Below are positions 1-64,000 of a DNA stretch of 64,000 nt, one piece after another. The notes beneath the pieces were generated by a model. The model was given only the letters and a program-made list of their open reading frames with translations. It made no database searches and was not told where the DNA came from. The stretch covers positions 19,557 to 83,556 of IMG/VR virus record IMGVR_UViG_3300009164_000001; one strand, 5' to 3'. The number at the start of each line of letters is the position of its first letter. Position 1 is the stretch's first letter. Source of the stretch: a virus. The position numbers and the translations under genes were made by a program.

Positions 1-2432
1 TCAGCACTTCCATCACTAAGGGTGTTAACAATATCATTCATGTTAGATGCAAGATTAGATGGGTACATAGCTTTACCCTTACTGTTCACAAAGCTTTCTC
101 CAATTGTATTTAGCATTGGAGTAAAGTAATTAACAATACCTGTAACTAATGCTTTATTTAAACTGATGTAGTCTGCTGTTGGAGTGATTGTCTCAAGCTG
201 TTCTACAGTACTTTGTCTAGAAGGTGTGAATTTTGCAGACAGTTTTAATACTTTAGTTAAATCTGCTGCAAGTAATTTAAGTAATCCAGTTCCATTATAG
301 TTTCTAACTAATCCATTAGGGGATTTAATTCCTACACCAACGTTTATTAAAGACTGTAATGCCCATTTAGTTTCAGCTATATTTGAAGAGTCAGTTCCGA
401 TGTGCATCCCTAAGGCCCACATTAATTCTGCTACTTTTTCTACAGTCTCATTGATAGATCCATCAGATGTTTGAACAACAAATGTTCTTGGATCAGATTT
501 ATTTAACCCTTTTTCTAAGTCTCTAACAATAGCAGCTGCTGCTAATATTTTTTCTCTATCAGCTTCTAAGTATGTTACTGGACTTCCATCAGAGTTTATA
601 GTTGGTTTACCTGCAGCATCAAGCACCGGTTTTCTTTGGTACAAGGCTCTAGGGTTCTCATTGTTATCTCTGATAAGTTGGGTTTTCCAACGGTCAATTG
701 TCCCAGCTACTACGTCCTTTCTATTAGGATTGATTACGTCTGCAAATCTTTTATTGCCTTCAATACGATCTTTGATCATAATGAATTCAGTATTTACAAG
801 AGCAAAAGCAGTGTAAAGCATTGCACAGTCACGGTCATCTAATTTTGACATGAAATCTGCTATAGGCTGTAGCACTGGTTTTAATTCTGCAGCTTTTTTT
901 ATTGCTGCATGCATAGATTCAAAAGTTTGTTTACCAGTAAATACACGTAGCATTTCTTGGTACACATCTTCTCTATTCATATAAGAACGTACCCCTAAAA
1001 GATTTGGTTCTATATTTCTGATAGTACTCAGCAATTCCTTAACCTTTCCCGTTAATCTTTTTGACGGAGATTCTTGTAAGGTAGTCATACTGTATATTTT
1101 CATAGTACCCTCATCAACTAACTTCATCTCTTCTTGAAGAGCATCTAAATCTGCTGGGTCTAATTCATTGTTAGCATCTATATCAAAGCTGTCATCTTTA
1201 TCTTCCTCTATATTTCCTTCAGCAGTAACTGTATTGTTAATCTTTATACCGGCCTCACGAAGTTTAATCTCTAAGAATGTTCTCCAACCTGTTTGTATTG
1301 AGTTTCCTGTAGCAGGATCGTACACATCATTCCACGTGGATGCTACATTTTTGAATACATTTCGAAGAGTGATGTTCTCTTCCATCGTAAACTCTGCACC
1401 CACTTCTTCAAGTGCATTCCACATAGCAGCTTCTGCATCGTCAAGTGACTCTGGAGTAGCAGCATCCATTGCTGTCTCAGCTGCAAATAACTTGTTAGCT
1501 TCTGCAGCAGTGATAACACTCCCATCAGTTTTCTTGTACATCTGCATTTGAAACTGATCTACGATAGCACCGTTCTTTCCATCAACACCTAATTGCACTT
1601 GTGCACTAAATCTTCTTCCTAGATCTTTTTTAGTATCCATAAAGATTGTGTAGATAGTATCTAACGATGCTTTAAACATTGCATCCCCCATTTCTGGACG
1701 GTACATGTAAGCTTTCTTTGGACCTTTAAATTTCTCTGGGTTTCTGAATACCCCTCTACCAAGAATAGAAGAATTCATTTTACCACTCTCAATTAAAGAG
1801 TATGCTTGACGAAGGCTAAGGTTGTTTGTAACTAATGCTTTGAAGAAGTTCCATAGATCTCTAAAGAACTTTCCAATTTTAGCAGGTAAACTTTTTTCAG
1901 TGTATCCTTCAGTTAGCACATAGTCTTTAAAGTCATCAGCCATTTTCTCTTCCAAAGCAGCTTTACGTGCTTCTTCATCAGAGATTTCTGGGAATGTTCT
2001 TTTGATGTATCGAATCTCTCCTGCAGTCGGTTCTCCAAATCTTGTAGCAGCTTCTGCATACAATTGCTCTCTTTGACTTTCAGACAACATAGTTCTGAAT
2101 GACAAGTGATAAGCTTCGTGAAATTCTGTCCCAATATCAGAGTTAGTCCACATATGAACTACTGCATTCTCTACATAACCATGCACTTCTTCTGACCCAA
2201 TTTTTTCAACAGTATCAAAAAGATTTGCTTCTATCCCTCTTGAAGTAAGCCAAGCTTTTTTTTGGTCTGGACTTAACAAAGTATCTATTGCAGAACCTTT
2301 AAGTTTATTTCCATAATAAAATCCTGGAACTGTACCACGAAACTTATCCCATAATTTATGAGCAATAGCATCACCTTGAACAGCTGCAAGATCCTTGTAT
2401 TCTTTTGAATTAATATTGGGGCAAAAAGCCAT
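1..2432 (-). CDS. Giant virion protein, N-terminal part (partial), zincin-like motif
   Basis: The reading frame opens with ATG at 2432 and stays open to base 1, so about 810 N-terminal residues are seen and the rest lies outside. Residues 105-109 read HEAYH, the HExxH zinc-protease signature, followed at about 161-168 by EEKMADDF, a plausible third-ligand segment. An aromatic-rich helix follows (around FFRDLWNFF). In crAss-like phages zincin domains occur in the giant proteins that include the virion RNA polymerase, and this is the last gene of the late block as in those phages. The polymerase role is inferred from position; the catalytic DFDID-type motif is not in the visible part. The start lies 11 bases after the stop of the 2272-residue gene. 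Confidence 0.6.
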   Translation of the reverse strand, partial: MAFCPNINSKEYKDLAAVQGDAIAHKLWDKFRGTVPGFYYGNKLKGSAIDTLLSPDQKKAWLTSRGIEANLFDTVEKIGSEEVHGYVENAVVHMWTNSDIGTEFHEAYHLSFRTMLSESQREQLYAEAATRFGEPTAGEIRYIKRTFPEISDEEARKAALEEKMADDFKDYVLTEGYTEKSLPAKIGKFFRDLWNFFKALVTNNLSLRQAYSLIESGKMNSSILGRGVFRNPEKFKGPKKAYMYRPEMGDAMFKASLDTIYTIFMDTKKDLGRRFSAQVQLGVDGKNGAIVDQFQMQMYKKTDGSVITAAEANKLFAAETAMDAATPESLDDAEAAMWNALEEVGAEFTMEENITLRNVFKNVASTWNDVYDPATGNSIQTGWRTFLEIKLREAGIKINNTVTAEGNIEEDKDDSFDIDANNELDPADLDALQEEMKLVDEGTMKIYSMTTLQESPSKRLTGKVKELLSTIRNIEPNLLGVRSYMNREDVYQEMLRVFTGKQTFESMHAAIKKAAELKPVLQPIADFMSKLDDRDCAMLYTAFALVNTEFIMIKDRIEGNKRFADVINPNRKDVVAGTIDRWKTQLIRDNNENPRALYQRKPVLDAAGKPTINSDGSPVTYLEADREKILAAAAIVRDLEKGLNKSDPRTFVVQTSDGSINETVEKVAELMWALGMHIGTDSSNIAETKWALQSLINVGVGIKSPNGLVRNYNGTGLLKLLAADLTKVLKLSAKFTPSRQSTVEQLETITPTADYISLNKALVTGIVNYFTPMLNTIGESFVNSKGKAMYPSNLASNMNDIVNTLSDGSA

Positions 2433-2442
2433 AGTTGATTAT

Positions 2443-5400
2443 TTATTTTGGGTTACAAATTTCTTGTATGTTCTCTCCAGAGGTATCTAAATTAGATATC
2501 ATGCTCTCTAAGGATTGATTTCCCATTGCAGCTAGCATGTCATCTGGTAAAGCACTCATATCTACTGCCCCACCTCCCATTGAAACTACTTTCATTCCTC
2601 CAGTTGTAGTTTGTGAAGTTACAACATTTTTCTTACTTCCAAAGAATGCAGAGTTTGTTTTTGGAGCCACAAGCCCATCAGTGCTTGCTACTACTGGTGT
2701 AGCTGCAGGTGGCCCAGGTACAGTTGGTGTAACAGGAGCTGCAGGTGTAGTTGGAGCAGGTGCTGATGGAGTTGACGGAGCTGCAGGACCTTGAGGGCCT
2801 GAACCTTTAATCATTCCTTCAACTCTTGGTGCATACGATACAGGAATTCCAGGTCTATTAAATAAAGATGTAATATTTCCATCTGCATCATAATTTATTT
2901 CAAAAGGCATAATGCCTAATTTTTTAACACTAAGTCCAAGCATCTTATTAAATAAATAAGCATACCCAGAGACTTGAAGCTGATGTTTTTCTTTTTTGCT
3001 AAGTTGCCCTGGAGCAAAAGATCGAGAATAGCTTTCCCAACTTTTTAACTTGCTAGTTTTAACATCGTAGATCATGTAGTTACCATCTTTGTCGACAGCT
3101 AAGATGTCAATCTCTCCTGCTACTTTAGAAACTTTATCATAGACTACAAGATTTCTAGTTATATATCTTCCACCTACAGCATCTAATTCTTTCTTGATTT
3201 TGTTAAGCTTTGTCATAAGCATATTAAATGCTCCTTCAGAGATCCCCTCAGGTCTTGTAGTATCACCTTCATCAAAGAATCTTTTAACAATTTCGTCCAC
3301 AGTGTTTCCAGCAACTCTGCTATTTTCGTATAAAGCAGGGTCTCCAGTAAAATCATCAGGAAGAACATTAGTCATACGTTTGTATAACTCTCCATCAATG
3401 ATGTAGAATTGCTCGTCTGCTGTTTTACCTTCTACAAGCTTTTGAGATTCTGCTAGTAAAGTCTCAATGTCAACTGCATTACTAGGGGCTGCTGGAACTA
3501 CTGGAGTTGCGGCCGGAGTAGAAGAAGTTTTAGGGAGTGCAGTAGTTACTACAGAGTTTGCAGCAACGTCAGCAGCTTTTTCAGCTGTAGCTCCTTTAAC
3601 ACCTACTGGGCCAAACTTCATATTAACATCATGGAATACAGATCCGTTTGCATTTGGAACTGTATCTACTGCTAAGATTGAATTGTGTCCCACTCCTTCT
3701 GTTCTAGCTTCTCCTGCAAATTGAGCAGAGTCAGAAAGGTACTGCATGTAAGGATGAGTCTTTCCGTCTTCGTAAGGATAAACAGTTCCATCAATTGGGC
3801 TAGTGAATGGCTCGTTAACTCCAAATTTAAATTTATCTACTTGATATTTTTTAGACATCGTAGCCTCTTTAAATTCATCACCAACGTTGTTTTCTACAAC
3901 TCCATAATCTGCAGGTTCTTTTTTAACAGCTGTGAATTTGATAAATCCTTGGTCGTTGACTTCAGATTCTATGAAACTAAATTTAGGCCTGCTTCCATTT
4001 AAAGCTGCCTTCATTTCACTAGCATTTATTTTTATAAGGCTATTTGCAGATTTAGAATAGAATATAAATATTGTTTGCCCATCTTCTAACTGGTATGTAG
4101 ATATAAATTTAGTTAAACTATCAGGACGTTTAAGTTCTTCTGCAAGAGACTTATCTGTTATAGCTACTTCATCAGACTCTGATTTAGCTTCTACCTCAAG
4201 TAAGTTACAACCTACAATCTGGCCGTACTTATATGCCTCAGGAATTTCTTTGGTGATGTGGTTAAGTGCAGCTGTTGCTCCTCTTGTATCCATATCTTTT
4301 GTACTGGCCATAACCATTACAGGAGTACCATCTGGAGACTCAACTAATACAGCAATTTGTCCTGGAGTAACTCCGGTTGATTCTGGGTCGGCCGGATCAC
4401 GAGGGAATGGACGAGACCCAGTTGCAATAACTTCTGCATTACCTTCTTCAGAATCATGCATTACTTTCCAAACTAAATCACCATTCTCACTACCTACATA
4501 GAATAATGTTGGAGTAGGCTGCTTTGTGATCTTAGTCACAGGGTAGAAGAACACTTTTCCAGAAGAAGTTCTAGCATTACTTATCTCAGAAGTATCATTG
4601 AACTTTTCCATTACACTTACTGTAGGAGTAAACCCATCTAAGAAGTGCTGTACAATTTCACGACGTTTGTTTCCTTTAAATCCTTCTGGACTATCTTCTT
4701 TATATGCAGCCAATAATTGAAGACGTGTACCATCAGGAAGAGCTGCATAGATTGGAACGTTTTTCCAACCAACAGTCATCATCCACTCTTTAAACTTTTC
4801 TGGGTCAGTAGCTGTATCACTTACTTCTGCTTCATTAGGAATCTGGCTTTTAAACCAGTCAGTATCTATTGCTACAATTAAATCTAACGTAGTTCCAACT
4901 GGGACCATTTCTGAACTAGTCAAATGTTCTGGGAACATTAGCACAGTAGAACCTTCAATTGTTTGCCCCATTTGACCACGTAGAGCTGGGTCATAGCCTG
5001 GCATATCTTTTTTAGGGGCTTCAGTTCTAGTCTGGCCATTAAGGTCTACTAAAACTTTTCCATTCTTTTTAACAACGGTTCCTTTTGCTAATTGAATATC
5101 ATTAGCTTCTCCAGACACAACTGCTTTTGGGGCACCTGGATCCTCAGTAGGGGCTTCAAATACAGGATCACCTGCACCCATTCTTAGGACATCTTCAGCA
5201 AGTAAAGCTTCTTCTTTAGCTTTTCTTATAGCTTCGGCTTCTTCATTGGTGATGGAGCCATCCATCCCTTCCGACGTAAGTCCTGCTGCAGGGTCGATAT
5301 CCGCTGCTTGAGGCTCTTGCCCTTCAGGAGTAGAGCTAGGTCCTGCGGTACTGTCACCGTTTTGATTACGTTTCTCAAGTTCTCTTTGCTCATTGACTTC

Positions 5401-8400
5401 GTTTATTATGTTTTGTTGTCTTGTTATCTGTCCTTTCTTAGCAGAAATTTTTCTATCAGTAGCTAATTTAGAGTTTTTTGCAGCATCTACATCTTGTTCT
5501 CCATAAACACCGTCAATAATTTTTTGGTACTCATTGGATAAGTCTTCAAGCCTAGCTTTTTCTTTAGTTAATTCTTGAATTTTTGCATCAGCTGTAGCAA
5601 TAATAGTGTTATATTCTATTTCTGTAGGAGATAATTCAATTTCCTCTTTAGCATCTAATCCTGCTTTTTCAGCAGCTTTCATTTTGCCTAGAACTTTGAT
5701 CTTCTTTTTAAGAAGGTCATTCATTCTTTTTCTAAGTTCTAATAACTGTGCAACTTGTGCATCAGCTTTAAACTCTTTCATGCTAAAGCCGGCCTCAAGT
5801 GCAACAGCTCTTTCCATTGCAAGAACCTCATCAAGTTCTTGAAGATCTTGTTTGATTAACTCTACTTGATATCGAAGTTCATCCATGCTCAGACCTGCCG
5901 TCTTTGACATGTCTTTCATTTCTTTTTGCAGAGTATCTTCTTTAGCTAAGATTTCTTCAGTATCAGTGATTAAGTTTTCAGCTATTACAGCAATGTTTTC
6001 TTTAGACTCTTCTAAGGTAGTAGTATCAGTCTCTGATATTGGACGAATCTTAGAAGCTTGCAATAAAAGATTGTATGCAAGTAATGTAGCAATTGCTGTT
6101 TCTCTTTCTATAGCAGCATTAGTTGCATCGGCCTGAGCTTCAGCTGCAATTTGAGCAGCCTCTCCAGGTTTCATTACTACTCCAGTTGACAGCTGAGTCT
6201 CTTGATAATCCTGTGGATTAACGTTAGCTACAGGGACAGTTGCTTCTTGTATTTTCCAAGTAACTTCATTTCCAGTTTGCCAGTCAGTAAGTTTTACTCC
6301 TACTACTTCTCCAGCATCATCTAGAATTAAAGCTTCTACTGGGTCAGCACTCTCCATGTAGTATTGCCTTCCATCAATATTAAATTGAGTTCCGTTTGGA
6401 GAAACCATTATCTCATCCAACAGAGTTTGCTCCATTTCAGACAGATTGACAAGTCCTGCACTTTCCCCTCCAACAGTTTTAAATTCTTTTTCAGATTTAA
6501 GTTGATCGGGAGTAAGTCCTTTTTTTCTAGCTTCTTCAGTTTTAGCCTCCATTGCTTTCATCAATGCCGATTGAGACATTGCATCTAAGCTTTCCATGTC
6601 AATAGTTTTTAGATCTTCTAAATCCATTGTCATGTACTGAGCAATCTTAGCTTTTTCTTCAGTTTCAAGTTGAGCACGTCTCTCTAAAGCAGCAGCTTTA
6701 ACTTCTGGAGAAGCATCTGGATCCACAGCATCTGTAAGATCGTCTGCAGTTTCTGCTCCTGCAATTGCTTGTTTAGCTCTATCTTCTGCAGCTCTCTTCT
6801 GTTCTTGTTCCTGCAAAGCCATTTGAGCTTCTACGTACAAATCCATTTGTTCTGGATTACGAGACAAGTTTTTAAATGCCTCTGAAAGACCTGCACGTTT
6901 GATTGACAGGTCACGAAGGTGAAGTAATTCAGCTTTAAACTCATCAGCAGTTGCTACATCTAGTTCTGATTTAGCAGCATAGATTTCGTTAAGTTGTTTA
7001 CCAAGATCCTCTTTAGGTTTAGCAGAAGCTGTTGTTTTAAATGATGGATTACCATTTGAATCAAGTTCTACTCCCCCAACTTTGATCTGGAACTTCACTT
7101 CATCTGGATCTAGTTTTGCTAGAGCTGGAGCAAGCTGTACAAGTCTATCATATTGCTCGTCAATTCTACTATCAATAGTATCAATGTCAAGAAGATTGTG
7201 AGTTAAGATTTGTCCGTAAGTTCTACGTACAGCATCTTGAATCAGTTTGTTCTTTTTAGTTTCTTCTGTTTGAAGCCCTTCTTTAATCTTAGCCACTAGT
7301 GATGTACCAGGGTTAAACTGTGAAAGGATGTTGTGCACCTGCTCTGAACGTTTGATAGCAGATTGCATTTTAGTTTTTGTGTCCTCAATGATTTGCATCT
7401 GAGTTTTACCAGTCTGCTGCTCAAGAGTACGATTCATGTCATAACCAAAAGCTTGCTTGAATTCTTTTTCCTCCATTGCAGCAGCATCATCAAACTGCTC
7501 CATTGCATAATCGATTGCCCCTAACCCATTCATCTTAGCAAAGACTCCATGGATTAATCTCATACGAGCTGTTTCAGCTTTTAAATCGTTTTGACGTCTT
7601 TCAGCTTTTGTAATTCCTTCTCTTTCATTGTCAAGATTAGCATCATTAATGTCTTTGATAAATGCTAAGTTCTCAGCACTTTGCTCTGCATTCTCGATAA
7701 TTTTCTTAATAGCCCCTGAGTTAAGCATTTTTATAGCTTCAGTAGTATTAAGTCCTTTTTGAGCAAGAAGTTTTTTCTCAGCTCCCATAAGACGACTTAC
7801 TGCTCCGGTACCACCTCCGACTAATGCTCCAATCAATATGTTCTCTAAACCTTCTTTAGTCCCTATAGTCGATGACAATGCTTTGCTCATTGCAGAAGCC
7901 ATGTCTCCTGTACCATCGTTAAATTTTTCTCCGTAGTAGTTACGTGCATATTGAGACCCAGCAAACTGGCTGGCCTCTTGGAAACCTTCTTCAGCAGAAG
8001 TTTTAAGTACAGGCCCAAATGTTTTTTGTGCTCTACCATAAGCTTTTCCAAACTTAGAGCTTGCAGCTTTTTCAACCCATTCTTCCCCTGCAGTTAACCC
8101 TTTCTTCTCAATGTCGTACATTGTTTTTTCCCCAACACGGGCACCCTGCATTGCTTTACCAAACATCAATAAGTTTGTAGCAGTTAAAAGAGGAAGGTTA
8201 ATAGCAAACGTAGTATTACCTACAGCATTAGCACTTTGCAAAATACCGTCTTCTACATCTTTTGGCATAACCTGACCGGGGTTTTGCTCTTCCCACTCTG
8301 CTTTACGTTCTTCAATAAATGAGTTTTTAGCTTCACGAGCTTCAACAGAAGATTCAGCTAATGACATTTGAGTTCCAACTGCTAGGTGTTTTGTAGCAGT

Positions 8401-9261
8401 TTTAATTTTAGCATATCTATCTAAAGCTTCTAACCCTTTACCAGCTGATTTAGCATCTTCTACTCCTTTGATAGTTTGGTATAAAATCTTTTCTTTACTA
8501 CCTGCTTTAGCTGCATTACCTGCAACTTTTGCTAAGTCGTCGGCCACATTAAGTATGTCACCTGCAGCATCTGCAATTTTGGCTCCTTGTGCACCTTTTG
8601 CAACAAGTGAACCTAACTTAGCAGATAGTCCTAATTCTCCAACACCAAGCCACATTGTAGCAATAGATCCAAGAGTATATCCTAAACCTCCTGCAAATTT
8701 ATCTGCCCAGAAGTTAGCTGTAGCAAGATTAGATCCTAGACTTCCGTTTACCTCTGCTTTGGTATAATAGTTTGGGAGAGCTGATTGAGCCCATGTGTTC
8801 ATCTCATCAACTTGTCTTCCAACAAAGTTGTCGTAGTATGAGCCACCAGTCATCATAGAACCAACACCTGCTAATACCCCTACTGTATTTTCATACACAG
8901 AACCTAATGTAGTAAGACCTGCTTTAGTCAAACCATTCATCCACTTTTGAGCAGTTCCTTGGTTCTGAGCACGTTCTTCATTCCAGTCGTTGAATGGATT
9001 TAATGCAACATTGTATGCTGCATATTTTCCAATAGGGTCAGTGTAGACATTAGTTAAGTCTACAGCTTGGCCACCAATATCTAAAGGACTATAGTTATTG
9101 TACTTAGGGGCTTTGTTTTCAAGTTTAGCCCTACCTCCAGACAATGATTCAAAAGCACCTTTTATAGGGTCCCCATCAGGTTTACTTTTATTTACAAAAG
9201 ATTCTTTTGGTTTTCCTGACAGGTTAGTAAAAGCATTGAGGATTGCGTCTGATTCAGCCAT
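2443..9261 (-). CDS. Giant internal virion protein with C-terminal PD-(D/E)XK nuclease-like domain
   Basis: This is a 2272-residue protein. The first ~500 residues have several Gly/Ala-rich apolar stretches that could insert in membranes, the middle (about 500-1350) is charged and predicted coiled coil, and about 1900-1950 is Pro/Ala/Thr-rich linker. Residues ~2045-2072 contain GEIDILAV followed by YDVKTSK, the split D...DxK core of a PD-(D/E)XK nuclease, with a later Q-x-x-x-Y helix. A second Pro-rich linker precedes the C terminus. Such giant proteins are packaged and ejected in crAss-like podoviruses; a role in DNA entry or host takeover is inference. A TAnnTTTG promoter word ends 6 bases before the ATG. 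Confidence 0.65.
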   Translation of the reverse strand: MAESDAILNAFTNLSGKPKESFVNKSKPDGDPIKGAFESLSGGRAKLENKAPKYNNYSPLDIGGQAVDLTNVYTDPIGKYAAYNVALNPFNDWNEERAQNQGTAQKWMNGLTKAGLTTLGSVYENTVGVLAGVGSMMTGGSYYDNFVGRQVDEMNTWAQSALPNYYTKAEVNGSLGSNLATANFWADKFAGGLGYTLGSIATMWLGVGELGLSAKLGSLVAKGAQGAKIADAAGDILNVADDLAKVAGNAAKAGSKEKILYQTIKGVEDAKSAGKGLEALDRYAKIKTATKHLAVGTQMSLAESSVEAREAKNSFIEERKAEWEEQNPGQVMPKDVEDGILQSANAVGNTTFAINLPLLTATNLLMFGKAMQGARVGEKTMYDIEKKGLTAGEEWVEKAASSKFGKAYGRAQKTFGPVLKTSAEEGFQEASQFAGSQYARNYYGEKFNDGTGDMASAMSKALSSTIGTKEGLENILIGALVGGGTGAVSRLMGAEKKLLAQKGLNTTEAIKMLNSGAIKKIIENAEQSAENLAFIKDINDANLDNEREGITKAERRQNDLKAETARMRLIHGVFAKMNGLGAIDYAMEQFDDAAAMEEKEFKQAFGYDMNRTLEQQTGKTQMQIIEDTKTKMQSAIKRSEQVHNILSQFNPGTSLVAKIKEGLQTEETKKNKLIQDAVRRTYGQILTHNLLDIDTIDSRIDEQYDRLVQLAPALAKLDPDEVKFQIKVGGVELDSNGNPSFKTTASAKPKEDLGKQLNEIYAAKSELDVATADEFKAELLHLRDLSIKRAGLSEAFKNLSRNPEQMDLYVEAQMALQEQEQKRAAEDRAKQAIAGAETADDLTDAVDPDASPEVKAAALERRAQLETEEKAKIAQYMTMDLEDLKTIDMESLDAMSQSALMKAMEAKTEEARKKGLTPDQLKSEKEFKTVGGESAGLVNLSEMEQTLLDEIMVSPNGTQFNIDGRQYYMESADPVEALILDDAGEVVGVKLTDWQTGNEVTWKIQEATVPVANVNPQDYQETQLSTGVVMKPGEAAQIAAEAQADATNAAIERETAIATLLAYNLLLQASKIRPISETDTTTLEESKENIAVIAENLITDTEEILAKEDTLQKEMKDMSKTAGLSMDELRYQVELIKQDLQELDEVLAMERAVALEAGFSMKEFKADAQVAQLLELRKRMNDLLKKKIKVLGKMKAAEKAGLDAKEEIELSPTEIEYNTIIATADAKIQELTKEKARLEDLSNEYQKIIDGVYGEQDVDAAKNSKLATDRKISAKKGQITRQQNIINEVNEQRELEKRNQNGDSTAGPSSTPEGQEPQAADIDPAAGLTSEGMDGSITNEEAEAIRKAKEEALLAEDVLRMGAGDPVFEAPTEDPGAPKAVVSGEANDIQLAKGTVVKKNGKVLVDLNGQTRTEAPKKDMPGYDPALRGQMGQTIEGSTVLMFPEHLTSSEMVPVGTTLDLIVAIDTDWFKSQIPNEAEVSDTATDPEKFKEWMMTVGWKNVPIYAALPDGTRLQLLAAYKEDSPEGFKGNKRREIVQHFLDGFTPTVSVMEKFNDTSEISNARTSSGKVFFYPVTKITKQPTPTLFYVGSENGDLVWKVMHDSEEGNAEVIATGSRPFPRDPADPESTGVTPGQIAVLVESPDGTPVMVMASTKDMDTRGATAALNHITKEIPEAYKYGQIVGCNLLEVEAKSESDEVAITDKSLAEELKRPDSLTKFISTYQLEDGQTIFIFYSKSANSLIKINASEMKAALNGSRPKFSFIESEVNDQGFIKFTAVKKEPADYGVVENNVGDEFKEATMSKKYQVDKFKFGVNEPFTSPIDGTVYPYEDGKTHPYMQYLSDSAQFAGEARTEGVGHNSILAVDTVPNANGSVFHDVNMKFGPVGVKGATAEKAADVAANSVVTTALPKTSSTPAATPVVPAAPSNAVDIETLLAESQKLVEGKTADEQFYIIDGELYKRMTNVLPDDFTGDPALYENSRVAGNTVDEIVKRFFDEGDTTRPEGISEGAFNMLMTKLNKIKKELDAVGGRYITRNLVVYDKVSKVAGEIDILAVDKDGNYMIYDVKTSKLKSWESYSRSFAPGQLSKKEKHQLQVSGYAYLFNKMLGLSVKKLGIMPFEINYDADGNITSLFNRPGIPVSYAPRVEGMIKGSGPQGPAAPSTPSAPAPTTPAAPVTPTVPGPPAATPVVASTDGLVAPKTNSAFFGSKKNVVTSQTTTGGMKVVSMGGGAVDMSALPDDMLAAMGNQSLESMISNLDTSGENIQEICNPK

Positions 9262-9267
9262 ATTCTA

Positions 9268-9275
9268 CAAAGATA
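9268..9275 (-). promoter_or_regulatory. TAnnTTTG promoter word abutting a start codon
   Basis: The minus strand reads TATCTTTG, then six bases, then the ATG of the 2272-residue gene. It matches the Bacteroidota -7 element. No TTTG is found 19 bases upstream, so this is a half-consensus. A transcript starting here would be nearly leaderless. Confidence 0.35.
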
Positions 9276-11591
9276 TTAAAATTCTATTGCATAACTCTCA
9301 GTATTATTATCATAATAATTGACAATATCTTTTAAGTCTTGAGAGTCTAGTCTATGTTTTTGACTAAGTATTGCTGAGCTTCCTCCAAAGTTTTGCCAGT
9401 TTTGATCTACATATCTAATATAAGGATGCCCTGCCCCATCTGATTCTACAACCATGTGTGCAGGCATACGTCCATTTTCCCCTAAAATTGTAACCTCTCT
9501 AGTAGAAACTTCTCCTTTTTTATGCATATCTAATTGTGCAACTAATCCGGCCATCCTGTTTTCAGGAGTATTTAACATTTTGTCTAAAGTTGTGTTACGA
9601 ATGTACTGCCCATCTAAGTGAACTGTTTTGTTTATAGGGGCATCTTTTGTTCCCCCAACAAGTTTTAATTCGTATATGTTGTTAGTCATATTCCACCCAA
9701 CATCGGCTACTGTAAATCCTGCAAGCTGAGCTCCAGTAATAGTTGTAGCACCTTCTTCAGTAATATCTGTAAGTGTAAAGTCTGCAGTAATAGGTTTGTT
9801 TACAAAGAAATTTTGTATAGCAGATGTTAAATTTTTAGATGCTTCTAAAGTAGGAGCATCAATACGTCCGTAGTTAAACGTAGTAGAAGTTTTAATTTCT
9901 TTAAATTGACTGTTTATTCTATCGTCAAACTTATGTCCTAAATCAAGATCAATTGTTGTTGCTGCTGCTGTATTTTTATTTAATGCAAATGGGTCACCAT
10001 ATGCTCTACCTGTAACAATATCTTTTGCATCTTGTGTAGATGTCCCATTAGGTATACCTGTTTTTGAAGGATCATTTTTAACTCCTGTAAATTCTGTTCC
10101 GTATTTTTCTTTAAATTTATTTTTAAAGTTAGCATAATCTTGACCATTTACATCGTCAGCAGCTTGTTGATATCTTATATATAATTCTCCAGGTTTTGCC
10201 CAAGGATATAATTCTTTTAAAACTGTGTAAGTTTGCCAAGCTGTTGGAGAAGATTTTACAATATCATTTTCACTAATAACTCCGTTAGCTGCAGTAAACA
10301 TTTGTTGTTGAATAAGAAGAGCTTGATCTTTATAGGATTTTAAAGTAGCTCTTTCTGCTTTTAAAGATTTCGGAGATAAACTAGCTACGTAGTCTGGGTT
10401 ATTTAATTTTTGCTCAAGTGCATATGCTGATGCAAATGCATTTTTCATGTTAGTTGTTTTTTCATCAAGATTAGCTCCGTTTCTATCTGCAAGGCTAACT
10501 TTACCCACAACTTGAAGACTTTGGTTAGCAAGTTCCCATTCTCTATCTTTAAGATATGATTCAGAGAATTCTTTACTTCTAGTACTGCTTTCACTTCTTA
10601 TAGCTTTCTTTTCTCCATAAGATTGGTAAGGAGCTATAATCTCGTCTTCGTATTTATTTTTAATGTAATCGTAAGACAGTTTTTCATCTGCTGCAACTTT
10701 TGTAGCTTTTGCAATTTCTCCAGTTAATGTTTCAATTTGATTTTTAATTTGAACTCTTTCGTCACTTTTAAGACTAGGGTCATCAAGCTTAGCAGTAAGT
10801 TTTCCAAGTACATTTGAGTAGTTGTCAGCCATAGAGGTTACAGTAGCAGATGCCCCTTGCCCTTTTGTAGCTGCATAAGCTTTCATATCTGCAAATTGAT
10901 TTACATAAGCTTTTACATCTGGTTCAGAAAGTACAGCATCAATTACGTCTTGAACATCTCTTTTATCAATTGTAATTACTTCAGTATCTGTAGTAAACTT
11001 GTACATGTTACCTTCTCCAGTGTACCCAGTAATTTTATTTTTAAAAGTTTCAGGTTGCAGGATAGCTAATCTAGCTTGTAACTTTTCCATAATTTTAGGA
11101 TCTTTTACAGCAGTTGGAGCAGAGAACATTGTTCCTTGCTTTGCTCTTCCTGTAGCTTCGTCCATTTCAAACCCTTTATATCCCTTTACCATGTAAGATG
11201 GGAATAGGTTTGCATACTCTTCGTTAACATCTCCTTTCTTAACACTTTCTTGAAGCTCAGTCATAGCTGCTGCATAACGAGTATAGTTCTCTTTGATAGG
11301 AGCATATTTACGAGAGAAGTCTTTTGCTTCTTTATGAATTACAAAACCTAAGTTTTCAAAGTCTCCACGATTAGCAATCTGTGCAAGCTTCTCATCTAAT
11401 TGAGCTTGCAATTCCTTCTTCTTCATCATATCGTTTTCAAAAGGCAATGCAGCTTGCATCTGATCAACAGCCATAGCCAATTGATCATTTGCTTTGAAAC
11501 TATCCATATAACGATTATGGAGAGTCTCCCCTATCTCTATAGACTTTGGGTCTACATACTGACTTACATATTCACCAAATTTATACGGCAT
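9276..11591 (-). CDS. Large internal virion (cargo-like) protein, unknown function
   Basis: This is a 771-residue protein with no recognised domain. It is mostly polar and helical, with long charged stretches (about residues 35-130 and 270-380) that look like coiled coil, and a more beta-like C-terminal third. It sits between the 1021- and 2272-residue proteins with gaps of 9 and 14 bases, so it is part of one late transcription unit. Its place after the nozzle gene and before the giant proteins matches the cargo or ejection proteins of crAss-like phages; that role is inferred from position only. Two ATGs lie close together at the start and the one at 11591 is kept. Confidence 0.6.
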   Translation of the reverse strand: MPYKFGEYVSQYVDPKSIEIGETLHNRYMDSFKANDQLAMAVDQMQAALPFENDMMKKKELQAQLDEKLAQIANRGDFENLGFVIHKEAKDFSRKYAPIKENYTRYAAAMTELQESVKKGDVNEEYANLFPSYMVKGYKGFEMDEATGRAKQGTMFSAPTAVKDPKIMEKLQARLAILQPETFKNKITGYTGEGNMYKFTTDTEVITIDKRDVQDVIDAVLSEPDVKAYVNQFADMKAYAATKGQGASATVTSMADNYSNVLGKLTAKLDDPSLKSDERVQIKNQIETLTGEIAKATKVAADEKLSYDYIKNKYEDEIIAPYQSYGEKKAIRSESSTRSKEFSESYLKDREWELANQSLQVVGKVSLADRNGANLDEKTTNMKNAFASAYALEQKLNNPDYVASLSPKSLKAERATLKSYKDQALLIQQQMFTAANGVISENDIVKSSPTAWQTYTVLKELYPWAKPGELYIRYQQAADDVNGQDYANFKNKFKEKYGTEFTGVKNDPSKTGIPNGTSTQDAKDIVTGRAYGDPFALNKNTAAATTIDLDLGHKFDDRINSQFKEIKTSTTFNYGRIDAPTLEASKNLTSAIQNFFVNKPITADFTLTDITEEGATTITGAQLAGFTVADVGWNMTNNIYELKLVGGTKDAPINKTVHLDGQYIRNTTLDKMLNTPENRMAGLVAQLDMHKKGEVSTREVTILGENGRMPAHMVVESDGAGHPYIRYVDQNWQNFGGSSAILSQKHRLDSQDLKDIVNYYDNNTESYAIEF

Positions 11592-11600
11592 GGCATTTTA

Positions 11601-14600
11601 TTATATCGATTGTTTAGCTGTAGTATTTCTTTTAGTAGACAAATCACCTAGACGAGATGTGTATTTTCTACCCATTCCACCAAATCTTTTCTCCTCTTTG
11701 TCATCTGCTAAAACTTGTACTACTTTATATCCTAAGTCAGAAGCAATTTGCTGAAGCTCTCCTTCTGATTTTTGGTACACAGGGCTTTCTGGATTCTTAG
11801 CTTGCTTTCTTAATTGCTCCATTATCTCGTAACGGTTAAGTGATCCAGTTTTATCCAGACCTCTTGCAATTCTGTATTGCATATCAAGCTTACGTTGGTC
11901 CATTGACATTCCTGCAAGGCCTTTACCAAGAGCTTCTGCAACCCCTAAGTTACGTTCATCCATGTATTGGTTCTGATTGATATCAGCCATCATGTTTGAC
12001 TTACTTGCTTCAAGTTGTGCAGCTTGGTTTCTTCCAGCAACTTCAGCAGCTATCTGTGCTTCTGAGTTTTTAATTGCTCTGTTTTCTTGATCTTGTCTTT
12101 GAGATATTTTAGCAATTTCATCAGCTGTTTTAGTTGCTACACTTTGCATGGCAATGATTTTACCAGGACCTAAGTTTGTATTCTTTAGGTAGGTATTCAT
12201 AGCATTTTGTTGACGACGTGCATCTTCAATTTCTCCTGACTTATCTACTCTTGCAAGACTTGGGGCAGTTACAGATTGAGCTGCAGCCATGCCAGCAGTC
12301 TTTTTATAAGGCTTAAGCATTGCATAAGCAGGCCCTGCTAACTGTGCTAAACCTCCAAGAAATCCAGGGTGCTCTTCTAACCAAGTCTTACTTAGATCTA
12401 ATTTTCTTTCTGGATCTTTAGGAAGGTTTCCTGGCTCTCCATTATCTTGAGGTCTAAAGTTATAATCTAAAAGCTCTTGCTTTAACCCATCTTGAACTTT
12501 AAGATCTGTTTTTGTAGAAACAGGAAATGGTATAGGCTGATTTGTTTTAGGATCTCTAATATAATCTCCAGTCTGGGCATCCATTCTATATTCAACAAGT
12601 TGGCCATTTAGCATAAATCCGGTGCTAGGCTCATTTGTAGGACCCGTTGGAAGATCGTAATTTTCCATCCCCGTATAATCTTTGAAATCTTTATATGATG
12701 ATTTCTTTTTAGGATCTTTCTTTTTGCCACCTCCAGCATATTCTTGCATGCCACCAGTTCTAGCAATCTGTTTAGGATCACGGCCTGCTTGCTCTTCTTG
12801 CTGACGAGCTAAGTCTTTTATGATATTTTTTTTAGAAATAGGGTCTAAAGACGGATTAGAAGCAATAGCTTTATGTGCTTGAGAATACGGTTCTCCTTTT
12901 GGAGTTTTTAATACACGAGAGAAGAAGTATTGGTTTCCGTTAATTTTAGTTCCAGTTTCTTTATCTTCTACTTCAGTATATTTATCAAGCTTAATTCCTC
13001 CTTCTTCATGGGTATTTCCTAAATACTCAACATCATTAGAGTTTGGGATAGGTTTAATCTTTCCACCTTCTGCATAACGAGTTCCTCCAAGGTCGTTGTA
13101 AGATCCTCCAAACTCATAGCAATTAGGATCCATCATTCCACCATCAGCATGGCTGTTTACTTGTTGACAATGTTTGTTTAATTGTCTTTGAAAAAAATCT
13201 GCACCTGTCTGTCTTTTGCTGTGGTCACCTCCATAGTTAGCTTTACCTTTTTTAGTAAATAAACCACGAAGACCTCCACCACCTCCACCAGAACTTTGCT
13301 CTTCTTCAACAGGCCTTTCTTGTCTAAAGCCTAAGTCTTGATCTCCTTCCATTAAGTTGTTGTTCCAGTCATTTAACATTCGAGTTCCTGGACGTTTAGG
13401 ATCTGACTGATAATGGTCAAAGAAAGTTCCAGGCTCTTTTCCTGCATCCACACGACGCTGCTCTGCTGGAGAAAGAGGCATTTGTGGATAAGGAATTCTA
13501 TCTTGAAGTGTATGAGGATCAGCAGAATCAATGTCTACTCTACGGGCTTTTGCCCAATCCATATTGTACTGCTGTTTCTTTTGCTGGTACTCTTTTCTAG
13601 CATTTCTTCTAGCACTTTGCTCATCAAACGAATTGTACATTTCCCCAGAAGCTTTGTCTTCCTCAGGGGCAACAGCAGGAGTAGTAAAGTAGTTAAATTG
13701 TGGAGTGGCTTGAGCTACTGGATCACATGCCCCTGTTGCAGGATTGTATGTAGTTCCTGGAGGACATTCTGATCCACCCATAGCATATCTTTTCATACCA
13801 CCGTTACGAGCCATTTGATTTCCTCCTCTATAGGAGTCCATCATTTTGCTGTTAATGAAAGAATTATTAACTGCAGACATTTGATCTGTATCAGCCATAG
13901 CAAGTTTACCTGCTTCTTCTGTTGATGCTTTGTTATCTTTTATAGTGTCGTAAATTCCATAACCAAGTCCAGCAACTGCTCCTGCTAATGTTCCATATGG
14001 GCCTGCTACTGAACCGTAGCTTGCACCTTTTCCAACACTTGCCATGATGTTACCTACACCATAATGGTTTCTTTCTTTTTTTGTAAAAGTAGCAGCGTTG
14101 TTATCACTACCAGTATTTTTAATTATTTCTCCACCAATATTTAAAGCTGCTGCTACAGGCTGTCCGTAAGAACTTACTCCTGCCATAAATGAGCCTGCAG
14201 TATTTGCAGCATTAACAGCAGTTGATCCAACACTAGCTCCAGTAGATGCAAGATCTACTCCTGCCTCTCCAGCCATTGCTGCATTTGTACCAAACTCTTT
14301 AGCTGCAGTACTAGCTACTGTTTTTGTAGCTGCGGCAGCTGCTTGTTTAGCAGCTCTTTCTGCAAAAATATCTTTACCAGTGCTAAGTGCAAGTTTACCC
14401 AGCTCCATACCAGATTGTTTAACAACATCTTGTTGCTGCTTTTTTTGGTCTTCATTAAGTTTTTTTAACTCGTCTTGAGTTTCTTTTAATGATTGTAAAG
14501 CAACGTTTTGATTTTTACCTGCCTCATCTGCTGCAGATTGCCCTAGGTAATATGAAGCCTGTGGAGCTTGTGAAACTCCACTTAGGTTATATCCAGCTAA

Positions 14601-14666
14601 AGAGTACTTCTTAACTTTCTTTAGTGCAGGTTTTTGTTGTTGTCTACTAATTAGTTTTTTGGCCAT
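11601..14666 (-). CDS. Internal virion protein with repeated Y-x-x-GG motifs
   Basis: This is a 1021-residue protein. The N terminus is very basic (MAKK.., many K/Q), followed by an Ala/Gly-rich apolar region at about 100-250 that could be membrane-active. From about 290 it carries short Gly-Gly motifs: RYAMGG (~294), CYEFGG and RYAEGG (~515-535), EYAGGG (~644). Between them lies a segment with HEEGGIKLD and VEDKETG, a small recurrent pattern in Bacteroidota phage proteins that I know only as unnamed. The C terminus is basic and Q-rich. The same motif recurs in three other late proteins of this window. Function unknown; by position an internal or cargo protein. Confidence 0.6.
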   Translation of the reverse strand: MAKKLISRQQQKPALKKVKKYSLAGYNLSGVSQAPQASYYLGQSAADEAGKNQNVALQSLKETQDELKKLNEDQKKQQQDVVKQSGMELGKLALSTGKDIFAERAAKQAAAAATKTVASTAAKEFGTNAAMAGEAGVDLASTGASVGSTAVNAANTAGSFMAGVSSYGQPVAAALNIGGEIIKNTGSDNNAATFTKKERNHYGVGNIMASVGKGASYGSVAGPYGTLAGAVAGLGYGIYDTIKDNKASTEEAGKLAMADTDQMSAVNNSFINSKMMDSYRGGNQMARNGGMKRYAMGGSECPPGTTYNPATGACDPVAQATPQFNYFTTPAVAPEEDKASGEMYNSFDEQSARRNARKEYQQKKQQYNMDWAKARRVDIDSADPHTLQDRIPYPQMPLSPAEQRRVDAGKEPGTFFDHYQSDPKRPGTRMLNDWNNNLMEGDQDLGFRQERPVEEEQSSGGGGGGLRGLFTKKGKANYGGDHSKRQTGADFFQRQLNKHCQQVNSHADGGMMDPNCYEFGGSYNDLGGTRYAEGGKIKPIPNSNDVEYLGNTHEEGGIKLDKYTEVEDKETGTKINGNQYFFSRVLKTPKGEPYSQAHKAIASNPSLDPISKKNIIKDLARQQEEQAGRDPKQIARTGGMQEYAGGGKKKDPKKKSSYKDFKDYTGMENYDLPTGPTNEPSTGFMLNGQLVEYRMDAQTGDYIRDPKTNQPIPFPVSTKTDLKVQDGLKQELLDYNFRPQDNGEPGNLPKDPERKLDLSKTWLEEHPGFLGGLAQLAGPAYAMLKPYKKTAGMAAAQSVTAPSLARVDKSGEIEDARRQQNAMNTYLKNTNLGPGKIIAMQSVATKTADEIAKISQRQDQENRAIKNSEAQIAAEVAGRNQAAQLEASKSNMMADINQNQYMDERNLGVAEALGKGLAGMSMDQRKLDMQYRIARGLDKTGSLNRYEIMEQLRKQAKNPESPVYQKSEGELQQIASDLGYKVVQVLADDKEEKRFGGMGRKYTSRLGDLSTKRNTTAKQSI

Positions 14667-14677
14667 AATCGTAAGGT

Positions 14678-17600
14678 TTATCTACTCGTAGTACGGTAGT
14701 TAGCTTTAGCTGTATACAAATTTATTAAATTTTGAGCTCGGTTGTTAGAAATTAATCGTATTCCTAAGAATTTATCTATGAACTTTCTTTGCTCATACCA
14801 AGGTTTGTTTGGCTCTAAGTAAGCAGTGTTTACTATTCCTTCTGATGTAAACATAGGAATTATACCTCCAGGAGCATATGTTCCTGTGTAATAGTCACCG
14901 TTTACATTTACTTGGTTTTGAGCCAAAGTTGTATTAAAATTTATTTTTGATAAATCTCTGAAGTCATTAAACACCCAGTTGTGATCAACTTTTCTAATGT
15001 TTTTAAGGTAAGTTAAATCTTTAACCCCTGAAATTTGCTCAGTAGTGTAAACATAGAAACTGGTGAATCCAGGATTTAAAGTTGAAGTTACTTTAGAGAT
15101 GTTATTAGCATCTGCTTTATATGTTTCTAAAAAATAAGTGATAGCCGAATATAGTTTATTATCACTTTTAGTAGTTGAAACAGCCCCCGTTTTAGACGTA
15201 GATACATCCCCAGTAGATATAAATTCAAACTCAAAATTAGATACAACACCATAAAAATTACCAGGATTAACATAATCATTATGTACATAAAACTTCGATG
15301 TAGGTAATGAATTAAAGCTGTACAGGTATTTAGTATTGAATGCATAAAGTGGTGGTATATAAGAGTGTCTACTAGCCCAAGCACCTGTGTCTAAAGATAA
15401 TGAAATTGTCCATCCCCCTTTTGTGAAATTAGTTCCTTCTATAAGAGGTATTGGCTCTCTTTTAATTTTATCTGTAACAAGTCCTCCAGTGATAACAATG
15501 GTTCCTAAAGTAAGTTGTGAATTAAAAGCATTTGTAGGGATAAGGTCTCGTTTAGTTATGATAATTCTTTTTAACAATGGATCGTAACTAACAAGGTATC
15601 CAAAGTTATTTGTTGGGGCATCTAGGTTTATTCCAGCAAGAGATGCTCCGTAGTTTTGTAAAGCAAATGGTACATTCTCTCTAGCCCAAGTTGATAATCC
15701 AAGGTCAGTTAAATCTTGTACTTTGTCTGTAATTAAGAAGATTTTTCTAGAGTTTCTAGATATAAACACATACCCATCTTTGGTTACTAAGGCTCCCATT
15801 TTATTGGTTAATCCCATGTACCCATCTGTAGATTGCACGAATTCATCAGGTTCTTGTGCAAATAAGTCACCTGAACCAATGTATGCTTGAGATGCATCAG
15901 CTAACTCAAGGTTTTGTTTACCTTTTGTTTTGAACAAACTCTTTTCAGTATGAATGTAAATTAATGCATTCAAGTTGAAGATGTTTGTAATAGATCCTTT
16001 GTTTTGCCCAAAGTCTTTAAGATCAATTGCTAAGAAATAACGATATGAATCTGTAAAGTTACCGTCTTGAATTATTGATCTGATTACACGGTTAGGAAAC
16101 AAGTTAGTAGATTTGTCTTTCTTTGGGTAAGGTATTGCTACTCTAATATCTTGTAAAGCAGAATAGTGTTCTTCGTAAAGTAAGTTTTCTTTTTTAGTAA
16201 GGTCATGTACAGGAGATCTCCACAATACATCTGTAGCAGTGTACTTATCAAAGTACATACTATCAGCTGTGCTTACTCCTTTTTCTGTATCCCCACAATA
16301 ACGGAAATTGATATTGTCATCAGATTCTATTATAATTTGATGTAAAATTGCATGAGGATCCCAATAAGCATTATCATCACCTAACCAGTTATTGTTATCA
16401 AGAATATCTGAATTGCTAGTATTAATTTGTTGATCAAGTGGTACATAAGAAAAAGTAGAATTAATGTTATCATCAACAATATTATCATCAAGAGAATTAG
16501 TAAATTCTGCGTAAAATGGTTCTTTTTGATTTCCAACTTCTTGTTTAAAATATCTAAATCCATATGCTTGAGACGTTAATCTATAAGCATATCTACATAT
16601 GTAAGTATCTCCTCCAAAAATGTCAGGAGTACGTACTCCAGTATAGTAATTACCTATTGTTGGATCATCTCCTGTAGTGATATTAACTTGTAATGTAGAT
16701 TTATAGAATCCAGTCCACACTAATCTTTGAGCATCAAATGGTTCAAATACGTCTGTTTTTGTTGAACACAAATTTGCTATGTATATGTTTGGTCTTGAAT
16801 ATTGTCTAGTAGCCGAGTAATAAGGATTAACTTTTTTTAAAATTGAAGCATCTTCTCCAATATAAGGATATTTACCTGTACCATGTAAAGGTGGAATTCC
16901 CGATTTCAAACCAAGCACAATTGAGCTTTCTCCACTTAGATTTAATAAGTATGTTGCTCCTTTAAATGCAGTTGAAGAACTGTTTTTAAGAATTGATAAT
17001 CCTGCTAAATAACTTGCACTGTCTGGATCTAATGGAAATATAGTTTGATTTGCTCCTAAAAATGACTGGTTACCGTCGGCTGCTCCAACAGCTACTCCAA
17101 AATCTACTCCAGTAGTTCCAGGCATATTATATTGTGCTGCAACCATTAAAAGTCCAAAAGCATTTGAAGTTCCATAAACAGGAGTGTCATCTGCATCATA
17201 ATTATCTGTGTTTCCCAAAGTAGAACTTATCCATTGGTACTCTGTTTCTCCACTTCTAAATTGAGTAAAACTCCAACTACTATCTACTGCTGGTGGGTCC
17301 CCGGCATTCATGTACCCAGGTTGAATTCCTTTGTGCCTTCCTCTCCATTGTTGCATTGTTGCAACATATTGCAAATCTATATGAGTTGCTTGCCCTAAAC
17401 TTTTTTGAGTTCTAAGTAAATTAAAGTCATGAAATTTAAATACTGATTGAGCTACTACGTTTTCGTTAGGTGTACTTGCCCAAGGATAGGCTGCATAAGC
17501 AAACGACTCCGTGTGAGGCAAAGCATCCATATACCATAAATGATAATATGGACCAAATTTAGCATCATCTATTTTATTAAATAAATTTCCTGATTTAATC

Positions 17601-19531
17601 CATTTAGCTGGATGAAGCCCACTTTGTCCTATTATTGTCTTATCACCTTGGTTTCTTTTTGCATAATACACTTTATATCCTTGTACTTGCTGAAGAATGA
17701 ATTTAGGAATTTTTAAATTTGCTAATTTAAATCCTAGTATTCTAGTAGTTTCCTTAAATGTTGTTTTAGAAATATTTGAAATTTGTGCAGAAGTTAAAGG
17801 TGGGTTTGAAAAATTTGTATTAGTAACTAATGTAGAAAACGAAGGATTATGGTTAGAAGGCATTTTGTGGTGCCTAACTTTTGTGTTTCTTATAGTTTCT
17901 GTGTATACAGGTGTACCAGACCCATCTACACTAAATACATCAAAGTCTGGAGAATCTGGATAAGTTTCATTTTTGTTTTCCCAATATCCAGTTGTCTGAC
18001 TTACATGCAAGCTTGTATCTAAATACTGATACATTGCTCCATTTGGATCTGTTTGTAAAAATTCTGCAGGGTTAAATCCTGAAACATCAACATTATTTAG
18101 AGAACCGTTTTCCCAAGATTTAACTACATTACGTCCAGGAATATGATATGCATAACTTTCTGTACCATCTTTAAATATAAATGATATATAGAACGAGTAT
18201 ACTTCTCCTCTTCTGTAACTTTTTTCTTTAAACAATCTGTTTATATTTCTATATCCTCTGTCTTTCCCATTTTGCAATGGGTAAGTTATTTGAGAAATAT
18301 AATTATAATCTACTGGAAAAGGATAGTTTAAATCTTGAGAAACTGCTGCATACCCATAATTAATATTGTATAGATCATAACTTCTAGGATCAAATTCTAC
18401 AATATCTTTTGTAATGGCTTGCAACTGTATTCCGTTAGCAAATCTTTGAAATCCTAGGTCTTTTCTTCCAGTTAAGTTTGCAGCATACATTCTATTATCT
18501 AACTGTGCAATAGATTTTGCACTGAGATAATTGACTTTATCTAATACTGCATCTTCTACAGTAGCTTTATCTACTTGTTCTAAACCACTATATGTAATGC
18601 TTATAGTTGTAGTTTTAATTTCTACAAACTCAAGTTTGTACACAAATTGAACATCTCCTATTTTTTGAAGTACATATGGTACAACGTATGTGTAGTCAAT
18701 GTTTAAATTTGTTAAATCCCATTTGATAGATTTGTTTGTTTCAACTCCACCTGGAGCTCCTCCAATCATTTCAAATGGAATATAGTTTTCTGAAGATGGG
18801 TGTACATATACTGGATTAGCCATCCCTAAAACATTAGTTTCAGTAAAGTCTTTATCTGCATATGCCACTGCTAAATAGTAAGCACCTGTTACAACTCCAC
18901 CACCTTCTACTATAGATGCGGCATTAAATTCAGGAATTCTTCCAGAATCCATAAACATGTTAAGCATGGTTATATTCTGACCTGTAGATGTGTATAATTT
19001 GTTTGAGGTGCCTCCAGAAGCTAAGAAAGTCTGCTGTCTTGTAACATTAAATACTCGTGGAGGATTATAGTACTCCGGGTATTCAATTTTAGTTACAGGC
19101 TCTACTGTGAACTTGTATTTGTTATCTGTGAAGTATATAATGATTTCTCCTGTAGGAGAAACTCTAAATTCTCCCGTAATAGGGTTATCTATATCAAAAT
19201 TTAAATGGCCAGTTGCTTCTCCAGTAGTTGTTGTAAGTAAAGCAAGTAAAATGTTTGTTGAAGTATTTACATAAAAAATACTTGAAGTAGATGTTGGAGT
19301 ACCAGCTTTGTTAGCAAAAATTATAAAGTTGTCATCAGGAAGAGCAATCTGGCCGACAGGTAAAAATCCTGTTGGGAGATTTGCCACAAGTTTGTTTCCA
19401 AATTCATTGCTAATAGCTCCTTTATTAATGTCCACTACAGCATTAAGTGCATCTCTATATGTACCGTCGACCTGATCTGAAAGACCAGTATCTTTGTTCA
19501 TCCCCTTTAAAAACTTTAATTCTGATGCCAT
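14678..19531 (-). CDS. Tail nozzle (muzzle) protein, P22 gp10-like
   Basis: This is a 1617-residue protein rich in beta strands and aromatic residues. The N terminus contains KGMNKDTGLSDQVDGTYRDA and then LNAVVD, a pattern typical of the large nozzle proteins of crAss-like and other Bacteroidota podoviruses, where it starts a beta-propeller-like fold homologous to P22 gp10/T7 gp12. In that family the protein closes the distal tail and holds the fibers. It is followed by internal virion proteins and preceded by a ring-type connector gene, the expected order. The family call is from motif memory; the exact tail position is inferred. Confidence 0.6.
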   Translation of the reverse strand: MASELKFLKGMNKDTGLSDQVDGTYRDALNAVVDINKGAISNEFGNKLVANLPTGFLPVGQIALPDDNFIIFANKAGTPTSTSSIFYVNTSTNILLALLTTTTGEATGHLNFDIDNPITGEFRVSPTGEIIIYFTDNKYKFTVEPVTKIEYPEYYNPPRVFNVTRQQTFLASGGTSNKLYTSTGQNITMLNMFMDSGRIPEFNAASIVEGGGVVTGAYYLAVAYADKDFTETNVLGMANPVYVHPSSENYIPFEMIGGAPGGVETNKSIKWDLTNLNIDYTYVVPYVLQKIGDVQFVYKLEFVEIKTTTISITYSGLEQVDKATVEDAVLDKVNYLSAKSIAQLDNRMYAANLTGRKDLGFQRFANGIQLQAITKDIVEFDPRSYDLYNINYGYAAVSQDLNYPFPVDYNYISQITYPLQNGKDRGYRNINRLFKEKSYRRGEVYSFYISFIFKDGTESYAYHIPGRNVVKSWENGSLNNVDVSGFNPAEFLQTDPNGAMYQYLDTSLHVSQTTGYWENKNETYPDSPDFDVFSVDGSGTPVYTETIRNTKVRHHKMPSNHNPSFSTLVTNTNFSNPPLTSAQISNISKTTFKETTRILGFKLANLKIPKFILQQVQGYKVYYAKRNQGDKTIIGQSGLHPAKWIKSGNLFNKIDDAKFGPYYHLWYMDALPHTESFAYAAYPWASTPNENVVAQSVFKFHDFNLLRTQKSLGQATHIDLQYVATMQQWRGRHKGIQPGYMNAGDPPAVDSSWSFTQFRSGETEYQWISSTLGNTDNYDADDTPVYGTSNAFGLLMVAAQYNMPGTTGVDFGVAVGAADGNQSFLGANQTIFPLDPDSASYLAGLSILKNSSSTAFKGATYLLNLSGESSIVLGLKSGIPPLHGTGKYPYIGEDASILKKVNPYYSATRQYSRPNIYIANLCSTKTDVFEPFDAQRLVWTGFYKSTLQVNITTGDDPTIGNYYTGVRTPDIFGGDTYICRYAYRLTSQAYGFRYFKQEVGNQKEPFYAEFTNSLDDNIVDDNINSTFSYVPLDQQINTSNSDILDNNNWLGDDNAYWDPHAILHQIIIESDDNINFRYCGDTEKGVSTADSMYFDKYTATDVLWRSPVHDLTKKENLLYEEHYSALQDIRVAIPYPKKDKSTNLFPNRVIRSIIQDGNFTDSYRYFLAIDLKDFGQNKGSITNIFNLNALIYIHTEKSLFKTKGKQNLELADASQAYIGSGDLFAQEPDEFVQSTDGYMGLTNKMGALVTKDGYVFISRNSRKIFLITDKVQDLTDLGLSTWARENVPFALQNYGASLAGINLDAPTNNFGYLVSYDPLLKRIIITKRDLIPTNAFNSQLTLGTIVITGGLVTDKIKREPIPLIEGTNFTKGGWTISLSLDTGAWASRHSYIPPLYAFNTKYLYSFNSLPTSKFYVHNDYVNPGNFYGVVSNFEFEFISTGDVSTSKTGAVSTTKSDNKLYSAITYFLETYKADANNISKVTSTLNPGFTSFYVYTTEQISGVKDLTYLKNIRKVDHNWVFNDFRDLSKINFNTTLAQNQVNVNGDYYTGTYAPGGIIPMFTSEGIVNTAYLEPNKPWYEQRKFIDKFLGIRLISNNRAQNLINLYTAKANYRTTSR

Positions 19532-19541
19532 AATTTTAGTA

Positions 19542-20435
19542 TTAGAAGTATCCTCTTCCGTAAGCTCCTCTGTTTAATTCTTCTCTTGTTCCCAAATTCT
19601 CGAAGAAGTTTGCATGTCTGTTCAAGTTTGGGATAAGTCTTACCCACTGATTCATGAATGATTCGTACTTATCGATGCTTGGGAAGTTAGCTTGATTACG
19701 TGCTTGAGTACAGTAGTATTTCCACTTAGTATCTGCAAAATTGTAATCAATTCCATTCATAGCTGGGGTATATCCCCCTAATAACATTTGTTTGTAAATG
19801 TACCAAAACATAGCTTCTTTAAAGCTGATGTCGTCTGGCACCATTGGGTAACAGTCTTCATCTACTGGAAATGCTGTGTAGCTAAAACAAACTACTCCTT
19901 TTTCAAATGAAGTATTAAGATAATCCCCATTGATTGTATAGGTGTCTTTTGATTTAGCAAACTTGTTTTCACATTGTTCACAGTGAAGTCCAATAGGGAA
20001 ATTGTTTGTCCCGTACTGCAATGGTGATAATGGTTGCCCTGATGAAAGGTAAAGGTTTTCAATTACTGAAATCCTTGCATTTAACTCTCTAAGTTGGTAG
20101 TTAAATCCTGTAGCATCATCTGGGTTAGACTGAATAAGATCATTTAAAGCTTTTACCTCAGCAAGTAATTCAGTCAATTCAGTCGACATTGACGGACTAA
20201 TTGTGTTGTTAATAGCCACTTGATTTATGTAATACAAATCAGCTGGCATTACAGTTTTGAAGTTTTCGATATTTAAAACACATCCTTTTTGAACAAGCTG
20301 TGGGGCAGAGCCAATATGCTCTAGAGCCTCTCCAGTCCATTCAACAGCATCATCAATCCAGTTATCTCCAGGGGGTTTTAAGTCCCTCATGACTTTACGG
20401 ATAATTACTTTGCTAGATACGTTTTTATAAATCAT
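19542..20435 (-). CDS. Head-tail connector/ring protein
   Basis: This is a 297-residue protein. The N terminus has the pattern RDLKPPGDNWIDDAVEWTGE followed by a helix, which I associate with crAss-like ring (tail adaptor) proteins. A central coiled coil (~85-120), a CEQCENKF Cys pair (~170) and an aromatic C-terminal half with VPDDISFKEAMFWYIY follow. It lies 10 bases upstream of the nozzle gene in the same unit, fitting assembly between portal and nozzle. The ring assignment is moderately confident; which ring it forms cannot be told. Confidence 0.5.
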   Translation of the reverse strand: MIYKNVSSKVIIRKVMRDLKPPGDNWIDDAVEWTGEALEHIGSAPQLVQKGCVLNIENFKTVMPADLYYINQVAINNTISPSMSTELTELLAEVKALNDLIQSNPDDATGFNYQLRELNARISVIENLYLSSGQPLSPLQYGTNNFPIGLHCEQCENKFAKSKDTYTINGDYLNTSFEKGVVCFSYTAFPVDEDCYPMVPDDISFKEAMFWYIYKQMLLGGYTPAMNGIDYNFADTKWKYYCTQARNQANFPSIDKYESFMNQWVRLIPNLNRHANFFENLGTREELNRGAYGRGYF

Positions 20436-20441
20436 GACTAA

Positions 20442-20942
20442 TTATTTTTTTGTCGGTGTGTATTTCTTGAACCTCAAATAAGCAATATCATCTTGTTTTA
20501 AAAGAGCTGTTAACTTCTCTTTATTCCCTTTCAATCCTCTAGAGGCGTCAAATCTGTAAGCAGTTTTGTTAGCCACTTTTGCTTTGTGTTTGGTCCAATG
20601 GAACTTACAGTAATACTTGTCAGTATAATATATGTGCCATTTTTGCCCTTCTCCAGTTGTACTATCGAACAACTTTACTCCTTTCTCAATAAGTTCTTTT
20701 TTGTACTTATTGGTTTCCATCCAATCAACTGTCAAGTTTCTTGGGTCCCGTTCTACTCTTTTAATCGATAATGTTCCGAGATTACTTTGCATGTTAAACT
20801 CATACCCGTCAAGGAGAGCTTCAACTATTGCTAGGTTAAACTCGGAACATATATCAGAAAACGTGTTGAAACTTATTTCGTCTTCAGTTTCAGTATTGTA
20901 GTCTTTATGAACGGCTTTTAAAGTGTGTGATTTGGCTTGCAT
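20442..20942 (-). CDS. Hypothetical protein, possible HU/IHF-like N-terminal half
   Basis: This is a 166-residue basic protein. Residues ~25-65 (FNTFSDICSEFNLAIVEALL.., then G-x-L-x-I-K-R) resemble the helix-helix-beta pattern of HU/IHF-type proteins in Bacteroidota phages, with a Lys-rich C terminus. This is a weak pattern match only. It sits 6 bases upstream of the ring-protein gene and 4 bases after the 293-residue gene, so it is co-transcribed with tail genes. It could be a small virion DNA-binding or assembly protein. Confidence 0.5.
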   Translation of the reverse strand: MQAKSHTLKAVHKDYNTETEDEISFNTFSDICSEFNLAIVEALLDGYEFNMQSNLGTLSIKRVERDPRNLTVDWMETNKYKKELIEKGVKLFDSTTGEGQKWHIYYTDKYYCKFHWTKHKAKVANKTAYRFDASRGLKGNKEKLTALLKQDDIAYLRFKKYTPTKK

Positions 20943-20946
20943 TCAA

Positions 20947-21828
20947 TCAACACATTTTGCCACCCATTTTCTTTTTACCTGCAGCAGCCATAGATTGGAA
21001 TTTGCTTTTTCCGTATTTCTTACGACCAGCAGATGCTGCAATAGCTTCAGCAGATTCTTCAGACTTTCCTTCTTTCTTTAATCCTGAAACCATCTTAGCA
21101 AATCTTCCACCACCACCTGGCTCCATTGTTTTAGCTCCACCTTTTTTATACTTACCTCCCATCATTTTTTGAACAGGGTAGCCATCTTTATCATATCCAG
21201 TCTTTCCTTTATTAGCTTGCCTTGCTTGATTGCTTCTTGCAGTTTCTTCTCTTTTTCGAGATTCTTGAAAAGGTGTAGATTTAAAAATAGAGTCAAGAGA
21301 ACTACCTGGTTTAGAATTTTTTACTAAATCTGCTTGTGTTTTAAATTCAGCCTGTCTTTGATTAGAAAAATATACACTACTATCTGCAGTAGCTTTTAAA
21401 GGATCTCCTGGTTTTTGACCACCATCTTCGTATTTTTTAACTCCACCAGTTTTATACATTTTCTTTTTACCAGCCATGGTAGCTTTACCTTCAGCTTGAT
21501 TTTGACGAGCATTTGCTTGCATACCTGTCTCAAGACCACCCATCATATATTTCATAGGAGGCTTAACACCTGGAGCTTCAAAGTTAATTTCTTTGTTCTC
21601 CTCCATAAAAGATTCTCCCTCTTTACGGGCCTCTTTCATTACTTTCTTTTTAGAGGTCTTGCCTCCTTTTTTATACATTGAGTTCATGTTTTCTTCTTTT
21701 TTAATTTTAGATTCTTGCTTAAGCATTTCTTTTGTAGGTTCTTTGCCAGAACCTTTATTTTTACGGATGTTATCCCAGAGCCCTCTCTTAGAGTATGAAC
21801 CGTCTTTTCTTTTAATCAGCTTGCTCAT
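20947..21828 (-). CDS. Lys/Gly-rich protein with repeated Y-x-x-GG motifs
   Basis: This is a 293-residue, strongly basic, low-complexity protein. It holds at least six copies of the short motif seen in other late proteins: MYKKGG (~51), YMMGG (~94), MYKTGG and KYEDGG (~124-138), MMGG and KYKKGG (~223), with MGGK at the C terminus. The C-terminal 60 residues form a distinct Gly/Lys/Ala-rich segment. No enzymatic domain is visible. The start overlaps the end of the 75-residue membrane gene by 17 bases. A DNA-binding or packaged internal protein is possible; function unknown. Confidence 0.55.
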   Translation of the reverse strand: MSKLIKRKDGSYSKRGLWDNIRKNKGSGKEPTKEMLKQESKIKKEENMNSMYKKGGKTSKKKVMKEARKEGESFMEENKEINFEAPGVKPPMKYMMGGLETGMQANARQNQAEGKATMAGKKKMYKTGGVKKYEDGGQKPGDPLKATADSSVYFSNQRQAEFKTQADLVKNSKPGSSLDSIFKSTPFQESRKREETARSNQARQANKGKTGYDKDGYPVQKMMGGKYKKGGAKTMEPGGGGRFAKMVSGLKKEGKSEESAEAIAASAGRKKYGKSKFQSMAAAGKKKMGGKMC

Positions 21829-22039
21829 CTTCTTTCGGTTTATCTAGCATTTGTCTTTCTTGACGTGCTTTAAGTGCTCTTTCAACATTGAACCAAATCA
21901 GGGTAATACCCCCGATTATTCCTATGATCCAAGTTATACTATTTGTAAACATGGCATATGATATTGTAGCCCATGCTACGTTTAATCCTGCCCATTCTCC
22001 GTATTCGGTTATTTTAGTTGTGTCAATGTTAAAGGCCAT
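21812..22039 (-). CDS. Small membrane protein, holin-like topology
   Basis: This is a 75-residue protein with one or two apolar segments (about 20-50) followed by a highly charged C-terminal tail (KARQERQM.., DEQAD). This layout is typical of small phage membrane proteins, including holins, but no family is recognised. It is embedded in tail genes rather than next to the lysis cassette at 44.6-46.1 kb, where a better holin candidate lies. Confidence 0.5.
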   Translation of the reverse strand: MAFNIDTTKITEYGEWAGLNVAWATISYAMFTNSITWIIGIIGGITLIWFNVERALKARQERQMLDKPKEDEQAD

Positions 22040-22050
22040 TATATTAAGTG

Positions 22051-22311
22051 TTACCAGTTACTGCAACTTCCACAGTTCCAGATTCTAAGTGATTTGTTAA
22101 TTCTTGAGTTAGGATCATTTGCTGTTTTAGAGCTAGTAAGTTTGGCCTTCATCCCACACATTCTAGAACAGAATGAGTTTCTCCTGCTACCACCTTTAGG
22201 TTGAGGAGCTTTTAGGTTAGATCCAGGGTTAGCTTTTTCGTAAGACTTTCTGCCTTTTTCGTTTAAACCTCCTTTTGGATTTTTACCTTCTTTATTTTGC
22301 CAAGCTGCCAT
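22051..22311 (-). CDS. Small Cys-containing basic phage protein (DUF6321-like)
   Basis: This is an 86-residue protein starting AAWQNKEGKNPKGGLNEKGR after the initiator Met. This N terminus, and the later KGGSRRNSFCSRMCGMK, match a conserved small family I know from phages of many hosts (DUF6321-like), whose function is not established. The C terminus has WNCGSC. A GTG two codons upstream extends the frame, but ATG at 22311 matches the family start and lies 5 bases after a TAnnTTTG promoter word. Confidence 0.65.
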   Translation of the reverse strand: MAAWQNKEGKNPKGGLNEKGRKSYEKANPGSNLKAPQPKGGSRRNSFCSRMCGMKAKLTSSKTANDPNSRINKSLRIWNCGSCSNW

Positions 22312-22316
22312 AGTCA

Positions 22317-22324
22317 CAAAGTTA
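22317..22324 (-). promoter_or_regulatory. TAnnTTTG promoter word abutting a start codon
   Basis: The minus strand reads TAACTTTG, five bases, then the ATG at 22311. It matches the Bacteroidota -7 consensus without a clear -33 TTTG. Confidence 0.35.
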
Positions 22325-22335
22325 GTTAAAATTTT

Positions 22336-23043
22336 TTATTCTTGAGCAGGTTGTTGTGCAGTTTGTGGGGCTCCTCCAGTTAAATCTTGTCCACGGTCAA
22401 GAGCAGTGTCAGAGAATGTTCCAGCTAACAATCGAAGTTCACCATTCATCATACCTTGAGTAATACCTTGAACCATGTCCATAGGCATAGGAAATTGGCT
22501 TGCACCACTGTAACACACTTGTCCTTCACAATCAATGAATTCAGCAACTTCTTCTGGGTCTTCAAAGATTCCACGAATATTTACAGTAGACATGCCGTTA
22601 GGATTGAGGACATATAAGTAATCCTCAATCATAAAGGCTTTGGCATTTTTACCAGTAAATTTATCTGCTGAAATGTAATTGGCCTCAAATGGTTTAATCA
22701 TTTGGATACGGCCTAAACCCGATACATCACCTACATATGTAATGGCTTCTTCAAAGTTAAATCTTACTGTTCTTGGGATCTTTTTTATGCTTCTATAAGC
22801 TTGACATTTTAAATCGATGTTGCAACATTTTGATAAATCAACTTGTTTAAGTTGCACACACTTTAAATCTTGCTCTAAGTGACGAGTTACAAGACCATTT
22901 CTTGCATAGTCTCTACGTATAAATACAGCACGATAGTGCTTAACGTTAAATTTGATTTGGCTCAAGGATATTACCTCATCCTGTGAGCTACGTCCACCTC
23001 TAAATAGATTTAAAAGGTTAAATGAAATTTCATCTAAAGTCAT
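22336..23043 (-). CDS. Structural protein, likely connector/ring component
   Basis: This is a 235-residue protein. It begins MTLDEISFNLLNLFRGG and has a C-terminal region PMPMDMVQGITQGMMNGELR and a Gln/Ala tail, a combination I associate with crAss-like virion proteins encoded next to the nozzle and ring genes. Several Cys residues (~60-68, ~175) are present. It is 12 bases downstream of the phosphoesterase gene. The precise role is not known; connector or tail component is inferred from neighbours. Confidence 0.5.
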   Translation of the reverse strand: MTLDEISFNLLNLFRGGRSSQDEVISLSQIKFNVKHYRAVFIRRDYARNGLVTRHLEQDLKCVQLKQVDLSKCCNIDLKCQAYRSIKKIPRTVRFNFEEAITYVGDVSGLGRIQMIKPFEANYISADKFTGKNAKAFMIEDYLYVLNPNGMSTVNIRGIFEDPEEVAEFIDCEGQVCYSGASQFPMPMDMVQGITQGMMNGELRLLAGTFSDTALDRGQDLTGGAPQTAQQPAQE

Positions 23044-23054
23044 CTTTCTGTATT

Positions 23055-24212
23055 TTATCTAACATTGCTTTGTAAATATCCTTCAAGTCCTTCGTCGTGA
23101 TTCCAAATGAATGCCTGAGCTGCCCTGAGTGATTGGTATCCCATCTTCTTATGCCATTCATCTAATGCACATATTGAAGGAAGGAATCTCACCTTAACAC
23201 CTCGGTATTCGTTTACCTGTTCTTTGTGGTAATGCCCACAATGAGCTTCTCTAAACTCAGTTGTTGCAAACATTTCCGGTTGCTCGGTAGCCATTATTAG
23301 TGGCATATCAGCAGGTTTTTCGTTATCTCCGTGGGTAAACATAATCATGTTTTTCCCGTACTTGTAATATTTTCTAGGCATTGTAGAGTTATCTACAGTC
23401 ACACTTGGGTCGTTTCGGTACCACCCGGCCAGGACATCCCCAGCATAAAACATTCTCTCATAATCATGGTTTCCTGATACAACAATAATATCAACGGGAG
23501 CCACATCTTTCAAGAAATCTACTGCTCTAACTATTAGAGTCCAGTATCCTTTAAATGATTCTTTCCACCCTACAGTATCGTGTTGAGGGGTACCCTTTGT
23601 TGTAGCCATTCTCATGCCGTCTGTATTCATTCCATCGTTTCCGATTGGGAGAAGAATCTTTTCGATATTTATCCCTCGACCTTTGTTAACTAAGTCCTCA
23701 ATTGTATCAAGGAATTGTTTCTCCATTTCTTCTAGGGTAATATCTGTTAACTTTCCATAGTGAATGTCGGGGAGAGAAATCTCTAAAGTTGATTTTACTT
23801 TGTAGTCATGCCCTCTCCCTTTAGTTATTACTCTAGCTTTAGGGCTATAACTAGCAGCAAATTCTTCAATGTCTTTTTGAATCTCTTCTGCTGACCTATC
23901 ATTTTTGGTAACTACAGAGAACCGTTGTTCTCCCTTCATGTTTTGCCAGTATTTAACGGAATTGACCATTGAGTGATCAATCCCGTTTTTATCTAAATAC
24001 TGTTCAAATTCTGTAATAACATTGTCAGAATCGTTAGATACTTCAACTGTTACAACTTTTCTATTAACTTCTCTACTCTTTGCCCTTGCAATTTTTAATG
24101 CTGCACTGGCATCGTGTAAACTAACTTTAAATTTTCTAGCTACTAAAGCAGGTCCTTTCTTTAAGAACCATGGCCTGGCCGTTAATGTCTGGGTTAGTTC
24201 TAGTAGAGTCAT
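23055..24212 (-). CDS. Calcineurin-like metallophosphoesterase
   Basis: This is a 385-residue protein. The C-terminal two thirds carry the full metallophosphoesterase motif set: DIHYGKL (~149), GNDGMN (~192), GNHDYER (~250), HGD (~296) and HCGHYH (~326). The N-terminal ~125 residues look like a small helix-turn-helix followed by a compact domain. The family hydrolyses phosphoesters with two metal ions; Mre11/SbcD-type DNA nucleases and other phosphodiesterases share the fold. Its place among tail genes is unusual for a replication nuclease and suggests a late role. Substrate unknown. Confidence 0.85.
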   Translation of the reverse strand: MTLLELTQTLTARPWFLKKGPALVARKFKVSLHDASAALKIARAKSREVNRKVVTVEVSNDSDNVITEFEQYLDKNGIDHSMVNSVKYWQNMKGEQRFSVVTKNDRSAEEIQKDIEEFAASYSPKARVITKGRGHDYKVKSTLEISLPDIHYGKLTDITLEEMEKQFLDTIEDLVNKGRGINIEKILLPIGNDGMNTDGMRMATTKGTPQHDTVGWKESFKGYWTLIVRAVDFLKDVAPVDIIVVSGNHDYERMFYAGDVLAGWYRNDPSVTVDNSTMPRKYYKYGKNMIMFTHGDNEKPADMPLIMATEQPEMFATTEFREAHCGHYHKEQVNEYRGVKVRFLPSICALDEWHKKMGYQSLRAAQAFIWNHDEGLEGYLQSNVR

Positions 24213-24646
24213 TATGCTACATATAATCTTATTTTAAATACAAGTCCATACACAGGAATATGAGATCCTGCTCCATCACTGACTGGGTTAATTGTAAATT
24301 TATAATCTACTACTTCTGCAGCCCATTGTGTGATTCCAGCAGTATAGGTGCTGTTCATTTCAGATATTAAAGTTGAGTCAATAATGCTTGCTAAAGACAC
24401 TCTAATGTCTCTTGTAGCAGCATAAGGACTATTTGCAGGAAGTTCAGTCCCCATAGCTACGTAAGTTTCATTATATATACTTGGTATATTAGTATTGAAA
24501 CCTGTAGGAACCTTTAAGTTGCTTAGTCTTAGGTTTGAACCTGCAATAACACCTGATTTATTTATCCAAAAGTTTGTAGACAATGGTTGTTCAAGCTCTT
24601 GACGAATATTTTCTAGTAGCTGGTCGGTAGTAGTATAGTACGGCAT
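24212..24646 (-). CDS. Hypothetical late protein, probably structural
   Basis: This is a 144-residue, beta-rich, weakly charged protein with no recognised domain. Its start lies 4 bases after the stop of the 141-residue gene, and its stop overlaps the phosphoesterase start by one base, so it is tightly coupled to both. The composition (many S, T, N, V) resembles small tail or decoration proteins. Function not recognised. Confidence 0.5.
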   Translation of the reverse strand: MPYYTTTDQLLENIRQELEQPLSTNFWINKSGVIAGSNLRLSNLKVPTGFNTNIPSIYNETYVAMGTELPANSPYAATRDIRVSLASIIDSTLISEMNSTYTAGITQWAAEVVDYKFTINPVSDGAGSHIPVYGLVFKIRLYVA

Positions 24647-24650
24647 TATA

Positions 24651-25076
24651 TTAATTTATTAGTTTTGAAATCATTTCAAGTTGCTCTGCATTAAGGTCTT
24701 CTGGAAGAATTTTCTCATTAATCATCTTAAGTTCAAGAGTAACTTCTTCGTCAAGTTTTGCTTGCACTTCTGCTAACTGTGCTTTACGGCTTTCTACCAG
24801 TTCAGCATTTTCTTCTTCTAACTGTTTTAGGCCAGCTTCGTTTTCTTCTTTTATAAGTTGTTGAGCTTTCATTGAAAGTTCAATAAACTCTTGAGAAGGT
24901 GTTGCCATTGCTTCTAACTCATCTAATTGTTCTCTAATAACTTTAGAGTTGATTAAATTGATAGTAGCATACTTAACATTTTTAACATCTTTAGTTTCGT
25001 TAAAAACTTGAAACATGTTTAAAAATTCTCTTTTTGTCCCAGTGATGTTCACACCGTTTCCTTTTGCTTGTAACAT
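24651..25076 (-). CDS. Acidic coiled-coil protein
   Basis: This is a 141-residue protein. After an N-terminal ~40-residue segment it is nearly all Glu/Leu/Gln/Lys heptad-like sequence (about 55-135), a predicted long coiled coil. It lies between a fiber gene and a small structural gene. A fiber attachment, chaperone or spacer role is possible, but nothing in the sequence decides this. Confidence 0.5.
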   Translation of the reverse strand: MLQAKGNGVNITGTKREFLNMFQVFNETKDVKNVKYATINLINSKVIREQLDELEAMATPSQEFIELSMKAQQLIKEENEAGLKQLEEENAELVESRKAQLAEVQAKLDEEVTLELKMINEKILPEDLNAEQLEMISKLIN

Positions 25077-25101
25077 ATAACTATTTGTATTGGTTTATTA
25101 T

Positions 25102-26376
25102 TTATTCTGCTGTAGCATACACTCTGATCCATGCATCTACACCGTTAATTTGTACTTTAATTGCTCCAGTTTTAGCTGCAGCTGATGCAGTTGAACTAGA
25201 TAAAGAGTTAGCTGATGCTGCACCAACAGTTCCTTGGAAATTAGTAAAAGCTATTGTTGTTGAAGCAGCTGTTTGGATTACTTTACCTGCAGTTCCTGAA
25301 GTGGTGTTTCCAGGAGTAAGATTAATACTTCCTGCAGTACCACTTGTAGAGTCTCCTGCTACAAGATTAATTCCACCTGCAGACCCACTGTCTGCATTTC
25401 CTCCTCCTAATGTTATTTGACCACCTGCTCCAGATCCTGTAACTACGCCTCCACCTGCAATGTTTACTTGACCTCCTGCACCTGTAGTGTTTCCAGTTCC
25501 AGCATATAACCAAAGTGTGCTTCCTGCTACACCTGCAGCAGTTGAATTTGCACCTTGAATTACAAAAAATCCTGGAGTTGCAGAACTTCCCATCGAAATG
25601 TATTGATTAACATTTCCGTTAAGTGCAATGCTATTGTTTACGTTAAGATCGTAAGTGTAGAAAGCTGTTGGAGTAGAGCTACCTACGAATACTCTTCCTG
25701 ATGAATCTACTTTGATACCTTCATTGTTTCCATCCCCACTAATCCAACCTGTTCCGTAAATGTTATAAGTTGAAGCATTTAAGTTAGCAGTTAGGGTGCT
25801 TAAGTTAGCGGCAATTGTAATAGTACCAATACCGTTGGTAATTGTAACATTTGCTCCTGCAGTTAAGTTAGCAAGAACTGGAGATAAGCCTGTACGACCG
25901 ATTGGAATCTGACCGTCAGTTGCAACTCCTAATGCTGTTAGAGCTGAAGTTCCGTTACCCACATACAAGCTGTTGCTTGTTAAAGTAGCTAGGCCGGTAC
26001 CACCGTTAGCGACAGGCAGTGTTCCTGTTACTTGACTGGTTAAACTTATTGTCCCAGATAAAAACTGAGATGTAGCATTATTACAAAGAGCTAAGTTGAT
26101 GTTTGCAGGGTTAACCTGAAGAGTAATGTTATCACTTGCAGTAGCAACTGTTAGCAAACTATCTAGAGACTTTATCCCTTTAAAGTTTAGATTGTTTTTA
26201 GTTGTTACACTTATAAACAAAGCCTCACTACCAGTTCCTACTGTAGTTACTGTAGGAAACAAGTCTTGAATTAAAAACTTGTAGTTAGTTGGAACAGTTG
26301 AGTTAGCTATTAATAAGTAATCGGTTGCTCCGATACTTGTTTTAGCTAATGCTGGTAATGAGGTAATAGTTGCCAT
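25102..26376 (-). CDS. Tail or head fiber protein with Gly-rich beta repeats
   Basis: This is a 424-residue protein of low charge rich in Gly, Thr, Ser, Ala and Asn. It contains GTLPVANGGTGLATLTSNSL, a segment common in fiber proteins of Bacteroidota phages and prophages. Later come NIYGTGW.. and three related segments (INLVAGDSTSG, INLTPGNTTSG type) consistent with a beta-solenoid shaft. The last ~40 residues (KVQINGVDAWIRVYA) look like a compact terminal domain. A receptor-binding or shaft role is inferred. It is the first of several gene products sharing fiber-like composition in this area. Confidence 0.6.
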   Translation of the reverse strand: MATITSLPALAKTSIGATDYLLIANSTVPTNYKFLIQDLFPTVTTVGTGSEALFISVTTKNNLNFKGIKSLDSLLTVATASDNITLQVNPANINLALCNNATSQFLSGTISLTSQVTGTLPVANGGTGLATLTSNSLYVGNGTSALTALGVATDGQIPIGRTGLSPVLANLTAGANVTITNGIGTITIAANLSTLTANLNASTYNIYGTGWISGDGNNEGIKVDSSGRVFVGSSTPTAFYTYDLNVNNSIALNGNVNQYISMGSSATPGFFVIQGANSTAAGVAGSTLWLYAGTGNTTGAGGQVNIAGGGVVTGSGAGGQITLGGGNADSGSAGGINLVAGDSTSGTAGSINLTPGNTTSGTAGKVIQTAASTTIAFTNFQGTVGAASANSLSSSTASAAAKTGAIKVQINGVDAWIRVYATAE

Positions 26377-26383
26377 TTCTTTA

Positions 26384-26815
26384 TTATAAGTTTATGTTTC
26401 CACCGTTTTCTAGTGTAATTTCAGTTACACCATCTTCAGCAAATAGTCTATATGTAGTAGCTGCTGCAGTAGTAGCAGGTACAAGGGTTGAGGTAATACA
26501 GTCTTTGCAAAATCTTGAGGCAAAATTTACAAAACTTTGCAAATGCCCAGCAGAAGTAAGAGTTGTTTCAGAAAAATCTAATTGAACCATTCCTGGAAAA
26601 GCAGTTTCGTCAAATATACAGTCAAGGCCTATATCTGATCTATTCCCCAAAAGATAAATAATTAACTCTAACTTCAATAAATCAGAGTTACTGTATTTCA
26701 TTCCTCCAACAAGTCTATTATGATACACAGTACCTTTAGTATCTAAGCAAGTTTTATAAGAACTTAGCAGAGTTGTAAAGGGTGTATTATTAATTGAGTT
26801 AGGAATGTATCCCAT
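26384..26815 (-). CDS. Hypothetical structural protein
   Basis: This is a 143-residue protein starting MGYIPNSINNTPF; an ATG ten codons upstream is also in frame but overlaps the previous gene. It has scattered Cys residues (~22, ~61, ~95, ~98), with ASRFCKDCIT near 95. The C terminus is Thr/Ala-rich. It lies between the Cys-rich 156-residue protein and the 424-residue fiber and is likely a late virion component. No family recognised. Confidence 0.5.
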   Translation of the reverse strand: MGYIPNSINNTPFTTLLSSYKTCLDTKGTVYHNRLVGGMKYSNSDLLKLELIIYLLGNRSDIGLDCIFDETAFPGMVQLDFSETTLTSAGHLQSFVNFASRFCKDCITSTLVPATTAAATTYRLFAEDGVTEITLENGGNINL

Positions 26816-26826
26816 TTTATATATTT

Positions 26827-27297
26827 TTAGCAGCCACAGCCACAAGTTTCATCACAGAAACTTTTAGCAGTTTTGTACTTATTAATTGCATCGGTAATGT
26901 TGCTATTTATCACAGCATATTTTGCTGATTCTGATAACAAATGAATTTTTTCAGCTTTTCTCAAGTCGTCATCACATTTACTGCAATTGCATGCACAGTC
27001 TATTGACGTCTGCAATAGATTTGCAACACAGCAGTCAAGTTCACAAGTTCCAATTAAGTATGCTCTAGGAGTGTTTACATCTCCTATATCTTCTAACACT
27101 GTTAAAACACCACTTAAAGAAATCATGCTAGATGTAACAGTCCAAGTGTTGCCTACTACTCCTCCTGCAATACTTGCATAGATAGTTGCTCCAGATACTT
27201 CGTTAGTTAAAAGATCTGCGGCACCAGGAGCTGATGAATACACCAATGTTAGTGTTTTGCAATCTGCTGATAATGTGGAGCTGGTTAAAGTAGCCAT
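26827..27297 (-). CDS. Cys-rich late protein
   Basis: This is a 156-residue protein. The N-terminal half is beta-rich and Ser/Thr-rich (fiber-like). The second half carries many Cys: ELDCCVAN, DCACNCSKCDDD and the C-terminal CDETCGCGC. The spacing suggests metal binding or disulfide bonds at the tip. It is the first gene after the terminator at 27326-27355. Function unknown. Confidence 0.5.
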   Translation of the reverse strand: MATLTSSTLSADCKTLTLVYSSAPGAADLLTNEVSGATIYASIAGGVVGNTWTVTSSMISLSGVLTVLEDIGDVNTPRAYLIGTCELDCCVANLLQTSIDCACNCSKCDDDLRKAEKIHLLSESAKYAVINSNITDAINKYKTAKSFCDETCGCGC

Positions 27298-27325
27298 TGG
27301 AGATTAATTTAAGTGTAAAGATAAT

Positions 27326-27355
27326 AAAAAGTAGGGGATTGCTCCCCCACTTTTT
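27326..27355 (-). terminator. Rho-independent terminator (likely bidirectional)
   Basis: The bases are a run of A, AGT-GGGG type stem with loop ATTGCT, CCCC, and ACTTTTT. On the minus strand the stem is followed by TTTTTATT. It closes the 341-residue gene, whose stop is at 27371, which suggests that gene is expressed as an abundant product. Confidence 0.75.
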
Positions 27356-27370
27356 AGATTTAGTTTAAGA

Positions 27371-28396
27371 TTATACAGTCTGTAATACAAAGTCAGCAAT
27401 TTGCTGCTCATCAACTCCAGCTGCAATACCAAGTGCAGTACCAATAGTTCCAAGTGCGGCCAAAGCAGTAGAAGAAGTTCCTACGAAAATCTTCAATGTG
27501 TTGATTTCACCTGCACGAGCAATACCTGTAGAAGCTGGCCAATCATGCTTGTACTGAATTTCAATCATATCGTACTTGTATCCAGGTTGAGCATAGTCAA
27601 CTTGAGCTACAGGGAAATACATACGGTTGAAGTTACCATAACGAGCACGTTGTGATTTCTCTGCAGAAATTACTTGAGTGTAGTTAGTAGCAGGAGTAGT
27701 ACGAGAAGGAGTAACAGTTCCAGCTGCTCCAGTTCCATCAGAATTCTGAACAACTACATCAAATTCAACACCTACGTGACGAGCAGTCATAACTAAAGTA
27801 GTAGTACCACTTGTAGCAAAGATTGAATTTAAAGTTGGATTAGCAGCAATTGCATTTTTTACAAAAGTAACAGCAAGAGTAGGAGTAGCAGTAGAAACTA
27901 CTGGAATCTCTACGTTGAAGATCTGACGACCAGCAGCAAAGTTACCAACCAATGGGAATACTTTTCCAGCTCCTGTAGTATCTAAGTTAAGATTACTAGG
28001 ATTTGCAAAAGCCTCATAATTGGTAGGAGCAGTACGAAGTGCAATACGAACCATTACGTTCTTAGTTGTACCCATTGCTGGGGTACCTGCAGGATCCCAA
28101 GTTATAACTGCATTTGATTGAGCATCAAGTGCAAAACCGTTGTAGTTAATACGAACGATGTTAGCAACATCGATGATCGGGGTAGAGATAATATTACCCA
28201 ATGTTTGCTGAGTAAATTGAACTCTTGTTACTGCAGTAGTAGCAAGGTCTGTTGCAAAGTAATCAGCTGTATCTACATTGTAGATTCCCATTTTAGTAGC
28301 ATTTGCTGTAGCAGCAGAAGTGTTGAAAGCAACACCAGCAGCCAATAGGGCTGTGTCATGTACTACGAACACTTGAGATAGATTAGTCGGTGCCAT
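27371..28396 (-). CDS. Probable abundant virion protein (auxiliary capsid or tail)
   Basis: This is a 341-residue protein of low charge, rich in Ala, Thr, Val and Asn, with alternating beta-strand pattern over most of its length and a helical C terminus. No domain is recognised. It lies two genes downstream of the major capsid gene and is followed directly by a strong terminator, as is the capsid gene, which fits a high-copy structural protein. Whether it decorates the head or builds the tail is not decided by the sequence. Confidence 0.55.
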   Translation of the reverse strand: MAPTNLSQVFVVHDTALLAAGVAFNTSAATANATKMGIYNVDTADYFATDLATTAVTRVQFTQQTLGNIISTPIIDVANIVRINYNGFALDAQSNAVITWDPAGTPAMGTTKNVMVRIALRTAPTNYEAFANPSNLNLDTTGAGKVFPLVGNFAAGRQIFNVEIPVVSTATPTLAVTFVKNAIAANPTLNSIFATSGTTTLVMTARHVGVEFDVVVQNSDGTGAAGTVTPSRTTPATNYTQVISAEKSQRARYGNFNRMYFPVAQVDYAQPGYKYDMIEIQYKHDWPASTGIARAGEINTLKIFVGTSSTALAALGTIGTALGIAAGVDEQQIADFVLQTV

Positions 28397-28432
28397 TTTA
28401 ATTTAGTTTTAGGCGTTTAACACATTATTTAA

Positions 28433-29566
28433 TTATTCACTCTCCAATGTTTCCATTGATTGAGTTTGATACCTTGGGTCTTGAATACCTTCTAGTATGC
28501 TTTTTATAGTCATTTCAATTATTTCGTGATGAGTGTGAACAGCTAGCTCACATCCAATTCCTTTTGTAATTGAAATTTCTAAAGGTTTCCGAATATACTT
28601 AATTGTAACTTTCGGAACTACAAATTCGTTATCGGTGTAAACATCGATATAATTTCCTTCTATTGTATATGTTGGCTCTTTGTACCAAGCTTTATTAAAT
28701 GGATCATCCATCATATACAGAATATCATCATGTTGGCCAAATGAGGCCAGTGAAGTCATTTGTTTAGACCCGTCAGACTTTCGAGTTGTTTTAGCAGCTA
28801 CTTCGATTTCATTGCTAAAAACAGGTGGTAGTTGACCAGCCATATTTCCATTTGATGGCATCCATGTTAAACTAACATAGTTAGGTCCGTACCAAATTGG
28901 ATCTCCAGTGTAATCTGCATACTTAATCAAATACAAATGATTGCTATCAGCTTGTATAGGATCTTGAGTGGTAATCCCGTAGTTTACAACTTCAGCAGAT
29001 GTTGCAGGCAAAATTCCAAAATTATAATTATTGTTGTTAATTAATAAATCTGGGGTAATTTCCTGCCCTAAAGGTAGGTTAGTTATAATTTCATAAGTTC
29101 CTACTGAATTTCTTCTAGAAATAGCAGTTAAAACGTACCCAGGTGCAGGTGGAGTTAAATCTATTTTTATTGCTTTTGTAACAGTTTCTTCCGATACAAT
29201 TGCAACAGCTCCTCCACATCCGTATTGAACAAGTGTTCTTACTGATATAAGAAACAGATAGTCTAGTGGAAGGGTATACCTATCCACATAGACATCTGAA
29301 TAATTTGAAGTATAAACTACTCCTTGGCTATCAGTAGAGTTTGAATGTTCTACTAATAGTGTGCGAAGATCGTCTATTCTTTTTTGAGACTGCTCGAAAC
29401 CTTTACCAATACGGTTAGACGTAGGGCTAAATCTTTGCTTGATAAATCTCATCATAGCAAGGTTCAACTCATGGTCTATCTCCTGAGGTAACAAGTTGTC
29501 AACCTGGAAGGATGCAATTTTTTGCACCCCTTGGTTGACAGCTATATGCATTTCGTTAACAGTCAT
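28433..29566 (-). CDS. Head-tail connector (ring) protein, crAss-like
   Basis: This is a 377-residue protein whose N terminus, MTVNEMHIAVNQGVQKIASF followed by DNLLPQEID, is a conserved signature of the crAss-like ring protein that binds the portal. The helix-rich first ~100 residues are followed by a beta-rich region with the KITVKYIRKP-type strand near the C terminus. It sits just after the capsid-proximal genes, as expected for the adaptor. Confidence 0.6.
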   Translation of the reverse strand: MTVNEMHIAVNQGVQKIASFQVDNLLPQEIDHELNLAMMRFIKQRFSPTSNRIGKGFEQSQKRIDDLRTLLVEHSNSTDSQGVVYTSNYSDVYVDRYTLPLDYLFLISVRTLVQYGCGGAVAIVSEETVTKAIKIDLTPPAPGYVLTAISRRNSVGTYEIITNLPLGQEITPDLLINNNNYNFGILPATSAEVVNYGITTQDPIQADSNHLYLIKYADYTGDPIWYGPNYVSLTWMPSNGNMAGQLPPVFSNEIEVAAKTTRKSDGSKQMTSLASFGQHDDILYMMDDPFNKAWYKEPTYTIEGNYIDVYTDNEFVVPKVTIKYIRKPLEISITKGIGCELAVHTHHEIIEMTIKSILEGIQDPRYQTQSMETLESE

Positions 29567-29584
29567 CGACTAGTTAGGTTTTGG

Positions 29585-30388
29585 TTAAGATACTTCTTTC
29601 AATCTTGCTTTCATTACATTAACTTGCCCAGAGTTTTTCTTGTTTTTGAAGTATGTGATTGTGTCTTTCATGTCTTCTCCAATTGTTTCGTCCCCAAAAA
29701 TAATTTGGTTACCAATTTTACGAAGAACAGAAGCTTCAACCATTTCTTCAATTTCTGCTTGGATCTCAAGGTTTGGATCTTTGCAGTATTTCAAGAATCG
29801 TTCTGGGTTAGAATTTTTGTAATCATACAAGTTATTTTCTAATTCCAGTTCTGCCATTCTGTTAGGATCTGTGTTTAATAACACTCGTGCTAACACTTTC
29901 ATTTTGTCAAGATCACTAGATACTTTGATAAACTCTCTATCAGCATCTTTTCTTACTTGAACCTTTTCGTTACGTTTCAACAAATCTTTTTCTGGATCGT
30001 AAATGTAAAACCTTTTACCGGTTTGTTCTTTCATCTCCTCTTCGTTGATTGCAACTTGACGGTGTTTTAAAGCCCATTTGTAGATAATGTATTCCATTCT
30101 CTCTTCAGGTTCTCCGTCTTCATCTACAGTAATGTTCAATTCAACCCCTTCAAATGGGACCTTAACACTAAGGCTTGCCCAAAAGTCTTTGGTTTTTTCT
30201 GGCCATTTCTCATGTCCAGGTGGTACATCAATAATTCCTTTTAGAAGTTTTGCTTCTTCTGTGTCAGTCAATCCTCTGAGTGGCTGACGGTCCACAAAAA
30301 GTGAACCTAATTTGATCTTTGCTCCTGCTCTGATCTCTTTTGGGAGGTGATTTAACACTTCCTTTCTTCTCAAAATAACTTTTCTCAT
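29585..30388 (-). CDS. Conserved-looking capsid-proximal protein, unknown
   Basis: This is a 267-residue charged protein, helix-rich, with no Cys-rich or enzymatic motif. Its position directly after the major capsid gene (114 bases away, with the capsid terminator in between) recalls the uncharacterised gene that follows the capsid gene in many Bacteroidota podoviruses. Head assembly or completion is a guess from position. Confidence 0.5.
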   Translation of the reverse strand: MRKVILRRKEVLNHLPKEIRAGAKIKLGSLFVDRQPLRGLTDTEEAKLLKGIIDVPPGHEKWPEKTKDFWASLSVKVPFEGVELNITVDEDGEPEERMEYIIYKWALKHRQVAINEEEMKEQTGKRFYIYDPEKDLLKRNEKVQVRKDADREFIKVSSDLDKMKVLARVLLNTDPNRMAELELENNLYDYKNSNPERFLKYCKDPNLEIQAEIEEMVEASVLRKIGNQIIFGDETIGEDMKDTITYFKNKKNSGQVNVMKARLKEVS

Positions 30389-30451
30389 TTTATAGTTCTT
30401 TTTTCTTTATCGTTAGGGGAAAGAATAACCTAACATGTTTTTATATAAGAT

Positions 30452-30483
30452 AAAAAGGAGCAGGCAGAACCTGCCCCTTTTTT
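30452..30483 (-). terminator. Rho-independent terminator after the capsid gene
   Basis: The minus strand reads AAAAAAA, GG-GGCAGG, loop TTCTG, CCTGC-CC, TTTTT, giving a GC-rich stem with a U tract. It lies 19 bases past the major capsid stop. The flanking A and T runs make it usable in both directions. Confidence 0.8.
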
Positions 30484-30501
30484 AGTGCAAACCAACACAA
30501 A

Positions 30502-31929
30502 TTACGATGCTACACATTGTAGATCTAAGCTGGTATCGAAACGACGAAGTAAGATACCTGCAGTCTTCAACATGTGAACAGAAGCACCGTCAATATCACT
30601 TGCACGTGCATCAGTTCCAGTGAATCCTTTCGGAACAACTGAACCTGCAACACACCAACGAAGTAACTCACGACCTTTCTTGTTGATCATTTGAAGGTTG
30701 TTTTCACCATCATAAGTAGATTGGTCAACAAATACCATACGGTAAGACTCCATAGGAAGACCAGAAACTGGATGCTTCTTAGAAGCTTGAGCAACTGGAC
30801 CGTGATCAAACAAGTGAGATTTAACTACGTTCACAGAATAACCATCAACGTGGTCATAGCTAGTGAAGTAACCAGTGATTCCCAAATTACGACCTGATCC
30901 AGTGATGAATTTAGGTTGAGTAGTTTGTAAGAATGGGCTACCAGAGTAGTATGTACGAAGAGCTTTGTCAAACTCACGAGCTCCACCGATACCAGTGTAA
31001 AGGGTAACTTGCTTGTCTGTAGCATCAGTCATACCATAGAACAAATCTCCAATTGTTTCTTCAAGTTTAGTTTGAGTCAACGTAGAGTAAGTGTCTTTGT
31101 TGATGATTTGCTCAAGAAGACCAGGACCTGAAACAACTGGTTGGCCATTCTCATCCAACATGGTAGAAGCACCATTTGCATCGTGAGTTTTAGCTCCGTA
31201 CCAGTAGTACATTTCACACTCTTCTTTGAACTTCAACATGTGACGGTACTCTTCGTAATCCATCCACAACTTAGTTTTGCTACCTTCTTTCAAAGGAAGT
31301 TCGAATTGTGCAACATAATCTTTAGCATTTCCAGAGAAGTGGTAAGATTTACGGATAGTTCCAATCTTAGAACGAACTAAACCTGGAGCAGTCCAGTTAG
31401 AAGCATTTCCACGAGAGAAATCGATACCTACGTTAGCATACAATTGACCCCAAAGAGCACCAGCAGCAATATCTCCACCAGCTGATGCAGACAATGCAGC
31501 AGTTTGATCAGGTGAAACACATTTCAAAGTGTATCTCCAACCAGCTCCATCAGGAACAGGCTCATCCATGATACGTGCCAACACACCTGATTGAGAAACC
31601 AATGTGTAAGGGAATACGAACCATTTGTCTGGGAAAGTTAATTGAAACGGTGCACCAGATGCTCCAGTACCGACATTAGCAATAACTGGACGAACATTAA
31701 TTTCGTGTGTTTTAACACGGTACTCATACTCAAAACGATCGATAGATTTAGTGTTTCCAACACCTTCTGTTAAGAAAGACAATGGGAACTTTTTCTCTTC
31801 ACGACCTGCTAAGTGAGTAATAATAGGAGATAACTCCTCTGGACGTTCCATAAGTGCATTAACCAACGAGTTAGTGTCGGTCATTTGTGCATCGTTATAG
31901 TACGTTTTTAATACTTGCATTACTGACAT
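30502..31929 (-). CDS. Major capsid protein
   Basis: This is a 475-residue protein of the size and composition of crAss-like HK97-fold capsid proteins. Recognisable segments include MERPEELSPIITHLAGREEK in the N-terminal arm, KSHLFDHGPVAQAS.. and PMESYRMVFVDQSTYDGE near the C terminus, typical of this group. It follows an acidic scaffold-like gene by 30 bases and is closed by a strong terminator. No separate protease gene is seen beside it. Upstream the minus strand has TAACTTTA, close to the -7 promoter word. Confidence 0.8.
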   Translation of the reverse strand: MSVMQVLKTYYNDAQMTDTNSLVNALMERPEELSPIITHLAGREEKKFPLSFLTEGVGNTKSIDRFEYEYRVKTHEINVRPVIANVGTGASGAPFQLTFPDKWFVFPYTLVSQSGVLARIMDEPVPDGAGWRYTLKCVSPDQTAALSASAGGDIAAGALWGQLYANVGIDFSRGNASNWTAPGLVRSKIGTIRKSYHFSGNAKDYVAQFELPLKEGSKTKLWMDYEEYRHMLKFKEECEMYYWYGAKTHDANGASTMLDENGQPVVSGPGLLEQIINKDTYSTLTQTKLEETIGDLFYGMTDATDKQVTLYTGIGGAREFDKALRTYYSGSPFLQTTQPKFITGSGRNLGITGYFTSYDHVDGYSVNVVKSHLFDHGPVAQASKKHPVSGLPMESYRMVFVDQSTYDGENNLQMINKKGRELLRWCVAGSVVPKGFTGTDARASDIDGASVHMLKTAGILLRRFDTSLDLQCVAS

Positions 31930-31959
31930 GATTCTTAGTTTTTAAAGTTAATTTGCGTT

Positions 31960-33078
31960 TTATTCAAACAGCCTCTTTATATCCAGGTTATCTGGGTTAA
32001 ATTTCTTATTTCCTCCTTTTTCTACTTTGCCCATGTTCTTCACACGTTCTTGGTGTCCTTGGATTCTATCTCTTAGACCTTTAGCACTAACTGTTTTAGC
32101 TTTAGTGTTAATTATGTCTTCAAGTTTCAAACCCTTGTACATTAAGTAGTCCAAGGCTAATTTTACATCTATATTAGATTGAGCATAGTCCATATCTCTT
32201 TTTGTTTGGCCATTTTTGTTAGCTGGTGCAGAGATGTAGTCGAAGAATTTTGCTTTTTCACGATCAGGAATTCTGATACCAGCAAATTCATTTCCACTAT
32301 CTATACGGCCAGCTACGTCCTCCCAAAATTCTTGTTGACGTTGTGCTTCTAATTGTTGTTGTTGACGTTGTTGTTGAACTAGTTCTCCTCTTTCTCTTTC
32401 TTGAATAGCCCCTAATTGCTTTTTAGCATGTTGGGCTTTATCGTAAAGTTTTCCAGAGTCTTCAAACTCTTCAAGCATCTCTTTGATAAACTCATTGTCA
32501 TGGCCTTTGCTTTTGAAAAACTCTGCTACAATTCCTTTTTGAGTTCTTGTATCACTTGCATCAATTTCAATTCTGTTGAAATCTAATGCAGGATTGTAAG
32601 CATCGAAGAATTTTTCAGGATCCCCACCAGCCATTACAAAATCAAGATGTTTTTGTACTAGTGGGAACTGCTCAAATAATTCTTGCAGTTGTTCCTCGGC
32701 AATGTTCTGAGCAATGTCTTTTGTGAATTCAATTAAGCCTTCCTCTGTGTCTGCATATTCAGCATCCAATTCGTAGCCTAAAGCTTTTGCAATTGTATCT
32801 GCTACAGACCCAATAGAGTCGTCTTCATCTTCATCATCAAAATCACCTTCGTCATCGTTATCGTCATTTACTGACTTATACTTTTGTCCAGGTTCATCAT
32901 CAGAGTCATCATCATCAGGAAGATTTGGATCTTCATCCTCGTCCTCCTCAGGATCGTCTTCTAAATTGTCAATGTTTTTATCAGAATCCTCTTTAGGATC
33001 TGAGGGTGTCAGTCCGTCTCCTATCATGTCGTCGAAAGAGATGTCTGAGAAGTTAAGTTTTTGTTCTGGTTTACTCAT
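31960..33078 (-). CDS. Scaffold-like acidic protein
   Basis: This is a 372-residue protein. Residues ~20-90 are almost entirely Asp/Glu (DSDDEPG.., DDEGDFDDEDED). A helical middle and a Gln-rich coiled coil (~225-250) follow, with a basic C-terminal end (~330-372). An acidic head and basic tail is the classic scaffold layout, and the gene lies immediately upstream of the capsid gene. It is preceded by a terminator-like hairpin and a promoter word, so it may begin a capsid transcription unit. Confidence 0.65.
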   Translation of the reverse strand: MSKPEQKLNFSDISFDDMIGDGLTPSDPKEDSDKNIDNLEDDPEEDEDEDPNLPDDDDSDDEPGQKYKSVNDDNDDEGDFDDEDEDDSIGSVADTIAKALGYELDAEYADTEEGLIEFTKDIAQNIAEEQLQELFEQFPLVQKHLDFVMAGGDPEKFFDAYNPALDFNRIEIDASDTRTQKGIVAEFFKSKGHDNEFIKEMLEEFEDSGKLYDKAQHAKKQLGAIQERERGELVQQQRQQQQLEAQRQQEFWEDVAGRIDSGNEFAGIRIPDREKAKFFDYISAPANKNGQTKRDMDYAQSNIDVKLALDYLMYKGLKLEDIINTKAKTVSAKGLRDRIQGHQERVKNMGKVEKGGNKKFNPDNLDIKRLFE

Positions 33079-33082
33079 ATAA

Positions 33083-33090
33083 CAAAGGTA
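33083..33090 (-). promoter_or_regulatory. TAnnTTTG promoter word abutting a start codon
   Basis: The minus strand reads TACCTTTG, four bases, then the ATG of the scaffold gene at 33078. A TTTA lies about 18 bases upstream, a weak -33. Together with the hairpin at 33110-33136 this looks like the boundary between two late units. Confidence 0.4.
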
Positions 33091-33109
33091 TTGGTTTACT
33101 TTTAATCTT

Positions 33110-33136
33110 AAAGTATAAATTTATCTTTTATACTTT
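33110..33136 (-). terminator. AT-rich hairpin between late units
   Basis: A perfect 10-base-pair inverted repeat, AAAGTATAAA with TTTATACTTT, has a 7-base loop. It lies between the stop of the 859-residue gene (33157) and the scaffold promoter word. The stem is AT-only save two pairs, so its strength as a terminator is uncertain. Confidence 0.45.
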
Positions 33137-33156
33137 TACTTATTGTATAGCACTTG

Positions 33157-35736
33157 CTATAATTTTAGCTTAGCAAATTTTGAAGAAACTTTTGATTTAA
33201 GTCCTCCTTTTTTGAAGTAATAGTCAGCATTTACACCATTAGTATTACCTGAGAATCTGTTAACTCCAGGGTCTTGCCAAGATTGTTCTGATCTTGGACC
33301 AGTTGTAGAGTTTGCATTAAGCATGTTTTTATTCATCCCTCCTTCTGCATATCCAGCAGAAGTTTTTCTTTTAAATGGTTCCTCTGGTTTAGGGGCTCCT
33401 TTAATAAATCCTTTCAAGCTTCTTCTAGTTTTAGTCTCAACACTGTTATAGTCTCCCTCATCGTACATGTCTTGTTTAATGACATAGTTTTGGTCACTAC
33501 TTTTAGTTCTAGTGCTAAGTTCTTTAGTACGTTTTCCAGGATCTTCAAAACCACCCATAGCTTTTTTCTCCCTCTCTATTTCTTCTTGTGCTTTTTTTAA
33601 TTTTGCTTTTTGTTTATCTTTTAACTGTTGCTCGTATTGTTCTTGAGCAGTTTTTTCTGTTTCCACTTGAGTCATTTCTTTTTGTAGGCTAGCATCACTT
33701 TTTGTTTTTAATCCTCTTTCACTTTCAACAATCTGAAGAGGTTCTTGCACATTAGAATATATTTTAGCTTTAGGATTATATTTTACAGATTTGCTTCCCC
33801 CTTTTGAACTAAAAAATTCATTTTCCTCTTCAGGAGTCATCCAGTCTCTAGTTAAAGTAGATCCTACTAGTTCTTGTTTAACAACATTTCCATTTTTATC
33901 ACGAATTGTTTTGTGGACATAGGCAACACCTCCACCATTACCTGTTTGCTGCAGTGTATAAGATTCTTGTGGAAGTTGGCTTTCAATTTTAACAGGGGCA
34001 GATTTTGATTCAATTGGTTTCATTCCAATAGGTTCCATTGGTTCCCCAGCTGTTTCAAGAACATGGTGTTCCTGTGGGGCTGGGTAATATCCTATAGGAT
34101 ACCCCATTGGGTCATAATTTATATTACTATTAGCAACATTTTTATAAAAATCATCATGCCAATTTGGTCCGTAACTACCTTTGTTAAAGTAACTTTGCAC
34201 ATAAACTTCTCCTGGAGTTTTACTTGGCCAAACTAGTCCACCATTGGTAGGTTTAATTTCTTTTCCAGTAGCACTATTTACTGGTTTTTTTCTATTTTCT
34301 TTGGTTGTTGTTCCTGCAATAGCTATTTTTTTTTGAAAATCTTCTAATATTTCAGGAGGCATTACTACTGGTTTACTTCGTATCTGTGGATAAATTTTTA
34401 AATAGTTTATAAGGTCTTTTGATGCCTGGTGGGCAAATGAACTATCTGCCTCTGCACCACTTGCTATTTGAAATTCTCTAGGATCAGTATGGTAAACAAT
34501 CCTAGGGTTAGTTACAAAGTAATTAGGAGGAAAAGCTTGATTAGTAGATTTTTTAGCAGGTTCTTTCTTTTTAGATGGTCCTCCATTTTCATATTTGTAT
34601 CCACCATAACGAGCTGCTTGAGGAAGACCGTAATCTTCTGTGTTTGTTTTGTTTTCTGCTACAGCATTGTGAGTAATTAGAAATCTTTTAACTGCGTCTC
34701 TTTTAGCTTGATTGTATTGTTCAAGTTCATCACCAGTAAGATCTTCAATATTTTTTCCATTTACAAATTTAGAAGATCCTGTAGGATAACCAATAGCTTG
34801 ATAGAATCTTGTCATTTGCCCTTCTTCTGCACTTTCTTTATTAAAAAGCCCAGATTTACCTTTAGTTCTACCTGATTCTAAAATATCATACATTTCATCT
34901 TCAGTGTAGTTTTTTGTAGCATCTAAATTAAGGGCTTTTCTAGCAGTTTGTAGACTGGTGTAATATTCTTCTGGGTCTGCATAATAAGCTCCCATGCTTT
35001 TATCGACATCTTTGTATCCCATGCTATTTACTAAATCTGGAGTAATAGTGTTTCCAAGTATTTCCATACCTGCAGCATGAGTGTTATTAGGAATTTGTCC
35101 AGCTATGTTTGAACCAATATGGTTAAGTTCCTCATAAGCTACATAAGGCCTTGCTCCTTCTAGCCCTCTATAATACACAGAATTTGTATTTAAATAATCT
35201 TTTTCTCCAGCTTCATTTATTGTTTTCATGTACCCTTTTTCTAATTTAGGAGAAGAGTAAGGATTGTTTTTTAAAGCTTCGTCTGCAGCATCTTGGATAT
35301 TACCTGTTTGAATATTATCAAAAAGAGCAGGTGTAGCAGCAGTTGCTAAACTAGGTGCTTTTCCACCAAGGTAGTTTGTTTTATTATAAGCTTCTTCTGT
35401 AAAATATTGAGCTGGTGCAGAGTTCCTAAACGTATTTAAAAATACATTTGATGTGTCTGTAAATTGTGGAAGTTGTTTTCTTTTTTCAAACCAATCATTT
35501 CCCCAAGATCTAGCTTCAGAGTCAGCTTTGTCAAAAACTTCTTTATTAGCTTTATAATATTCTGGAAAAAATTGATCTTTTGCTGGGCCTCCTGTAGTTG
35601 TAATTGGATTTTCAGGATCTATTAAATTTTGCAGATCAAGATTTGCAGGACCACCTACAGCAAACTTACGGGTAACATTTGCTTTAAGGCTTTTTGCCTT
35701 AGCTATTGCTGTATTTTTTGATAATTTCTTAGCCAT
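33157..35736 (-). CDS. Large late protein with Y-x-x-GG motifs
   Basis: This is an 859-residue protein from the ATG at 35736, one base after the stop of the 735-residue gene; a start 14 codons upstream is open but would overlap. The N terminus is Lys-rich (MAKKLSKNTA..). Motifs: KFAVGG (~25), YKYENGG (~383), AYAEGG (~798) and YFKKGG (~842) near a basic C terminus. A Lys/Glu/Gln coiled coil spans about 660-700. Parts of its middle resemble the C-terminal half of the neighbouring 735-residue protein (HETAGEP/NPGVGVIHG.. with TLTRDWM and SLAKDWL), suggesting paralogy. Function unknown; probably packaged. Confidence 0.55.
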   Translation of the reverse strand: MAKKLSKNTAIAKAKSLKANVTRKFAVGGPANLDLQNLIDPENPITTTGGPAKDQFFPEYYKANKEVFDKADSEARSWGNDWFEKRKQLPQFTDTSNVFLNTFRNSAPAQYFTEEAYNKTNYLGGKAPSLATAATPALFDNIQTGNIQDAADEALKNNPYSSPKLEKGYMKTINEAGEKDYLNTNSVYYRGLEGARPYVAYEELNHIGSNIAGQIPNNTHAAGMEILGNTITPDLVNSMGYKDVDKSMGAYYADPEEYYTSLQTARKALNLDATKNYTEDEMYDILESGRTKGKSGLFNKESAEEGQMTRFYQAIGYPTGSSKFVNGKNIEDLTGDELEQYNQAKRDAVKRFLITHNAVAENKTNTEDYGLPQAARYGGYKYENGGPSKKKEPAKKSTNQAFPPNYFVTNPRIVYHTDPREFQIASGAEADSSFAHQASKDLINYLKIYPQIRSKPVVMPPEILEDFQKKIAIAGTTTKENRKKPVNSATGKEIKPTNGGLVWPSKTPGEVYVQSYFNKGSYGPNWHDDFYKNVANSNINYDPMGYPIGYYPAPQEHHVLETAGEPMEPIGMKPIESKSAPVKIESQLPQESYTLQQTGNGGGVAYVHKTIRDKNGNVVKQELVGSTLTRDWMTPEEENEFFSSKGGSKSVKYNPKAKIYSNVQEPLQIVESERGLKTKSDASLQKEMTQVETEKTAQEQYEQQLKDKQKAKLKKAQEEIEREKKAMGGFEDPGKRTKELSTRTKSSDQNYVIKQDMYDEGDYNSVETKTRRSLKGFIKGAPKPEEPFKRKTSAGYAEGGMNKNMLNANSTTGPRSEQSWQDPGVNRFSGNTNGVNADYYFKKGGLKSKVSSKFAKLKL

Positions 35737-35737
35737 G

Positions 35738-37945
35738 TTATCTTCTTTTTTTAAGTAGTTTTTTACCACCAGTAGCAAATTTAAATGATTGTTTAGCTTC
35801 GTTTTCTCTTCTTCTTTTTAATTGAATATTTTGTATGGCTGTTTCTTTTTGTTCATTTCTAAGTTTTTCAACTTCTTGAGTAGCATCATACATATCGTGA
35901 TAAATCATGTGATCTGGGTCTTTATCTCTAGGATCGTAATCTATTCTACTAGACATATCGTTATTGTCAAACTTTTTTTGATCTGCATCATTAAGCCAAT
36001 CTTTAGCTAAAGATGGTCCTACTACTTTTTGAGTGTATGTTCCATCATCATTATAGGTTCTTCCATGAATTACTCCAACTCCTGGGTTTCCACTAGGCAT
36101 TAAAAAATATTCTGTTTTAGGTTTTGCAGGATAGGGGTTTGACATTCTTGGTATATTTTGCAATTGTGGTTGCAAGTCTATTTTTGGAACAGGTAGTAAT
36201 CCAGGCTCTTTCATTTTAGGTTGAGGTACTGGATTTTTTAAATCTTGAATACCTTGTTTAACACTTGCTTTATTTTTATAAGGAGTCCCACTTCCTCCGT
36301 ATTGCTGAAGTCTTTTTAATTTTTCTGCATCTGAAAGGTCTTTCCACGGAGTTACTGCAAGCTTGTCATAACTAACAACTTCTGCAGCATCTCCATCTAG
36401 ATATACTGTATATTTTTGAGGCAAGATTCTATCATCATATCTTGATCTAGGAGCGTTTGGATTTAAAACTCCTGTAGTTAATTCTCTTTGCTCAAATCTG
36501 TGATTTCCTGGTGTATAATTTGTATATTCATCGTAAGACATGCTACTATTAGGGTATCTTTTGTAATCTTCTCTAGTATTTTTAAGTTTTGTAAATATAT
36601 CGTTTATATTACCAAGTGGTGGTTGTCCTTCATACAGTGTTGAAATTTCTGCAGGGCTTAGAGATCTATATCCATCTTTTATGTAAAAATTATGTACTTC
36701 ATTAGCTCTATCAGCTACATAACTTGAATCAGCTGCAGTAGCTATGTTTGCTTTTTTAAGTGGGTCACCTTCTAGCCCTCCTGTTTCAAATTTAAAATGA
36801 GTTTTTCTTAGTTCAGGATTAGACAGCATTTCTATTGTACCTGTACCTGTATTTGTAGGTGATGGTGAAGGCGGTGAAAAATAATCTGAAAATGTTTGAC
36901 TAATTCCTGCTATTTTATTTGCTAAATCAATGTTTTTTAAAACTTTTACAGCTTTATTTCCAAGTCTTAATCCCGTTGCAACTTTTCCCCCTAAGACTGG
37001 GATAGCACTCATCATGTTTAAATAATCATCATAACTACCTTTTCCTTCTTTTACATTTTTATATCCTAAAGCAGCATCATTCCATGAAGATATTCCCGTT
37101 GGGTCAATTAATTCTATACCGTCTTCTATAGGGCTATCCCAATCTGCTGAAAGATCTCCCCCAATCCTTCCTGAAGGCATTTGTTTTGGGTAAAATTTAC
37201 CGTTAGTGCTTAAACCTTTTTTTAAATAATCTATTTTAGAATTTTCTACAGTTGGGCCAGGATTTAAAAATGGGGGCCTAAATCCGGGATCTGGGTTATC
37301 TTCTCCCCATGTAGGAACTGGAGCATTTCTTTTAGCTACAATTTCAACAGTAGGTAAAGTATATGATGGAGGATCTTTTTTCATCCCCCCTACTGCATAC
37401 TTTAATCCCCCAAATACATATTTTTTAGGATTTACCATTGTAAGGTCAGGGTGTTCTATTGTTGCATTGTGTGCAATAGACCCACGTTGTTCCTTAGAGA
37501 AAGGAAAGTGAGAGCTAAATTTATTATACTGGTCTTCTGTAAACTTTTCTACAAATCCTCCTGTAGCCATTAGCACTTGCCCACCTGAAGATCCTTTTGC
37601 ATTAGTTGCCATCCCAACAGGTTGTTGTTGAGTTGAATCTACTAAGTTAGGATTAGCTGGAGGTTGTGGACCTGGAAGACTTTGACCTTGAAGCCCCGGA
37701 GGTGGTCCTGCAGGAGCTTGGGGCATTTCCTGTGGAAGAGGTTGTTGCCCAGGAGGCATCATCCCAGCTTGTTGTGCAGCCATGTCAGACATTTGCTGAC
37801 CTTGTTGTTGTTGCTGTTGCTGTTGGTATTCCCCAATTATATCTTTACCTTGCTCGTAAGCAGTAAACACATCCAAGATACTTCCTGGAAAGCCTGATTG
37901 ACGAGCCTTAGATAAAAGCTCTCTTCGAGTTTGGTTATCCAACAT
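35738..37945 (-). CDS. Large late protein with poly-Gln/Pro region and Y-x-x-GG motifs
   Basis: This is a 735-residue protein. The N-terminal ~40 residues are helical, followed by a Q-rich run (about 40-60) and a Pro/Gln/Met linker to ~110. Gly-Gly motifs: LMATGG (~125), KYVFGG and KYAVGG (~175-183), FETGG (~388) and FKFATGG at the basic C terminus (KKLLKKRR). It lies between a portal-linked small gene and the paralogous-looking 859-residue gene. It may be an assembly or internal protein; no enzyme motif seen. Confidence 0.55.
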   Translation of the reverse strand: MLDNQTRRELLSKARQSGFPGSILDVFTAYEQGKDIIGEYQQQQQQQQGQQMSDMAAQQAGMMPPGQQPLPQEMPQAPAGPPPGLQGQSLPGPQPPANPNLVDSTQQQPVGMATNAKGSSGGQVLMATGGFVEKFTEDQYNKFSSHFPFSKEQRGSIAHNATIEHPDLTMVNPKKYVFGGLKYAVGGMKKDPPSYTLPTVEIVAKRNAPVPTWGEDNPDPGFRPPFLNPGPTVENSKIDYLKKGLSTNGKFYPKQMPSGRIGGDLSADWDSPIEDGIELIDPTGISSWNDAALGYKNVKEGKGSYDDYLNMMSAIPVLGGKVATGLRLGNKAVKVLKNIDLANKIAGISQTFSDYFSPPSPSPTNTGTGTIEMLSNPELRKTHFKFETGGLEGDPLKKANIATAADSSYVADRANEVHNFYIKDGYRSLSPAEISTLYEGQPPLGNINDIFTKLKNTREDYKRYPNSSMSYDEYTNYTPGNHRFEQRELTTGVLNPNAPRSRYDDRILPQKYTVYLDGDAAEVVSYDKLAVTPWKDLSDAEKLKRLQQYGGSGTPYKNKASVKQGIQDLKNPVPQPKMKEPGLLPVPKIDLQPQLQNIPRMSNPYPAKPKTEYFLMPSGNPGVGVIHGRTYNDDGTYTQKVVGPSLAKDWLNDADQKKFDNNDMSSRIDYDPRDKDPDHMIYHDMYDATQEVEKLRNEQKETAIQNIQLKRRRENEAKQSFKFATGGKKLLKKRR

Positions 37946-37956
37946 AATTTAAAAGT

Positions 37957-38382
37957 TTAAGACAAGAACTTAAGCTTGTATTTAGCAGAGTTCAATGTAG
38001 TTTTTACATTGTCTAATTCGTTATTAATTTCAGAAAAAGTGTTAATATCTTGGATATCAGAAACTTTATCATGAAGCTCATCAATATACACAAGTGCCTC
38101 TTTAACACTTGACATTGCAGGTGCACATACGTATGAAGGCATATCTGCAGGATATTTTGGAATTTCCCCAGTAGCTCCTTGATAGCTTTCAGCAATTCCG
38201 TCTGCCAGGTCAGGAAGAGCATCATATAATTCGTTTAATGCTTTGTGTGCTGCATAACTTCCAGGGCCTGTTACAGTCAAATGAAGAATGTGAAACTTAA
38301 GTGCTGCATCTAGCATCTCCACAACTAAGCCTGGAATGCTTGATTTCTTTTTTGAATCTTTTAGTTTGTCAAGGTATCCCAT
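37957..38382 (-). CDS. Hypothetical portal-linked protein
   Basis: This is a 141-residue, helix-rich protein starting MGYLDKLKDSKKKSS. Its ATG shares a base with the portal stop (one-base overlap at 38382), a sign of translational coupling. No known motif. The helical profile with an Ala/Leu-rich first half would suit a small portal or head accessory protein. Confidence 0.55.
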   Translation of the reverse strand: MGYLDKLKDSKKKSSIPGLVVEMLDAALKFHILHLTVTGPGSYAAHKALNELYDALPDLADGIAESYQGATGEIPKYPADMPSYVCAPAMSSVKEALVYIDELHDKVSDIQDINTFSEINNELDNVKTTLNSAKYKLKFLS

Positions 38383-40598
38383 TATTGTGGAGTATTATTT
38401 ATGGTTTGTGATTTAGCATCAATTGCTTTTTCTTTGATTGCTAAATCTTGTTGTTTAAGTTGGAAGTCTTGCATCATTTTTTGAAGATTAGCTGATGCAT
38501 TTTTCTCTGCAGATTCTGCTTGAATAAGAGCAATTTCAATTTGAGTTTGACGATCTTTTTCTTTATCCATTTCCTCCATTTCCATGGCCTGTTGTTTAAG
38601 TTGTTGATCTTGCTGTTTAGCTTGCTGTTCTGCTTGTTGTTGAGCTTGTTGCAATTGCTCTTGAGCTTTTTCAGCTTGTACGATTTTGTCTTTAATCTGA
38701 CTTAAGCTGTCTGATTCAAACATAGATATAGCTGCAGAAAGTGGGAGACCATTTTGAACAGCTGCTTGAGCTAGTCCTTCTATCTTTTGCTTCTTCTCAA
38801 GATCTTTACCTGCATCAGTTACAAAGATTCCGTACTCAGTTTCCATGTGAGTCATAGGATCTACGTCTACGTTAGCTAGAGTATTGTCAGGCATAACGTA
38901 CATTGCTTTCTTCCCTTTGGCCCAAGCTTCTTTAGAGTAATCAAGTAATCCACGTAATTCTCTTTCTTCAAAGTAACTAAATTTACGGAAGATATCTTCT
39001 GTAATGTGAGAAGATTGTACGATAGATTGTTGAGATGTAGATTTACCTTCGTAAGTTCCCATCTGCCCTTGACGTTGTCTAGTTACCCCACTTACCTTTT
39101 CCCACTCGACCATGATAGATTCAAGAAGTGTAAGATACTGAGAGATTGTCTTGATAGACATGTCAAGCACTGATTGGTGTTGAGGAGACAACTGAATTCC
39201 TTCTTTGTTGTAGTCAACCCAAGCAATACCAGTACCTTCTACATAGTACATAAACTTATCCATGTCCCAGTTCTTTGGGATCATGTTAATATCGAACTGT
39301 GCAATGATATCTTTTGATCTAGCTATAGCTAATTCAAGACGGTATTTATAAATGTTGTAATTTAGCTGGTATGGAATACCTAAAGTTACAAGAGATATGT
39401 TTTGTGAATTAATATCAGAATACTTTCTTCCGTTAATTGGAAGCTTACATATGGATGGATTGTCTAAGCTATTTCTTTGGTTTAGACATGGACGAATGTT
39501 GATGTAGAATCTTCTATCAATACGAGTTCCCTCCCATACTTCGTTTACCCACTCCCATTCTAATTTAGCTCCAGCTTCTTTTAACTCTGGGGTTAATTTG
39601 TACCCTTCTGCTACGTCAAATGTTTCTTCAGCTCCTGTTTCAGGGTCCATGTATGTAACAAAGCCAATTCTTTTACGAGATTTCCAATACACGTGTGCAA
39701 CCTCAGTAAGACGGTTACGATAAATGTTGTCATCTGCTCCTGATGCTTCTGAACGATACAAAAGGTATGCTTCAGCCGAGGTGTGAGTTGGATTTTCTAA
39801 TTCTAAGATTTGGTCATCTGATAAGAATTCCCCGTATACATCTACTACTGTAGAGGCATGTGCAAAACGTCTTAGAATTGCCCAGTCACCGTCTTCTACA
39901 AAGTCAATATCTGGATCTTTATCGTAGTCAATGTCCAATGGATTAACTACATCATAGAATGGTTCGTTACGACGTACACCTTTGTGAGAATAACATTCAC
40001 CAGTTACTAAAAAGTGGAACCATTGCTTTTGTAACTTGTCATATATTTCATTAAAATACATGATATAGTTAAGGGCAGCCTGTCCACTGATTGCTCTTTG
40101 GTCTACGTAACTTCTGTTAAACTCTTCTTGAATTTGCTTTGGAAGTGGTGGCTCTTCTTGCCCTTCTGGCATTTCCATTTCACCTTGTCTAGCAAGTTCT
40201 TGAATGAAGTGTGATTTAACATTTTGAAGAAGAAGATTTTTAAGAGCCTCTTCTTTTAAACTTACAGAGTCTGCATTTTGAACTGTAACTGTGTATTCTA
40301 AAGGACGTTTAGATTTTTCTCCTAGCAATAAGTCAATAATTGGCTTAATGATAGGGTAGTTTCTCATTTTAGACGGAAAGTTCTTTCGAGTTTTTCCGTA
40401 CGGCTTTAATACATAGTTGTAATCTTCTTCATCGATTACTCCATTGTAGTAGTCATACAGAGATTTAAGGTAGCTGCGACGTTCACTTATACCGAATTTG
40501 GATAAGTTGATGAATGCATCTACACAATCCTTTCTCCACTTGTCATCCTTCTGGGTGAGTGGAATTCGTTGTTTAGGTATATGGGCTTGTCCGTACAT
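38382..40598 (-). CDS. Portal protein
   Basis: This is a 738-residue protein of crAss-like portal size. The N terminus is basic; the core includes RRSYLKSLYDYYNG, KMRNYPIIKPIIDLLLGEKS (a conserved portal-like segment) and GQAALNYIMYFNE. The C-terminal ~120 residues are a Gln/Lys/Glu coiled coil (barrel-like). It is encoded just downstream of the large terminase gene, the usual order. It forms the dodecameric DNA channel at one capsid vertex. Confidence 0.75.
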   Translation of the reverse strand: MYGQAHIPKQRIPLTQKDDKWRKDCVDAFINLSKFGISERRSYLKSLYDYYNGVIDEEDYNYVLKPYGKTRKNFPSKMRNYPIIKPIIDLLLGEKSKRPLEYTVTVQNADSVSLKEEALKNLLLQNVKSHFIQELARQGEMEMPEGQEEPPLPKQIQEEFNRSYVDQRAISGQAALNYIMYFNEIYDKLQKQWFHFLVTGECYSHKGVRRNEPFYDVVNPLDIDYDKDPDIDFVEDGDWAILRRFAHASTVVDVYGEFLSDDQILELENPTHTSAEAYLLYRSEASGADDNIYRNRLTEVAHVYWKSRKRIGFVTYMDPETGAEETFDVAEGYKLTPELKEAGAKLEWEWVNEVWEGTRIDRRFYINIRPCLNQRNSLDNPSICKLPINGRKYSDINSQNISLVTLGIPYQLNYNIYKYRLELAIARSKDIIAQFDINMIPKNWDMDKFMYYVEGTGIAWVDYNKEGIQLSPQHQSVLDMSIKTISQYLTLLESIMVEWEKVSGVTRQRQGQMGTYEGKSTSQQSIVQSSHITEDIFRKFSYFEERELRGLLDYSKEAWAKGKKAMYVMPDNTLANVDVDPMTHMETEYGIFVTDAGKDLEKKQKIEGLAQAAVQNGLPLSAAISMFESDSLSQIKDKIVQAEKAQEQLQQAQQQAEQQAKQQDQQLKQQAMEMEEMDKEKDRQTQIEIALIQAESAEKNASANLQKMMQDFQLKQQDLAIKEKAIDAKSQTINNTPQ

Positions 40599-40603
40599 TA
40601 ATA

Positions 40604-40611
40604 CAAAATTA
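40604..40611 (-). promoter_or_regulatory. TAnnTTTG promoter word abutting a start codon
   Basis: The minus strand reads TAATTTTG, five bases, then the portal ATG at 40598. It lies in a 77-base gap after the terminase gene. A TTTA lies about 21 bases upstream, only a weak -33. Confidence 0.4.
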
Positions 40612-40675
40612 GGTTCGAAAAATCAGACAAGCTAAATTAATCCTTTTTTTCTTTACTTGTTATATTTATCCCACT

Positions 40676-42649
40676 TTATTCGTAGTTTTTATCAAACCAG
40701 TCATTGGTAGAATTGTCCCTATCGTCAAGTTTTAGCTCTTTATTGTACAACTCACGGGTGTGATACATACCAATCATCAAGGCCATGGCTCGGTCAAAGT
40801 TACCTTGACGGTTAAATTTAATAAGTTCTAACAAAAGAGCCGGGTCATAAATCTTATGCATGTTGAGGGTTACCTCCCCATCCTCGTTGGCCCCTCTACC
40901 ACTAACTAACCAATCTCTGATGTACAATTCTCCTTGAGCTTTTCTCTGCTCGGTCATGTGCATACCGTACTGTCGTTTTACCGTTTTGCTTCTAAGCTCT
41001 CTTTTATCCAGCATTTCGAACTCTTCTTGCAATAAATGCATTTTTCGGAATCGTTTAGCATAGGCAATAACTTCTCCTCGGTCATTTTCAAAACCGATTT
41101 TAGCATTGTAGTATTCAGCCAGCATAAATAGATTTCTATTGTATTCATCTTGTGACTGCGGTCTTCCGACATACGAAGCCACAATAATATCATCAGGTTT
41201 AGAAACATTGTTCGGAACTTTGATAACATAAGCAGCACCCAAAGATGTAGCCGATGCAGATTTTCCTTGAGCATATGGGTCATGGCAAACTACGTATAAA
41301 TTTTTTGGAATGTATTCTTCAACTTCAGTTCTGTATGGGGCTTCGTAAATTACAACTCCCCCAGTCAAGTTATCGTCTTTTCTGTGTGGGAATTTGACAA
41401 TAGGTTTAAGGTTTCCGTCAGGTCTAAACTTAACTTTACCTGCAGAATCGTACAGCATTTCCCCAATTACTCCGATCTTCTCTAGACCGTTTGCAATTAC
41501 ACGATTGTACTGTTCTTTTAACGAAGCAGTGTCAAACGTATTTGCAGTAACTTGAAGGGTTGCCTCTTGTGGGGTAAACGGCATCTCGGCTATGTACTGG
41601 TCAAAAGCTTTTGGGTCGTTACCTTTCTTCTTCTTTTCTCTTTGAGATTCTTCGTAGGCCATTGCCTCGTCAATTAAACTGTTTCCGTCTTTATCAATGA
41701 AACCGTCTAAGTTTTTGTAGATTGGAACGAAGTAACCACACTGTGTACCCATGGCCCCAGCATCCCAATCGTTATCAAATGAAAGACAGTCATAAGCTTC
41801 GGGGTGATAGAACAATTCTTCCATACCTTCAAAGCCTGGCCCCTCTTCTCCACCTGTTCCAAAGGCAACCATTGTTCCTAAAGTCTTAGAACCTTGTCTC
41901 ATTGTAGGCATGGCTATTTCCCAAGCTTTCAACAGTCCTGAGAATGAACCTGCCTCTTCAAAGAAGATAAGTTCACCTGCTTTACCACGGATTTTGTCTG
42001 GGTCATCTTTTAAGGATACCCCGATTATCTGTGATTTAAATCCAAGAGTTACATCGGCCCCGTTTACATTCTTTTTGTACCCAGACTGCTTGTGCATCTC
42101 TCGGTCAATCAAACGTGGTTGGGTCCAAGCTGTGTTATCGTCTACAAACGAGACAATGTCCCAAGCTTTAGATAGCATTCCATCTCCTGTTAAGTACTGC
42201 TTGTCAGAAGCAAATACAAAATTCTTAGAATTACGAATATGGAAGTAATTACGGCAGAGCATAGCTGCAGCCTTGTAGGAGAATCCTTTTCGACGGGCTT
42301 TAAGTACGACAAGATGCTTGTTGTCTCTACGTGCTTTATCCACCGAGCTGAAATACTCGTGGTCACCATCATAAAATGCTGGGAAACTTCGGTCACGTCG
42401 TGAAATAATTTCACCATCAGGTTGTTCTTCATCTATAATTCTATCTATTGGACAATAGTTTAAATAAAAATAGTGGAATCCAGAAATCTTTACCCCATTA
42501 ACTTCATACCCGTGCATGCATCTGAACTGCTCTGTGTCCCAGTACTCATAGTACTGCTTTGTGCCAGGTAAAGCTGCAGTATAAAAGCCGTTCTCAATGT
42601 AATGGGCAGCGGCCGGAGCAAATAGGTGTGTGTCTTTAAGTTTACTCAC
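40676..42649 (-). CDS. terL: Terminase large subunit
   Basis: This is a 657-residue protein with a two-domain terminase layout. The ATPase part has KARRKGFSYK at ~117 (an adapted Walker A) and LIFFEEAGSF at ~231 (Walker B with catalytic Glu), then MVAFGTGGEEG, the coupling motif. The nuclease part has VVCHDPYAQGKS (~457), FENDRGE (~520) and GNFDRAMA (~617), the acidic RNase H-fold triad. It packages DNA through the portal. It overlaps the upstream 165-residue gene by 8 bases, making that a small-subunit candidate. Confidence 0.85.
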   Translation of the reverse strand: MSKLKDTHLFAPAAAHYIENGFYTAALPGTKQYYEYWDTEQFRCMHGYEVNGVKISGFHYFYLNYCPIDRIIDEEQPDGEIISRRDRSFPAFYDGDHEYFSSVDKARRDNKHLVVLKARRKGFSYKAAAMLCRNYFHIRNSKNFVFASDKQYLTGDGMLSKAWDIVSFVDDNTAWTQPRLIDREMHKQSGYKKNVNGADVTLGFKSQIIGVSLKDDPDKIRGKAGELIFFEEAGSFSGLLKAWEIAMPTMRQGSKTLGTMVAFGTGGEEGPGFEGMEELFYHPEAYDCLSFDNDWDAGAMGTQCGYFVPIYKNLDGFIDKDGNSLIDEAMAYEESQREKKKKGNDPKAFDQYIAEMPFTPQEATLQVTANTFDTASLKEQYNRVIANGLEKIGVIGEMLYDSAGKVKFRPDGNLKPIVKFPHRKDDNLTGGVVIYEAPYRTEVEEYIPKNLYVVCHDPYAQGKSASATSLGAAYVIKVPNNVSKPDDIIVASYVGRPQSQDEYNRNLFMLAEYYNAKIGFENDRGEVIAYAKRFRKMHLLQEEFEMLDKRELRSKTVKRQYGMHMTEQRKAQGELYIRDWLVSGRGANEDGEVTLNMHKIYDPALLLELIKFNRQGNFDRAMALMIGMYHTRELYNKELKLDDRDNSTNDWFDKNYE

Positions 42650-43139
42650 TGTACTTGTTTGTTTTTACTCCAGCTCTGTTAGGATTATCTTTAGCTTGTT
42701 GTTTTTGTACTAGTTCTTCTAACCTGTCTAAGCCTTCTACAACTTCTCCAACCTTAGATAGGTTAGCAACTAAGTCTTTTGCTTGGTAAAGAAGTTTACC
42801 ATTGGCATCCATAGCTGTTAAGTCAATGTTCTGAAAGTATTTTTCAAGCTTGTTTACTGAAGATCTAGCTGCTTTCAAGAGTTTTATCCCGTGGGTTTCA
42901 CTTAGCTCTTGGTATTTCTTTACGGCCCCTGCTAATTTTGGATTGACTTTTACTTTTAAGTCTTCTTCTAGTTTTGTTTGACGTTCTTCGTCATCATAAG
43001 CTGCATAGCTGGACCTGTGATCAGCATAAAAGAAGACAAAGCTCAACTCTTTGATTGATAACTTCTCAAATTCTGGAATAGTTAAAGCATACACTGATGG
43101 TATGACTACATTATTATTTACCGTTAGCAAGTCTCTCAT
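42642..43139 (-). CDS. Candidate small terminase subunit
   Basis: This is a 165-residue, mostly helical protein with a coiled-coil C-terminal half (~125-160). Its stop overlaps the terL start by 8 bases, and an IHF/HU-like gene precedes it. Size, helical content and position fit a small terminase subunit, but no DNA-binding motif can be read with confidence, so the name is an inference from context. Confidence 0.45.
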   Translation of the reverse strand: MRDLLTVNNNVVIPSVYALTIPEFEKLSIKELSFVFFYADHRSSYAAYDDEERQTKLEEDLKVKVNPKLAGAVKKYQELSETHGIKLLKAARSSVNKLEKYFQNIDLTAMDANGKLLYQAKDLVANLSKVGEVVEGLDRLEELVQKQQAKDNPNRAGVKTNKYSE

Positions 43140-43347
43140 TTTTCTTTCTTGTTAGCTCATTTAAGTAAGCAATCCTTGTTTTCTTTGCATGAAATTTTCC
43201 AAAATACGGAAGTCTTACAGACTGAAAGTTACCCTCTTTTATGATTTTGGCCGTGTACTTAAACTGATGGTATATAATCTCTTCTATCTTGGCAAGTGGT
43301 AAGTTAAACTTGCTTGCAAGTTTTTGAATGATTATCTTTTCCTTCAT
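43114..43347 (-). CDS. HU/IHF-like DNA-binding protein
   Basis: This is a 77-residue basic protein. Two N-terminal helices (KLASKFNLPLAKIEEIIYHQ), then KYTAKIIKEGNFQSVRLPYF and GKFHAKKTR match the pattern of short HU/IHF-like proteins encoded beside the terminase in crAss-like phages. It likely bends DNA for packaging or transcription. The gene overlaps both neighbours (26 and 4 bases). Confidence 0.65.
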   Translation of the reverse strand: MKEKIIIQKLASKFNLPLAKIEEIIYHQFKYTAKIIKEGNFQSVRLPYFGKFHAKKTRIAYLNELTRKKNERLANGK

Positions 43348-43634
43348 TTTTTTAAGTTAAGTTTTTTTCCTTCTTCCCCAACTACATGTCTATCCCATCT
43401 TTGTGGGGTGTCTGGACAAGTGCTGGTAGCCCACTTAGCTTTTGTTTCTACAAAGCAGCCACATAAGCCACATTGTTTTTCATCCACTAAATGTGGGCAA
43501 GAGTTACAAGCTTGTAGCCTTTGCTCGTACTTTTGATTTGATACATGCTCTGCACCTGTGGCCACGTGTTTAGCAACTGCAGACATCAAGTTTTTTGCCA
43601 TCTGAAATTTACTCGGTAGTTTGCTCATCTTCAA
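43344..43634 (-). CDS. Small zinc-ribbon-like protein
   Basis: This is a 96-residue protein with a Cys cluster at ~43-73: CNSCPHL, CGLCGCF, then CPD. Two CxxC knuckles about 12 residues apart imply one zinc site. Basic flanks suggest nucleic-acid or protein binding. This Cys pattern is common in small proteins of Bacteroidota phages; function unknown. Confidence 0.6.
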   Translation of the reverse strand: MKMSKLPSKFQMAKNLMSAVAKHVATGAEHVSNQKYEQRLQACNSCPHLVDEKQCGLCGCFVETKAKWATSTCPDTPQRWDRHVVGEEGKKLNLKK

Positions 43635-43749
43635 AAATTATTTCAAGTAATTCTACTTTACCTTTTCCGTTTTGCACAACCCCTAACCGTACAGAATCCA
43701 TGTAGAAATAGGTAACTACTTTGCTACTGGTTACTATTGTTGGGATCAT
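43609..43749 (-). CDS. Small hypothetical protein (46 residues)
   Basis: The frame starts ATG at 43749, overlapping the stop of the winged-helix gene by four bases (ATGA), and ends at 43609, 26 bases inside the next gene. It reads MIPTIVTSSKVVTYFYMDSV and ends in an acidic tail (EDEQTTE). The tight ATGA coupling on one side and the overlap on the other support a real gene in this compressed operon. No family recognised. Confidence 0.55.
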   Translation of the reverse strand: MIPTIVTSSKVVTYFYMDSVRLGVVQNGKGKVELLEIIFEDEQTTE

Positions 43750-44057
43750 ACTGGAATTACGTTAATTTGAACCTGTTCTTTCTTAAGTAGTGGAGATAAC
43801 TCGTACCCGTTCTTTGTTTGAACTATGGCATTCTTATCTTTCAACCTTTTAACGTAATTGTTTAAAGTATTGTGGTCTTTGATTTCCATTACTTCTGCTA
43901 CTTTCTTTTTGTTAGCAGGAGAGCACAGGTTTACAGTCTCACTATTGTCAATGAAACTAGCTAGAATTCTAAGTTCTGTGTCTGTTAATTCCAGTATCCC
44001 ATTGAACACTTGTAAGAACTTTAACGTGTTGTCTGTTTTAATGTTAAACTTCCTCAT
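43746..44057 (-). CDS. Winged-helix-type regulator
   Basis: This is a 103-residue protein. Residues ~20-80 follow a helix-turn-helix/wing pattern: LELTDTELRILASFI, then KKVAEVMEIKDHNTLNNYVK, then KNAIVQTKNGYEL. It resembles MarR-like or replication-type winged helices in small phage regulators. It may control late genes or act in packaging; targets unknown. Confidence 0.55.
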   Translation of the reverse strand: MRKFNIKTDNTLKFLQVFNGILELTDTELRILASFIDNSETVNLCSPANKKKVAEVMEIKDHNTLNNYVKRLKDKNAIVQTKNGYELSPLLKKEQVQINVIPV

Positions 44058-44304
44058 CGTCTTCTTTAAGTTTGATTAATTGGATTTTTGCACGGCCATC
44101 CACGATGTGCACTTTGCAAGTTTTAGAGTAACTATTGAACTCTTCAAGATGTTCGTCAATATTTTCTCTTGTAACCAAGAAAGTAAGAAATACTTCAATC
44201 TCTTTAGTAGCTTGAAGTATATCTTTCTTTAATGATTGGAGATTTGGGGAAGCATCTCTAAGAGCATGATAGTCCTCTAGTGATAGAGTGACTGATCCGT
44301 TCAT
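44044..44304 (-). CDS. Small hypothetical protein
   Basis: This is an 86-residue protein starting MNGSVTLSLEDYHALRDA, with a helical middle and an acidic end (KEDDEEV). The stop overlaps the next gene by 14 bases and the start abuts the GroES-like stop (one-base overlap at 44304). The LSLEDYxxLRD start is shared by various short phage proteins of unknown role. Confidence 0.55.
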   Translation of the reverse strand: MNGSVTLSLEDYHALRDASPNLQSLKKDILQATKEIEVFLTFLVTRENIDEHLEEFNSYSKTCKVHIVDGRAKIQLIKLKEDDEEV

Positions 44305-44576
44305 TACATTACCCCTAATACAGCCATTGACTCGTTAATCATAACATAGTCATTGCCATCAATTTCAATGATTACTCCGTCACTTGCTGGGTGAATGTAT
44401 ACAACATCTCCAGGTTTGCATTTGCAATCTGGTCCTGCAGCTAGTACAGGAAGTACGTTAGAACGAAGTGCAGATGCTGATTTTTCTGATAGGATGATAC
44501 CTGCATCAGTTACTTTTTTGTCCGGCTTTGGGACTACCAACCAATCACGGGTTGGTTTAAAATTAAAATTTTCCAT
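44304..44576 (-). CDS. groES: GroES-like co-chaperonin
   Basis: This is a 90-residue protein with the co-chaperonin fold pattern: TRDWLVVPKPDKK at the start, a mobile-loop-like segment TDAGIILSEKSAS (~24-36), then VLAAGPDCKCKPGDVVYIHP, IEIDGNDYVMINE and a terminal LGVM. T4 gp31-type phage co-chaperonins replace host GroES to fold the capsid protein. No GroEL is seen, so it would work with host GroEL. It is the first gene after a full-consensus promoter at 44598-44628. Confidence 0.8.
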   Translation of the reverse strand: MENFNFKPTRDWLVVPKPDKKVTDAGIILSEKSASALRSNVLPVLAAGPDCKCKPGDVVYIHPASDGVIIEIDGNDYVMINESMAVLGVM

Positions 44577-44597
44577 TTGTTATTAGTTTGCTTGATG

Positions 44598-44628
44598 CAA
44601 ATATAACAAGGAATCTTATATAACCAAA
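44598..44628 (-). promoter_or_regulatory. Full-consensus Bacteroidota promoter
   Basis: The minus strand reads TTTG (44628-44625), 19 bases, TATATTTG (44605-44598). It matches the -33 TTTG/-7 TAnnTTTG consensus with ideal spacing. Transcription would start near 44592, about 15 bases before the GroES-like ATG. Confidence 0.7.
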
Positions 44629-44632
44629 TCTT

Positions 44633-45079
44633 TTACTTAAAAACTGCAACTATAGTAGTGGCAATGAATAGAGAAGTAGTGAATACAAATACCCCTGTTG
44701 AAATCTTATAGGTACGTAAATCCTCTTTTGTGTTACCAAGCTCAAGGTTTAAGTTGTCGACATCTAGTTGCAAGGTCCCAATCTTTTCAAGGTTTATTTT
44801 ATTTGAATCTACCGATTTAACATATGAGTTAGTCAATGTCTTGATAGCTAAGTCTTTATCAGCTAATCTTATTTCATAAGAATTAACATTTTGATTTAGT
44901 AGGAATTCACTTTTCTTACAAGCATCTAGGTTTACTAATGCCTTAAGTAGTAGCTCTTCTTGTTTAGTTGTAAAGAATACTCCAGCTTGGCTGTTGTAAT
45001 TAATCCTTTGGGGAGTAAGTTGCCCATAGCTGATCACGTTCATCGTTATCAGCACTAGAAATACGACCAATGACTTCAT
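44633..45079 (-). CDS. Spanin-like protein with signal sequence and C-terminal membrane segment
   Basis: This is a 148-residue protein. It has an N-terminal signal-like segment (MKSLVVFLVLITMNVISYG), a heptad-rich periplasmic stretch (~40-115), and a C-terminal apolar helix (TGVFVFTTSLFIATTIVAVF). The layout fits a membrane-spanning or unimolecular spanin-type lysis protein. It overlaps the 120-residue gene by 80 bases in another frame, like Rz/Rz1 pairs. There is no lipobox Cys, so it is not a standard outer-membrane lipoprotein spanin. Confidence 0.5.
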   Translation of the reverse strand: MKSLVVFLVLITMNVISYGQLTPQRINYNSQAGVFFTTKQEELLLKALVNLDACKKSEFLLNQNVNSYEIRLADKDLAIKTLTNSYVKSVDSNKINLEKIGTLQLDVDNLNLELGNTKEDLRTYKISTGVFVFTTSLFIATTIVAVFK

Positions 45080-45362
45080 CTCTGTCTTTTTTTATGTTAA
45101 TGATTAGGTGTGCATTTGCAAGTATCTTGTATTTGTTGATACTATCGTGATAAGCTAAGCTATCTACAATGTGCATAGTCTGTATTGAGTCAATTTTGAG
45201 CTCATACAAATCTGATATTACTTTTAGTCTAGCATCTGCTTTTCTTTTAGCCTCTTTAATATCCTGTAGTTGGGAAACTACCCCAATTAGAATAGTAGCC
45301 AATACTGCACATGCTAAAAACGCTACTCCTTGCCAAGAAATTACTTTATCCTTCTGGTTCAT
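45000..45362 (-). CDS. Inner-membrane spanin-like (Rz-like) protein
   Basis: This is a 120-residue protein from MNQKDKVISW; an ATG 11 codons earlier is also open. One membrane helix (~10-30, GVAFLACAVLATILIGVV) is followed by a charged heptad-rich domain, the i-spanin layout. It starts 17 bases inside the holin-like gene and ends 80 bases inside the next gene. Together these make a plausible lysis cassette. No sequence family recognised. Confidence 0.5.
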   Translation of the reverse strand: MNQKDKVISWQGVAFLACAVLATILIGVVSQLQDIKEAKRKADARLKVISDLYELKIDSIQTMHIVDSLAYHDSINKYKILANAHLIINIKKDRDEVIGRISSADNDERDQLWATYSPKD

Positions 45363-45591
45363 TTGCTTTTGGTTTTCCAAATACTTTTGATACATTTTCT
45401 ACTGCTGTAAATCCCATTCCTGCTCCCGATAAAATCAATAATCCATCATAAATAAACTCTGGACAAATGTAAATTGTAAATGTTGACACATATGCAATGA
45501 TTAAGCATGTCAAAAGAGCTAGGAATGACCCAACTCTTTTGTAGCTTACATCTCCTTCAGCAGAAAACATTGATTTTACCCACTTTTTCAT
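45346..45591 (-). CDS. Holin-like protein
   Basis: This is an 81-residue protein with two apolar segments (~21-45 and ~50-66) and a charged C terminus (KPKANEPEG). The KKWVKSMFSAEGDVSYKRVG start recalls small Bacteroidota phage membrane proteins annotated as holins. It is encoded directly after the endolysin-like gene (one-base overlap). Confidence 0.55.
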   Translation of the reverse strand: MKKWVKSMFSAEGDVSYKRVGSFLALLTCLIIAYVSTFTIYICPEFIYDGLLILSGAGMGFTAVENVSKVFGKPKANEPEG

Positions 45592-46136
45592 TAGAATTCT
45601 CTAAGTAAAGTGTAAGTAAATGCTTTTCTACCCGATGTCTTACAAGAGCTAATCAATGTTTTGAACTGTTCGGGGTCATCTAACACTTGACATCCTGCAG
45701 ACCACTTATCTATAAATTTAGAAATAGCAGCTGAGTTAGCACGGTGTATGTTAATACCAAATAAACCGGTATCTTCTTTACCTTGCTCTTCTGCAGTATC
45801 ATCTTTGTCACCATCACGGTATACAGTAACAGGCTTAGCTTGTACTAATGCCTCGTACTTACCTTGATGTAACCCTAATTTCCAACTGTCGACGTATTGT
45901 CCTGGCTTGAGGACTGCAGTTCCTTTAGGATTTAGTAAATTCTTTAACCAGTGAGTTCCAGGATTAGTAGTTCCTGAGTATACGTACATTATTGGGCCTT
46001 TAATCAAGTAAAAATAATCATCAAACTTGTTCTTTTCGTTGGCTTTAGATCTTACACCAATAACATGCATTGTTGGCCATTGATAGTTAAGCTCTTTGAA
46101 CTTGTTTTCTAATTCTACGTAAGAATACTTTTTCAT
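45591..46136 (-). CDS. Endolysin-like protein (H..SxGCQ motif)
   Basis: This is a 181-residue protein. The segment GINIHRA.. followed about 15 residues later by KWSAGCQVL (~140-165) gives a His and Cys arrangement like the H-x(14-17)-S-x-G-C signature of YkuD L,D-transpeptidase-like enzymes. In phages related proteins are annotated as peptidoglycan-acting lysins. No export signal is present; release would need the adjacent holin-like gene. A cell-wall role is likely; the exact bond is not known. Confidence 0.55.
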   Translation of the reverse strand: MKKYSYVELENKFKELNYQWPTMHVIGVRSKANEKNKFDDYFYLIKGPIMYVYSGTTNPGTHWLKNLLNPKGTAVLKPGQYVDSWKLGLHQGKYEALVQAKPVTVYRDGDKDDTAEEQGKEDTGLFGINIHRANSAAISKFIDKWSAGCQVLDDPEQFKTLISSCKTSGRKAFTYTLLREF

Positions 46137-46426
46137 TCTGTTTGGTTTATAATTGTTACTCCTATTGCATTAGCTACACATTGGTTTATATAAGTATTAT
46201 CTAATCCCCAAGCTGCAAACTCTTCTTCAGTTAGGGTGTACTCACCTCTAGATATTAAGTTATTTTCTTCTGAAATTAGTTCGTAATATGTTTTGCAAGT
46301 TACTGCATTAGTAGCAAAGTTCAAAACTGTCACAGTCATGTGGGTAGCAATACCTTGATTTAAAGGAAATATTACTGGCTCTATTTGTATCATGTTGTTT
46401 ATTATATTGATGTAACTACCTCCCAA
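46133..46426 (-). CDS. Small hypothetical protein beside the fiber gene
   Basis: This is a 97-residue protein with short beta strands, starting MGGSYINIINNMIQIEPVIF, although an internal ATG about 12 codons in (MIQIEPV..) would avoid the 25-base overlap with the fiber gene. The stop overlaps the lysin start by 4 bases (ATGA). It could be a fiber accessory or chaperone; not recognised. Confidence 0.5.
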   Translation of the reverse strand: MGGSYINIINNMIQIEPVIFPLNQGIATHMTVTVLNFATNAVTCKTYYELISEENNLISRGEYTLTEEEFAAWGLDNTYINQCVANAIGVTIINQTE

Positions 46427-49020
46427 CCTGCATTACCCCCAATTACAAGCTTACCTAAAGTGCTATCATAAATTAAAGCCCCTTTAACGTAAGCAGGTCG
46501 AGAACCTGTAGCGTATTGTTGAATGTTTACTCTAGCTCTTAAAATAGTATCTGTTATTGAAGTATTTCCAATTGTTGCTGTGTTAGATCCAGCACCTACT
46601 GCATTATAACCAATAACAATTTGATTATTTTGGCTATCTGCTAATGGGTAAGCATTTGCTCCAATAATTACAGATGTATTAAGAACTGTAGCTGCTGTTG
46701 CACCACCACTTATATACCTACCTGCTTGGTTTCCTATAACAACATTAGTTCCACCAGTAAGATTTGATAACAGGGCTTGAAATCCTATGGCTACATTTGA
46801 TATACCAGAAGTATTTGATGAACCTGCTTGCCACCCAAAAAATGCATTGTTACTTCCTGTAGAGTTTTGCCCAGTGTAAGCTCCGTAAAATGAATTGCTA
46901 CTTCCAGTTGCAGCGGCTCCTGAAAAATAACCCATATATACATTTTGTGTTGTAGTTACGCTAGATTGGCCAGCATATGTTCCAACAAATACGTTTTGCA
47001 CCCCTCTTGTTGTATTTATCCCTGCTTGATGCCCAACAAATACATTAGAAGTGCCTGAAGTATGAGATTGTCCAGCAAGAGATCCTATAAATGTATTCTG
47101 AGATCCCGAAGTATTTCTTTGGCCGGCACCTGTACCAAAGAATAAATTGTTATTTGAGGATGAGTTTCTAAATTCGTTAACTACTGTTCCACCATTAGTT
47201 TGCCATGACATTGATGCTGTAGAAGTATTAATCTGTTTAACAGATAATACAATTGTCCCATCAAAGTCAGTAGTTGGTACAATGTTTAAAGCTGTTGTTG
47301 CTGTTGCTTTTATGCCAAATCCTCCAGAGGCTGTTAATCCAGCTAATGATTCACCAGCATAGTTAATAGTAAAATTTCCTAGGGTTCTTCCTGTAACAGT
47401 TATAGTAATTTGATAAAAAAACCCATTAGTTGCAGTAAGAGCAGAAGTCAATGCAACTACACTACCTGTAGTATGAGTATATCCTGTTGCAAAAGAAGTT
47501 CCTGCCCAGTTAGTTCCCGATGCTGTTGTTGCAAGTTCAGAACCTAATGGAGCAGAGTCCATATTAACAGTGTTCCTGAAGTTCATCGTATCTCGGAACA
47601 TTGATGTACCATTGTCATCGAGCTTGAAGCCTGCGTCTGTTGTGGTGCCGATGAGGAAGTTACTTCCTGTATTTACATAACAAGCAGCTGTAGTACCTAT
47701 ATTAAAAATATTTGTATATGCTGAATTGTATACAGCAAATGCAGTTGCTGTTGAAAATCCTCTTATATATGAAACAGCACTTGCGTTGAATTTAATATAC
47801 CCACTACTATTAATTACAGCTGCATTAGCACTTGCTGATGGTGTTAAATTAAGCAGGTTGTCTCCACTACTAACAAGATTCAAACGTTTGTTTGTATTGT
47901 CCCAACTAAACGCTGTGTTATCTTGAGCTATCGTTGTTCCATTGCTGAATAGAACACTACCACTTGTTAAAGCTGGCAATGTAAACTTTGCATTCCATGT
48001 AGCAGCCGAAGCAATCCTTGAATCAGCTAAAGTACCTAGCCAAGTTAATGTATGAGTTGTCCCTGAAGAAACTATTGATACGTTTGCATCATTTACAAAT
48101 GTTTGGGCTGCTGCAGTTAAACTGTTTAATGCAGTCATCCCAGTTCCAGCCATAATACCTGACTGTTGAGTCACTGTTAAAATAGCTGATGGTGTTGCAG
48201 GATGTGGTGGTGTAGCGGCTTCCGCAAATATCTCAACGTGAATATTCGACACAGCCCACATTAATTCGTAGTAGTCCCCAGCTACAACGTCCAAGACATA
48301 GTTCCAAGCTGCTATTACTGGAGAGGCACTTGCCGATCCTGTTAACACAACCTTACCCGTAGTAGACGGAATGTCAACTCCGTTTTTTCTTAACCATATA
48401 TCGGCAGTCATATTTCCGCTTCCTCCATTCTTCTCTAGTTGTAAAGAGAATTGGATATTGTATATGCCTGTATTTGCAATAGTTATTCTAGTAGGATCTC
48501 CACTTCCATTATTAACTATTGTAATACCATCTGATAAGTCTGTGGTATTTAATTTAACTGCGTATGGGGTATTAATTGCAGCTGCTAATTGTGTAGTATT
48601 ATCTTGGAAAGCTCCGTAGTAACCAGTTGGGGTAGCCCCACCTCCAGTAGAATTTATTGTAACATTTCCAGTTCCTCCTACTGGAGAAATAGATATGTTA
48701 GAGCCAGCTATAATTTTAGTTACTCCTGAGTTTGTAATGGTTGTTAATCCATCTTTGTCTGTAGCTACTGTTATGCCGGTACCCCCTTGAAGGAGGGAGG
48801 TTAGATTTTTAAACCTAAATGATTTTACTTTACCAAGGGTTCCGTTCTGATCTATCACTTCTGCATAAGCTGTAAGGATTTGATTGTGTTCAATCTTCCC
48901 AACTGCTCTTGTAGTTCCTGCCATTATACCACCAGTCTCATCGATATCAATAAGTTGTCTAAGAGAGATATCAACTTTCTTAGTTGGCTTAGATTCTTCT
49001 ATGATGGTAAAGGTATCCAT
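46402..49020 (-). CDS. Large fiber/adhesin with C1q-like and YadA-like repeats
   Basis: This is an 872-residue protein. Residues ~1-90 form an attachment-like domain (SLRQLIDIDETGGIMAG.., LLQGGTGITVA). About 135-285 looks like a C1q/TNF-type jelly roll (NTGIYNIQFSLQLEKNG.., YYELMWAV). About 625-800 carries ~8 repeats of the form N-x-F-x-G-x-x-A-G at 15-25-residue spacing, as in YadA-type trimeric beta rolls, followed by a short C-terminal segment. It is probably the main receptor-binding appendage. It lies between the 76-residue gene and the lysis cassette. Confidence 0.7.
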   Translation of the reverse strand: MDTFTIIEESKPTKKVDISLRQLIDIDETGGIMAGTTRAVGKIEHNQILTAYAEVIDQNGTLGKVKSFRFKNLTSLLQGGTGITVATDKDGLTTITNSGVTKIIAGSNISISPVGGTGNVTINSTGGGATPTGYYGAFQDNTTQLAAAINTPYAVKLNTTDLSDGITIVNNGSGDPTRITIANTGIYNIQFSLQLEKNGGSGNMTADIWLRKNGVDIPSTTGKVVLTGSASASPVIAAWNYVLDVVAGDYYELMWAVSNIHVEIFAEAATPPHPATPSAILTVTQQSGIMAGTGMTALNSLTAAAQTFVNDANVSIVSSGTTHTLTWLGTLADSRIASAATWNAKFTLPALTSGSVLFSNGTTIAQDNTAFSWDNTNKRLNLVSSGDNLLNLTPSASANAAVINSSGYIKFNASAVSYIRGFSTATAFAVYNSAYTNIFNIGTTAACYVNTGSNFLIGTTTDAGFKLDDNGTSMFRDTMNFRNTVNMDSAPLGSELATTASGTNWAGTSFATGYTHTTGSVVALTSALTATNGFFYQITITVTGRTLGNFTINYAGESLAGLTASGGFGIKATATTALNIVPTTDFDGTIVLSVKQINTSTASMSWQTNGGTVVNEFRNSSSNNNLFFGTGAGQRNTSGSQNTFIGSLAGQSHTSGTSNVFVGHQAGINTTRGVQNVFVGTYAGQSSVTTTQNVYMGYFSGAAATGSSNSFYGAYTGQNSTGSNNAFFGWQAGSSNTSGISNVAIGFQALLSNLTGGTNVVIGNQAGRYISGGATAATVLNTSVIIGANAYPLADSQNNQIVIGYNAVGAGSNTATIGNTSITDTILRARVNIQQYATGSRPAYVKGALIYDSTLGKLVIGGNAGWEVVTSI

Positions 49021-49250
49021 TAGTTAAGTTTAGTTCTAGCTTGGATATACAAATGTGACTTCTCTTGTTCTGCAGCCATTACAGCCATTATCCCCCGTAG
49101 CTCTTCATATGTAAATTGAAGAACTAAGTCATCTTCAGCATTTAAGACTTGGATAACATTCTCATCAATATACACTACAGCTTGCTCGGCCTCCTCTTCT
49201 AATTTAGTAAAAGGAGGTTGATAAACCCCAGTCTTAAGGTAAGTTGGCAT
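49020..49250 (-). CDS. Small hypothetical late protein
   Basis: This is a 76-residue acidic protein (PPFTKLEEEAEQAVVYIDEN..). Its stop overlaps the fiber start by one base. A TATCTTTG promoter word lies 18 bases upstream, so it may head the fiber-lysis transcript. Function unknown. Confidence 0.55.
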   Translation of the reverse strand: MPTYLKTGVYQPPFTKLEEEAEQAVVYIDENVIQVLNAEDDLVLQFTYEELRGIMAVMAAEQEKSHLYIQARTKLN

Positions 49251-49268
49251 TTGTACTTAATTTGAAAT

Positions 49269-49276
49269 CAAAGATA
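49269..49276 (-). promoter_or_regulatory. TAnnTTTG promoter word
   Basis: The minus strand reads TATCTTTG, 18 bases before the ATG of the 76-residue gene. No TTTG at 19 bases upstream. Placed as expected for the fiber-lysis unit. Confidence 0.4.
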
Positions 49277-49552
49277 ATCAAATTCTTGGACATAGTTATC
49301 CCCTTGGAGTTTTTTGTGTTTAAAATTGACCTTCAGATTACTGCCGTCTTTAGCCTTCGGAGGAACATTTCTGTCAGCCTATAGTTTTAACCCTCCCCAG
49401 TATCCTATATCAATTCAATTTTTGCAACTATTGGGGACAACTTTCTTCAGCTATGTTACTGAAAATAGAACCCAACTTCTGACCCCCTACTTTGGTTACC
49501 TCAGGGGTGATCGTATTGGCTTACGGTTGCAGATGCAAATATAATAAGTTTG
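49277..49552. other. Gene-poor gap with possible minus-strand RNA
   Basis: About 276 bases with no convincing gene. The minus strand has TATATTTG at 49543-49536, the -7 promoter word, then a hairpin CCCCT..AGGGG and several C/G-rich tracts before the promoter word at 49269. A short RNA is possible. The plus-strand frame 49314-49544 has no start signal or protein-like composition. Confidence 0.3.
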
Positions 49553-49687
49553 TTACCCTTGTCCTACTGAAACTTTCCGATACAACTTGGAAGTTTTCAA
49601 CTTAGACGACTTTTTTTTACCGTGAATTCCAGGACGTTTTCTCTTTGGTTTTGGATTAAAGTTTGATGTAGTTGCTACTTTTGCCAT
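49553..49687 (-). CDS. Very basic 44-residue protein
   Basis: The frame reads MAKVATTSNFNPKPKRKRPG, then IHGKKKSSKLKTSKLYRKVS, ending VGQG. The KRKRPGIH-KK..SKLKTSK pattern resembles tiny basic proteins I recall from other crAss-like phages. It may bind DNA or be packaged. It starts 5 bases after the stop of the 51-residue gene. Confidence 0.65.
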   Translation of the reverse strand: MAKVATTSNFNPKPKRKRPGIHGKKKSSKLKTSKLYRKVSVGQG

Positions 49688-49692
49688 TGCTC

Positions 49693-49848
49693 TTAATGCT
49701 TTTCTAATGTGATTCTAAATGATGTGTTGTACAAATATATGCTTAAGTACAATTCCCACCACAATTTACTTTCTGGTCTTACAAATTTGAAGTCCACCCC
49801 AATTCTTTGGGTAAGCTTCATCTTTCTTTTGGTTACTCTAAATTTCAT
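49693..49848 (-). CDS. Small hypothetical protein (51 residues)
   Basis: The frame starts ATG at 49848, preceded by an A-rich AAAAGAAAG. It reads MKFRVTKRKMKLTQRIGVDF, then KFVRPESKLWWELYLSIY, ending in EKH. It is basic with an aromatic middle. It lies in tandem between two other tiny frames with gaps of 5 and 16 bases, which supports a real gene. Confidence 0.5.
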   Translation of the reverse strand: MKFRVTKRKMKLTQRIGVDFKFVRPESKLWWELYLSIYLYNTSFRITLEKH

Positions 49849-49864
49849 CTTTCTTTTATTTTAG

Positions 49865-50017
49865 TTAGCTGCCACAGTATAGACAATCCTCATTATCGTC
49901 GTCATAATACCCACTGATGATTTTTTCCATCTCGGCATTAATTTGATTGTCATCCCAATCGGGGTTCTTCATCTTAACTTGGACTCTTAAAAATTGGTAT
50001 TGTTCTAGACTGTGCAT
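49865..50017 (-). CDS. Small acidic protein (50 residues)
   Basis: The frame reads MHSLEQYQFLRVQVKMKNPD, then WDDNQINAEMEKIISGYYDD, ending DNEDCLYCGS. It is helical with an acidic end and a C-terminal CxxC. It is the first minus-strand gene after the divergent region, and TATATTTG lies 5 bases before its ATG. Function unknown. Confidence 0.55.
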   Translation of the reverse strand: MHSLEQYQFLRVQVKMKNPDWDDNQINAEMEKIISGYYDDDNEDCLYCGS

Positions 50018-50502
50018 GGTGACAAATATACATAGAAAATTGTTACCACACTATAGTAAGTAATGTCCGTTATAACTCCTAAGATTAGTTAGTTTTATAC
50101 CCTGTATGATACTTTAATGTGGTTTTTGCATATTGCAATACCTCGACGGGTACGAATTCTATGTGGAAAATATTCTCCAAAATTAGCCTTTTAGTGGAAA
50201 ATAATCCTCAATTCCTTTGCCAAACTCCGTAATAAAATGCTGCCAAACTCGGAAGTCTGCCGAATTACCTTGTATGATTTAACATGCATTAACATATAAT
50301 TTTGGGATAATGACTGATATAGCATGCAAAAGCATATAGTCGGAGTCGACAAGATGGTGAGTGTTACTCTCCAACTGAAAAAAATTTTATGGGGAAAAAT
50401 TTTAGGGGAAATTTTGTGAGAGTGGTGTCCTACAGAATCAAAGACCCCCCTAAGCATCGACGGGACAAGGTGTCCCCGTATATAACCTAATATTTCATTG
50501 CC
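50018..50502. other. Divergent control region with two pairs of direct repeats; candidate origin
   Basis: This 485-base gene-free tract lies between the late and early blocks. It holds TGCCAAACTCCG/TGCCAAACTCGG (50218-50229, 50241-50252) and CATGCATTAACATATA/CATGCAAAAGCATATA (50283-50298, 50323-50338, 13 of 16 identical, exactly 40 bases apart). It also has GGGGAAA direct repeats at about 50391-50411, a GGGACA-AGG-TGTCCC hairpin at about 50462-50476, TATATTTG (minus, 50023-50030) and TAATTTTG (plus, 50297-50304). Iteron-like repeats suggest an origin and/or regulator sites. Confidence 0.45.
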
Positions 50503-50685
50503 ATGAAAGCAAAATTGATTTACGTGTCCAACTTAGGACAAGACAAGAACGGTGTAGATATGATGTGGGGTAGAACCTCTGAGTACATTGACTCAGCTGG
50601 TGTGTTCCATGCAGGTGCATTGGTAACGTGCTACAACTCAGACTTGTGGGACCGTTTCGTGGTGGGACTGGAGGTGCAGCTATAG
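50503..50685 (+). CDS. Small hypothetical early protein
   Basis: This is a 60-residue protein reading MKAKLIYVSNLGQDKNGVDM and ending DRFVVGLEVQL. It is the first plus-strand gene. The start follows an AT-rich leader with a GGGACA/TGTCCC hairpin. A compact alpha-beta fold is possible. No family recognised. Confidence 0.5.
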   Translation: MKAKLIYVSNLGQDKNGVDMMWGRTSEYIDSAGVFHAGALVTCYNSDLWDRFVVGLEVQL

Positions 50686-50920
50686 GCTGCCCTTCGGGGA
50701 TGATCGGAGAGCCTGAGAACAATCACGAAGTTGTAATATGACAGTCTACTTTATTGAGGTAGGCTTACAGAAATTCTCATAATTCCATACAGGGTAATTC
50801 CCCAAGGTGGTGAGGTCTAAGTTACAACTAAGTGATTGCCCACCAGCGTCTTCACCATCCAATCAATGGCTATTGACTAATGCCTACAAATTAGTCTATC
50901 AAATTATATAACACAATGTC
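50686..50920 (+). other. Structured gene-free tract A
   Basis: These 235 bases have no convincing frame. Visible hairpins: CTAC..GTAG (~50741-50757), GGG-TAATT-CCC (~50810), a GGTGAGGTC..GTCTTCACC stem of about 8 pairs (~50810-50865), and a perfect 7-pair hairpin GACTAAT..ATTAGTC at 50875-50896 with an 8-base loop. A leader or small RNA between the first two early genes is likely. Confidence 0.35.
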
Positions 50921-51097
50921 ATGAAATACTTTCTATTGACTATCATCATCATTGCTATGCTTGACAGCTTTGCATTGTTGTATTTTACTGTGGTATTACT
51001 CAATCCATCAGTGTATGTAATTACATTCGTATCGTTTGTTTCTGCATTCACAGTATGGTTATTAATATTTCACATCAAAGAATTAAGAACTAAATAA
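50921..51097 (+). CDS. Small membrane protein (58 residues)
   Basis: The frame reads MKYFLLTIIIIAMLDSFALL, then YFTVVLLNPSVYVITFVS, and ends HIKELRTK. Two membrane segments and a short basic tail facing inside. It is typical of small early phage membrane proteins that alter the host envelope. No family recognised. Confidence 0.6.
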   Translation: MKYFLLTIIIIAMLDSFALLYFTVVLLNPSVYVITFVSFVSAFTVWLLIFHIKELRTK

Positions 51098-51515
51098 AAC
51101 ATTAACCAACAGCATTGAGGTCTGATTTATCTACATAAGTCTTTCGACTGATATGTTGTTGGTTTGTATTAATGCATCATTCCAACTTCACAAGGGTTGG
51201 CAGTTAATAGTATCACCATACCTCAGGTTGCTAGAAAAGAACCAAACTAGCAGGGCAAGAAAGTTGGGACTATTAACTGAATGCAGAGTGGTACAACATT
51301 GCAGTATTTATCTCGAATCCTCAAGAAAAGTTATAGTAGAGATAATTATTCGTGCACAGAATAGACTGTTATAAGAACGGAATAAACCATCATGAAGGGT
51401 TTGTCTGCTGCAATGTTATTTAATTTTACAATAGAAAGGACGTGATATTCGTCGTATTCCTAGGCATGAAGACAAACTGCCTTATATATTGTAATCAATT
51501 AACCTATAAATAATC
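51098..51515 (+). other. Structured gene-free tract B with possible pseudoknot
   Basis: These 418 bases are rich in complementary segments. A 12-pair stem lies at 51104-51115/51153-51164, enclosing AGTC-TTTC-GACT (51138-51149). CCAACTT/AAGTTGG (51182-51188/51261-51267) crosses a perfect 11-pair stem CAGTTAATAGT/ACTATTAACTG (51201-51211/51269-51279), an H-type pseudoknot pattern. A 9-pair stem 51398-51406/51470-51478 encloses GACG..CGTC (51439-51453) just before the lipoprotein gene. The plus frame 51153-51374 lacks protein-like features. Confidence 0.4.
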
Positions 51516-51728
51516 ATGAAAAAATCAACTGCTTATGTGCTGCTTTACTTTGCAGCAATCTTATCGATAGCTATGCTATCATCATGTAATGCACATTCTA
51601 TTGCCACTAGAGATAACAAGACTAATCCTTGTTTCTATGATGATGGTAGTGGTACAATAAAACCTAAGAACTCAACATACAGAGTTACAGAACGTTACAA
51701 CTTTGCTAATCCATTAAAACAAGATTAA
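51516..51728 (+). CDS. Small lipoprotein
   Basis: This is a 70-residue protein with an N-terminal apolar segment and a lipobox LSSC at about 21-24, followed by a short polar domain with DDGSGTIKPKN. It would be lipidated and anchored on the outer or inner membrane. Early phage lipoproteins often block superinfection; that is inference. It heads a group of four tightly spaced genes. Confidence 0.65.
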   Translation: MKKSTAYVLLYFAAILSIAMLSSCNAHSIATRDNKTNPCFYDDGSGTIKPKNSTYRVTERYNFANPLKQD

Positions 51729-51730
51729 TC

Positions 51731-51943
51731 ATGAGACGACAATTCAAACAAGTTATCCGTGGTACAGCAGAATTAGCTGTTGTATTCACAATGATCTTTG
51801 TAGTTCCAGCATTACTTGCTGCGTTAGTAAACTTTAATATTGATGTGTACTTCAGTTGTGTACATCATGCAGCTTATGATGCAGTAATGTCTATCATTGG
51901 AATTATCTTCTGTTTAGTGTATACATCAATGTATCAAGACTAA
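51731..51943 (+). CDS. Small membrane protein
   Basis: This is a 70-residue protein with two apolar helices (about 14-34 and 48-66) and a basic N terminus (MRRQFKQVIRG). Two bases separate it from the lipoprotein stop, and its stop overlaps the next start (TAATG). Probably acts with the neighbouring envelope genes. Confidence 0.6.
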   Translation: MRRQFKQVIRGTAELAVVFTMIFVVPALLAALVNFNIDVYFSCVHHAAYDAVMSIIGIIFCLVYTSMYQD

Positions 51944-52128
51944 TGAAGAAGTTTAAGTATCACATTCAACTCCATTGGTATTGGGAGGATAGAATATTTA
52001 TATTCATTCCTACCATTGCCTTTGGTGCTTGTTTACCAGAATATGATGATTCATATTGGCTGGCATTCATGTTTGGGCCTATGAGACTAGGCTTCAAACT
52101 AGTAGATAATAATATAACACAAGAATAA
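51943..52128 (+). CDS. Small hypothetical protein, aromatic-rich
   Basis: This is a 61-residue protein (MKKFKYHIQLHWYWEDRIFI..), rich in Trp, Tyr and Phe, with a weak apolar segment at about 18-35. It is coupled to the preceding membrane gene by TAATG. Possibly a peripheral membrane protein; unknown. Confidence 0.55.
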   Translation: MKKFKYHIQLHWYWEDRIFIFIPTIAFGACLPEYDDSYWLAFMFGPMRLGFKLVDNNITQE

Positions 52129-52130
52129 TT

Positions 52131-52352
52131 ATGGCAGAATTATCAATCAACAAACTCGATGATGGTATCACTGAACTCATAGTAAAATTTGAGGACAGAA
52201 GAGATAAGCCTTGGTTACCAAAAGACAGAGTTCATTTACCTCATTTTGTTAAAGATGAGGAAGGTAAACTGCTTGAAAGAGTTAAAGAAAGAGGAGTAAA
52301 CATTGCTCCTTGCACGTTTTCATTTAAGTATAAATTATGCATAAAGTCGTAA
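52131..52352 (+). CDS. Small hypothetical protein
   Basis: This is a 73-residue charged protein (MAELSINKLDDGITELIVKF..), beta then helical. Its end overlaps the next frame by 16 bases. No motif recognised. Confidence 0.5.
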   Translation: MAELSINKLDDGITELIVKFEDRRDKPWLPKDRVHLPHFVKDEEGKLLERVKERGVNIAPCTFSFKYKLCIKS

Positions 52353-52498
52353 GATATTATGCACACAGTGATGTTCAACGTAACATCATTGACAAAGAAG
52401 ATGTAATTACCATTGATGGTAAAAAGTATCTTAGAGGTGATGTACAACTCATCGAAAGACCTCTCATTAGAGTAGAGTTTCATTTAATGGAACTATAA
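52337..52498 (+). CDS. Small hypothetical protein (53 residues)
   Basis: The frame starts ATG at 52337 inside the end of the previous gene. It reads MHKVVRYYAHSDVQRNIIDK and continues to EFHLMEL. The DKEDVITIDGKKYLRGDVQLI segment looks like a small beta-rich fold. The overlap and reading-frame quality support it as a gene. Confidence 0.5.
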   Translation: MHKVVRYYAHSDVQRNIIDKEDVITIDGKKYLRGDVQLIERPLIRVEFHLMEL

Positions 52499-52569
52499 CA
52501 AAATCACCTAAGCAAGTGTTGAAACTGCTTTCAAATTTGGATTTAATCATAAATCAACATATAAAAATC

Positions 52570-53175
52570 ATGAGTAACACTCTAAACAGCGGTTCATTGG
52601 CAGGTTTGTCAATGAATAGCACCTTGTTAGTCCAAGCTAGGAAAGTGAATGGACAAAAATTGCAGTTGGAATTTGCTGAGGTTCTTCAAAAAGAATCTAA
52701 TCAGTCAGTTAATCCACTTGCTATGTTTAATGCAGGTGATGACCGTTTCTCTCAAACAGGAGGAGCTCGTCGTGCTTGGTTAACAGTAGAAGCGAAAGCT
52801 GCTACGACATTGTTAGGCATTGACTTGTCTGATAACAATGATGCTTGGACTATTGATGCAATGGGACGTGAAGTTCTTCCATTGAATGTTCTTAACCCAG
52901 TAGCTATTGTTAATGGGGAAGAAATTCCATTGAAGGTAGAAGTTGCAGAGACTACTCAGCCTACTGAGTATCAGTTGAACAACATCGAAACCTCTGCTAA
53001 ACGTAGAGGTAAAGATGGTGCTTATTGCACACATCAAGGTCTGTATATCTTTGCTAACACACGTATGGCTTTCCACAAAGCTAATCACGTATTCTTAGCA
53101 ATGGATGCAGTCGAGACAAAGACTACAGGTATACCAGCTGGTATCTCTGCAGCAACAGGAGAAATCTTTAACTAA
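52570..53175 (+). CDS. Early protein of unknown function, probably highly expressed
   Basis: This is a 201-residue protein from ATG at 52570 (MSNTLNSGSLAGLSMNSTLL); a GTG 18 codons upstream is open but unlikely. It has an alpha-beta pattern with a basic KRRGKDGAY segment around 150 and a low-charge C terminus (GIPAGISAATGEIFN). It is followed by two strong terminators, implying abundant expression. A single-stranded DNA binding role was considered but no motif supports it. Confidence 0.55.
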   Translation: MSNTLNSGSLAGLSMNSTLLVQARKVNGQKLQLEFAEVLQKESNQSVNPLAMFNAGDDRFSQTGGARRAWLTVEAKAATTLLGIDLSDNNDAWTIDAMGREVLPLNVLNPVAIVNGEEIPLKVEVAETTQPTEYQLNNIETSAKRRGKDGAYCTHQGLYIFANTRMAFHKANHVFLAMDAVETKTTGIPAGISAATGEIFN

Positions 53176-53219
53176 TTTTTCGATTTGATTAGTATAAAAG
53201 ATCGCTGTTAAACAAAAAG

Positions 53220-53249
53220 TGCCTAGGGGAGAAATCTCTTAGGCATTTT
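53220..53249 (+). terminator. Rho-independent terminator with GAAA tetraloop
   Basis: TGCCTAGGGGA-GAAA-TCTCTTAGGCA forms 11 pairs (two G-U) capped by a GNRA tetraloop, followed by TTTT. It lies 44 bases after the stop of the 201-residue gene. Confidence 0.75.
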
Positions 53250-53319
53250 AATGTACCATTCTTAGTTCCCAAGGCTAAGCAGTAACTACTGAGTACAGAG
53301 GGTTAGGTTAATGATTAGG

Positions 53320-53377
53320 CAAGTAGTACCATAGGAGAGTTGGCAATGCTCTCTTATGGCTACTGACTTGTTTTTTT
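53320..53377 (+). terminator. Strong Rho-independent terminator
   Basis: CCATAGGAGAG with CTCTCTTATGG forms 11 pairs (one G-U) with a 9-base loop. Outer pairs CAAGTAG/CTAC..CTTG lengthen the stem, and seven Ts follow at 53371-53377. The 70 bases between this and the previous terminator could be a small RNA. Confidence 0.8.
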
Positions 53378-53425
53378 ATAGCAAAGATTTAATTACTAAT
53401 AAACACAATTTAAAACCAAACAATT

Positions 53426-53809
53426 ATGAAGAAAATCGTTTTTGCATTTATGTTGCTTGCTAATGTAGCAATTGCACAACCATCAGTAATTCACGGAGTT
53501 TCATTACAAACTGCTGAACTTAATGAACAAATTGATGGAGAATACACATGGAATAAAAGAATTCCTATGGATTTTGTTGTTATCATGCACAGAGACACAA
53601 TCATTATGAATTATCCTTATCAAGTTAAAACTTACTTAACTAGCGATTATAAAGAAATTGATGATGATACAGATGGATGGAAAGCAATAGATGAATCTGG
53701 TAACAATTGCTGGATATATTTAATAAGTTTTTTAGATGCAACATTCTTACGAATAGAATATGCAGATCGTGCATATTACGTAGAGCTTCAAGAGTATGAT
53801 TTAGAGTAA
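53426..53809 (+). CDS. Exported small protein
   Basis: This is a 127-residue protein with a signal peptide MKKIVFAFMLLANVAIAQP (cleavage likely after AIA). The mature part is beta-rich and acidic, with no Cys lipobox. It lies between the double terminator and the structured tract. A periplasmic early protein; function unknown. Confidence 0.6.
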   Translation: MKKIVFAFMLLANVAIAQPSVIHGVSLQTAELNEQIDGEYTWNKRIPMDFVVIMHRDTIIMNYPYQVKTYLTSDYKEIDDDTDGWKAIDESGNNCWIYLISFLDATFLRIEYADRAYYVELQEYDLE

Positions 53810-54090
53810 TAGATAGCGTTAGGTAGAAATACCTGATGCTGTTTGTATTATCTTGCAAGATAATAATCACGACAATAGCTCCGTTGATCAGGAGATCGTA
53901 AAACACAGTAACTCCTCTGATTTATCATGAAACTGTTCTCATCGTATAGGAGATAGAGTTAGCCTACTCGACGTCGTTTAAAAAGGCAAAACTATTAGTA
54001 AACTTTAGTACCCGTTCTGAGGACGTAGGGCTAAGTAAGATACAATTCCGTCATGCAGGGAGTAGAATGCTAAAGAGCTAATAGTAAAAT
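53810..54090 (+). other. Structured gene-free tract C
   Basis: These 281 bases have no convincing frame. They begin with AGGTA-GAAA-TACCT (53821-53834), a perfect stem with a GNRA loop, then a perfect 20-base palindrome TATTATCTTGCAAGATAATA (53846-53865). Next come CTCC..GGAG (~53880) and TAACTC..GAGTTA (~53908-53960), and CGACGTCG (~53969). Part of a structured RNA or a protein-binding dyad. Confidence 0.35.
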
Positions 54091-54272
54091 AGTCAGGTGG
54101 CGGAATATCAATCGCGTGCGTGTGAGCTAAATAGAATGGCTAAGACCCATCGCGGGATTGATTTGGTAGACGCTAAGTGAGTTCAAACGTGTCACTGTTT
54201 AATTCAGTGTGTAGGTCGCAGGTAGGATAGTCTGCCACAATGAACGTACAGGTTCGAATCCTGTCCTGACTA
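54091..54272 (+). tRNA. tRNA-Leu-like element with inserts (structure uncertain)
   Basis: AGTCAGG (54091-54097) pairs fully with CCTGACT (54265-54271). T arm ACAGG-TTCGAAT-CCTGT (54248-54264) is perfect. D-arm halves TGGCGGAAT (54098-54106) and TTGGTAGACGC (54163-54173) match bacterial tRNA-Leu but are split by a 56-base insert bounded by ATCAATC/GATTGAT. Two mutually exclusive hairpins follow, with loops containing CAA (54176-54196) and TAA (54193-54209), both Leu anticodons. Total 182 bases, so processing or decay must be assumed. Confidence 0.45.
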
Positions 54273-54537
54273 CGAGGGGTGGTAACCATTTCAACAGCCC
54301 TAATAGATAGGAGGAAAAGCTTTTAGGAAGCAAGTCCAAGTTGATGGCCAAAATGTGGATGGTGACAGACGGGGAAAGACCCGTACATAGTAGAGTAGTG
54401 TATTGGTACATCGGATGGTTATAGCACCGATAGCAAAAAAGCATCTGAACAAGATGTGGTCACTGTAATGGCAGCTACATAAGGGTTCGAATCCCTTCTC
54501 TTCTTCTAATTTTAAATAATAATTAACCCCTAAATTT
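54273..54537 (+). other. Second tRNA-like 3' end and hairpins
   Basis: A perfect T arm AAGGG-TTCGAAT-CCCTT lies at 54481-54497, followed by CTCTTCT (54498-54504). AGGAGGA at 54309-54315 could pair with it (6 of 7, two G-U), about 195 bases apart. Between them are ACGGG-GAAAGA-CCCGT (54369-54384), ATCGG..CCGAT (~54410) and GCATC-TGAACAA-GATGT (54441-54457). No normal tRNA can be drawn. The minus-strand frames here are antisense to tRNA-like DNA. Confidence 0.35.
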
Positions 54538-54762
54538 ATGGCAAAAAAAGAGAAAACAATTAAAAACGAAAAAAGCCACACTTTCAAAGTGACTACGTAT
54601 TCAGATGGTTCAGTATCTATGCAGAGAGAAAACGATGGCTTTACTGCATTGGAACTATTAGGCTATACTGCACATATCCAATTGGATATTCAAGAAAGAC
54701 TTGCAAAGCTTGCTGAACCTGACAGTGTAGAAAGAACAGTTATTATACGTAAAACTAAATAA
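54538..54762 (+). CDS. Small hypothetical protein
   Basis: This is a 74-residue protein with a Lys/Glu-rich N terminus (MAKKEKTIKNEKSHTFKVTT) and a central helix. It ends KTK, with its stop inside the conserved junction AAAACTAAATAACTATG shared by following genes. Unknown function. Confidence 0.6.
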   Translation: MAKKEKTIKNEKSHTFKVTTYSDGSVSMQRENDGFTALELLGYTAHIQLDIQERLAKLAEPDSVERTVIIRKTK

Positions 54763-54764
54763 CT

Positions 54765-54974
54765 ATGATACCAAAAGAAAAAGCAGAAGAGTTGGTAAGC
54801 AAGATGCTTAAAGAAGTAGGCTATGATACAGATTTAGCCTTACCCTGTGCCTTGATAGCAGTAGATGAGATAATGAATGAATTATCTGAAATGAATTATG
54901 GTCTACAATACTTAAATAGAGTGGCGCATTGGCAAGAAGTAAAAGAAGAAATAGAAAATCTAAAAACTAAATAA
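54765..54974 (+). CDS. Small helical protein
   Basis: This is a 69-residue protein (MIPKEKAEELVSKMLKEVGY..). It looks like a short helical protein of a type common in Bacteroidota phages, with the KxKAxELVxKM start and a C-terminal WQEVKEEIENLKTK. The stop again lies in the repeated junction. Function unknown. Confidence 0.65.
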   Translation: MIPKEKAEELVSKMLKEVGYDTDLALPCALIAVDEIMNELSEMNYGLQYLNRVAHWQEVKEEIENLKTK

Positions 54975-54976
54975 CA

Positions 54977-55177
54977 ATGGAAAACCTCACAGTATATTCT
55001 ACAAATGGTAATCTTATTGAACATTCAAAACCTATCGTTACTATTGAGACGGAAGTAGAAATTGCAGGGCAAGGAGAACTACCAATTAAAATAATTGCAG
55101 ATTTTACAGATATTCCTGAGCATAAACATGAGCTGTTTTTTCAAGCATTCAAAATGATGTATAATATTAAACTTTAA
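54977..55177 (+). CDS. Small hypothetical protein
   Basis: This is a 66-residue beta-rich protein (MENLTVYSTNGNLIEHSKPI..). It starts 2 bases after the previous stop within the conserved junction. No motif recognised. Confidence 0.55.
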   Translation: MENLTVYSTNGNLIEHSKPIVTIETEVEIAGQGELPIKIIADFTDIPEHKHELFFQAFKMMYNIKL

Positions 55178-55189
55178 AACTAAATAACT

Positions 55190-55360
55190 ATGGAAAAAAA
55201 GTATGTAGTAAAAGATTTTTTAACAAATCAATATTGGTCTGTTAATTCCGAATGGGATAATGAATTTGAAGCAAGATTCTTCCATTCAATTGAAGATGCT
55301 CAAGGCTTCATTAAGCATAAAGATGGTCAATTTGTAATAGAAACAATTTACATAATTTAA
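55190..55360 (+). CDS. Small hypothetical protein (56 residues)
   Basis: The frame starts ATG at 55190 in the third copy of the junction motif. It reads MEKKYVVKDFLTNQYWSVNS and ends ETIYII. It looks like a compact domain with SIEDAQGFI, a helix-start motif. Unknown function. Confidence 0.55.
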   Translation: MEKKYVVKDFLTNQYWSVNSEWDNEFEARFFHSIEDAQGFIKHKDGQFVIETIYII

Positions 55361-55372
55361 AACCGAATAAAG

Positions 55373-55414
55373 ATGGAAAAGAAACAAACTGCGGTTGAAT
55401 GGATTAAAAAATAA
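55373..55414 (+). pseudogene. Truncated remnant of a small early gene
   Basis: ATG at 55373 in the fourth, diverged junction opens MEKKQTAVEWIKK then stops. The start KQTAVEW is a common opening of ~80-residue helical proteins in Bacteroidota phages, so this appears to be a deleted or truncated copy. It may also be a random short frame. Confidence 0.4.
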
Positions 55415-55444
55415 AATTATAGAAATGAAAAAACAAAATTGTAT

Positions 55445-55570
55445 ATGTATCAGATAGTTGTTTGGAATATCAAGGACATAATAGGACTAAGTCTTTTAGG
55501 CCTAATAATAGTTGTTGTTGCAATACTACTGCTAATTGCTAAAATCAAAGGAGGTAACAATGACAATTAA
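55445..55570 (+). CDS. Small single-span membrane protein (41 residues)
   Basis: The frame reads MYQIVVWNIKDIIGLSLLGL, then IIVVVAILLLIAKIKGGNND, ending N. One apolar helix spans about 11-32. It overlaps the next gene by 11 bases, and its KGGN codons contain that gene's Shine-Dalgarno site. Confidence 0.5.
   Translation: MYQIVVWNIKDIIGLSLLGLIIVVVAILLLIAKIKGGNNDN
55547..55555 (+). promoter_or_regulatory. Unusual strong Shine-Dalgarno site
   Basis: AAAGGAGGT lies 4 bases before the ATG at 55560. This perfect site is rare here because Bacteroidota genes seldom use Shine-Dalgarno initiation. It also decides the start of the 78-residue gene. It overlaps the coding end of the membrane gene, so coincidence is possible. 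Confidence 0.45.
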
Positions 55571-55796
55571 ACAATGGCTTAGTAATGCCTTTTACGATGA
55601 AGATGGACAATACTTATGGGCTAAACATTCTGATGGTAACCAACTGATTGGTGAAGTTAGAGGTTGGGGTGCATTACAACATGAGTTCAAAACTGAAGAG
55701 GAAGCAGAAGCATTTCAAGATGAGGTAGGTAAGTTTATTGCAGATGCTATTAATGAAAAAGTACAAAGAGATTTAGGAGGTCAAGATGAAAATTAA
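55560..55796 (+). CDS. Small hypothetical protein
   Basis: This is a 78-residue protein (MTIKQWLSNAFYDEDGQYLW..), with DGNQLIGEVRGWGALQ and a helical C terminus. Start chosen at 55560 for the Shine-Dalgarno site. Acidic; the pattern recalls small phage proteins with a beta hairpin followed by a helix. Unknown. Confidence 0.55.
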   Translation: MTIKQWLSNAFYDEDGQYLWAKHSDGNQLIGEVRGWGALQHEFKTEEEAEAFQDEVGKFIADAINEKVQRDLGGQDEN

Positions 55797-55802
55797 TCAG
55801 CT

Positions 55803-56009
55803 ATGGGTTATATGAAGTGGGTAAAAGGCCTGATGGATACAGGTCGGCACACAATTCTTCGTGAGAAATACGATGAAGCAATTAAGTGTGAGTTTAAACG
55901 AATAGAATTTGACAATTCTAATCTTGATGTTACATTTGTAGGTCACGTTCTTGACTTTATTGACAAGAATGATGATGCTCATACAGCAACAAGACATGAA
56001 AAGCTCTGA
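55803..56009 (+). CDS. Small hypothetical protein
   Basis: This is a 68-residue protein (MGYMKWVKGLMDTGRHTILR..). Its 3' part contains a full promoter (55908-55938) for the polymerase gene, whose ATG lies 14 bases inside its end. Function unknown. Confidence 0.5.
   Translation: MGYMKWVKGLMDTGRHTILREKYDEAIKCEFKRIEFDNSNLDVTFVGHVLDFIDKNDDAHTATRHEKL
55908..55938 (+). promoter_or_regulatory. Full-consensus promoter before the DNA polymerase gene
   Basis: TTTG (55908-55911), 19 bases, TACATTTG (55931-55938). Transcription would start near 55944, about 50 bases before the polymerase ATG. Confidence 0.6.
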
Positions 56010-57912
56010 TTCTATCTATGTAGTTAATGGTAAAGATAATCTCTTTGATCACCCATTGAATTCATGTACAATGCAGGAATGTGTAACGTATTTGCAATCT
56101 ATCCCCTTAATTGCAGTAGATACTGAGACCGAAGGTTTCGACTTCACAGGCAAACGATTGTTAATGATTCAAGTTGGGGATAAAGACAAGCAGTTTGTCA
56201 TTGATTACAGAGTAACTAGTAAACAAGACATAGCATTGTTGAAATCTGTTTTAGAAGATGATTCTAAAATTAAGATACTTCATAATGCTAAGTTTGATTA
56301 CAAGTTCCTCAAGTTCTATTGTAATATCAGCCTTAATAATGTGTACGACACATTCTTGGTGGAGAAGATATTACACTGTGGTAAGGACGATTATGGTTTT
56401 GCTCTTGGCAAGCTTACTCAAAGGTATTTAAACGTCACTCTCAATAAAGAAGTACGTAACAGATTCGTAGACCTTGGTAGTAATCCATTCACTGTTGATC
56501 AAATGGTGTATGGTGCTAAAGATGTAGAATATCTAATCGATATCTATCACAAACAACAGCCTGATATCGAGCTTAAGAGACTACGAAGTGTAGTTAGGCT
56601 TGAGAATGAAGCTGTTGTAGTTTTCTCTGAGATTGAGTATGAAGGATTAATCCTTGATACTGATGCTTGGCAAAAACTTGCAGTCAGAAACAAAGCCATG
56701 TCTATTCAGCTTGAGAAAGAGCTGGACAAGTCATTGGTTGCTGATGAAAGGTTTACGAAATACAAGGCACAAAAGCAGTTGGATATGTTTACTGCTGTAG
56801 AAGATTTGAAAGAGTCTACAGTTAAGTGGTCGTCCCCAACTCAAGTGGTTAAGATTTTCAGACAGTTAGTACCTGAGCTTGAGAATGCTAATGGTAAGAA
56901 GCTTGCACCTTATAGGTTTAAGCATGCTCTTATCGATGAGTATATCAAGTATAAGGAGAAGGATAAGTTATCATCTGCATTTGGAGATAACTTCTACACA
57001 TTCCTTAGTGCTGACAAGAAAGTTAGAACGAATTTCACACAAATCCTGGACACAGGTCGTGTTAGTAGTTCTGAGCCCAATATGCAACAAATACCTGCTA
57101 CTAACGAGTACAGAAATTGCTTTGTGGCCCCTGAAGGTTATGTGTTTGTATCTAGTGACTACTCATCACAAGAACTAAATGTAATAGCATATGGTTCTCA
57201 AGATCCTGTGTTTCTAAAAGCTCTCGAAAATAATGAAGACTTGCACTCAGTATGTGCAGAGTTAGTATTCGGAGAAGTATGGAAGAATGCAGCAGAAGAG
57301 GATTGTGCCTATTACAAAACGAAAGAGAAGTGTGACTGTAAAACTCACAAGAAATTAAGAACTCAAGTTAAGACAATCAATTTTGGATTGGCTTACGGTA
57401 TGGGGCCTAAGAAGTTATCTGAAACAATCAATTGCTCTACAAAAGAAGCAAAGGATTTGATTACTAAGTACTTCAAAGCTTTCCCTAAAATTGAGGCATT
57501 CTTAAGTGGTCTTGGTGAGTTTGGAAAGAAACACGGTTACATTGAGACTTTCCCCCCATTCAAGAGGAAGAGGTGGTTTAACAGTTGGACTCCAAAGATG
57601 TACAGTGATAAAGATAGCTTTATGGAACTGGGATCAATTGAGAGAGCATCTAAGAACACACCGATTCAAGGCAGTTCAGCTGATATGACTAAGCTTGCAT
57701 TAGTTCTCATTTACAGGTGTATCAGGGAAAACAATTTACCTGTTAAAATAATCATGACCGTTCATGATCAGATTGACACAGTTTGCCCAAGAGATTATGC
57801 AGATGAATGGAAACTACAAATGACTGAGCTTATGAATACAGCAGCTGAAGTTGTTATTAAGAATGGATTGTTGAAAGCAGAAACATCAATTACTAACGTA
57901 TGGAGCAAGTAG
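55996..57912 (+). CDS. polA: Family A DNA polymerase with 3'-5' exonuclease domain
   Basis: This is a 638-residue protein from ATG 55996; a TTG start 15 codons earlier is less likely. The exonuclease (DEDD) has VDTETEG (~42), LHNAKFDYKF (~96) and YGAKDVEYL (~172). The polymerase has motif A SSDYSSQEL (~386), motif B KTINFGLAYG (~459) and motif C TVHDQID (~588). Motif C is usually HDE; here the Glu is Gln. It lacks a 5' nuclease domain. It replicates the phage genome. It is preceded by a full-consensus promoter and overlaps the next gene by 13 bases. Confidence 0.9.
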   Translation: MKSSDSIYVVNGKDNLFDHPLNSCTMQECVTYLQSIPLIAVDTETEGFDFTGKRLLMIQVGDKDKQFVIDYRVTSKQDIALLKSVLEDDSKIKILHNAKFDYKFLKFYCNISLNNVYDTFLVEKILHCGKDDYGFALGKLTQRYLNVTLNKEVRNRFVDLGSNPFTVDQMVYGAKDVEYLIDIYHKQQPDIELKRLRSVVRLENEAVVVFSEIEYEGLILDTDAWQKLAVRNKAMSIQLEKELDKSLVADERFTKYKAQKQLDMFTAVEDLKESTVKWSSPTQVVKIFRQLVPELENANGKKLAPYRFKHALIDEYIKYKEKDKLSSAFGDNFYTFLSADKKVRTNFTQILDTGRVSSSEPNMQQIPATNEYRNCFVAPEGYVFVSSDYSSQELNVIAYGSQDPVFLKALENNEDLHSVCAELVFGEVWKNAAEEDCAYYKTKEKCDCKTHKKLRTQVKTINFGLAYGMGPKKLSETINCSTKEAKDLITKYFKAFPKIEAFLSGLGEFGKKHGYIETFPPFKRKRWFNSWTPKMYSDKDSFMELGSIERASKNTPIQGSSADMTKLALVLIYRCIRENNLPVKIIMTVHDQIDTVCPRDYADEWKLQMTELMNTAAEVVIKNGLLKAETSITNVWSK

Positions 57913-58253
57913 AAAGAGAAAAAATTCAAGTACTAACATTATTAATGTGGTTACAAACTGCTGTTTATGCTGCAGATGAATGTCAAGAGATTAAATGGTT
58001 TAATACTAAACGTAGTAAGCAACTATTAAAAGCAACTGTAGACACTATTCTGAAAGAACATGGTAAAGTCTTCATGAGTTTATGGGATACTGACGGGGTT
58101 CAAATGCCAGAAGTTACCAGAGCTATTGAAGAATTCACTAAACTCTTATCTACTACTGACTATTACAAACTGCCTGAGGTATCAGCTCTTATCAGAGCTT
58201 ATCAAGCAGGAGAATTCGAAGAAACTTTTAATCCTATAAAAAATGAACATTGA
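57900..58253 (+). CDS. Hypothetical early protein
   Basis: This is a 117-residue helical protein (MEQVEREKIQVLTLLMWLQT..), starting 13 bases inside the polymerase end. KEHGKVFMSLWDTDG and EVTRAIEEFTKLLST suggest amphipathic helices. Perhaps a polymerase accessory; unknown. Confidence 0.55.
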   Translation: MEQVEREKIQVLTLLMWLQTAVYAADECQEIKWFNTKRSKQLLKATVDTILKEHGKVFMSLWDTDGVQMPEVTRAIEEFTKLLSTTDYYKLPEVSALIRAYQAGEFEETFNPIKNEH

Positions 58254-58569
58254 TAAGCTAATAGCTGAGGCATACGACTCAATGATGAGAACTAAAGGTA
58301 GAGAACATGCCCCTACTTCAGCTGAGATACAAGCATGGATAGATAAAAAGAAATCTACTGTAGAAATAAGTAATCGTAAAGCTATATTCTCAGAGCTTGC
58401 TCACTATGACCATCTTAGTAAACCTGATGACTTCATAGAGGTAACAGAGTGGTCTAATGGAGAAGGTTATGATGTAGAGATTGCTACCTCACTTGGTTCT
58501 AGATTCCAGTTAACACATGGGCAGTATGCTGCACTAAAAGATTTAATTACTAAATTAGAAACACAATGA
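58243..58569 (+). CDS. Hypothetical early protein
   Basis: This is a 108-residue protein (MNIDKLIAEAYDSMMRTKGR..), overlapping the previous gene by 11 bases. The second half reads like a small beta-rich domain (FIEVTEWSNGEGYDVEIATS). Unknown function. Confidence 0.55.
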   Translation: MNIDKLIAEAYDSMMRTKGREHAPTSAEIQAWIDKKKSTVEISNRKAIFSELAHYDHLSKPDDFIEVTEWSNGEGYDVEIATSLGSRFQLTHGQYAALKDLITKLETQ

Positions 58570-58805
58570 ACAGTAACTTACCAGCAGGGGCAGAAAATGA
58601 CCCTAACCAACCATGGGATACTTCAGAGAAGTATTGCCGTGTTTGTGAATCTGATTCTATTGGAGATCTAGTTGATACATATTTAGCAGAACACCCTAAC
58701 TGTGAAGATTGGGATGCTGCTTATGAGAAGCTAGAAGAAAATGAACAGATTGGATTATGTAGACATTGTCATTGGGAAGAAATGGGGGAATGGGACAATG
58801 ATTAA
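58566..58805 (+). CDS. Small zinc-finger-like protein
   Basis: This is a 79-residue acidic protein with CRVCES (~20) and CRHCHWEE (~64), two CxxC pairs about 45 residues apart, probably binding one zinc ion. The stop overlaps the next start region. Possibly a nucleic-acid or protein-binding regulator. Confidence 0.55.
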   Translation: MNSNLPAGAENDPNQPWDTSEKYCRVCESDSIGDLVDTYLAEHPNCEDWDAAYEKLEENEQIGLCRHCHWEEMGEWDND

Positions 58806-59094
58806 TCCAGATAAAATCCAATTAATAGTAAAGCATCTTATAGATAAGATGTTTGAATGTGCTAATCTTGATGTTAAGTATGAGGATTTACTAGATCGTA
58901 AAGACGACTGGTATGCCCAGTATACAATAACACAGGAGCAGTATGAGGTATGGAGAGACTACTCCATTAAGTACATCAAGAAAGAAAAGAAAGTACCAAT
59001 GAAGTATGCTGAACGAGAGTTTGCATGGTTCAATCTTTCTTACGGGCTAAAAGTGGAGCAGCCTGAGCCTCCCGAAACAGATAACATAAATTAA
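58798..59094 (+). CDS. Hypothetical early protein
   Basis: This is a 98-residue protein starting MINPDKIQLIVKHLIDKMFE at 58798, where ATG overlaps the previous stop; an upstream ATG would overlap 60 more bases. A helical start then TITQEQYEVWRDYSIKYIKK, then an aromatic end. Unknown. Confidence 0.55.
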   Translation: MINPDKIQLIVKHLIDKMFECANLDVKYEDLLDRKDDWYAQYTITQEQYEVWRDYSIKYIKKEKKVPMKYAEREFAWFNLSYGLKVEQPEPPETDNIN

Positions 59095-59095
59095 C

Positions 59096-59266
59096 GTGAA
59101 AAAGTTATTCATTCTTATACTTGTGTTTGCTTCATGTAAGCAGGCACCAGTAAACATTACAGTTCATTGTCCAGAAACAAAGGATACAACGAAACTGTTT
59201 GACTTAGAGACTGTAGGTACTACAACAGATCCAACAGAAGAAGAACTTAATCAATTAAACAATTAA
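59096..59266 (+). CDS. Small lipoprotein with GTG start (56 residues)
   Basis: GTG at 59096 opens (M)KKLFILILVFASCKQAPVN, with lipobox FASC. The rest is a short acidic domain ending EELNQLNN. It lies one base after the previous stop. A second early lipoprotein in the window; envelope role likely. Confidence 0.6.
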   Translation: MKKLFILILVFASCKQAPVNITVHCPETKDTTKLFDLETVGTTTDPTEEELNQLNN

Positions 59267-59272
59267 AACAAA

Positions 59273-59575
59273 ATGGTTATAACAATCGTAATTTTATCAA
59301 TAATAGTTGTAATACTATTATTTGTTGTTCTTATTGCATCTCATGCAACTCAAAGACTTATCAGAGAGATTAAGTACCAAGAAGACATCATTGAAGCTAA
59401 GAATGAGGCTTTATCGTATTATGTAGAAGCTTATCAAGAGAAGTTTGATGACTTAATGAATCTTAAAGTTGCTATAGCTAAGAAGAAACCTGTTGGCCGA
59501 CCTAAAGGTTCTAAGAACAAGGTTACTAAACCTAAGTTCGATAAGGTTAAGTTCAACGACAAATACGGGAAGTAA
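59273..59575 (+). CDS. Membrane-anchored protein with AT-hook-like tail
   Basis: This is a 100-residue protein. An N-terminal membrane helix (VITIVILSIIVVILLFVVLI) is followed by a coiled coil and a basic tail with GRPKGSKNK, an AT-hook-like sequence. It could tether DNA at the membrane. Its stop overlaps the next gene (TAATG). Confidence 0.6.
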   Translation: MVITIVILSIIVVILLFVVLIASHATQRLIREIKYQEDIIEAKNEALSYYVEAYQEKFDDLMNLKVAIAKKKPVGRPKGSKNKVTKPKFDKVKFNDKYGK

Positions 59576-59760
59576 TGCCGGATCTGTCAATGTGTAAAGG
59601 GGTTAATTGCCCCCTTGCCTTTAACTGTTACAGGTTTACAGCTAAGGCTAATCCTTATCGACAGTCTTATATGACTGAAACTCCATGGAATGAGGAGAAA
59701 AAGGAATGTGAATATTATTTACCAAACGAAAAGATTAAAGTTAAATCAGATGACAAATGA
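59575..59760 (+). CDS. Small Cys-rich protein
   Basis: This is a 61-residue protein with CKGVNCPLAFNC (~7-18) and a later ECEYY, four Cys. This layout recurs in small Bacteroidota phage proteins and may bind zinc. It is coupled to both neighbours by overlaps. Confidence 0.6.
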   Translation: MPDLSMCKGVNCPLAFNCYRFTAKANPYRQSYMTETPWNEEKKECEYYLPNEKIKVKSDDK

Positions 59761-60326
59761 TCAAGAAAAAAAAGAAAGTAAAACAGATTTACTCAACAAG
59801 AAGGAAGAACCAAATCTTAGCTATGATAGAAGCTTCACGGGATTCCTCGATAAGCTTTACGAAGTCACGAGACCCACTGGATATAGCAGAGATGATGCTG
59901 AAGATAGTGGAGCATCTCTTTGCAATTCCGAGAGCTGAGTTCTTAACTAACAGTAGACTTAGAGATCATGTAGTTAGACGTTGTTTAGTTGCTAATCTTG
60001 TTCTTACTTATACAGATCTTAGAGATGCAGCTATTGGTAGTATTATCACTCGTGATAGAACTTCTGCTTTGCATATGTTTAGGCTCCATGATGACTTAAT
60101 GATTGTAGACAAAACTTACAAGGATTGGTTTGAGAGAGCTTCTAGTTTGTATGCAAGAGCTAATTTTATTCCTCACATTGATGATGTCACAATGGATAGC
60201 ATTATCGAGAGAATAATCAAGCTTAATGAAGAAGTAGAAACTCTTAATGGAATGCTAGGTAACCTATTAGTTAACGTAAAATCTAAAGACAATGTCACAA
60301 GTACAGAACAAGCTCTTACTGATTAA
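59757..60326 (+). CDS. Hypothetical early protein, helical
   Basis: This is a 189-residue protein with a Lys-rich start (MIKKKKKVKQIYSTRRKNQI). The rest is helical with ARANFIPHIDDV and a C-terminal coiled coil (MDSIIERIIKLNEEVETLN). It overlaps both neighbours. May be a replication accessory; not recognised. Confidence 0.55.
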   Translation: MIKKKKKVKQIYSTRRKNQILAMIEASRDSSISFTKSRDPLDIAEMMLKIVEHLFAIPRAEFLTNSRLRDHVVRRCLVANLVLTYTDLRDAAIGSIITRDRTSALHMFRLHDDLMIVDKTYKDWFERASSLYARANFIPHIDDVTMDSIIERIIKLNEEVETLNGMLGNLLVNVKSKDNVTSTEQALTD

Positions 60327-61491
60327 AGATCAAGAGCAAAAGAAGGCATTGAATGCTTGGAAAGATGAAGGCTACATAGGTACTGTTATAGCTGGTACAG
60401 GATTCGGGAAGAGTCGTGTTGGTGTTATTGCCTGTGGAGCTATGATTCGTAAACATGGAGGTAGAGGCTTGGTCTTAGTCCCTACTAATCAATTGCAAGA
60501 CCAGTTTGAAGAAGAATTCAAGAAGTGGGGTTATGAAGATGTGTTAGAGAGTGTAGATATTCTATGCTATGCATCAGCTCATAAACTTCGAGGTGTTTCC
60601 TACACTGTTACAGTAGCAGATGAGGTTCACCTTGGTTTGTCCCCAATTTATCGAGAAGTATTCTTACAAAATGACCACGAAAGACTTCTTTGTATGACTG
60701 CCACTGCCCCAGAGGAAGAGGAGTACAAAGATTTACTTGATGATATAGCCCCAACGGTTTATACCATTACCCTAGATGAGTGTGTACAGAAAGGATTAGT
60801 GGCCCCTTACACTATTCACTGTGTCCCCGTTCCATTGTTAGATTCAGAGAGAGATGCTTACAAGGCTGCAAACAATGCCTTTGTTCATTATAAGTATCAC
60901 CTTGGGATGTACAATGCTTTCGAGGAAGCAGGTAGAATATTGAAGGACCCTAATGCTAGTCCTGTACAGAAGAAGAATGCAACTTTGTTCTACAAAGCTA
61001 TTCGAGATAGGAAGGAAGTAGTTCAGAAGGCTCATAACAAAATTCTTTATACTGCAATGATAGCTCAGACTAAAGCAGATAAGAAAATACTAACGTTTGC
61101 CGGAACTAACGAATTTACCAATCAAATGTATACAGAGTTGAATGAAAATGGTTGCAATGCAGCTAGGTATCACTCAGCTCTTGGTAAAAAAGAGAAGGAC
61201 AAAGCTCTCAAGGATTTCAGAGAAAATGAGGTACGAATACTGTGTTCTACAAAGGCATTGAATCAAGGATTCGATATACCTGATGCACAGCTTGGAATCA
61301 TCTGTGGCCTTGATAGCAAAGCATTAGCCATGATTCAGAGAGTGGGTAGATTGTTACGACTTAGTCCAGATAAAACTGGTGAAGTAGTAATCTTATACGT
61401 AAAAGACTCTCAGGAAGAAAAGTGGTTAAGAAGTTCCATCGAAAGTTTATCAAATATAGTTTGGTGTTCGGATATTTCTTCTTATATTTGA
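60292..61491 (+). CDS. SF2 DNA/RNA helicase
   Basis: This is a 399-residue protein: motif I AGTGFGKS (34-41), motif Ia VLVPTNQLQDQF, motif II ADEVH (109-113), motif III TATAP (136-140), motif V GFDIPDAQLG and motif VI QRVGRLLR (~350). It has the RecA-like pair of SF2 enzymes similar to phage UvsW/RadD-like helicases. It acts in replication, recombination or repair. It contains a downstream promoter at its 3' end. Confidence 0.85.
   Translation: MSQVQNKLLLIKDQEQKKALNAWKDEGYIGTVIAGTGFGKSRVGVIACGAMIRKHGGRGLVLVPTNQLQDQFEEEFKKWGYEDVLESVDILCYASAHKLRGVSYTVTVADEVHLGLSPIYREVFLQNDHERLLCMTATAPEEEEYKDLLDDIAPTVYTITLDECVQKGLVAPYTIHCVPVPLLDSERDAYKAANNAFVHYKYHLGMYNAFEEAGRILKDPNASPVQKKNATLFYKAIRDRKEVVQKAHNKILYTAMIAQTKADKKILTFAGTNEFTNQMYTELNENGCNAARYHSALGKKEKDKALKDFRENEVRILCSTKALNQGFDIPDAQLGIICGLDSKALAMIQRVGRLLRLSPDKTGEVVILYVKDSQEEKWLRSSIESLSNIVWCSDISSYI
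61460..61490 (+). promoter_or_regulatory. Full-consensus promoter at the helicase gene end
   Basis: TTTG (61460-61463), 19 bases, TATATTTG (61483-61490). Transcription would start near 61496, about 30 bases before the ATG at 61528. It would drive the DnaB-ATPase group. Confidence 0.65.
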
Positions 61492-61527
61492 ATACGATTA
61501 CTTATAGAAAGTATAAAAGAAACTTTT

Positions 61528-62091
61528 ATGATCATTGAAATTGATACAGAAAAGCTTGTAAATCATGGGTTTACAGCTGACGAGTTTTTATTCTTATCTA
61601 TGCTTAGTCGTGACCTTGATTCTAGTGACTTAAAGTTAATTATTGACCGTGAGAAATTGCAAACCAACGGTTGGATTAAGTTGGGAGAGGAGGACGAATG
61701 TACATTGAGAGAAAAATTTAACGACGAATTCTCAAGTACAGAAGATGTCATATGGCACGGCCTCCTTTCTCACTATCCACTCAAAGTAATTGCAAATGGA
61801 GCAGTCAGAATACTTAGAGCTAAAGATCCCAGCTCTAAGGCAAATGCAAAGGCAAAATCCCGTTATCTCAAATACATAGGAAAGGACAAGAAAAAGCACG
61901 AACACGTTATAGAGTGTCTGCAACGAGAGCTCCTATTACGTAAGAGAGGCAATAACTTAGGATTTATGCAGCAGCTAGAAACATGGATTAATAATCACAC
62001 ATGGGAGAAGTACAGTGATTTAAGTGATGGAGAATCAAAATCAACAACTGAGTCATCAGGCTCAGAAAGTAGAATCACAAGACAACTTTGA
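61528..62091 (+). CDS. Hypothetical replication-linked protein
   Basis: This is a 187-residue protein (MIIEIDTEKLVNHGFTADEF..). The first ~100 residues have a winged-helix-like pattern, the middle is Lys-rich (SKANAKAKSRYLKYIGKDKK). It lies just before the DnaB-like gene, overlapping it by 65 bases, and could be a helicase loader or initiator. No motif proves this. Confidence 0.5.
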   Translation: MIIEIDTEKLVNHGFTADEFLFLSMLSRDLDSSDLKLIIDREKLQTNGWIKLGEEDECTLREKFNDEFSSTEDVIWHGLLSHYPLKVIANGAVRILRAKDPSSKANAKAKSRYLKYIGKDKKKHEHVIECLQRELLLRKRGNNLGFMQQLETWINNHTWEKYSDLSDGESKSTTESSGSESRITRQL

Positions 62092-63004
62092 CGACTCGTT
62101 AAAGGATTTTAGACACATCTCTCATTCAGTAGACAAATCAATAGAAGAAATTAAGCTTGCTCAAACAGGGCAACGAATTGTCTTCCCTACTGGATGGTCG
62201 AGATTGGATAAGAATCTTCTTGGAGGTTTGCAGAAAGGTAAGATGTACGTTATTGCCGGTCGTCCTGGTGTAGGTAAATCTGCATTTTCAAACCAATTAA
62301 TCTTTGATGTATTAGATAGAAACAAAGACAAGAAAGTAATAGTACTGTACTGGACGTTCGAGATGCCTGACTATCAGCAGATCATGAGAGCTGCATCGAA
62401 CAAGGCTCAACTCCAGTTTTCACAGTTATACAGTGTCGACCAAAAGTTATCTGACGATGGATTAAAGAAGTATGAAGATGCAGTAGACAGCTATAGGAAG
62501 TATCCTATCTTTTTCTGCTCTATTCCACAGAACATGGTGAAGATTAAAGAGATTAACAACAGAGTGTATCAAAAGCACCCTGAACACACAATCATTAATC
62601 TTTATGACCATTCGAGATTGATTCTAGGTTCAGAAGACACAGAGCTTCAGAAACTAAATCAAGTATCGAAGACATGTATGTGGTTGCAAGCACGAATGGG
62701 TAGTATCTCTATCCTGTTGTCACAGCTAAACAGGAATATCGAGCAAGAGTATCGTGCCAAACAACAGTATCAACCACAACTTACAGACCTATTTGGTGGT
62801 GATTCTATTGGGCAAGATGCTCACGTAGTGATGATGCTACAAAGACCATTCGACCTTTACGGTATTACAGACAGCTATTGTGGAGAAGATCCTGAAGGAC
62901 TTCTAGCCTGTCATATCGAGAAGAATCGTGATGGTCAATTGGGTATGATTCCCTACGAAGCTGATTTGTCAACATTCAATTTGACAGAAAGAGTAAAAAA
63001 GTAA
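62027..63004 (+). CDS. dnaB: DnaB-like replicative helicase, C-terminal ATPase only
   Basis: This is a 325-residue protein with Walker A GRPGVGKS (78-85), Walker B-like TIINLYDHSRL (~195), SQLNR (~233) and DSIGQDAHVVMMLQRP (~263), the DnaB/RecA-family set. It lacks the N-terminal primase-binding domain of bacterial DnaB. It unwinds the replication fork as a hexamer. Start ATG 62027; a GTG one codon earlier is open. Confidence 0.8.
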   Translation: MENQNQQLSHQAQKVESQDNFDDSLKDFRHISHSVDKSIEEIKLAQTGQRIVFPTGWSRLDKNLLGGLQKGKMYVIAGRPGVGKSAFSNQLIFDVLDRNKDKKVIVLYWTFEMPDYQQIMRAASNKAQLQFSQLYSVDQKLSDDGLKKYEDAVDSYRKYPIFFCSIPQNMVKIKEINNRVYQKHPEHTIINLYDHSRLILGSEDTELQKLNQVSKTCMWLQARMGSISILLSQLNRNIEQEYRAKQQYQPQLTDLFGGDSIGQDAHVVMMLQRPFDLYGITDSYCGEDPEGLLACHIEKNRDGQLGMIPYEADLSTFNLTERVKK

Positions 63005-63021
63005 ATTAATAAATTGACTCA

Positions 63022-63693
63022 ATGGAACTAATCAAGAGCATTTGTATAGACACACTGACGGCTATACAGAATGAAGATTTTATGAGAGATAAAAAGAAGC
63101 CTGGCCACGATCAATGGAAAGATTATGGTCAAGACATTTATACTTTCATGTCAGACATTCAGCAGTTAGGATTCGAGATCATCTTAATCTTGGGAGAGCC
63201 TGGTACAGGTAAGTCTTCAGGAATGAGAACTCTTGCCCCTAATACCAACATTTGGTACAATGCTGACAATAAGAATCCAGTGTGGGAGGGAGGCAAAGCT
63301 GAGTACGGCAAGAAAGCTGCACCTAGATCTCCGTATCACGTAATCCCAACAGATTATGCTGGTATAATTAACCACATCAAAGGGGGGATAAGCAAGGGCT
63401 TACTTGCCGATGAGAGATATGCATTTATCACTGGTCATACCGAAACTTATAAGGTTGGTAACGACACCAAAGAACGTCTTAAGATTTTAGGTAAGTTAGG
63501 TACTAAAATGCAGTTAGAGGGTAAGATGGAGACTGTACTTTATTCAAGAGTAGAGATGGAGGGAGGTAACCCCAAGTATGTTCTAGAGACTCAGAATAAT
63601 GGCTTTAACACTGCTCGTAGCCCACAGAACTTGTTCGAGGGTAAAATCAACAATGATTATCAGATGATAATCGACAAACTTTCAAATTACTAA
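63022..63693 (+). CDS. RecA-type P-loop ATPase with reordered motifs
   Basis: This is a 223-residue protein with P-loop GEPGTGKS (58-65). Unusually, a Walker B-like ICIDTLTAIQ (7-16) and DQWKDYGQDIY lie before the P-loop, and RYAFITGHTE lies after it (132-141). In Sak4-like phage ATPases the P-loop comes first. It could be a permuted or rearranged single-strand annealing/recombination ATPase. Follows the DnaB gene by 17 bases. Confidence 0.65.
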   Translation: MELIKSICIDTLTAIQNEDFMRDKKKPGHDQWKDYGQDIYTFMSDIQQLGFEIILILGEPGTGKSSGMRTLAPNTNIWYNADNKNPVWEGGKAEYGKKAAPRSPYHVIPTDYAGIINHIKGGISKGLLADERYAFITGHTETYKVGNDTKERLKILGKLGTKMQLEGKMETVLYSRVEMEGGNPKYVLETQNNGFNTARSPQNLFEGKINNDYQMIIDKLSNY

Positions 63694-63711
63694 TTTTAAA
63701 ATCTTAAAAAA

Positions 63712-64000
63712 ATGGCTATCGAAGCTAACATTCAACAAAATCCAACTGTTGCAAATAATGCAACAACTGACGGACCAATCGTATTAACGGTAACAGGAAT
63801 TATCAATGACTTAAACGATGGTATCGATCGTGATGGTATTGCAACTAAGTATGGCTTGACTAAAGCTGAAGTTACTGAGTTGTTCAAGCACCCTAAATTG
63901 GTAGGTCTTCGTGCTCGTAAGAAGATTGCTGTACGTTTTACATTGGTAGATGATACTATCATCAGTAAGTCTAATGCTAATGATTTAGATAACGTAGATC
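63712..64000 (+). CDS. Hypothetical early protein (partial)
   Basis: The ATG at 63712 opens a frame running off the window: MAIEANIQQNPTVANNATTD, then GPIVLTVTGIINDLNDGID, with a GIATKYGLTKAEVTELFKHP helix-turn-helix-like stretch. Starts 18 bases after the ATPase stop. Possible DNA-binding protein; incomplete. Confidence 0.55.
   Translation, partial: MAIEANIQQNPTVANNATTDGPIVLTVTGIINDLNDGIDRDGIATKYGLTKAEVTELFKHPKLVGLRARKKIAVRFTLVDDTIISKSNANDLDNVD

Follow-up and report, generated by a model that had tools for sequence, protein, structure and literature searches.

A [YF]xx[GA]G motif marks module boundaries in cargo-type proteins of Crassvirales and may be a cleavage signal

Four proteins encoded on the minus strand of a Crassvirales genome (here termed C, G, T and U; the window analysed comprises 64,000 nucleotides of the IMG/VR record IMGVR_UViG_3300009164_000001) share a short motif with the consensus [K/N]-x0-1-[Y/F, less often M]-x-x-[G/A]-G, which marks module boundaries in cargo-type proteins. 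Such proteins are probably carried inside the virions of crAss-like phages, and we propose, with a probability of roughly 0.45, that the motif is a junction element of cassette-built virion cargo which would be recognised by a protease cutting after GG or AG. The initial annotation had considered possible roles in packaging into the capsid, in anchoring or as a site of protease cleavage. The motif is better described as a boundary element, and among those options cleavage fits best because of the strict Gly at P1, the Gly or Ala at P2, the aromatic residue at P5, the position between modules and the lack of the motif in free-standing copies of the same modules, whereas a common packaging tag is disfavoured because the motif is internal and repeated.

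The four open reading frames are all present at the coordinates first described, on the minus strand. The at least 14 strict copies reported for them shrink to 10 on a recount of [KR][YF][AEVK]xGG (two each in C, G and T and four in U; 0.09 expected after shuffling). Jointly, the four proteins contain 11 instances of [KR][YF]xxGG (expected 0.27) and 17 of [YF]xxGG, against an expectation of 1.8 (maximum 9 in 5000 shuffles), or about 4.6 in all when the shuffle preserves GG pairs. The motif thus survives the comparison with shuffled Gly/Lys-rich sequence that had been suggested as a means of refuting it, since both [YF]xxGG and the strict forms lie far above the shuffled expectation. Generic low complexity as its source is ruled out by an offset test, in which Tyr/Phe is in excess only at offset -3 from GG (17 versus 3.7 in the four proteins), with the remaining offsets from -8 to +8 at background. 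A DNA pattern search for tandem KYxxGG found none.

Among relatives, [KR][YF]xxGG is essentially confined to the families of these four proteins: across 156 related loci it occurs 49 times in the C family, 42 in G, 6 in T and 35 in U, and 0-2 times in each of the other assigned families, except for the muzzle family with 15 instances in 119,012 aa. The VxFGTGGEE of TerL is a conserved but unrelated site, with no Lys or Arg ahead of it and about one copy per protein. At 1207 isolated GG sites in 156 motif-rich proteins, which were picked for having the motif and hence illustrate rather than test it, P5 is Tyr/Phe at 357 sites versus 96 expected (z = 29 for Tyr), P6 is Lys-rich, P4 is A, K, Q or R, and the P' side is loose but has an excess of Met (89 versus 35). 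Sites that close N-terminal leaders end in [GA]G, with Gly (12) or Ala (9) at P2 and Gly at P1 in 22 of 29.

Protein C (11601..14666; 1021 aa) is, by sequence comparison and gene order, the crassvirus cargo protein C1, a counterpart of phiCrAss001 gp45. Its gene lies directly downstream of the muzzle gene and upstream of those for C2 and the RNAP-region proteins, as expected of C1, in the order ring1-muzzle(phrog_15100)-C-B-A-HEAYH. A profile of C orthologues aligns to residues 424-546 of gp45 (E 3e-6), and one including the intermediates L277 and L326, which themselves exceed the cut-off of the Pfam CARG1 family (PF25725 crAss_CARG1), aligns to the gut family (E 2e-10, probability 97%). Pfam CARG1 has no direct match to C and its 34 relatives, and gp45 was not recovered when the PDB was searched by hmmsearch with a profile of the C1 domain. 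Against INPHARED phages, tblastn queries with C, with G and with two modules of G gave no matches, and Foldseek with the full model of C was uninformative. In addition to the post-muzzle position and the portal-binding domain, C shares with gp45 a basic N-terminus and a Gly-rich zipper-like stretch, and gp45 and its gut relatives bear the motif just as C does. FpV4 has a C1-like protein that lacks it, a point against the reading as a cleaved junction.

The portal-binding (CARG1-like) domain of C (aa 527-637, 12756..13088; AlphaFold2 pLDDT ~90) is bracketed by the motif, with YEFGG immediately ahead of it (aa 517-521, 13104..13118) and YAGGG immediately past it (aa 643-647, 12726..12740; Y/F in 29/35 orthologues). 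A further copy, YSLAG (aa 21-25, 14592..14606), closes the basic N-terminal leader, and YAMGG (aa 294-298, 13773..13787; pLDDT <50) lies between that leader and the domain. The fifth, YAEGG (aa 531-535, 13062..13076), was dropped as a motif proper; it is probably structural, because most orthologues have LPGG there and the site is within the folded domain. Comparable placements recur widely, with a motif after the portal-binding domain in 38/54 distinct C1 proteins (control windows 4.9%) and in 8/8 gut homologues, and one closing a basic N-terminal leader in 32/53 distinct C1 proteins. In the orthologues of C, the Tyr of YSLAG is retained in 34/35 and G25 in 32/35, at a mean column identity of only 14%. 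This constancy bears on whether the GG-coding stretch is a mere point of cassette recombination with no role in the protein. The shuffling of cassettes and the excess of Met after GG, which could mark the start codons of once separate genes that had become fused, would accord with such a scar, but the motif holds fixed orthologous places at the leader and past the C1 domain despite that divergence, and does so in gut and environmental families alike. Hence it appears to have been selected as protein, and we regard the scar as very improbable.

Motif and module also abut in the Lys-rich protein G (20947..21828; 293 aa), in which five copies of YxxGG lie between two conserved basic modules. The N-terminal GLWDNIR module (aa 1-45, 21694..21828), invariant in orthologues, is adjoined at its end by YKKGG (aa 52-56, 21661..21675), followed by YMMGG (aa 94-98, 21535..21549), YKTGG (aa 125-129, 21442..21456) and YEDGG (aa 133-137, 21418..21432), and a second YKKGG (aa 227-231, 21136..21150; G231 invariant in 14 orthologues) adjoins the start of the C-terminal basic module GGGGRFAKMVSGLKKEGKSEESAEAIAASAGRKKYG (20977..21120). 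The GLWDNIR module is widespread, in some cases encoded by a gene of its own and in others embedded as a cassette. It is found inside C1 in other crassviruses, so that G and C are not the wholly unrelated proteins they were first taken for. A GG lies 3-5 aa upstream of 30/31 embedded copies (background 6.9%), and 0/18 free-standing copies have the motif. A pure linker required in fusions alone would likewise be missing from free-standing modules, a consideration that counts against cleavage. Four further cassettes start 1-3 aa past GG, namely HIKP (6/6), TVRKSND (3/3), KVG (2/2) and NPGF (15/20), and 34% of breaks in mosaic alignments fall within 6 aa of a motif, versus 8-10%.

In protein T (33157..35736; 859 aa), from the portal-MCP interval, the motif sets off a cationic leader and tail: FAVGG (aa 25-29, 35650..35664) closes a leader of charge +8, and FKKGG (aa 841-845, 33202..33216) is followed by a 14-aa basic tail, with YENGG (aa 382-386, 34579..34593) and YAEGG (aa 796-800, 33337..33351) in between. 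Protein U (35738..37945; 735 aa) has YVFGG (aa 176-180, 37406..37420), YAVGG (aa 183-187, 37385..37399), FETGG (aa 386-390, 36776..36790) and, just ahead of KKLLKKRR and the stop codon, FATGG (aa 723-727, 35765..35779). The earlier description of all four proteins as unrelated also fails for this pair, which have a C-terminal domain in common (33715..33972 in T, 35858..36121 in U; BLASTP E 9e-7).

These placements also bear on whether the motif might be a conserved flexible hinge, an uncut YxxGG spacer through which the cargo extends and refolds on its way through portal and tail, with the aromatic residue as a weak anchor. GG is flexible, four of the five motifs of C are in linkers with AlphaFold2 pLDDT below 50, and the published gp45 model spans ~420 A from tail to capsid as a single chain, with the motif at 260-264 in the connecting stretch. 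Nevertheless, an aromatic residue at one position, nearby Lys/Asn and a near-invariant terminal Gly are more than a spacer requires, and no hinge is needed where the motif closes 10-25 aa basic leaders or precedes 8-14 aa tails; we consider this explanation rather unlikely.

Virion presence and binding to the portal and tail interior are established for gp45 alone (PMC10172136). That study treats gp45 as a single chain running unbroken between tail and capsid, and its text reports no proteolysis, both of which count against cleavage; we found no mention there of the motif or of cassettes. The gp45 motifs, at 17, 260 and 559, lie outside the two stretches of the protein that are resolved in phiCrAss001 virions (214-245 and 425-552), and their absence from those stretches speaks against the motif as a docking element, bound by the portal, ring, scaffold interior or packaged DNA to recruit or arrange cargo, with repeats lending avidity. 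Nor would docking need exact abutment on both sides of modules. The restriction of the motif to cargo-type late proteins, its repetition, the adjoining Lys clusters and its occurrence in gp066 and gp067 of phi14:2, both of which the record annotation gives as virion proteins identified by proteomics, would suit docking, which we nonetheless judge improbable.

The motif closes short basic leaders and brackets folded modules, and it directly precedes and follows modules that also exist as free genes lacking it. Under the preferred reading as a cleaved junction, a protease would recognise it and cut behind GG/AG, either while the virion is assembled or once the cargo has been ejected, and this would strip the cationic leaders and tails and part the modules from one another, much as GG|X polyproteins are processed. 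Counting against cleavage, virion proteins show only moderate mass discrepancies (PMC6235969). The motif sites end in the Gly-Gly or Ala-Gly that characterises GG|X processing. Adenain of adenovirus and pS273R of ASFV process GG|X sites, and I7 of poxviruses AG|X; in each the terminal Gly is preceded by Gly/Ala, as in the motif, and GG|X polyprotein viruses likewise have basic virion core proteins with modules parted by the site. The crassvirus motif differs in its aromatic P5 and departs from the adenovirus consensus (M/I/L)xGG with hydrophobic P4. Moreover, unlike in GG|X viruses, no Ulp1/C5-type cysteine protease was matched by Pfam among the scanned proteins of the 83.5 kb record, and cleavage here is a prediction. 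Double-glycine leader peptides, which C39 peptidases cut after the GG of a short leader, are alike in that GG closes the leader, but the motif has another consensus and also internal and C-terminal sites, and the same scan gave no C39 peptidase or transporter.

Indeed, that scan gave no Pfam peptidase match of any kind, which counts against cleavage, although the record may be incomplete. One candidate for the cutting enzyme is the HEAYH zincin-like domain (motif at 2106..2120, minus strand) of a 2499-aa RNAP-region cargo protein that extends left of the window. The domain, whose protein had already been put forward as a possible virion protease, proved real and conserved, with GTx[FY]HEA[YF]H retained in its relatives and in phiCrAss001 gp47; H107, E108, H111, E163 and E164 are invariant in the nine rows of the domain alignment, and one of E163/E164 may be a metal ligand. 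This EE, about 55 residues past HEAYH, is invariant in relatives, and the tested EE pattern was not found in gp47. The protein is only a candidate because it matches no peptidase family in Pfam or NCBIfam, its model is poor (pLDDT 52) and Foldseek with that model returned nothing. The gene upstream of MCP (31960-33078), also considered as a protease, appears to encode an acidic, scaffold-like protein.

Zincin-like domains occur among polyvalent phage proteins. The latter, as outlined in PMC7824862 (after Iyer et al. 2017), are large, injected and multidomain like the motif proteins, which differ in being cassette chains with a common junction signal, the zincin-like motifs of this genome lying in other proteins.

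Crassviruses are more abundant in the human gut than any other phages. Our literature search found no earlier description of a cassette-junction motif. As a junction signal common to lineages from the gut and from the environment, the motif delimits the units of which crassvirus cargo is built and ties together several otherwise unalignable proteins, aiding their annotation. Tentatively, and with less assurance than for the motif itself, we suggest that Crassvirales, and possibly other cassette-sharing phages, may run a GG-specific virion polyprotein system in which cargo chains of exchangeable cassettes are cut behind the [YF]xx[GA]G motif by a phage protease. The parts of phiCrAss001 gp45 that reside in the tail and in the capsid would then be separate molecules and not a single stretched chain, and the choice between one portal-threaded chain and processed fragments can now be tested with existing mass-spectrometry data. 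If cleavage is borne out, GG-type polyprotein processing, which we otherwise know only from eukaryotic DNA viruses, would extend to tailed phages.

The window derives from an 83.6-kb record of a crAss-like phage (Crassvirales) that has IMG/VR viral contigs as its nearest relatives. A minus-strand structural block, recognised through PHROGs and Pfam crAss_Ring models, comprises TerL (40676-42649), the portal (38382-40598), MCP (30502-31929), ring 2 (22336-23043), ring 1 (19542-20435) and, assigned by position, a muzzle-like protein (14678-19531). Downstream of the muzzle lie C (11601-14666, 1021 aa), B, A and a 2499-aa RNAP-region protein bearing an HEAYH motif, an order that matches the muzzle-C1-C2-RNAP proteins of phiCrAss001. 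T (33157-35736, 859 aa) and U (35738-37945, 735 aa) are sited between the portal and MCP genes, and G (20947-21828, 293 aa) between ring 2 and a small gene preceding ring 1; all four motif-bearing ORFs are on the minus strand, just where the initial annotation placed them. The same block encodes a probable scaffold preceding MCP (31960-33078), which is strongly acidic near its N-terminus and has a conserved body rich in Gln/Glu; a 141-aa PHROG 858 protein (starvation-inducible regulator/DNA-binding) between the portal and U (37957-38382); and a calcineurin-like phosphoesterase (23055-24212; SbcD-like, phrog_704), which phi14:2 also has near the same place.

C is cargo protein 1 (C1). Its orthologues have in common a conserved domain (C 527-637) that aligns with residues 424-546 of phiCrAss001 gp45; cryo-EM shows almost exactly this part of gp45, residues 425-552, bound to the portal (PMC10172136). 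Profile comparison via intermediates that themselves pass Pfam CARG1, the portal-binding domain family, joins C to the gut family (E 2e-10); C has no direct Pfam match. The gene positions of G, T and U, and the motif they have in common with C1, suggest that these too reside inside the virion.

Across C, G, T and U, the strict pattern [KR][YF][AEVK]xGG occurs 10 times, fewer than the at least 14 copies first claimed, but well above the count in shuffled sequence (10 vs 0.09); the same holds for [KR][YF]xxGG (11 vs 0.27) and [YF]xxGG (17 vs 1.8). The description of the four proteins as unrelated needs amending for T and U, which are related because they share a C-terminal domain. Aromatic enrichment is confined to position -3 from GG (17 vs 3.7), the remaining offsets being at background. 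Among 156 related loci, [KR][YF]xxGG is found 49 times in the C family, 42 in G, 35 in U and 6 in T. The muzzle family, whose proteins are long, has 15 copies, and the counts for the remaining assigned families are 0-2. Seven gut C1 proteins contain 28 motifs (5.5 when shuffled), compared with only four in non-C1 virion proteins of those phages (8733 aa).

The motif has characteristic positions. It directly follows the portal-binding domain in 38 of 54 distinct C1 proteins, vs 4.9% of control windows. The same holds for each of the eight gut homologues inspected, among them that of phiCrAss001, with FAYGG at 559. Four of the five sites in C have AlphaFold2 pLDDT <50, in keeping with a linker location; the fifth, YAEGG 531, was dropped from the motif proper since it is within the portal-binding domain and reads LPGG in orthologues. 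The motif also terminates short basic N-terminal leaders, closing with GG or AG, the final residue being mostly Gly: Y21 is conserved in 34 and G25 in 32 of 35 C orthologues, against a mean column identity of 14%. In T, FAVGG closes an N-terminal leader of charge +8, and U ends with FATGG followed by KKLLKKRR.

The motif also lies at junctions between cassettes. The invariant GLWDNIR module that opens G is widespread among viral contigs (an MCP relative is recognisable in 13 of the 30 records inspected), both as a free-standing gene product and embedded in long proteins. The motif is found in none of 18 free-standing products (45-79 aa); GG lies 3-5 residues upstream of 30 of 31 embedded copies (background 6.9%), mostly in the form GG-MIK or GG-EMIK, as would be expected had a free gene been fused at its own start codon. 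The residue three ahead of GG is Y/F in about half, and Y/F/M/L/I/V in 28 of 31; hence the aromatic is the commonest form at these junctions, not an obligatory one. Two long proteins bearing the module (L277, L326) are C1 by Pfam; therefore, the window's separate-gene module is a C1 cassette elsewhere. With signatures composed after examples had been seen, other cassettes likewise start 1-3 residues past GG (HIKP 6/6, TVRKSND 3/3, KVG 2/2, NPGF 15/20), and one such protein, L292, when its sequence is divided at the motif, resolves into a beads-on-a-string chain. In a set chosen for motif content, 34% of local alignments between otherwise different proteins end within 6 aa of the motif (8-10% expected); the GLWDNIR and C1-domain tests are independent of such selection. 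Full-text search of the open-licence literature returned no description of the motif, C1 modularity or crAss polyproteins, and passages retrieved from a 2023 review of the order mention none of these; the motif and cassette structure are apparently new, though open-licence literature alone is no proof of novelty.

The motif may be a site of processing after GG. Its pattern has the expected look of one, because it combines a terminal Gly, a preceding Gly/Ala, an aromatic P5 and a loose P' side, as profiled in proteins chosen for motif content, and because it is sited at module boundaries as well as at leaders and tails and is missing from free-standing modules. Two serious rivals to such processing are that the motif acts as a conserved hinge or that it serves for docking. 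In published phiCrAss001 work, gp45 was modelled as a continuous chain with no proteolysis reported (PMC10172136); the gp45 peptides named there (79-101, 181-190, 275-300, 307-320) neither span a motif nor end at one, and gels gave only moderate mass discrepancies (PMC6235969). As for an enzyme that could perform post-GG processing, the conserved HEAYH domain proposed initially is putatively zincin-like and a candidate protease at most.

Similar stretches occur elsewhere. A second zincin-like HExxH (IHEFGHILLDLLG) is present in a gp49-like RNAP-region protein left of the window (G000 9743-14494; L165 9740-14476), and phi14:2 gp062 carries HEIMH in a comparable position. The phi14:2 virion protein gp067 (L163:10360-12141) contains a short C1-like stretch flanked by two motifs and, past it, a pair of HExxH stretches, HEFTHAMG and HEFIHASA; AYEELNH in T looks similar but is degenerate.

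The KVG..FGTW cassette (L276, L292) resembles Pfam DUF5754 and, in L276, also PHROG 220 (minor head protein and DNA pilot), which suggests that the same small module is present in unrelated phages. Some C1-like or mosaic proteins (e.g., L126, L306) carry lytic domains, namely LysM, phage lysozyme and DUF2272, with LysM beginning immediately past GG in L126. The cargo chains may thus deliver wall-degrading cassettes.
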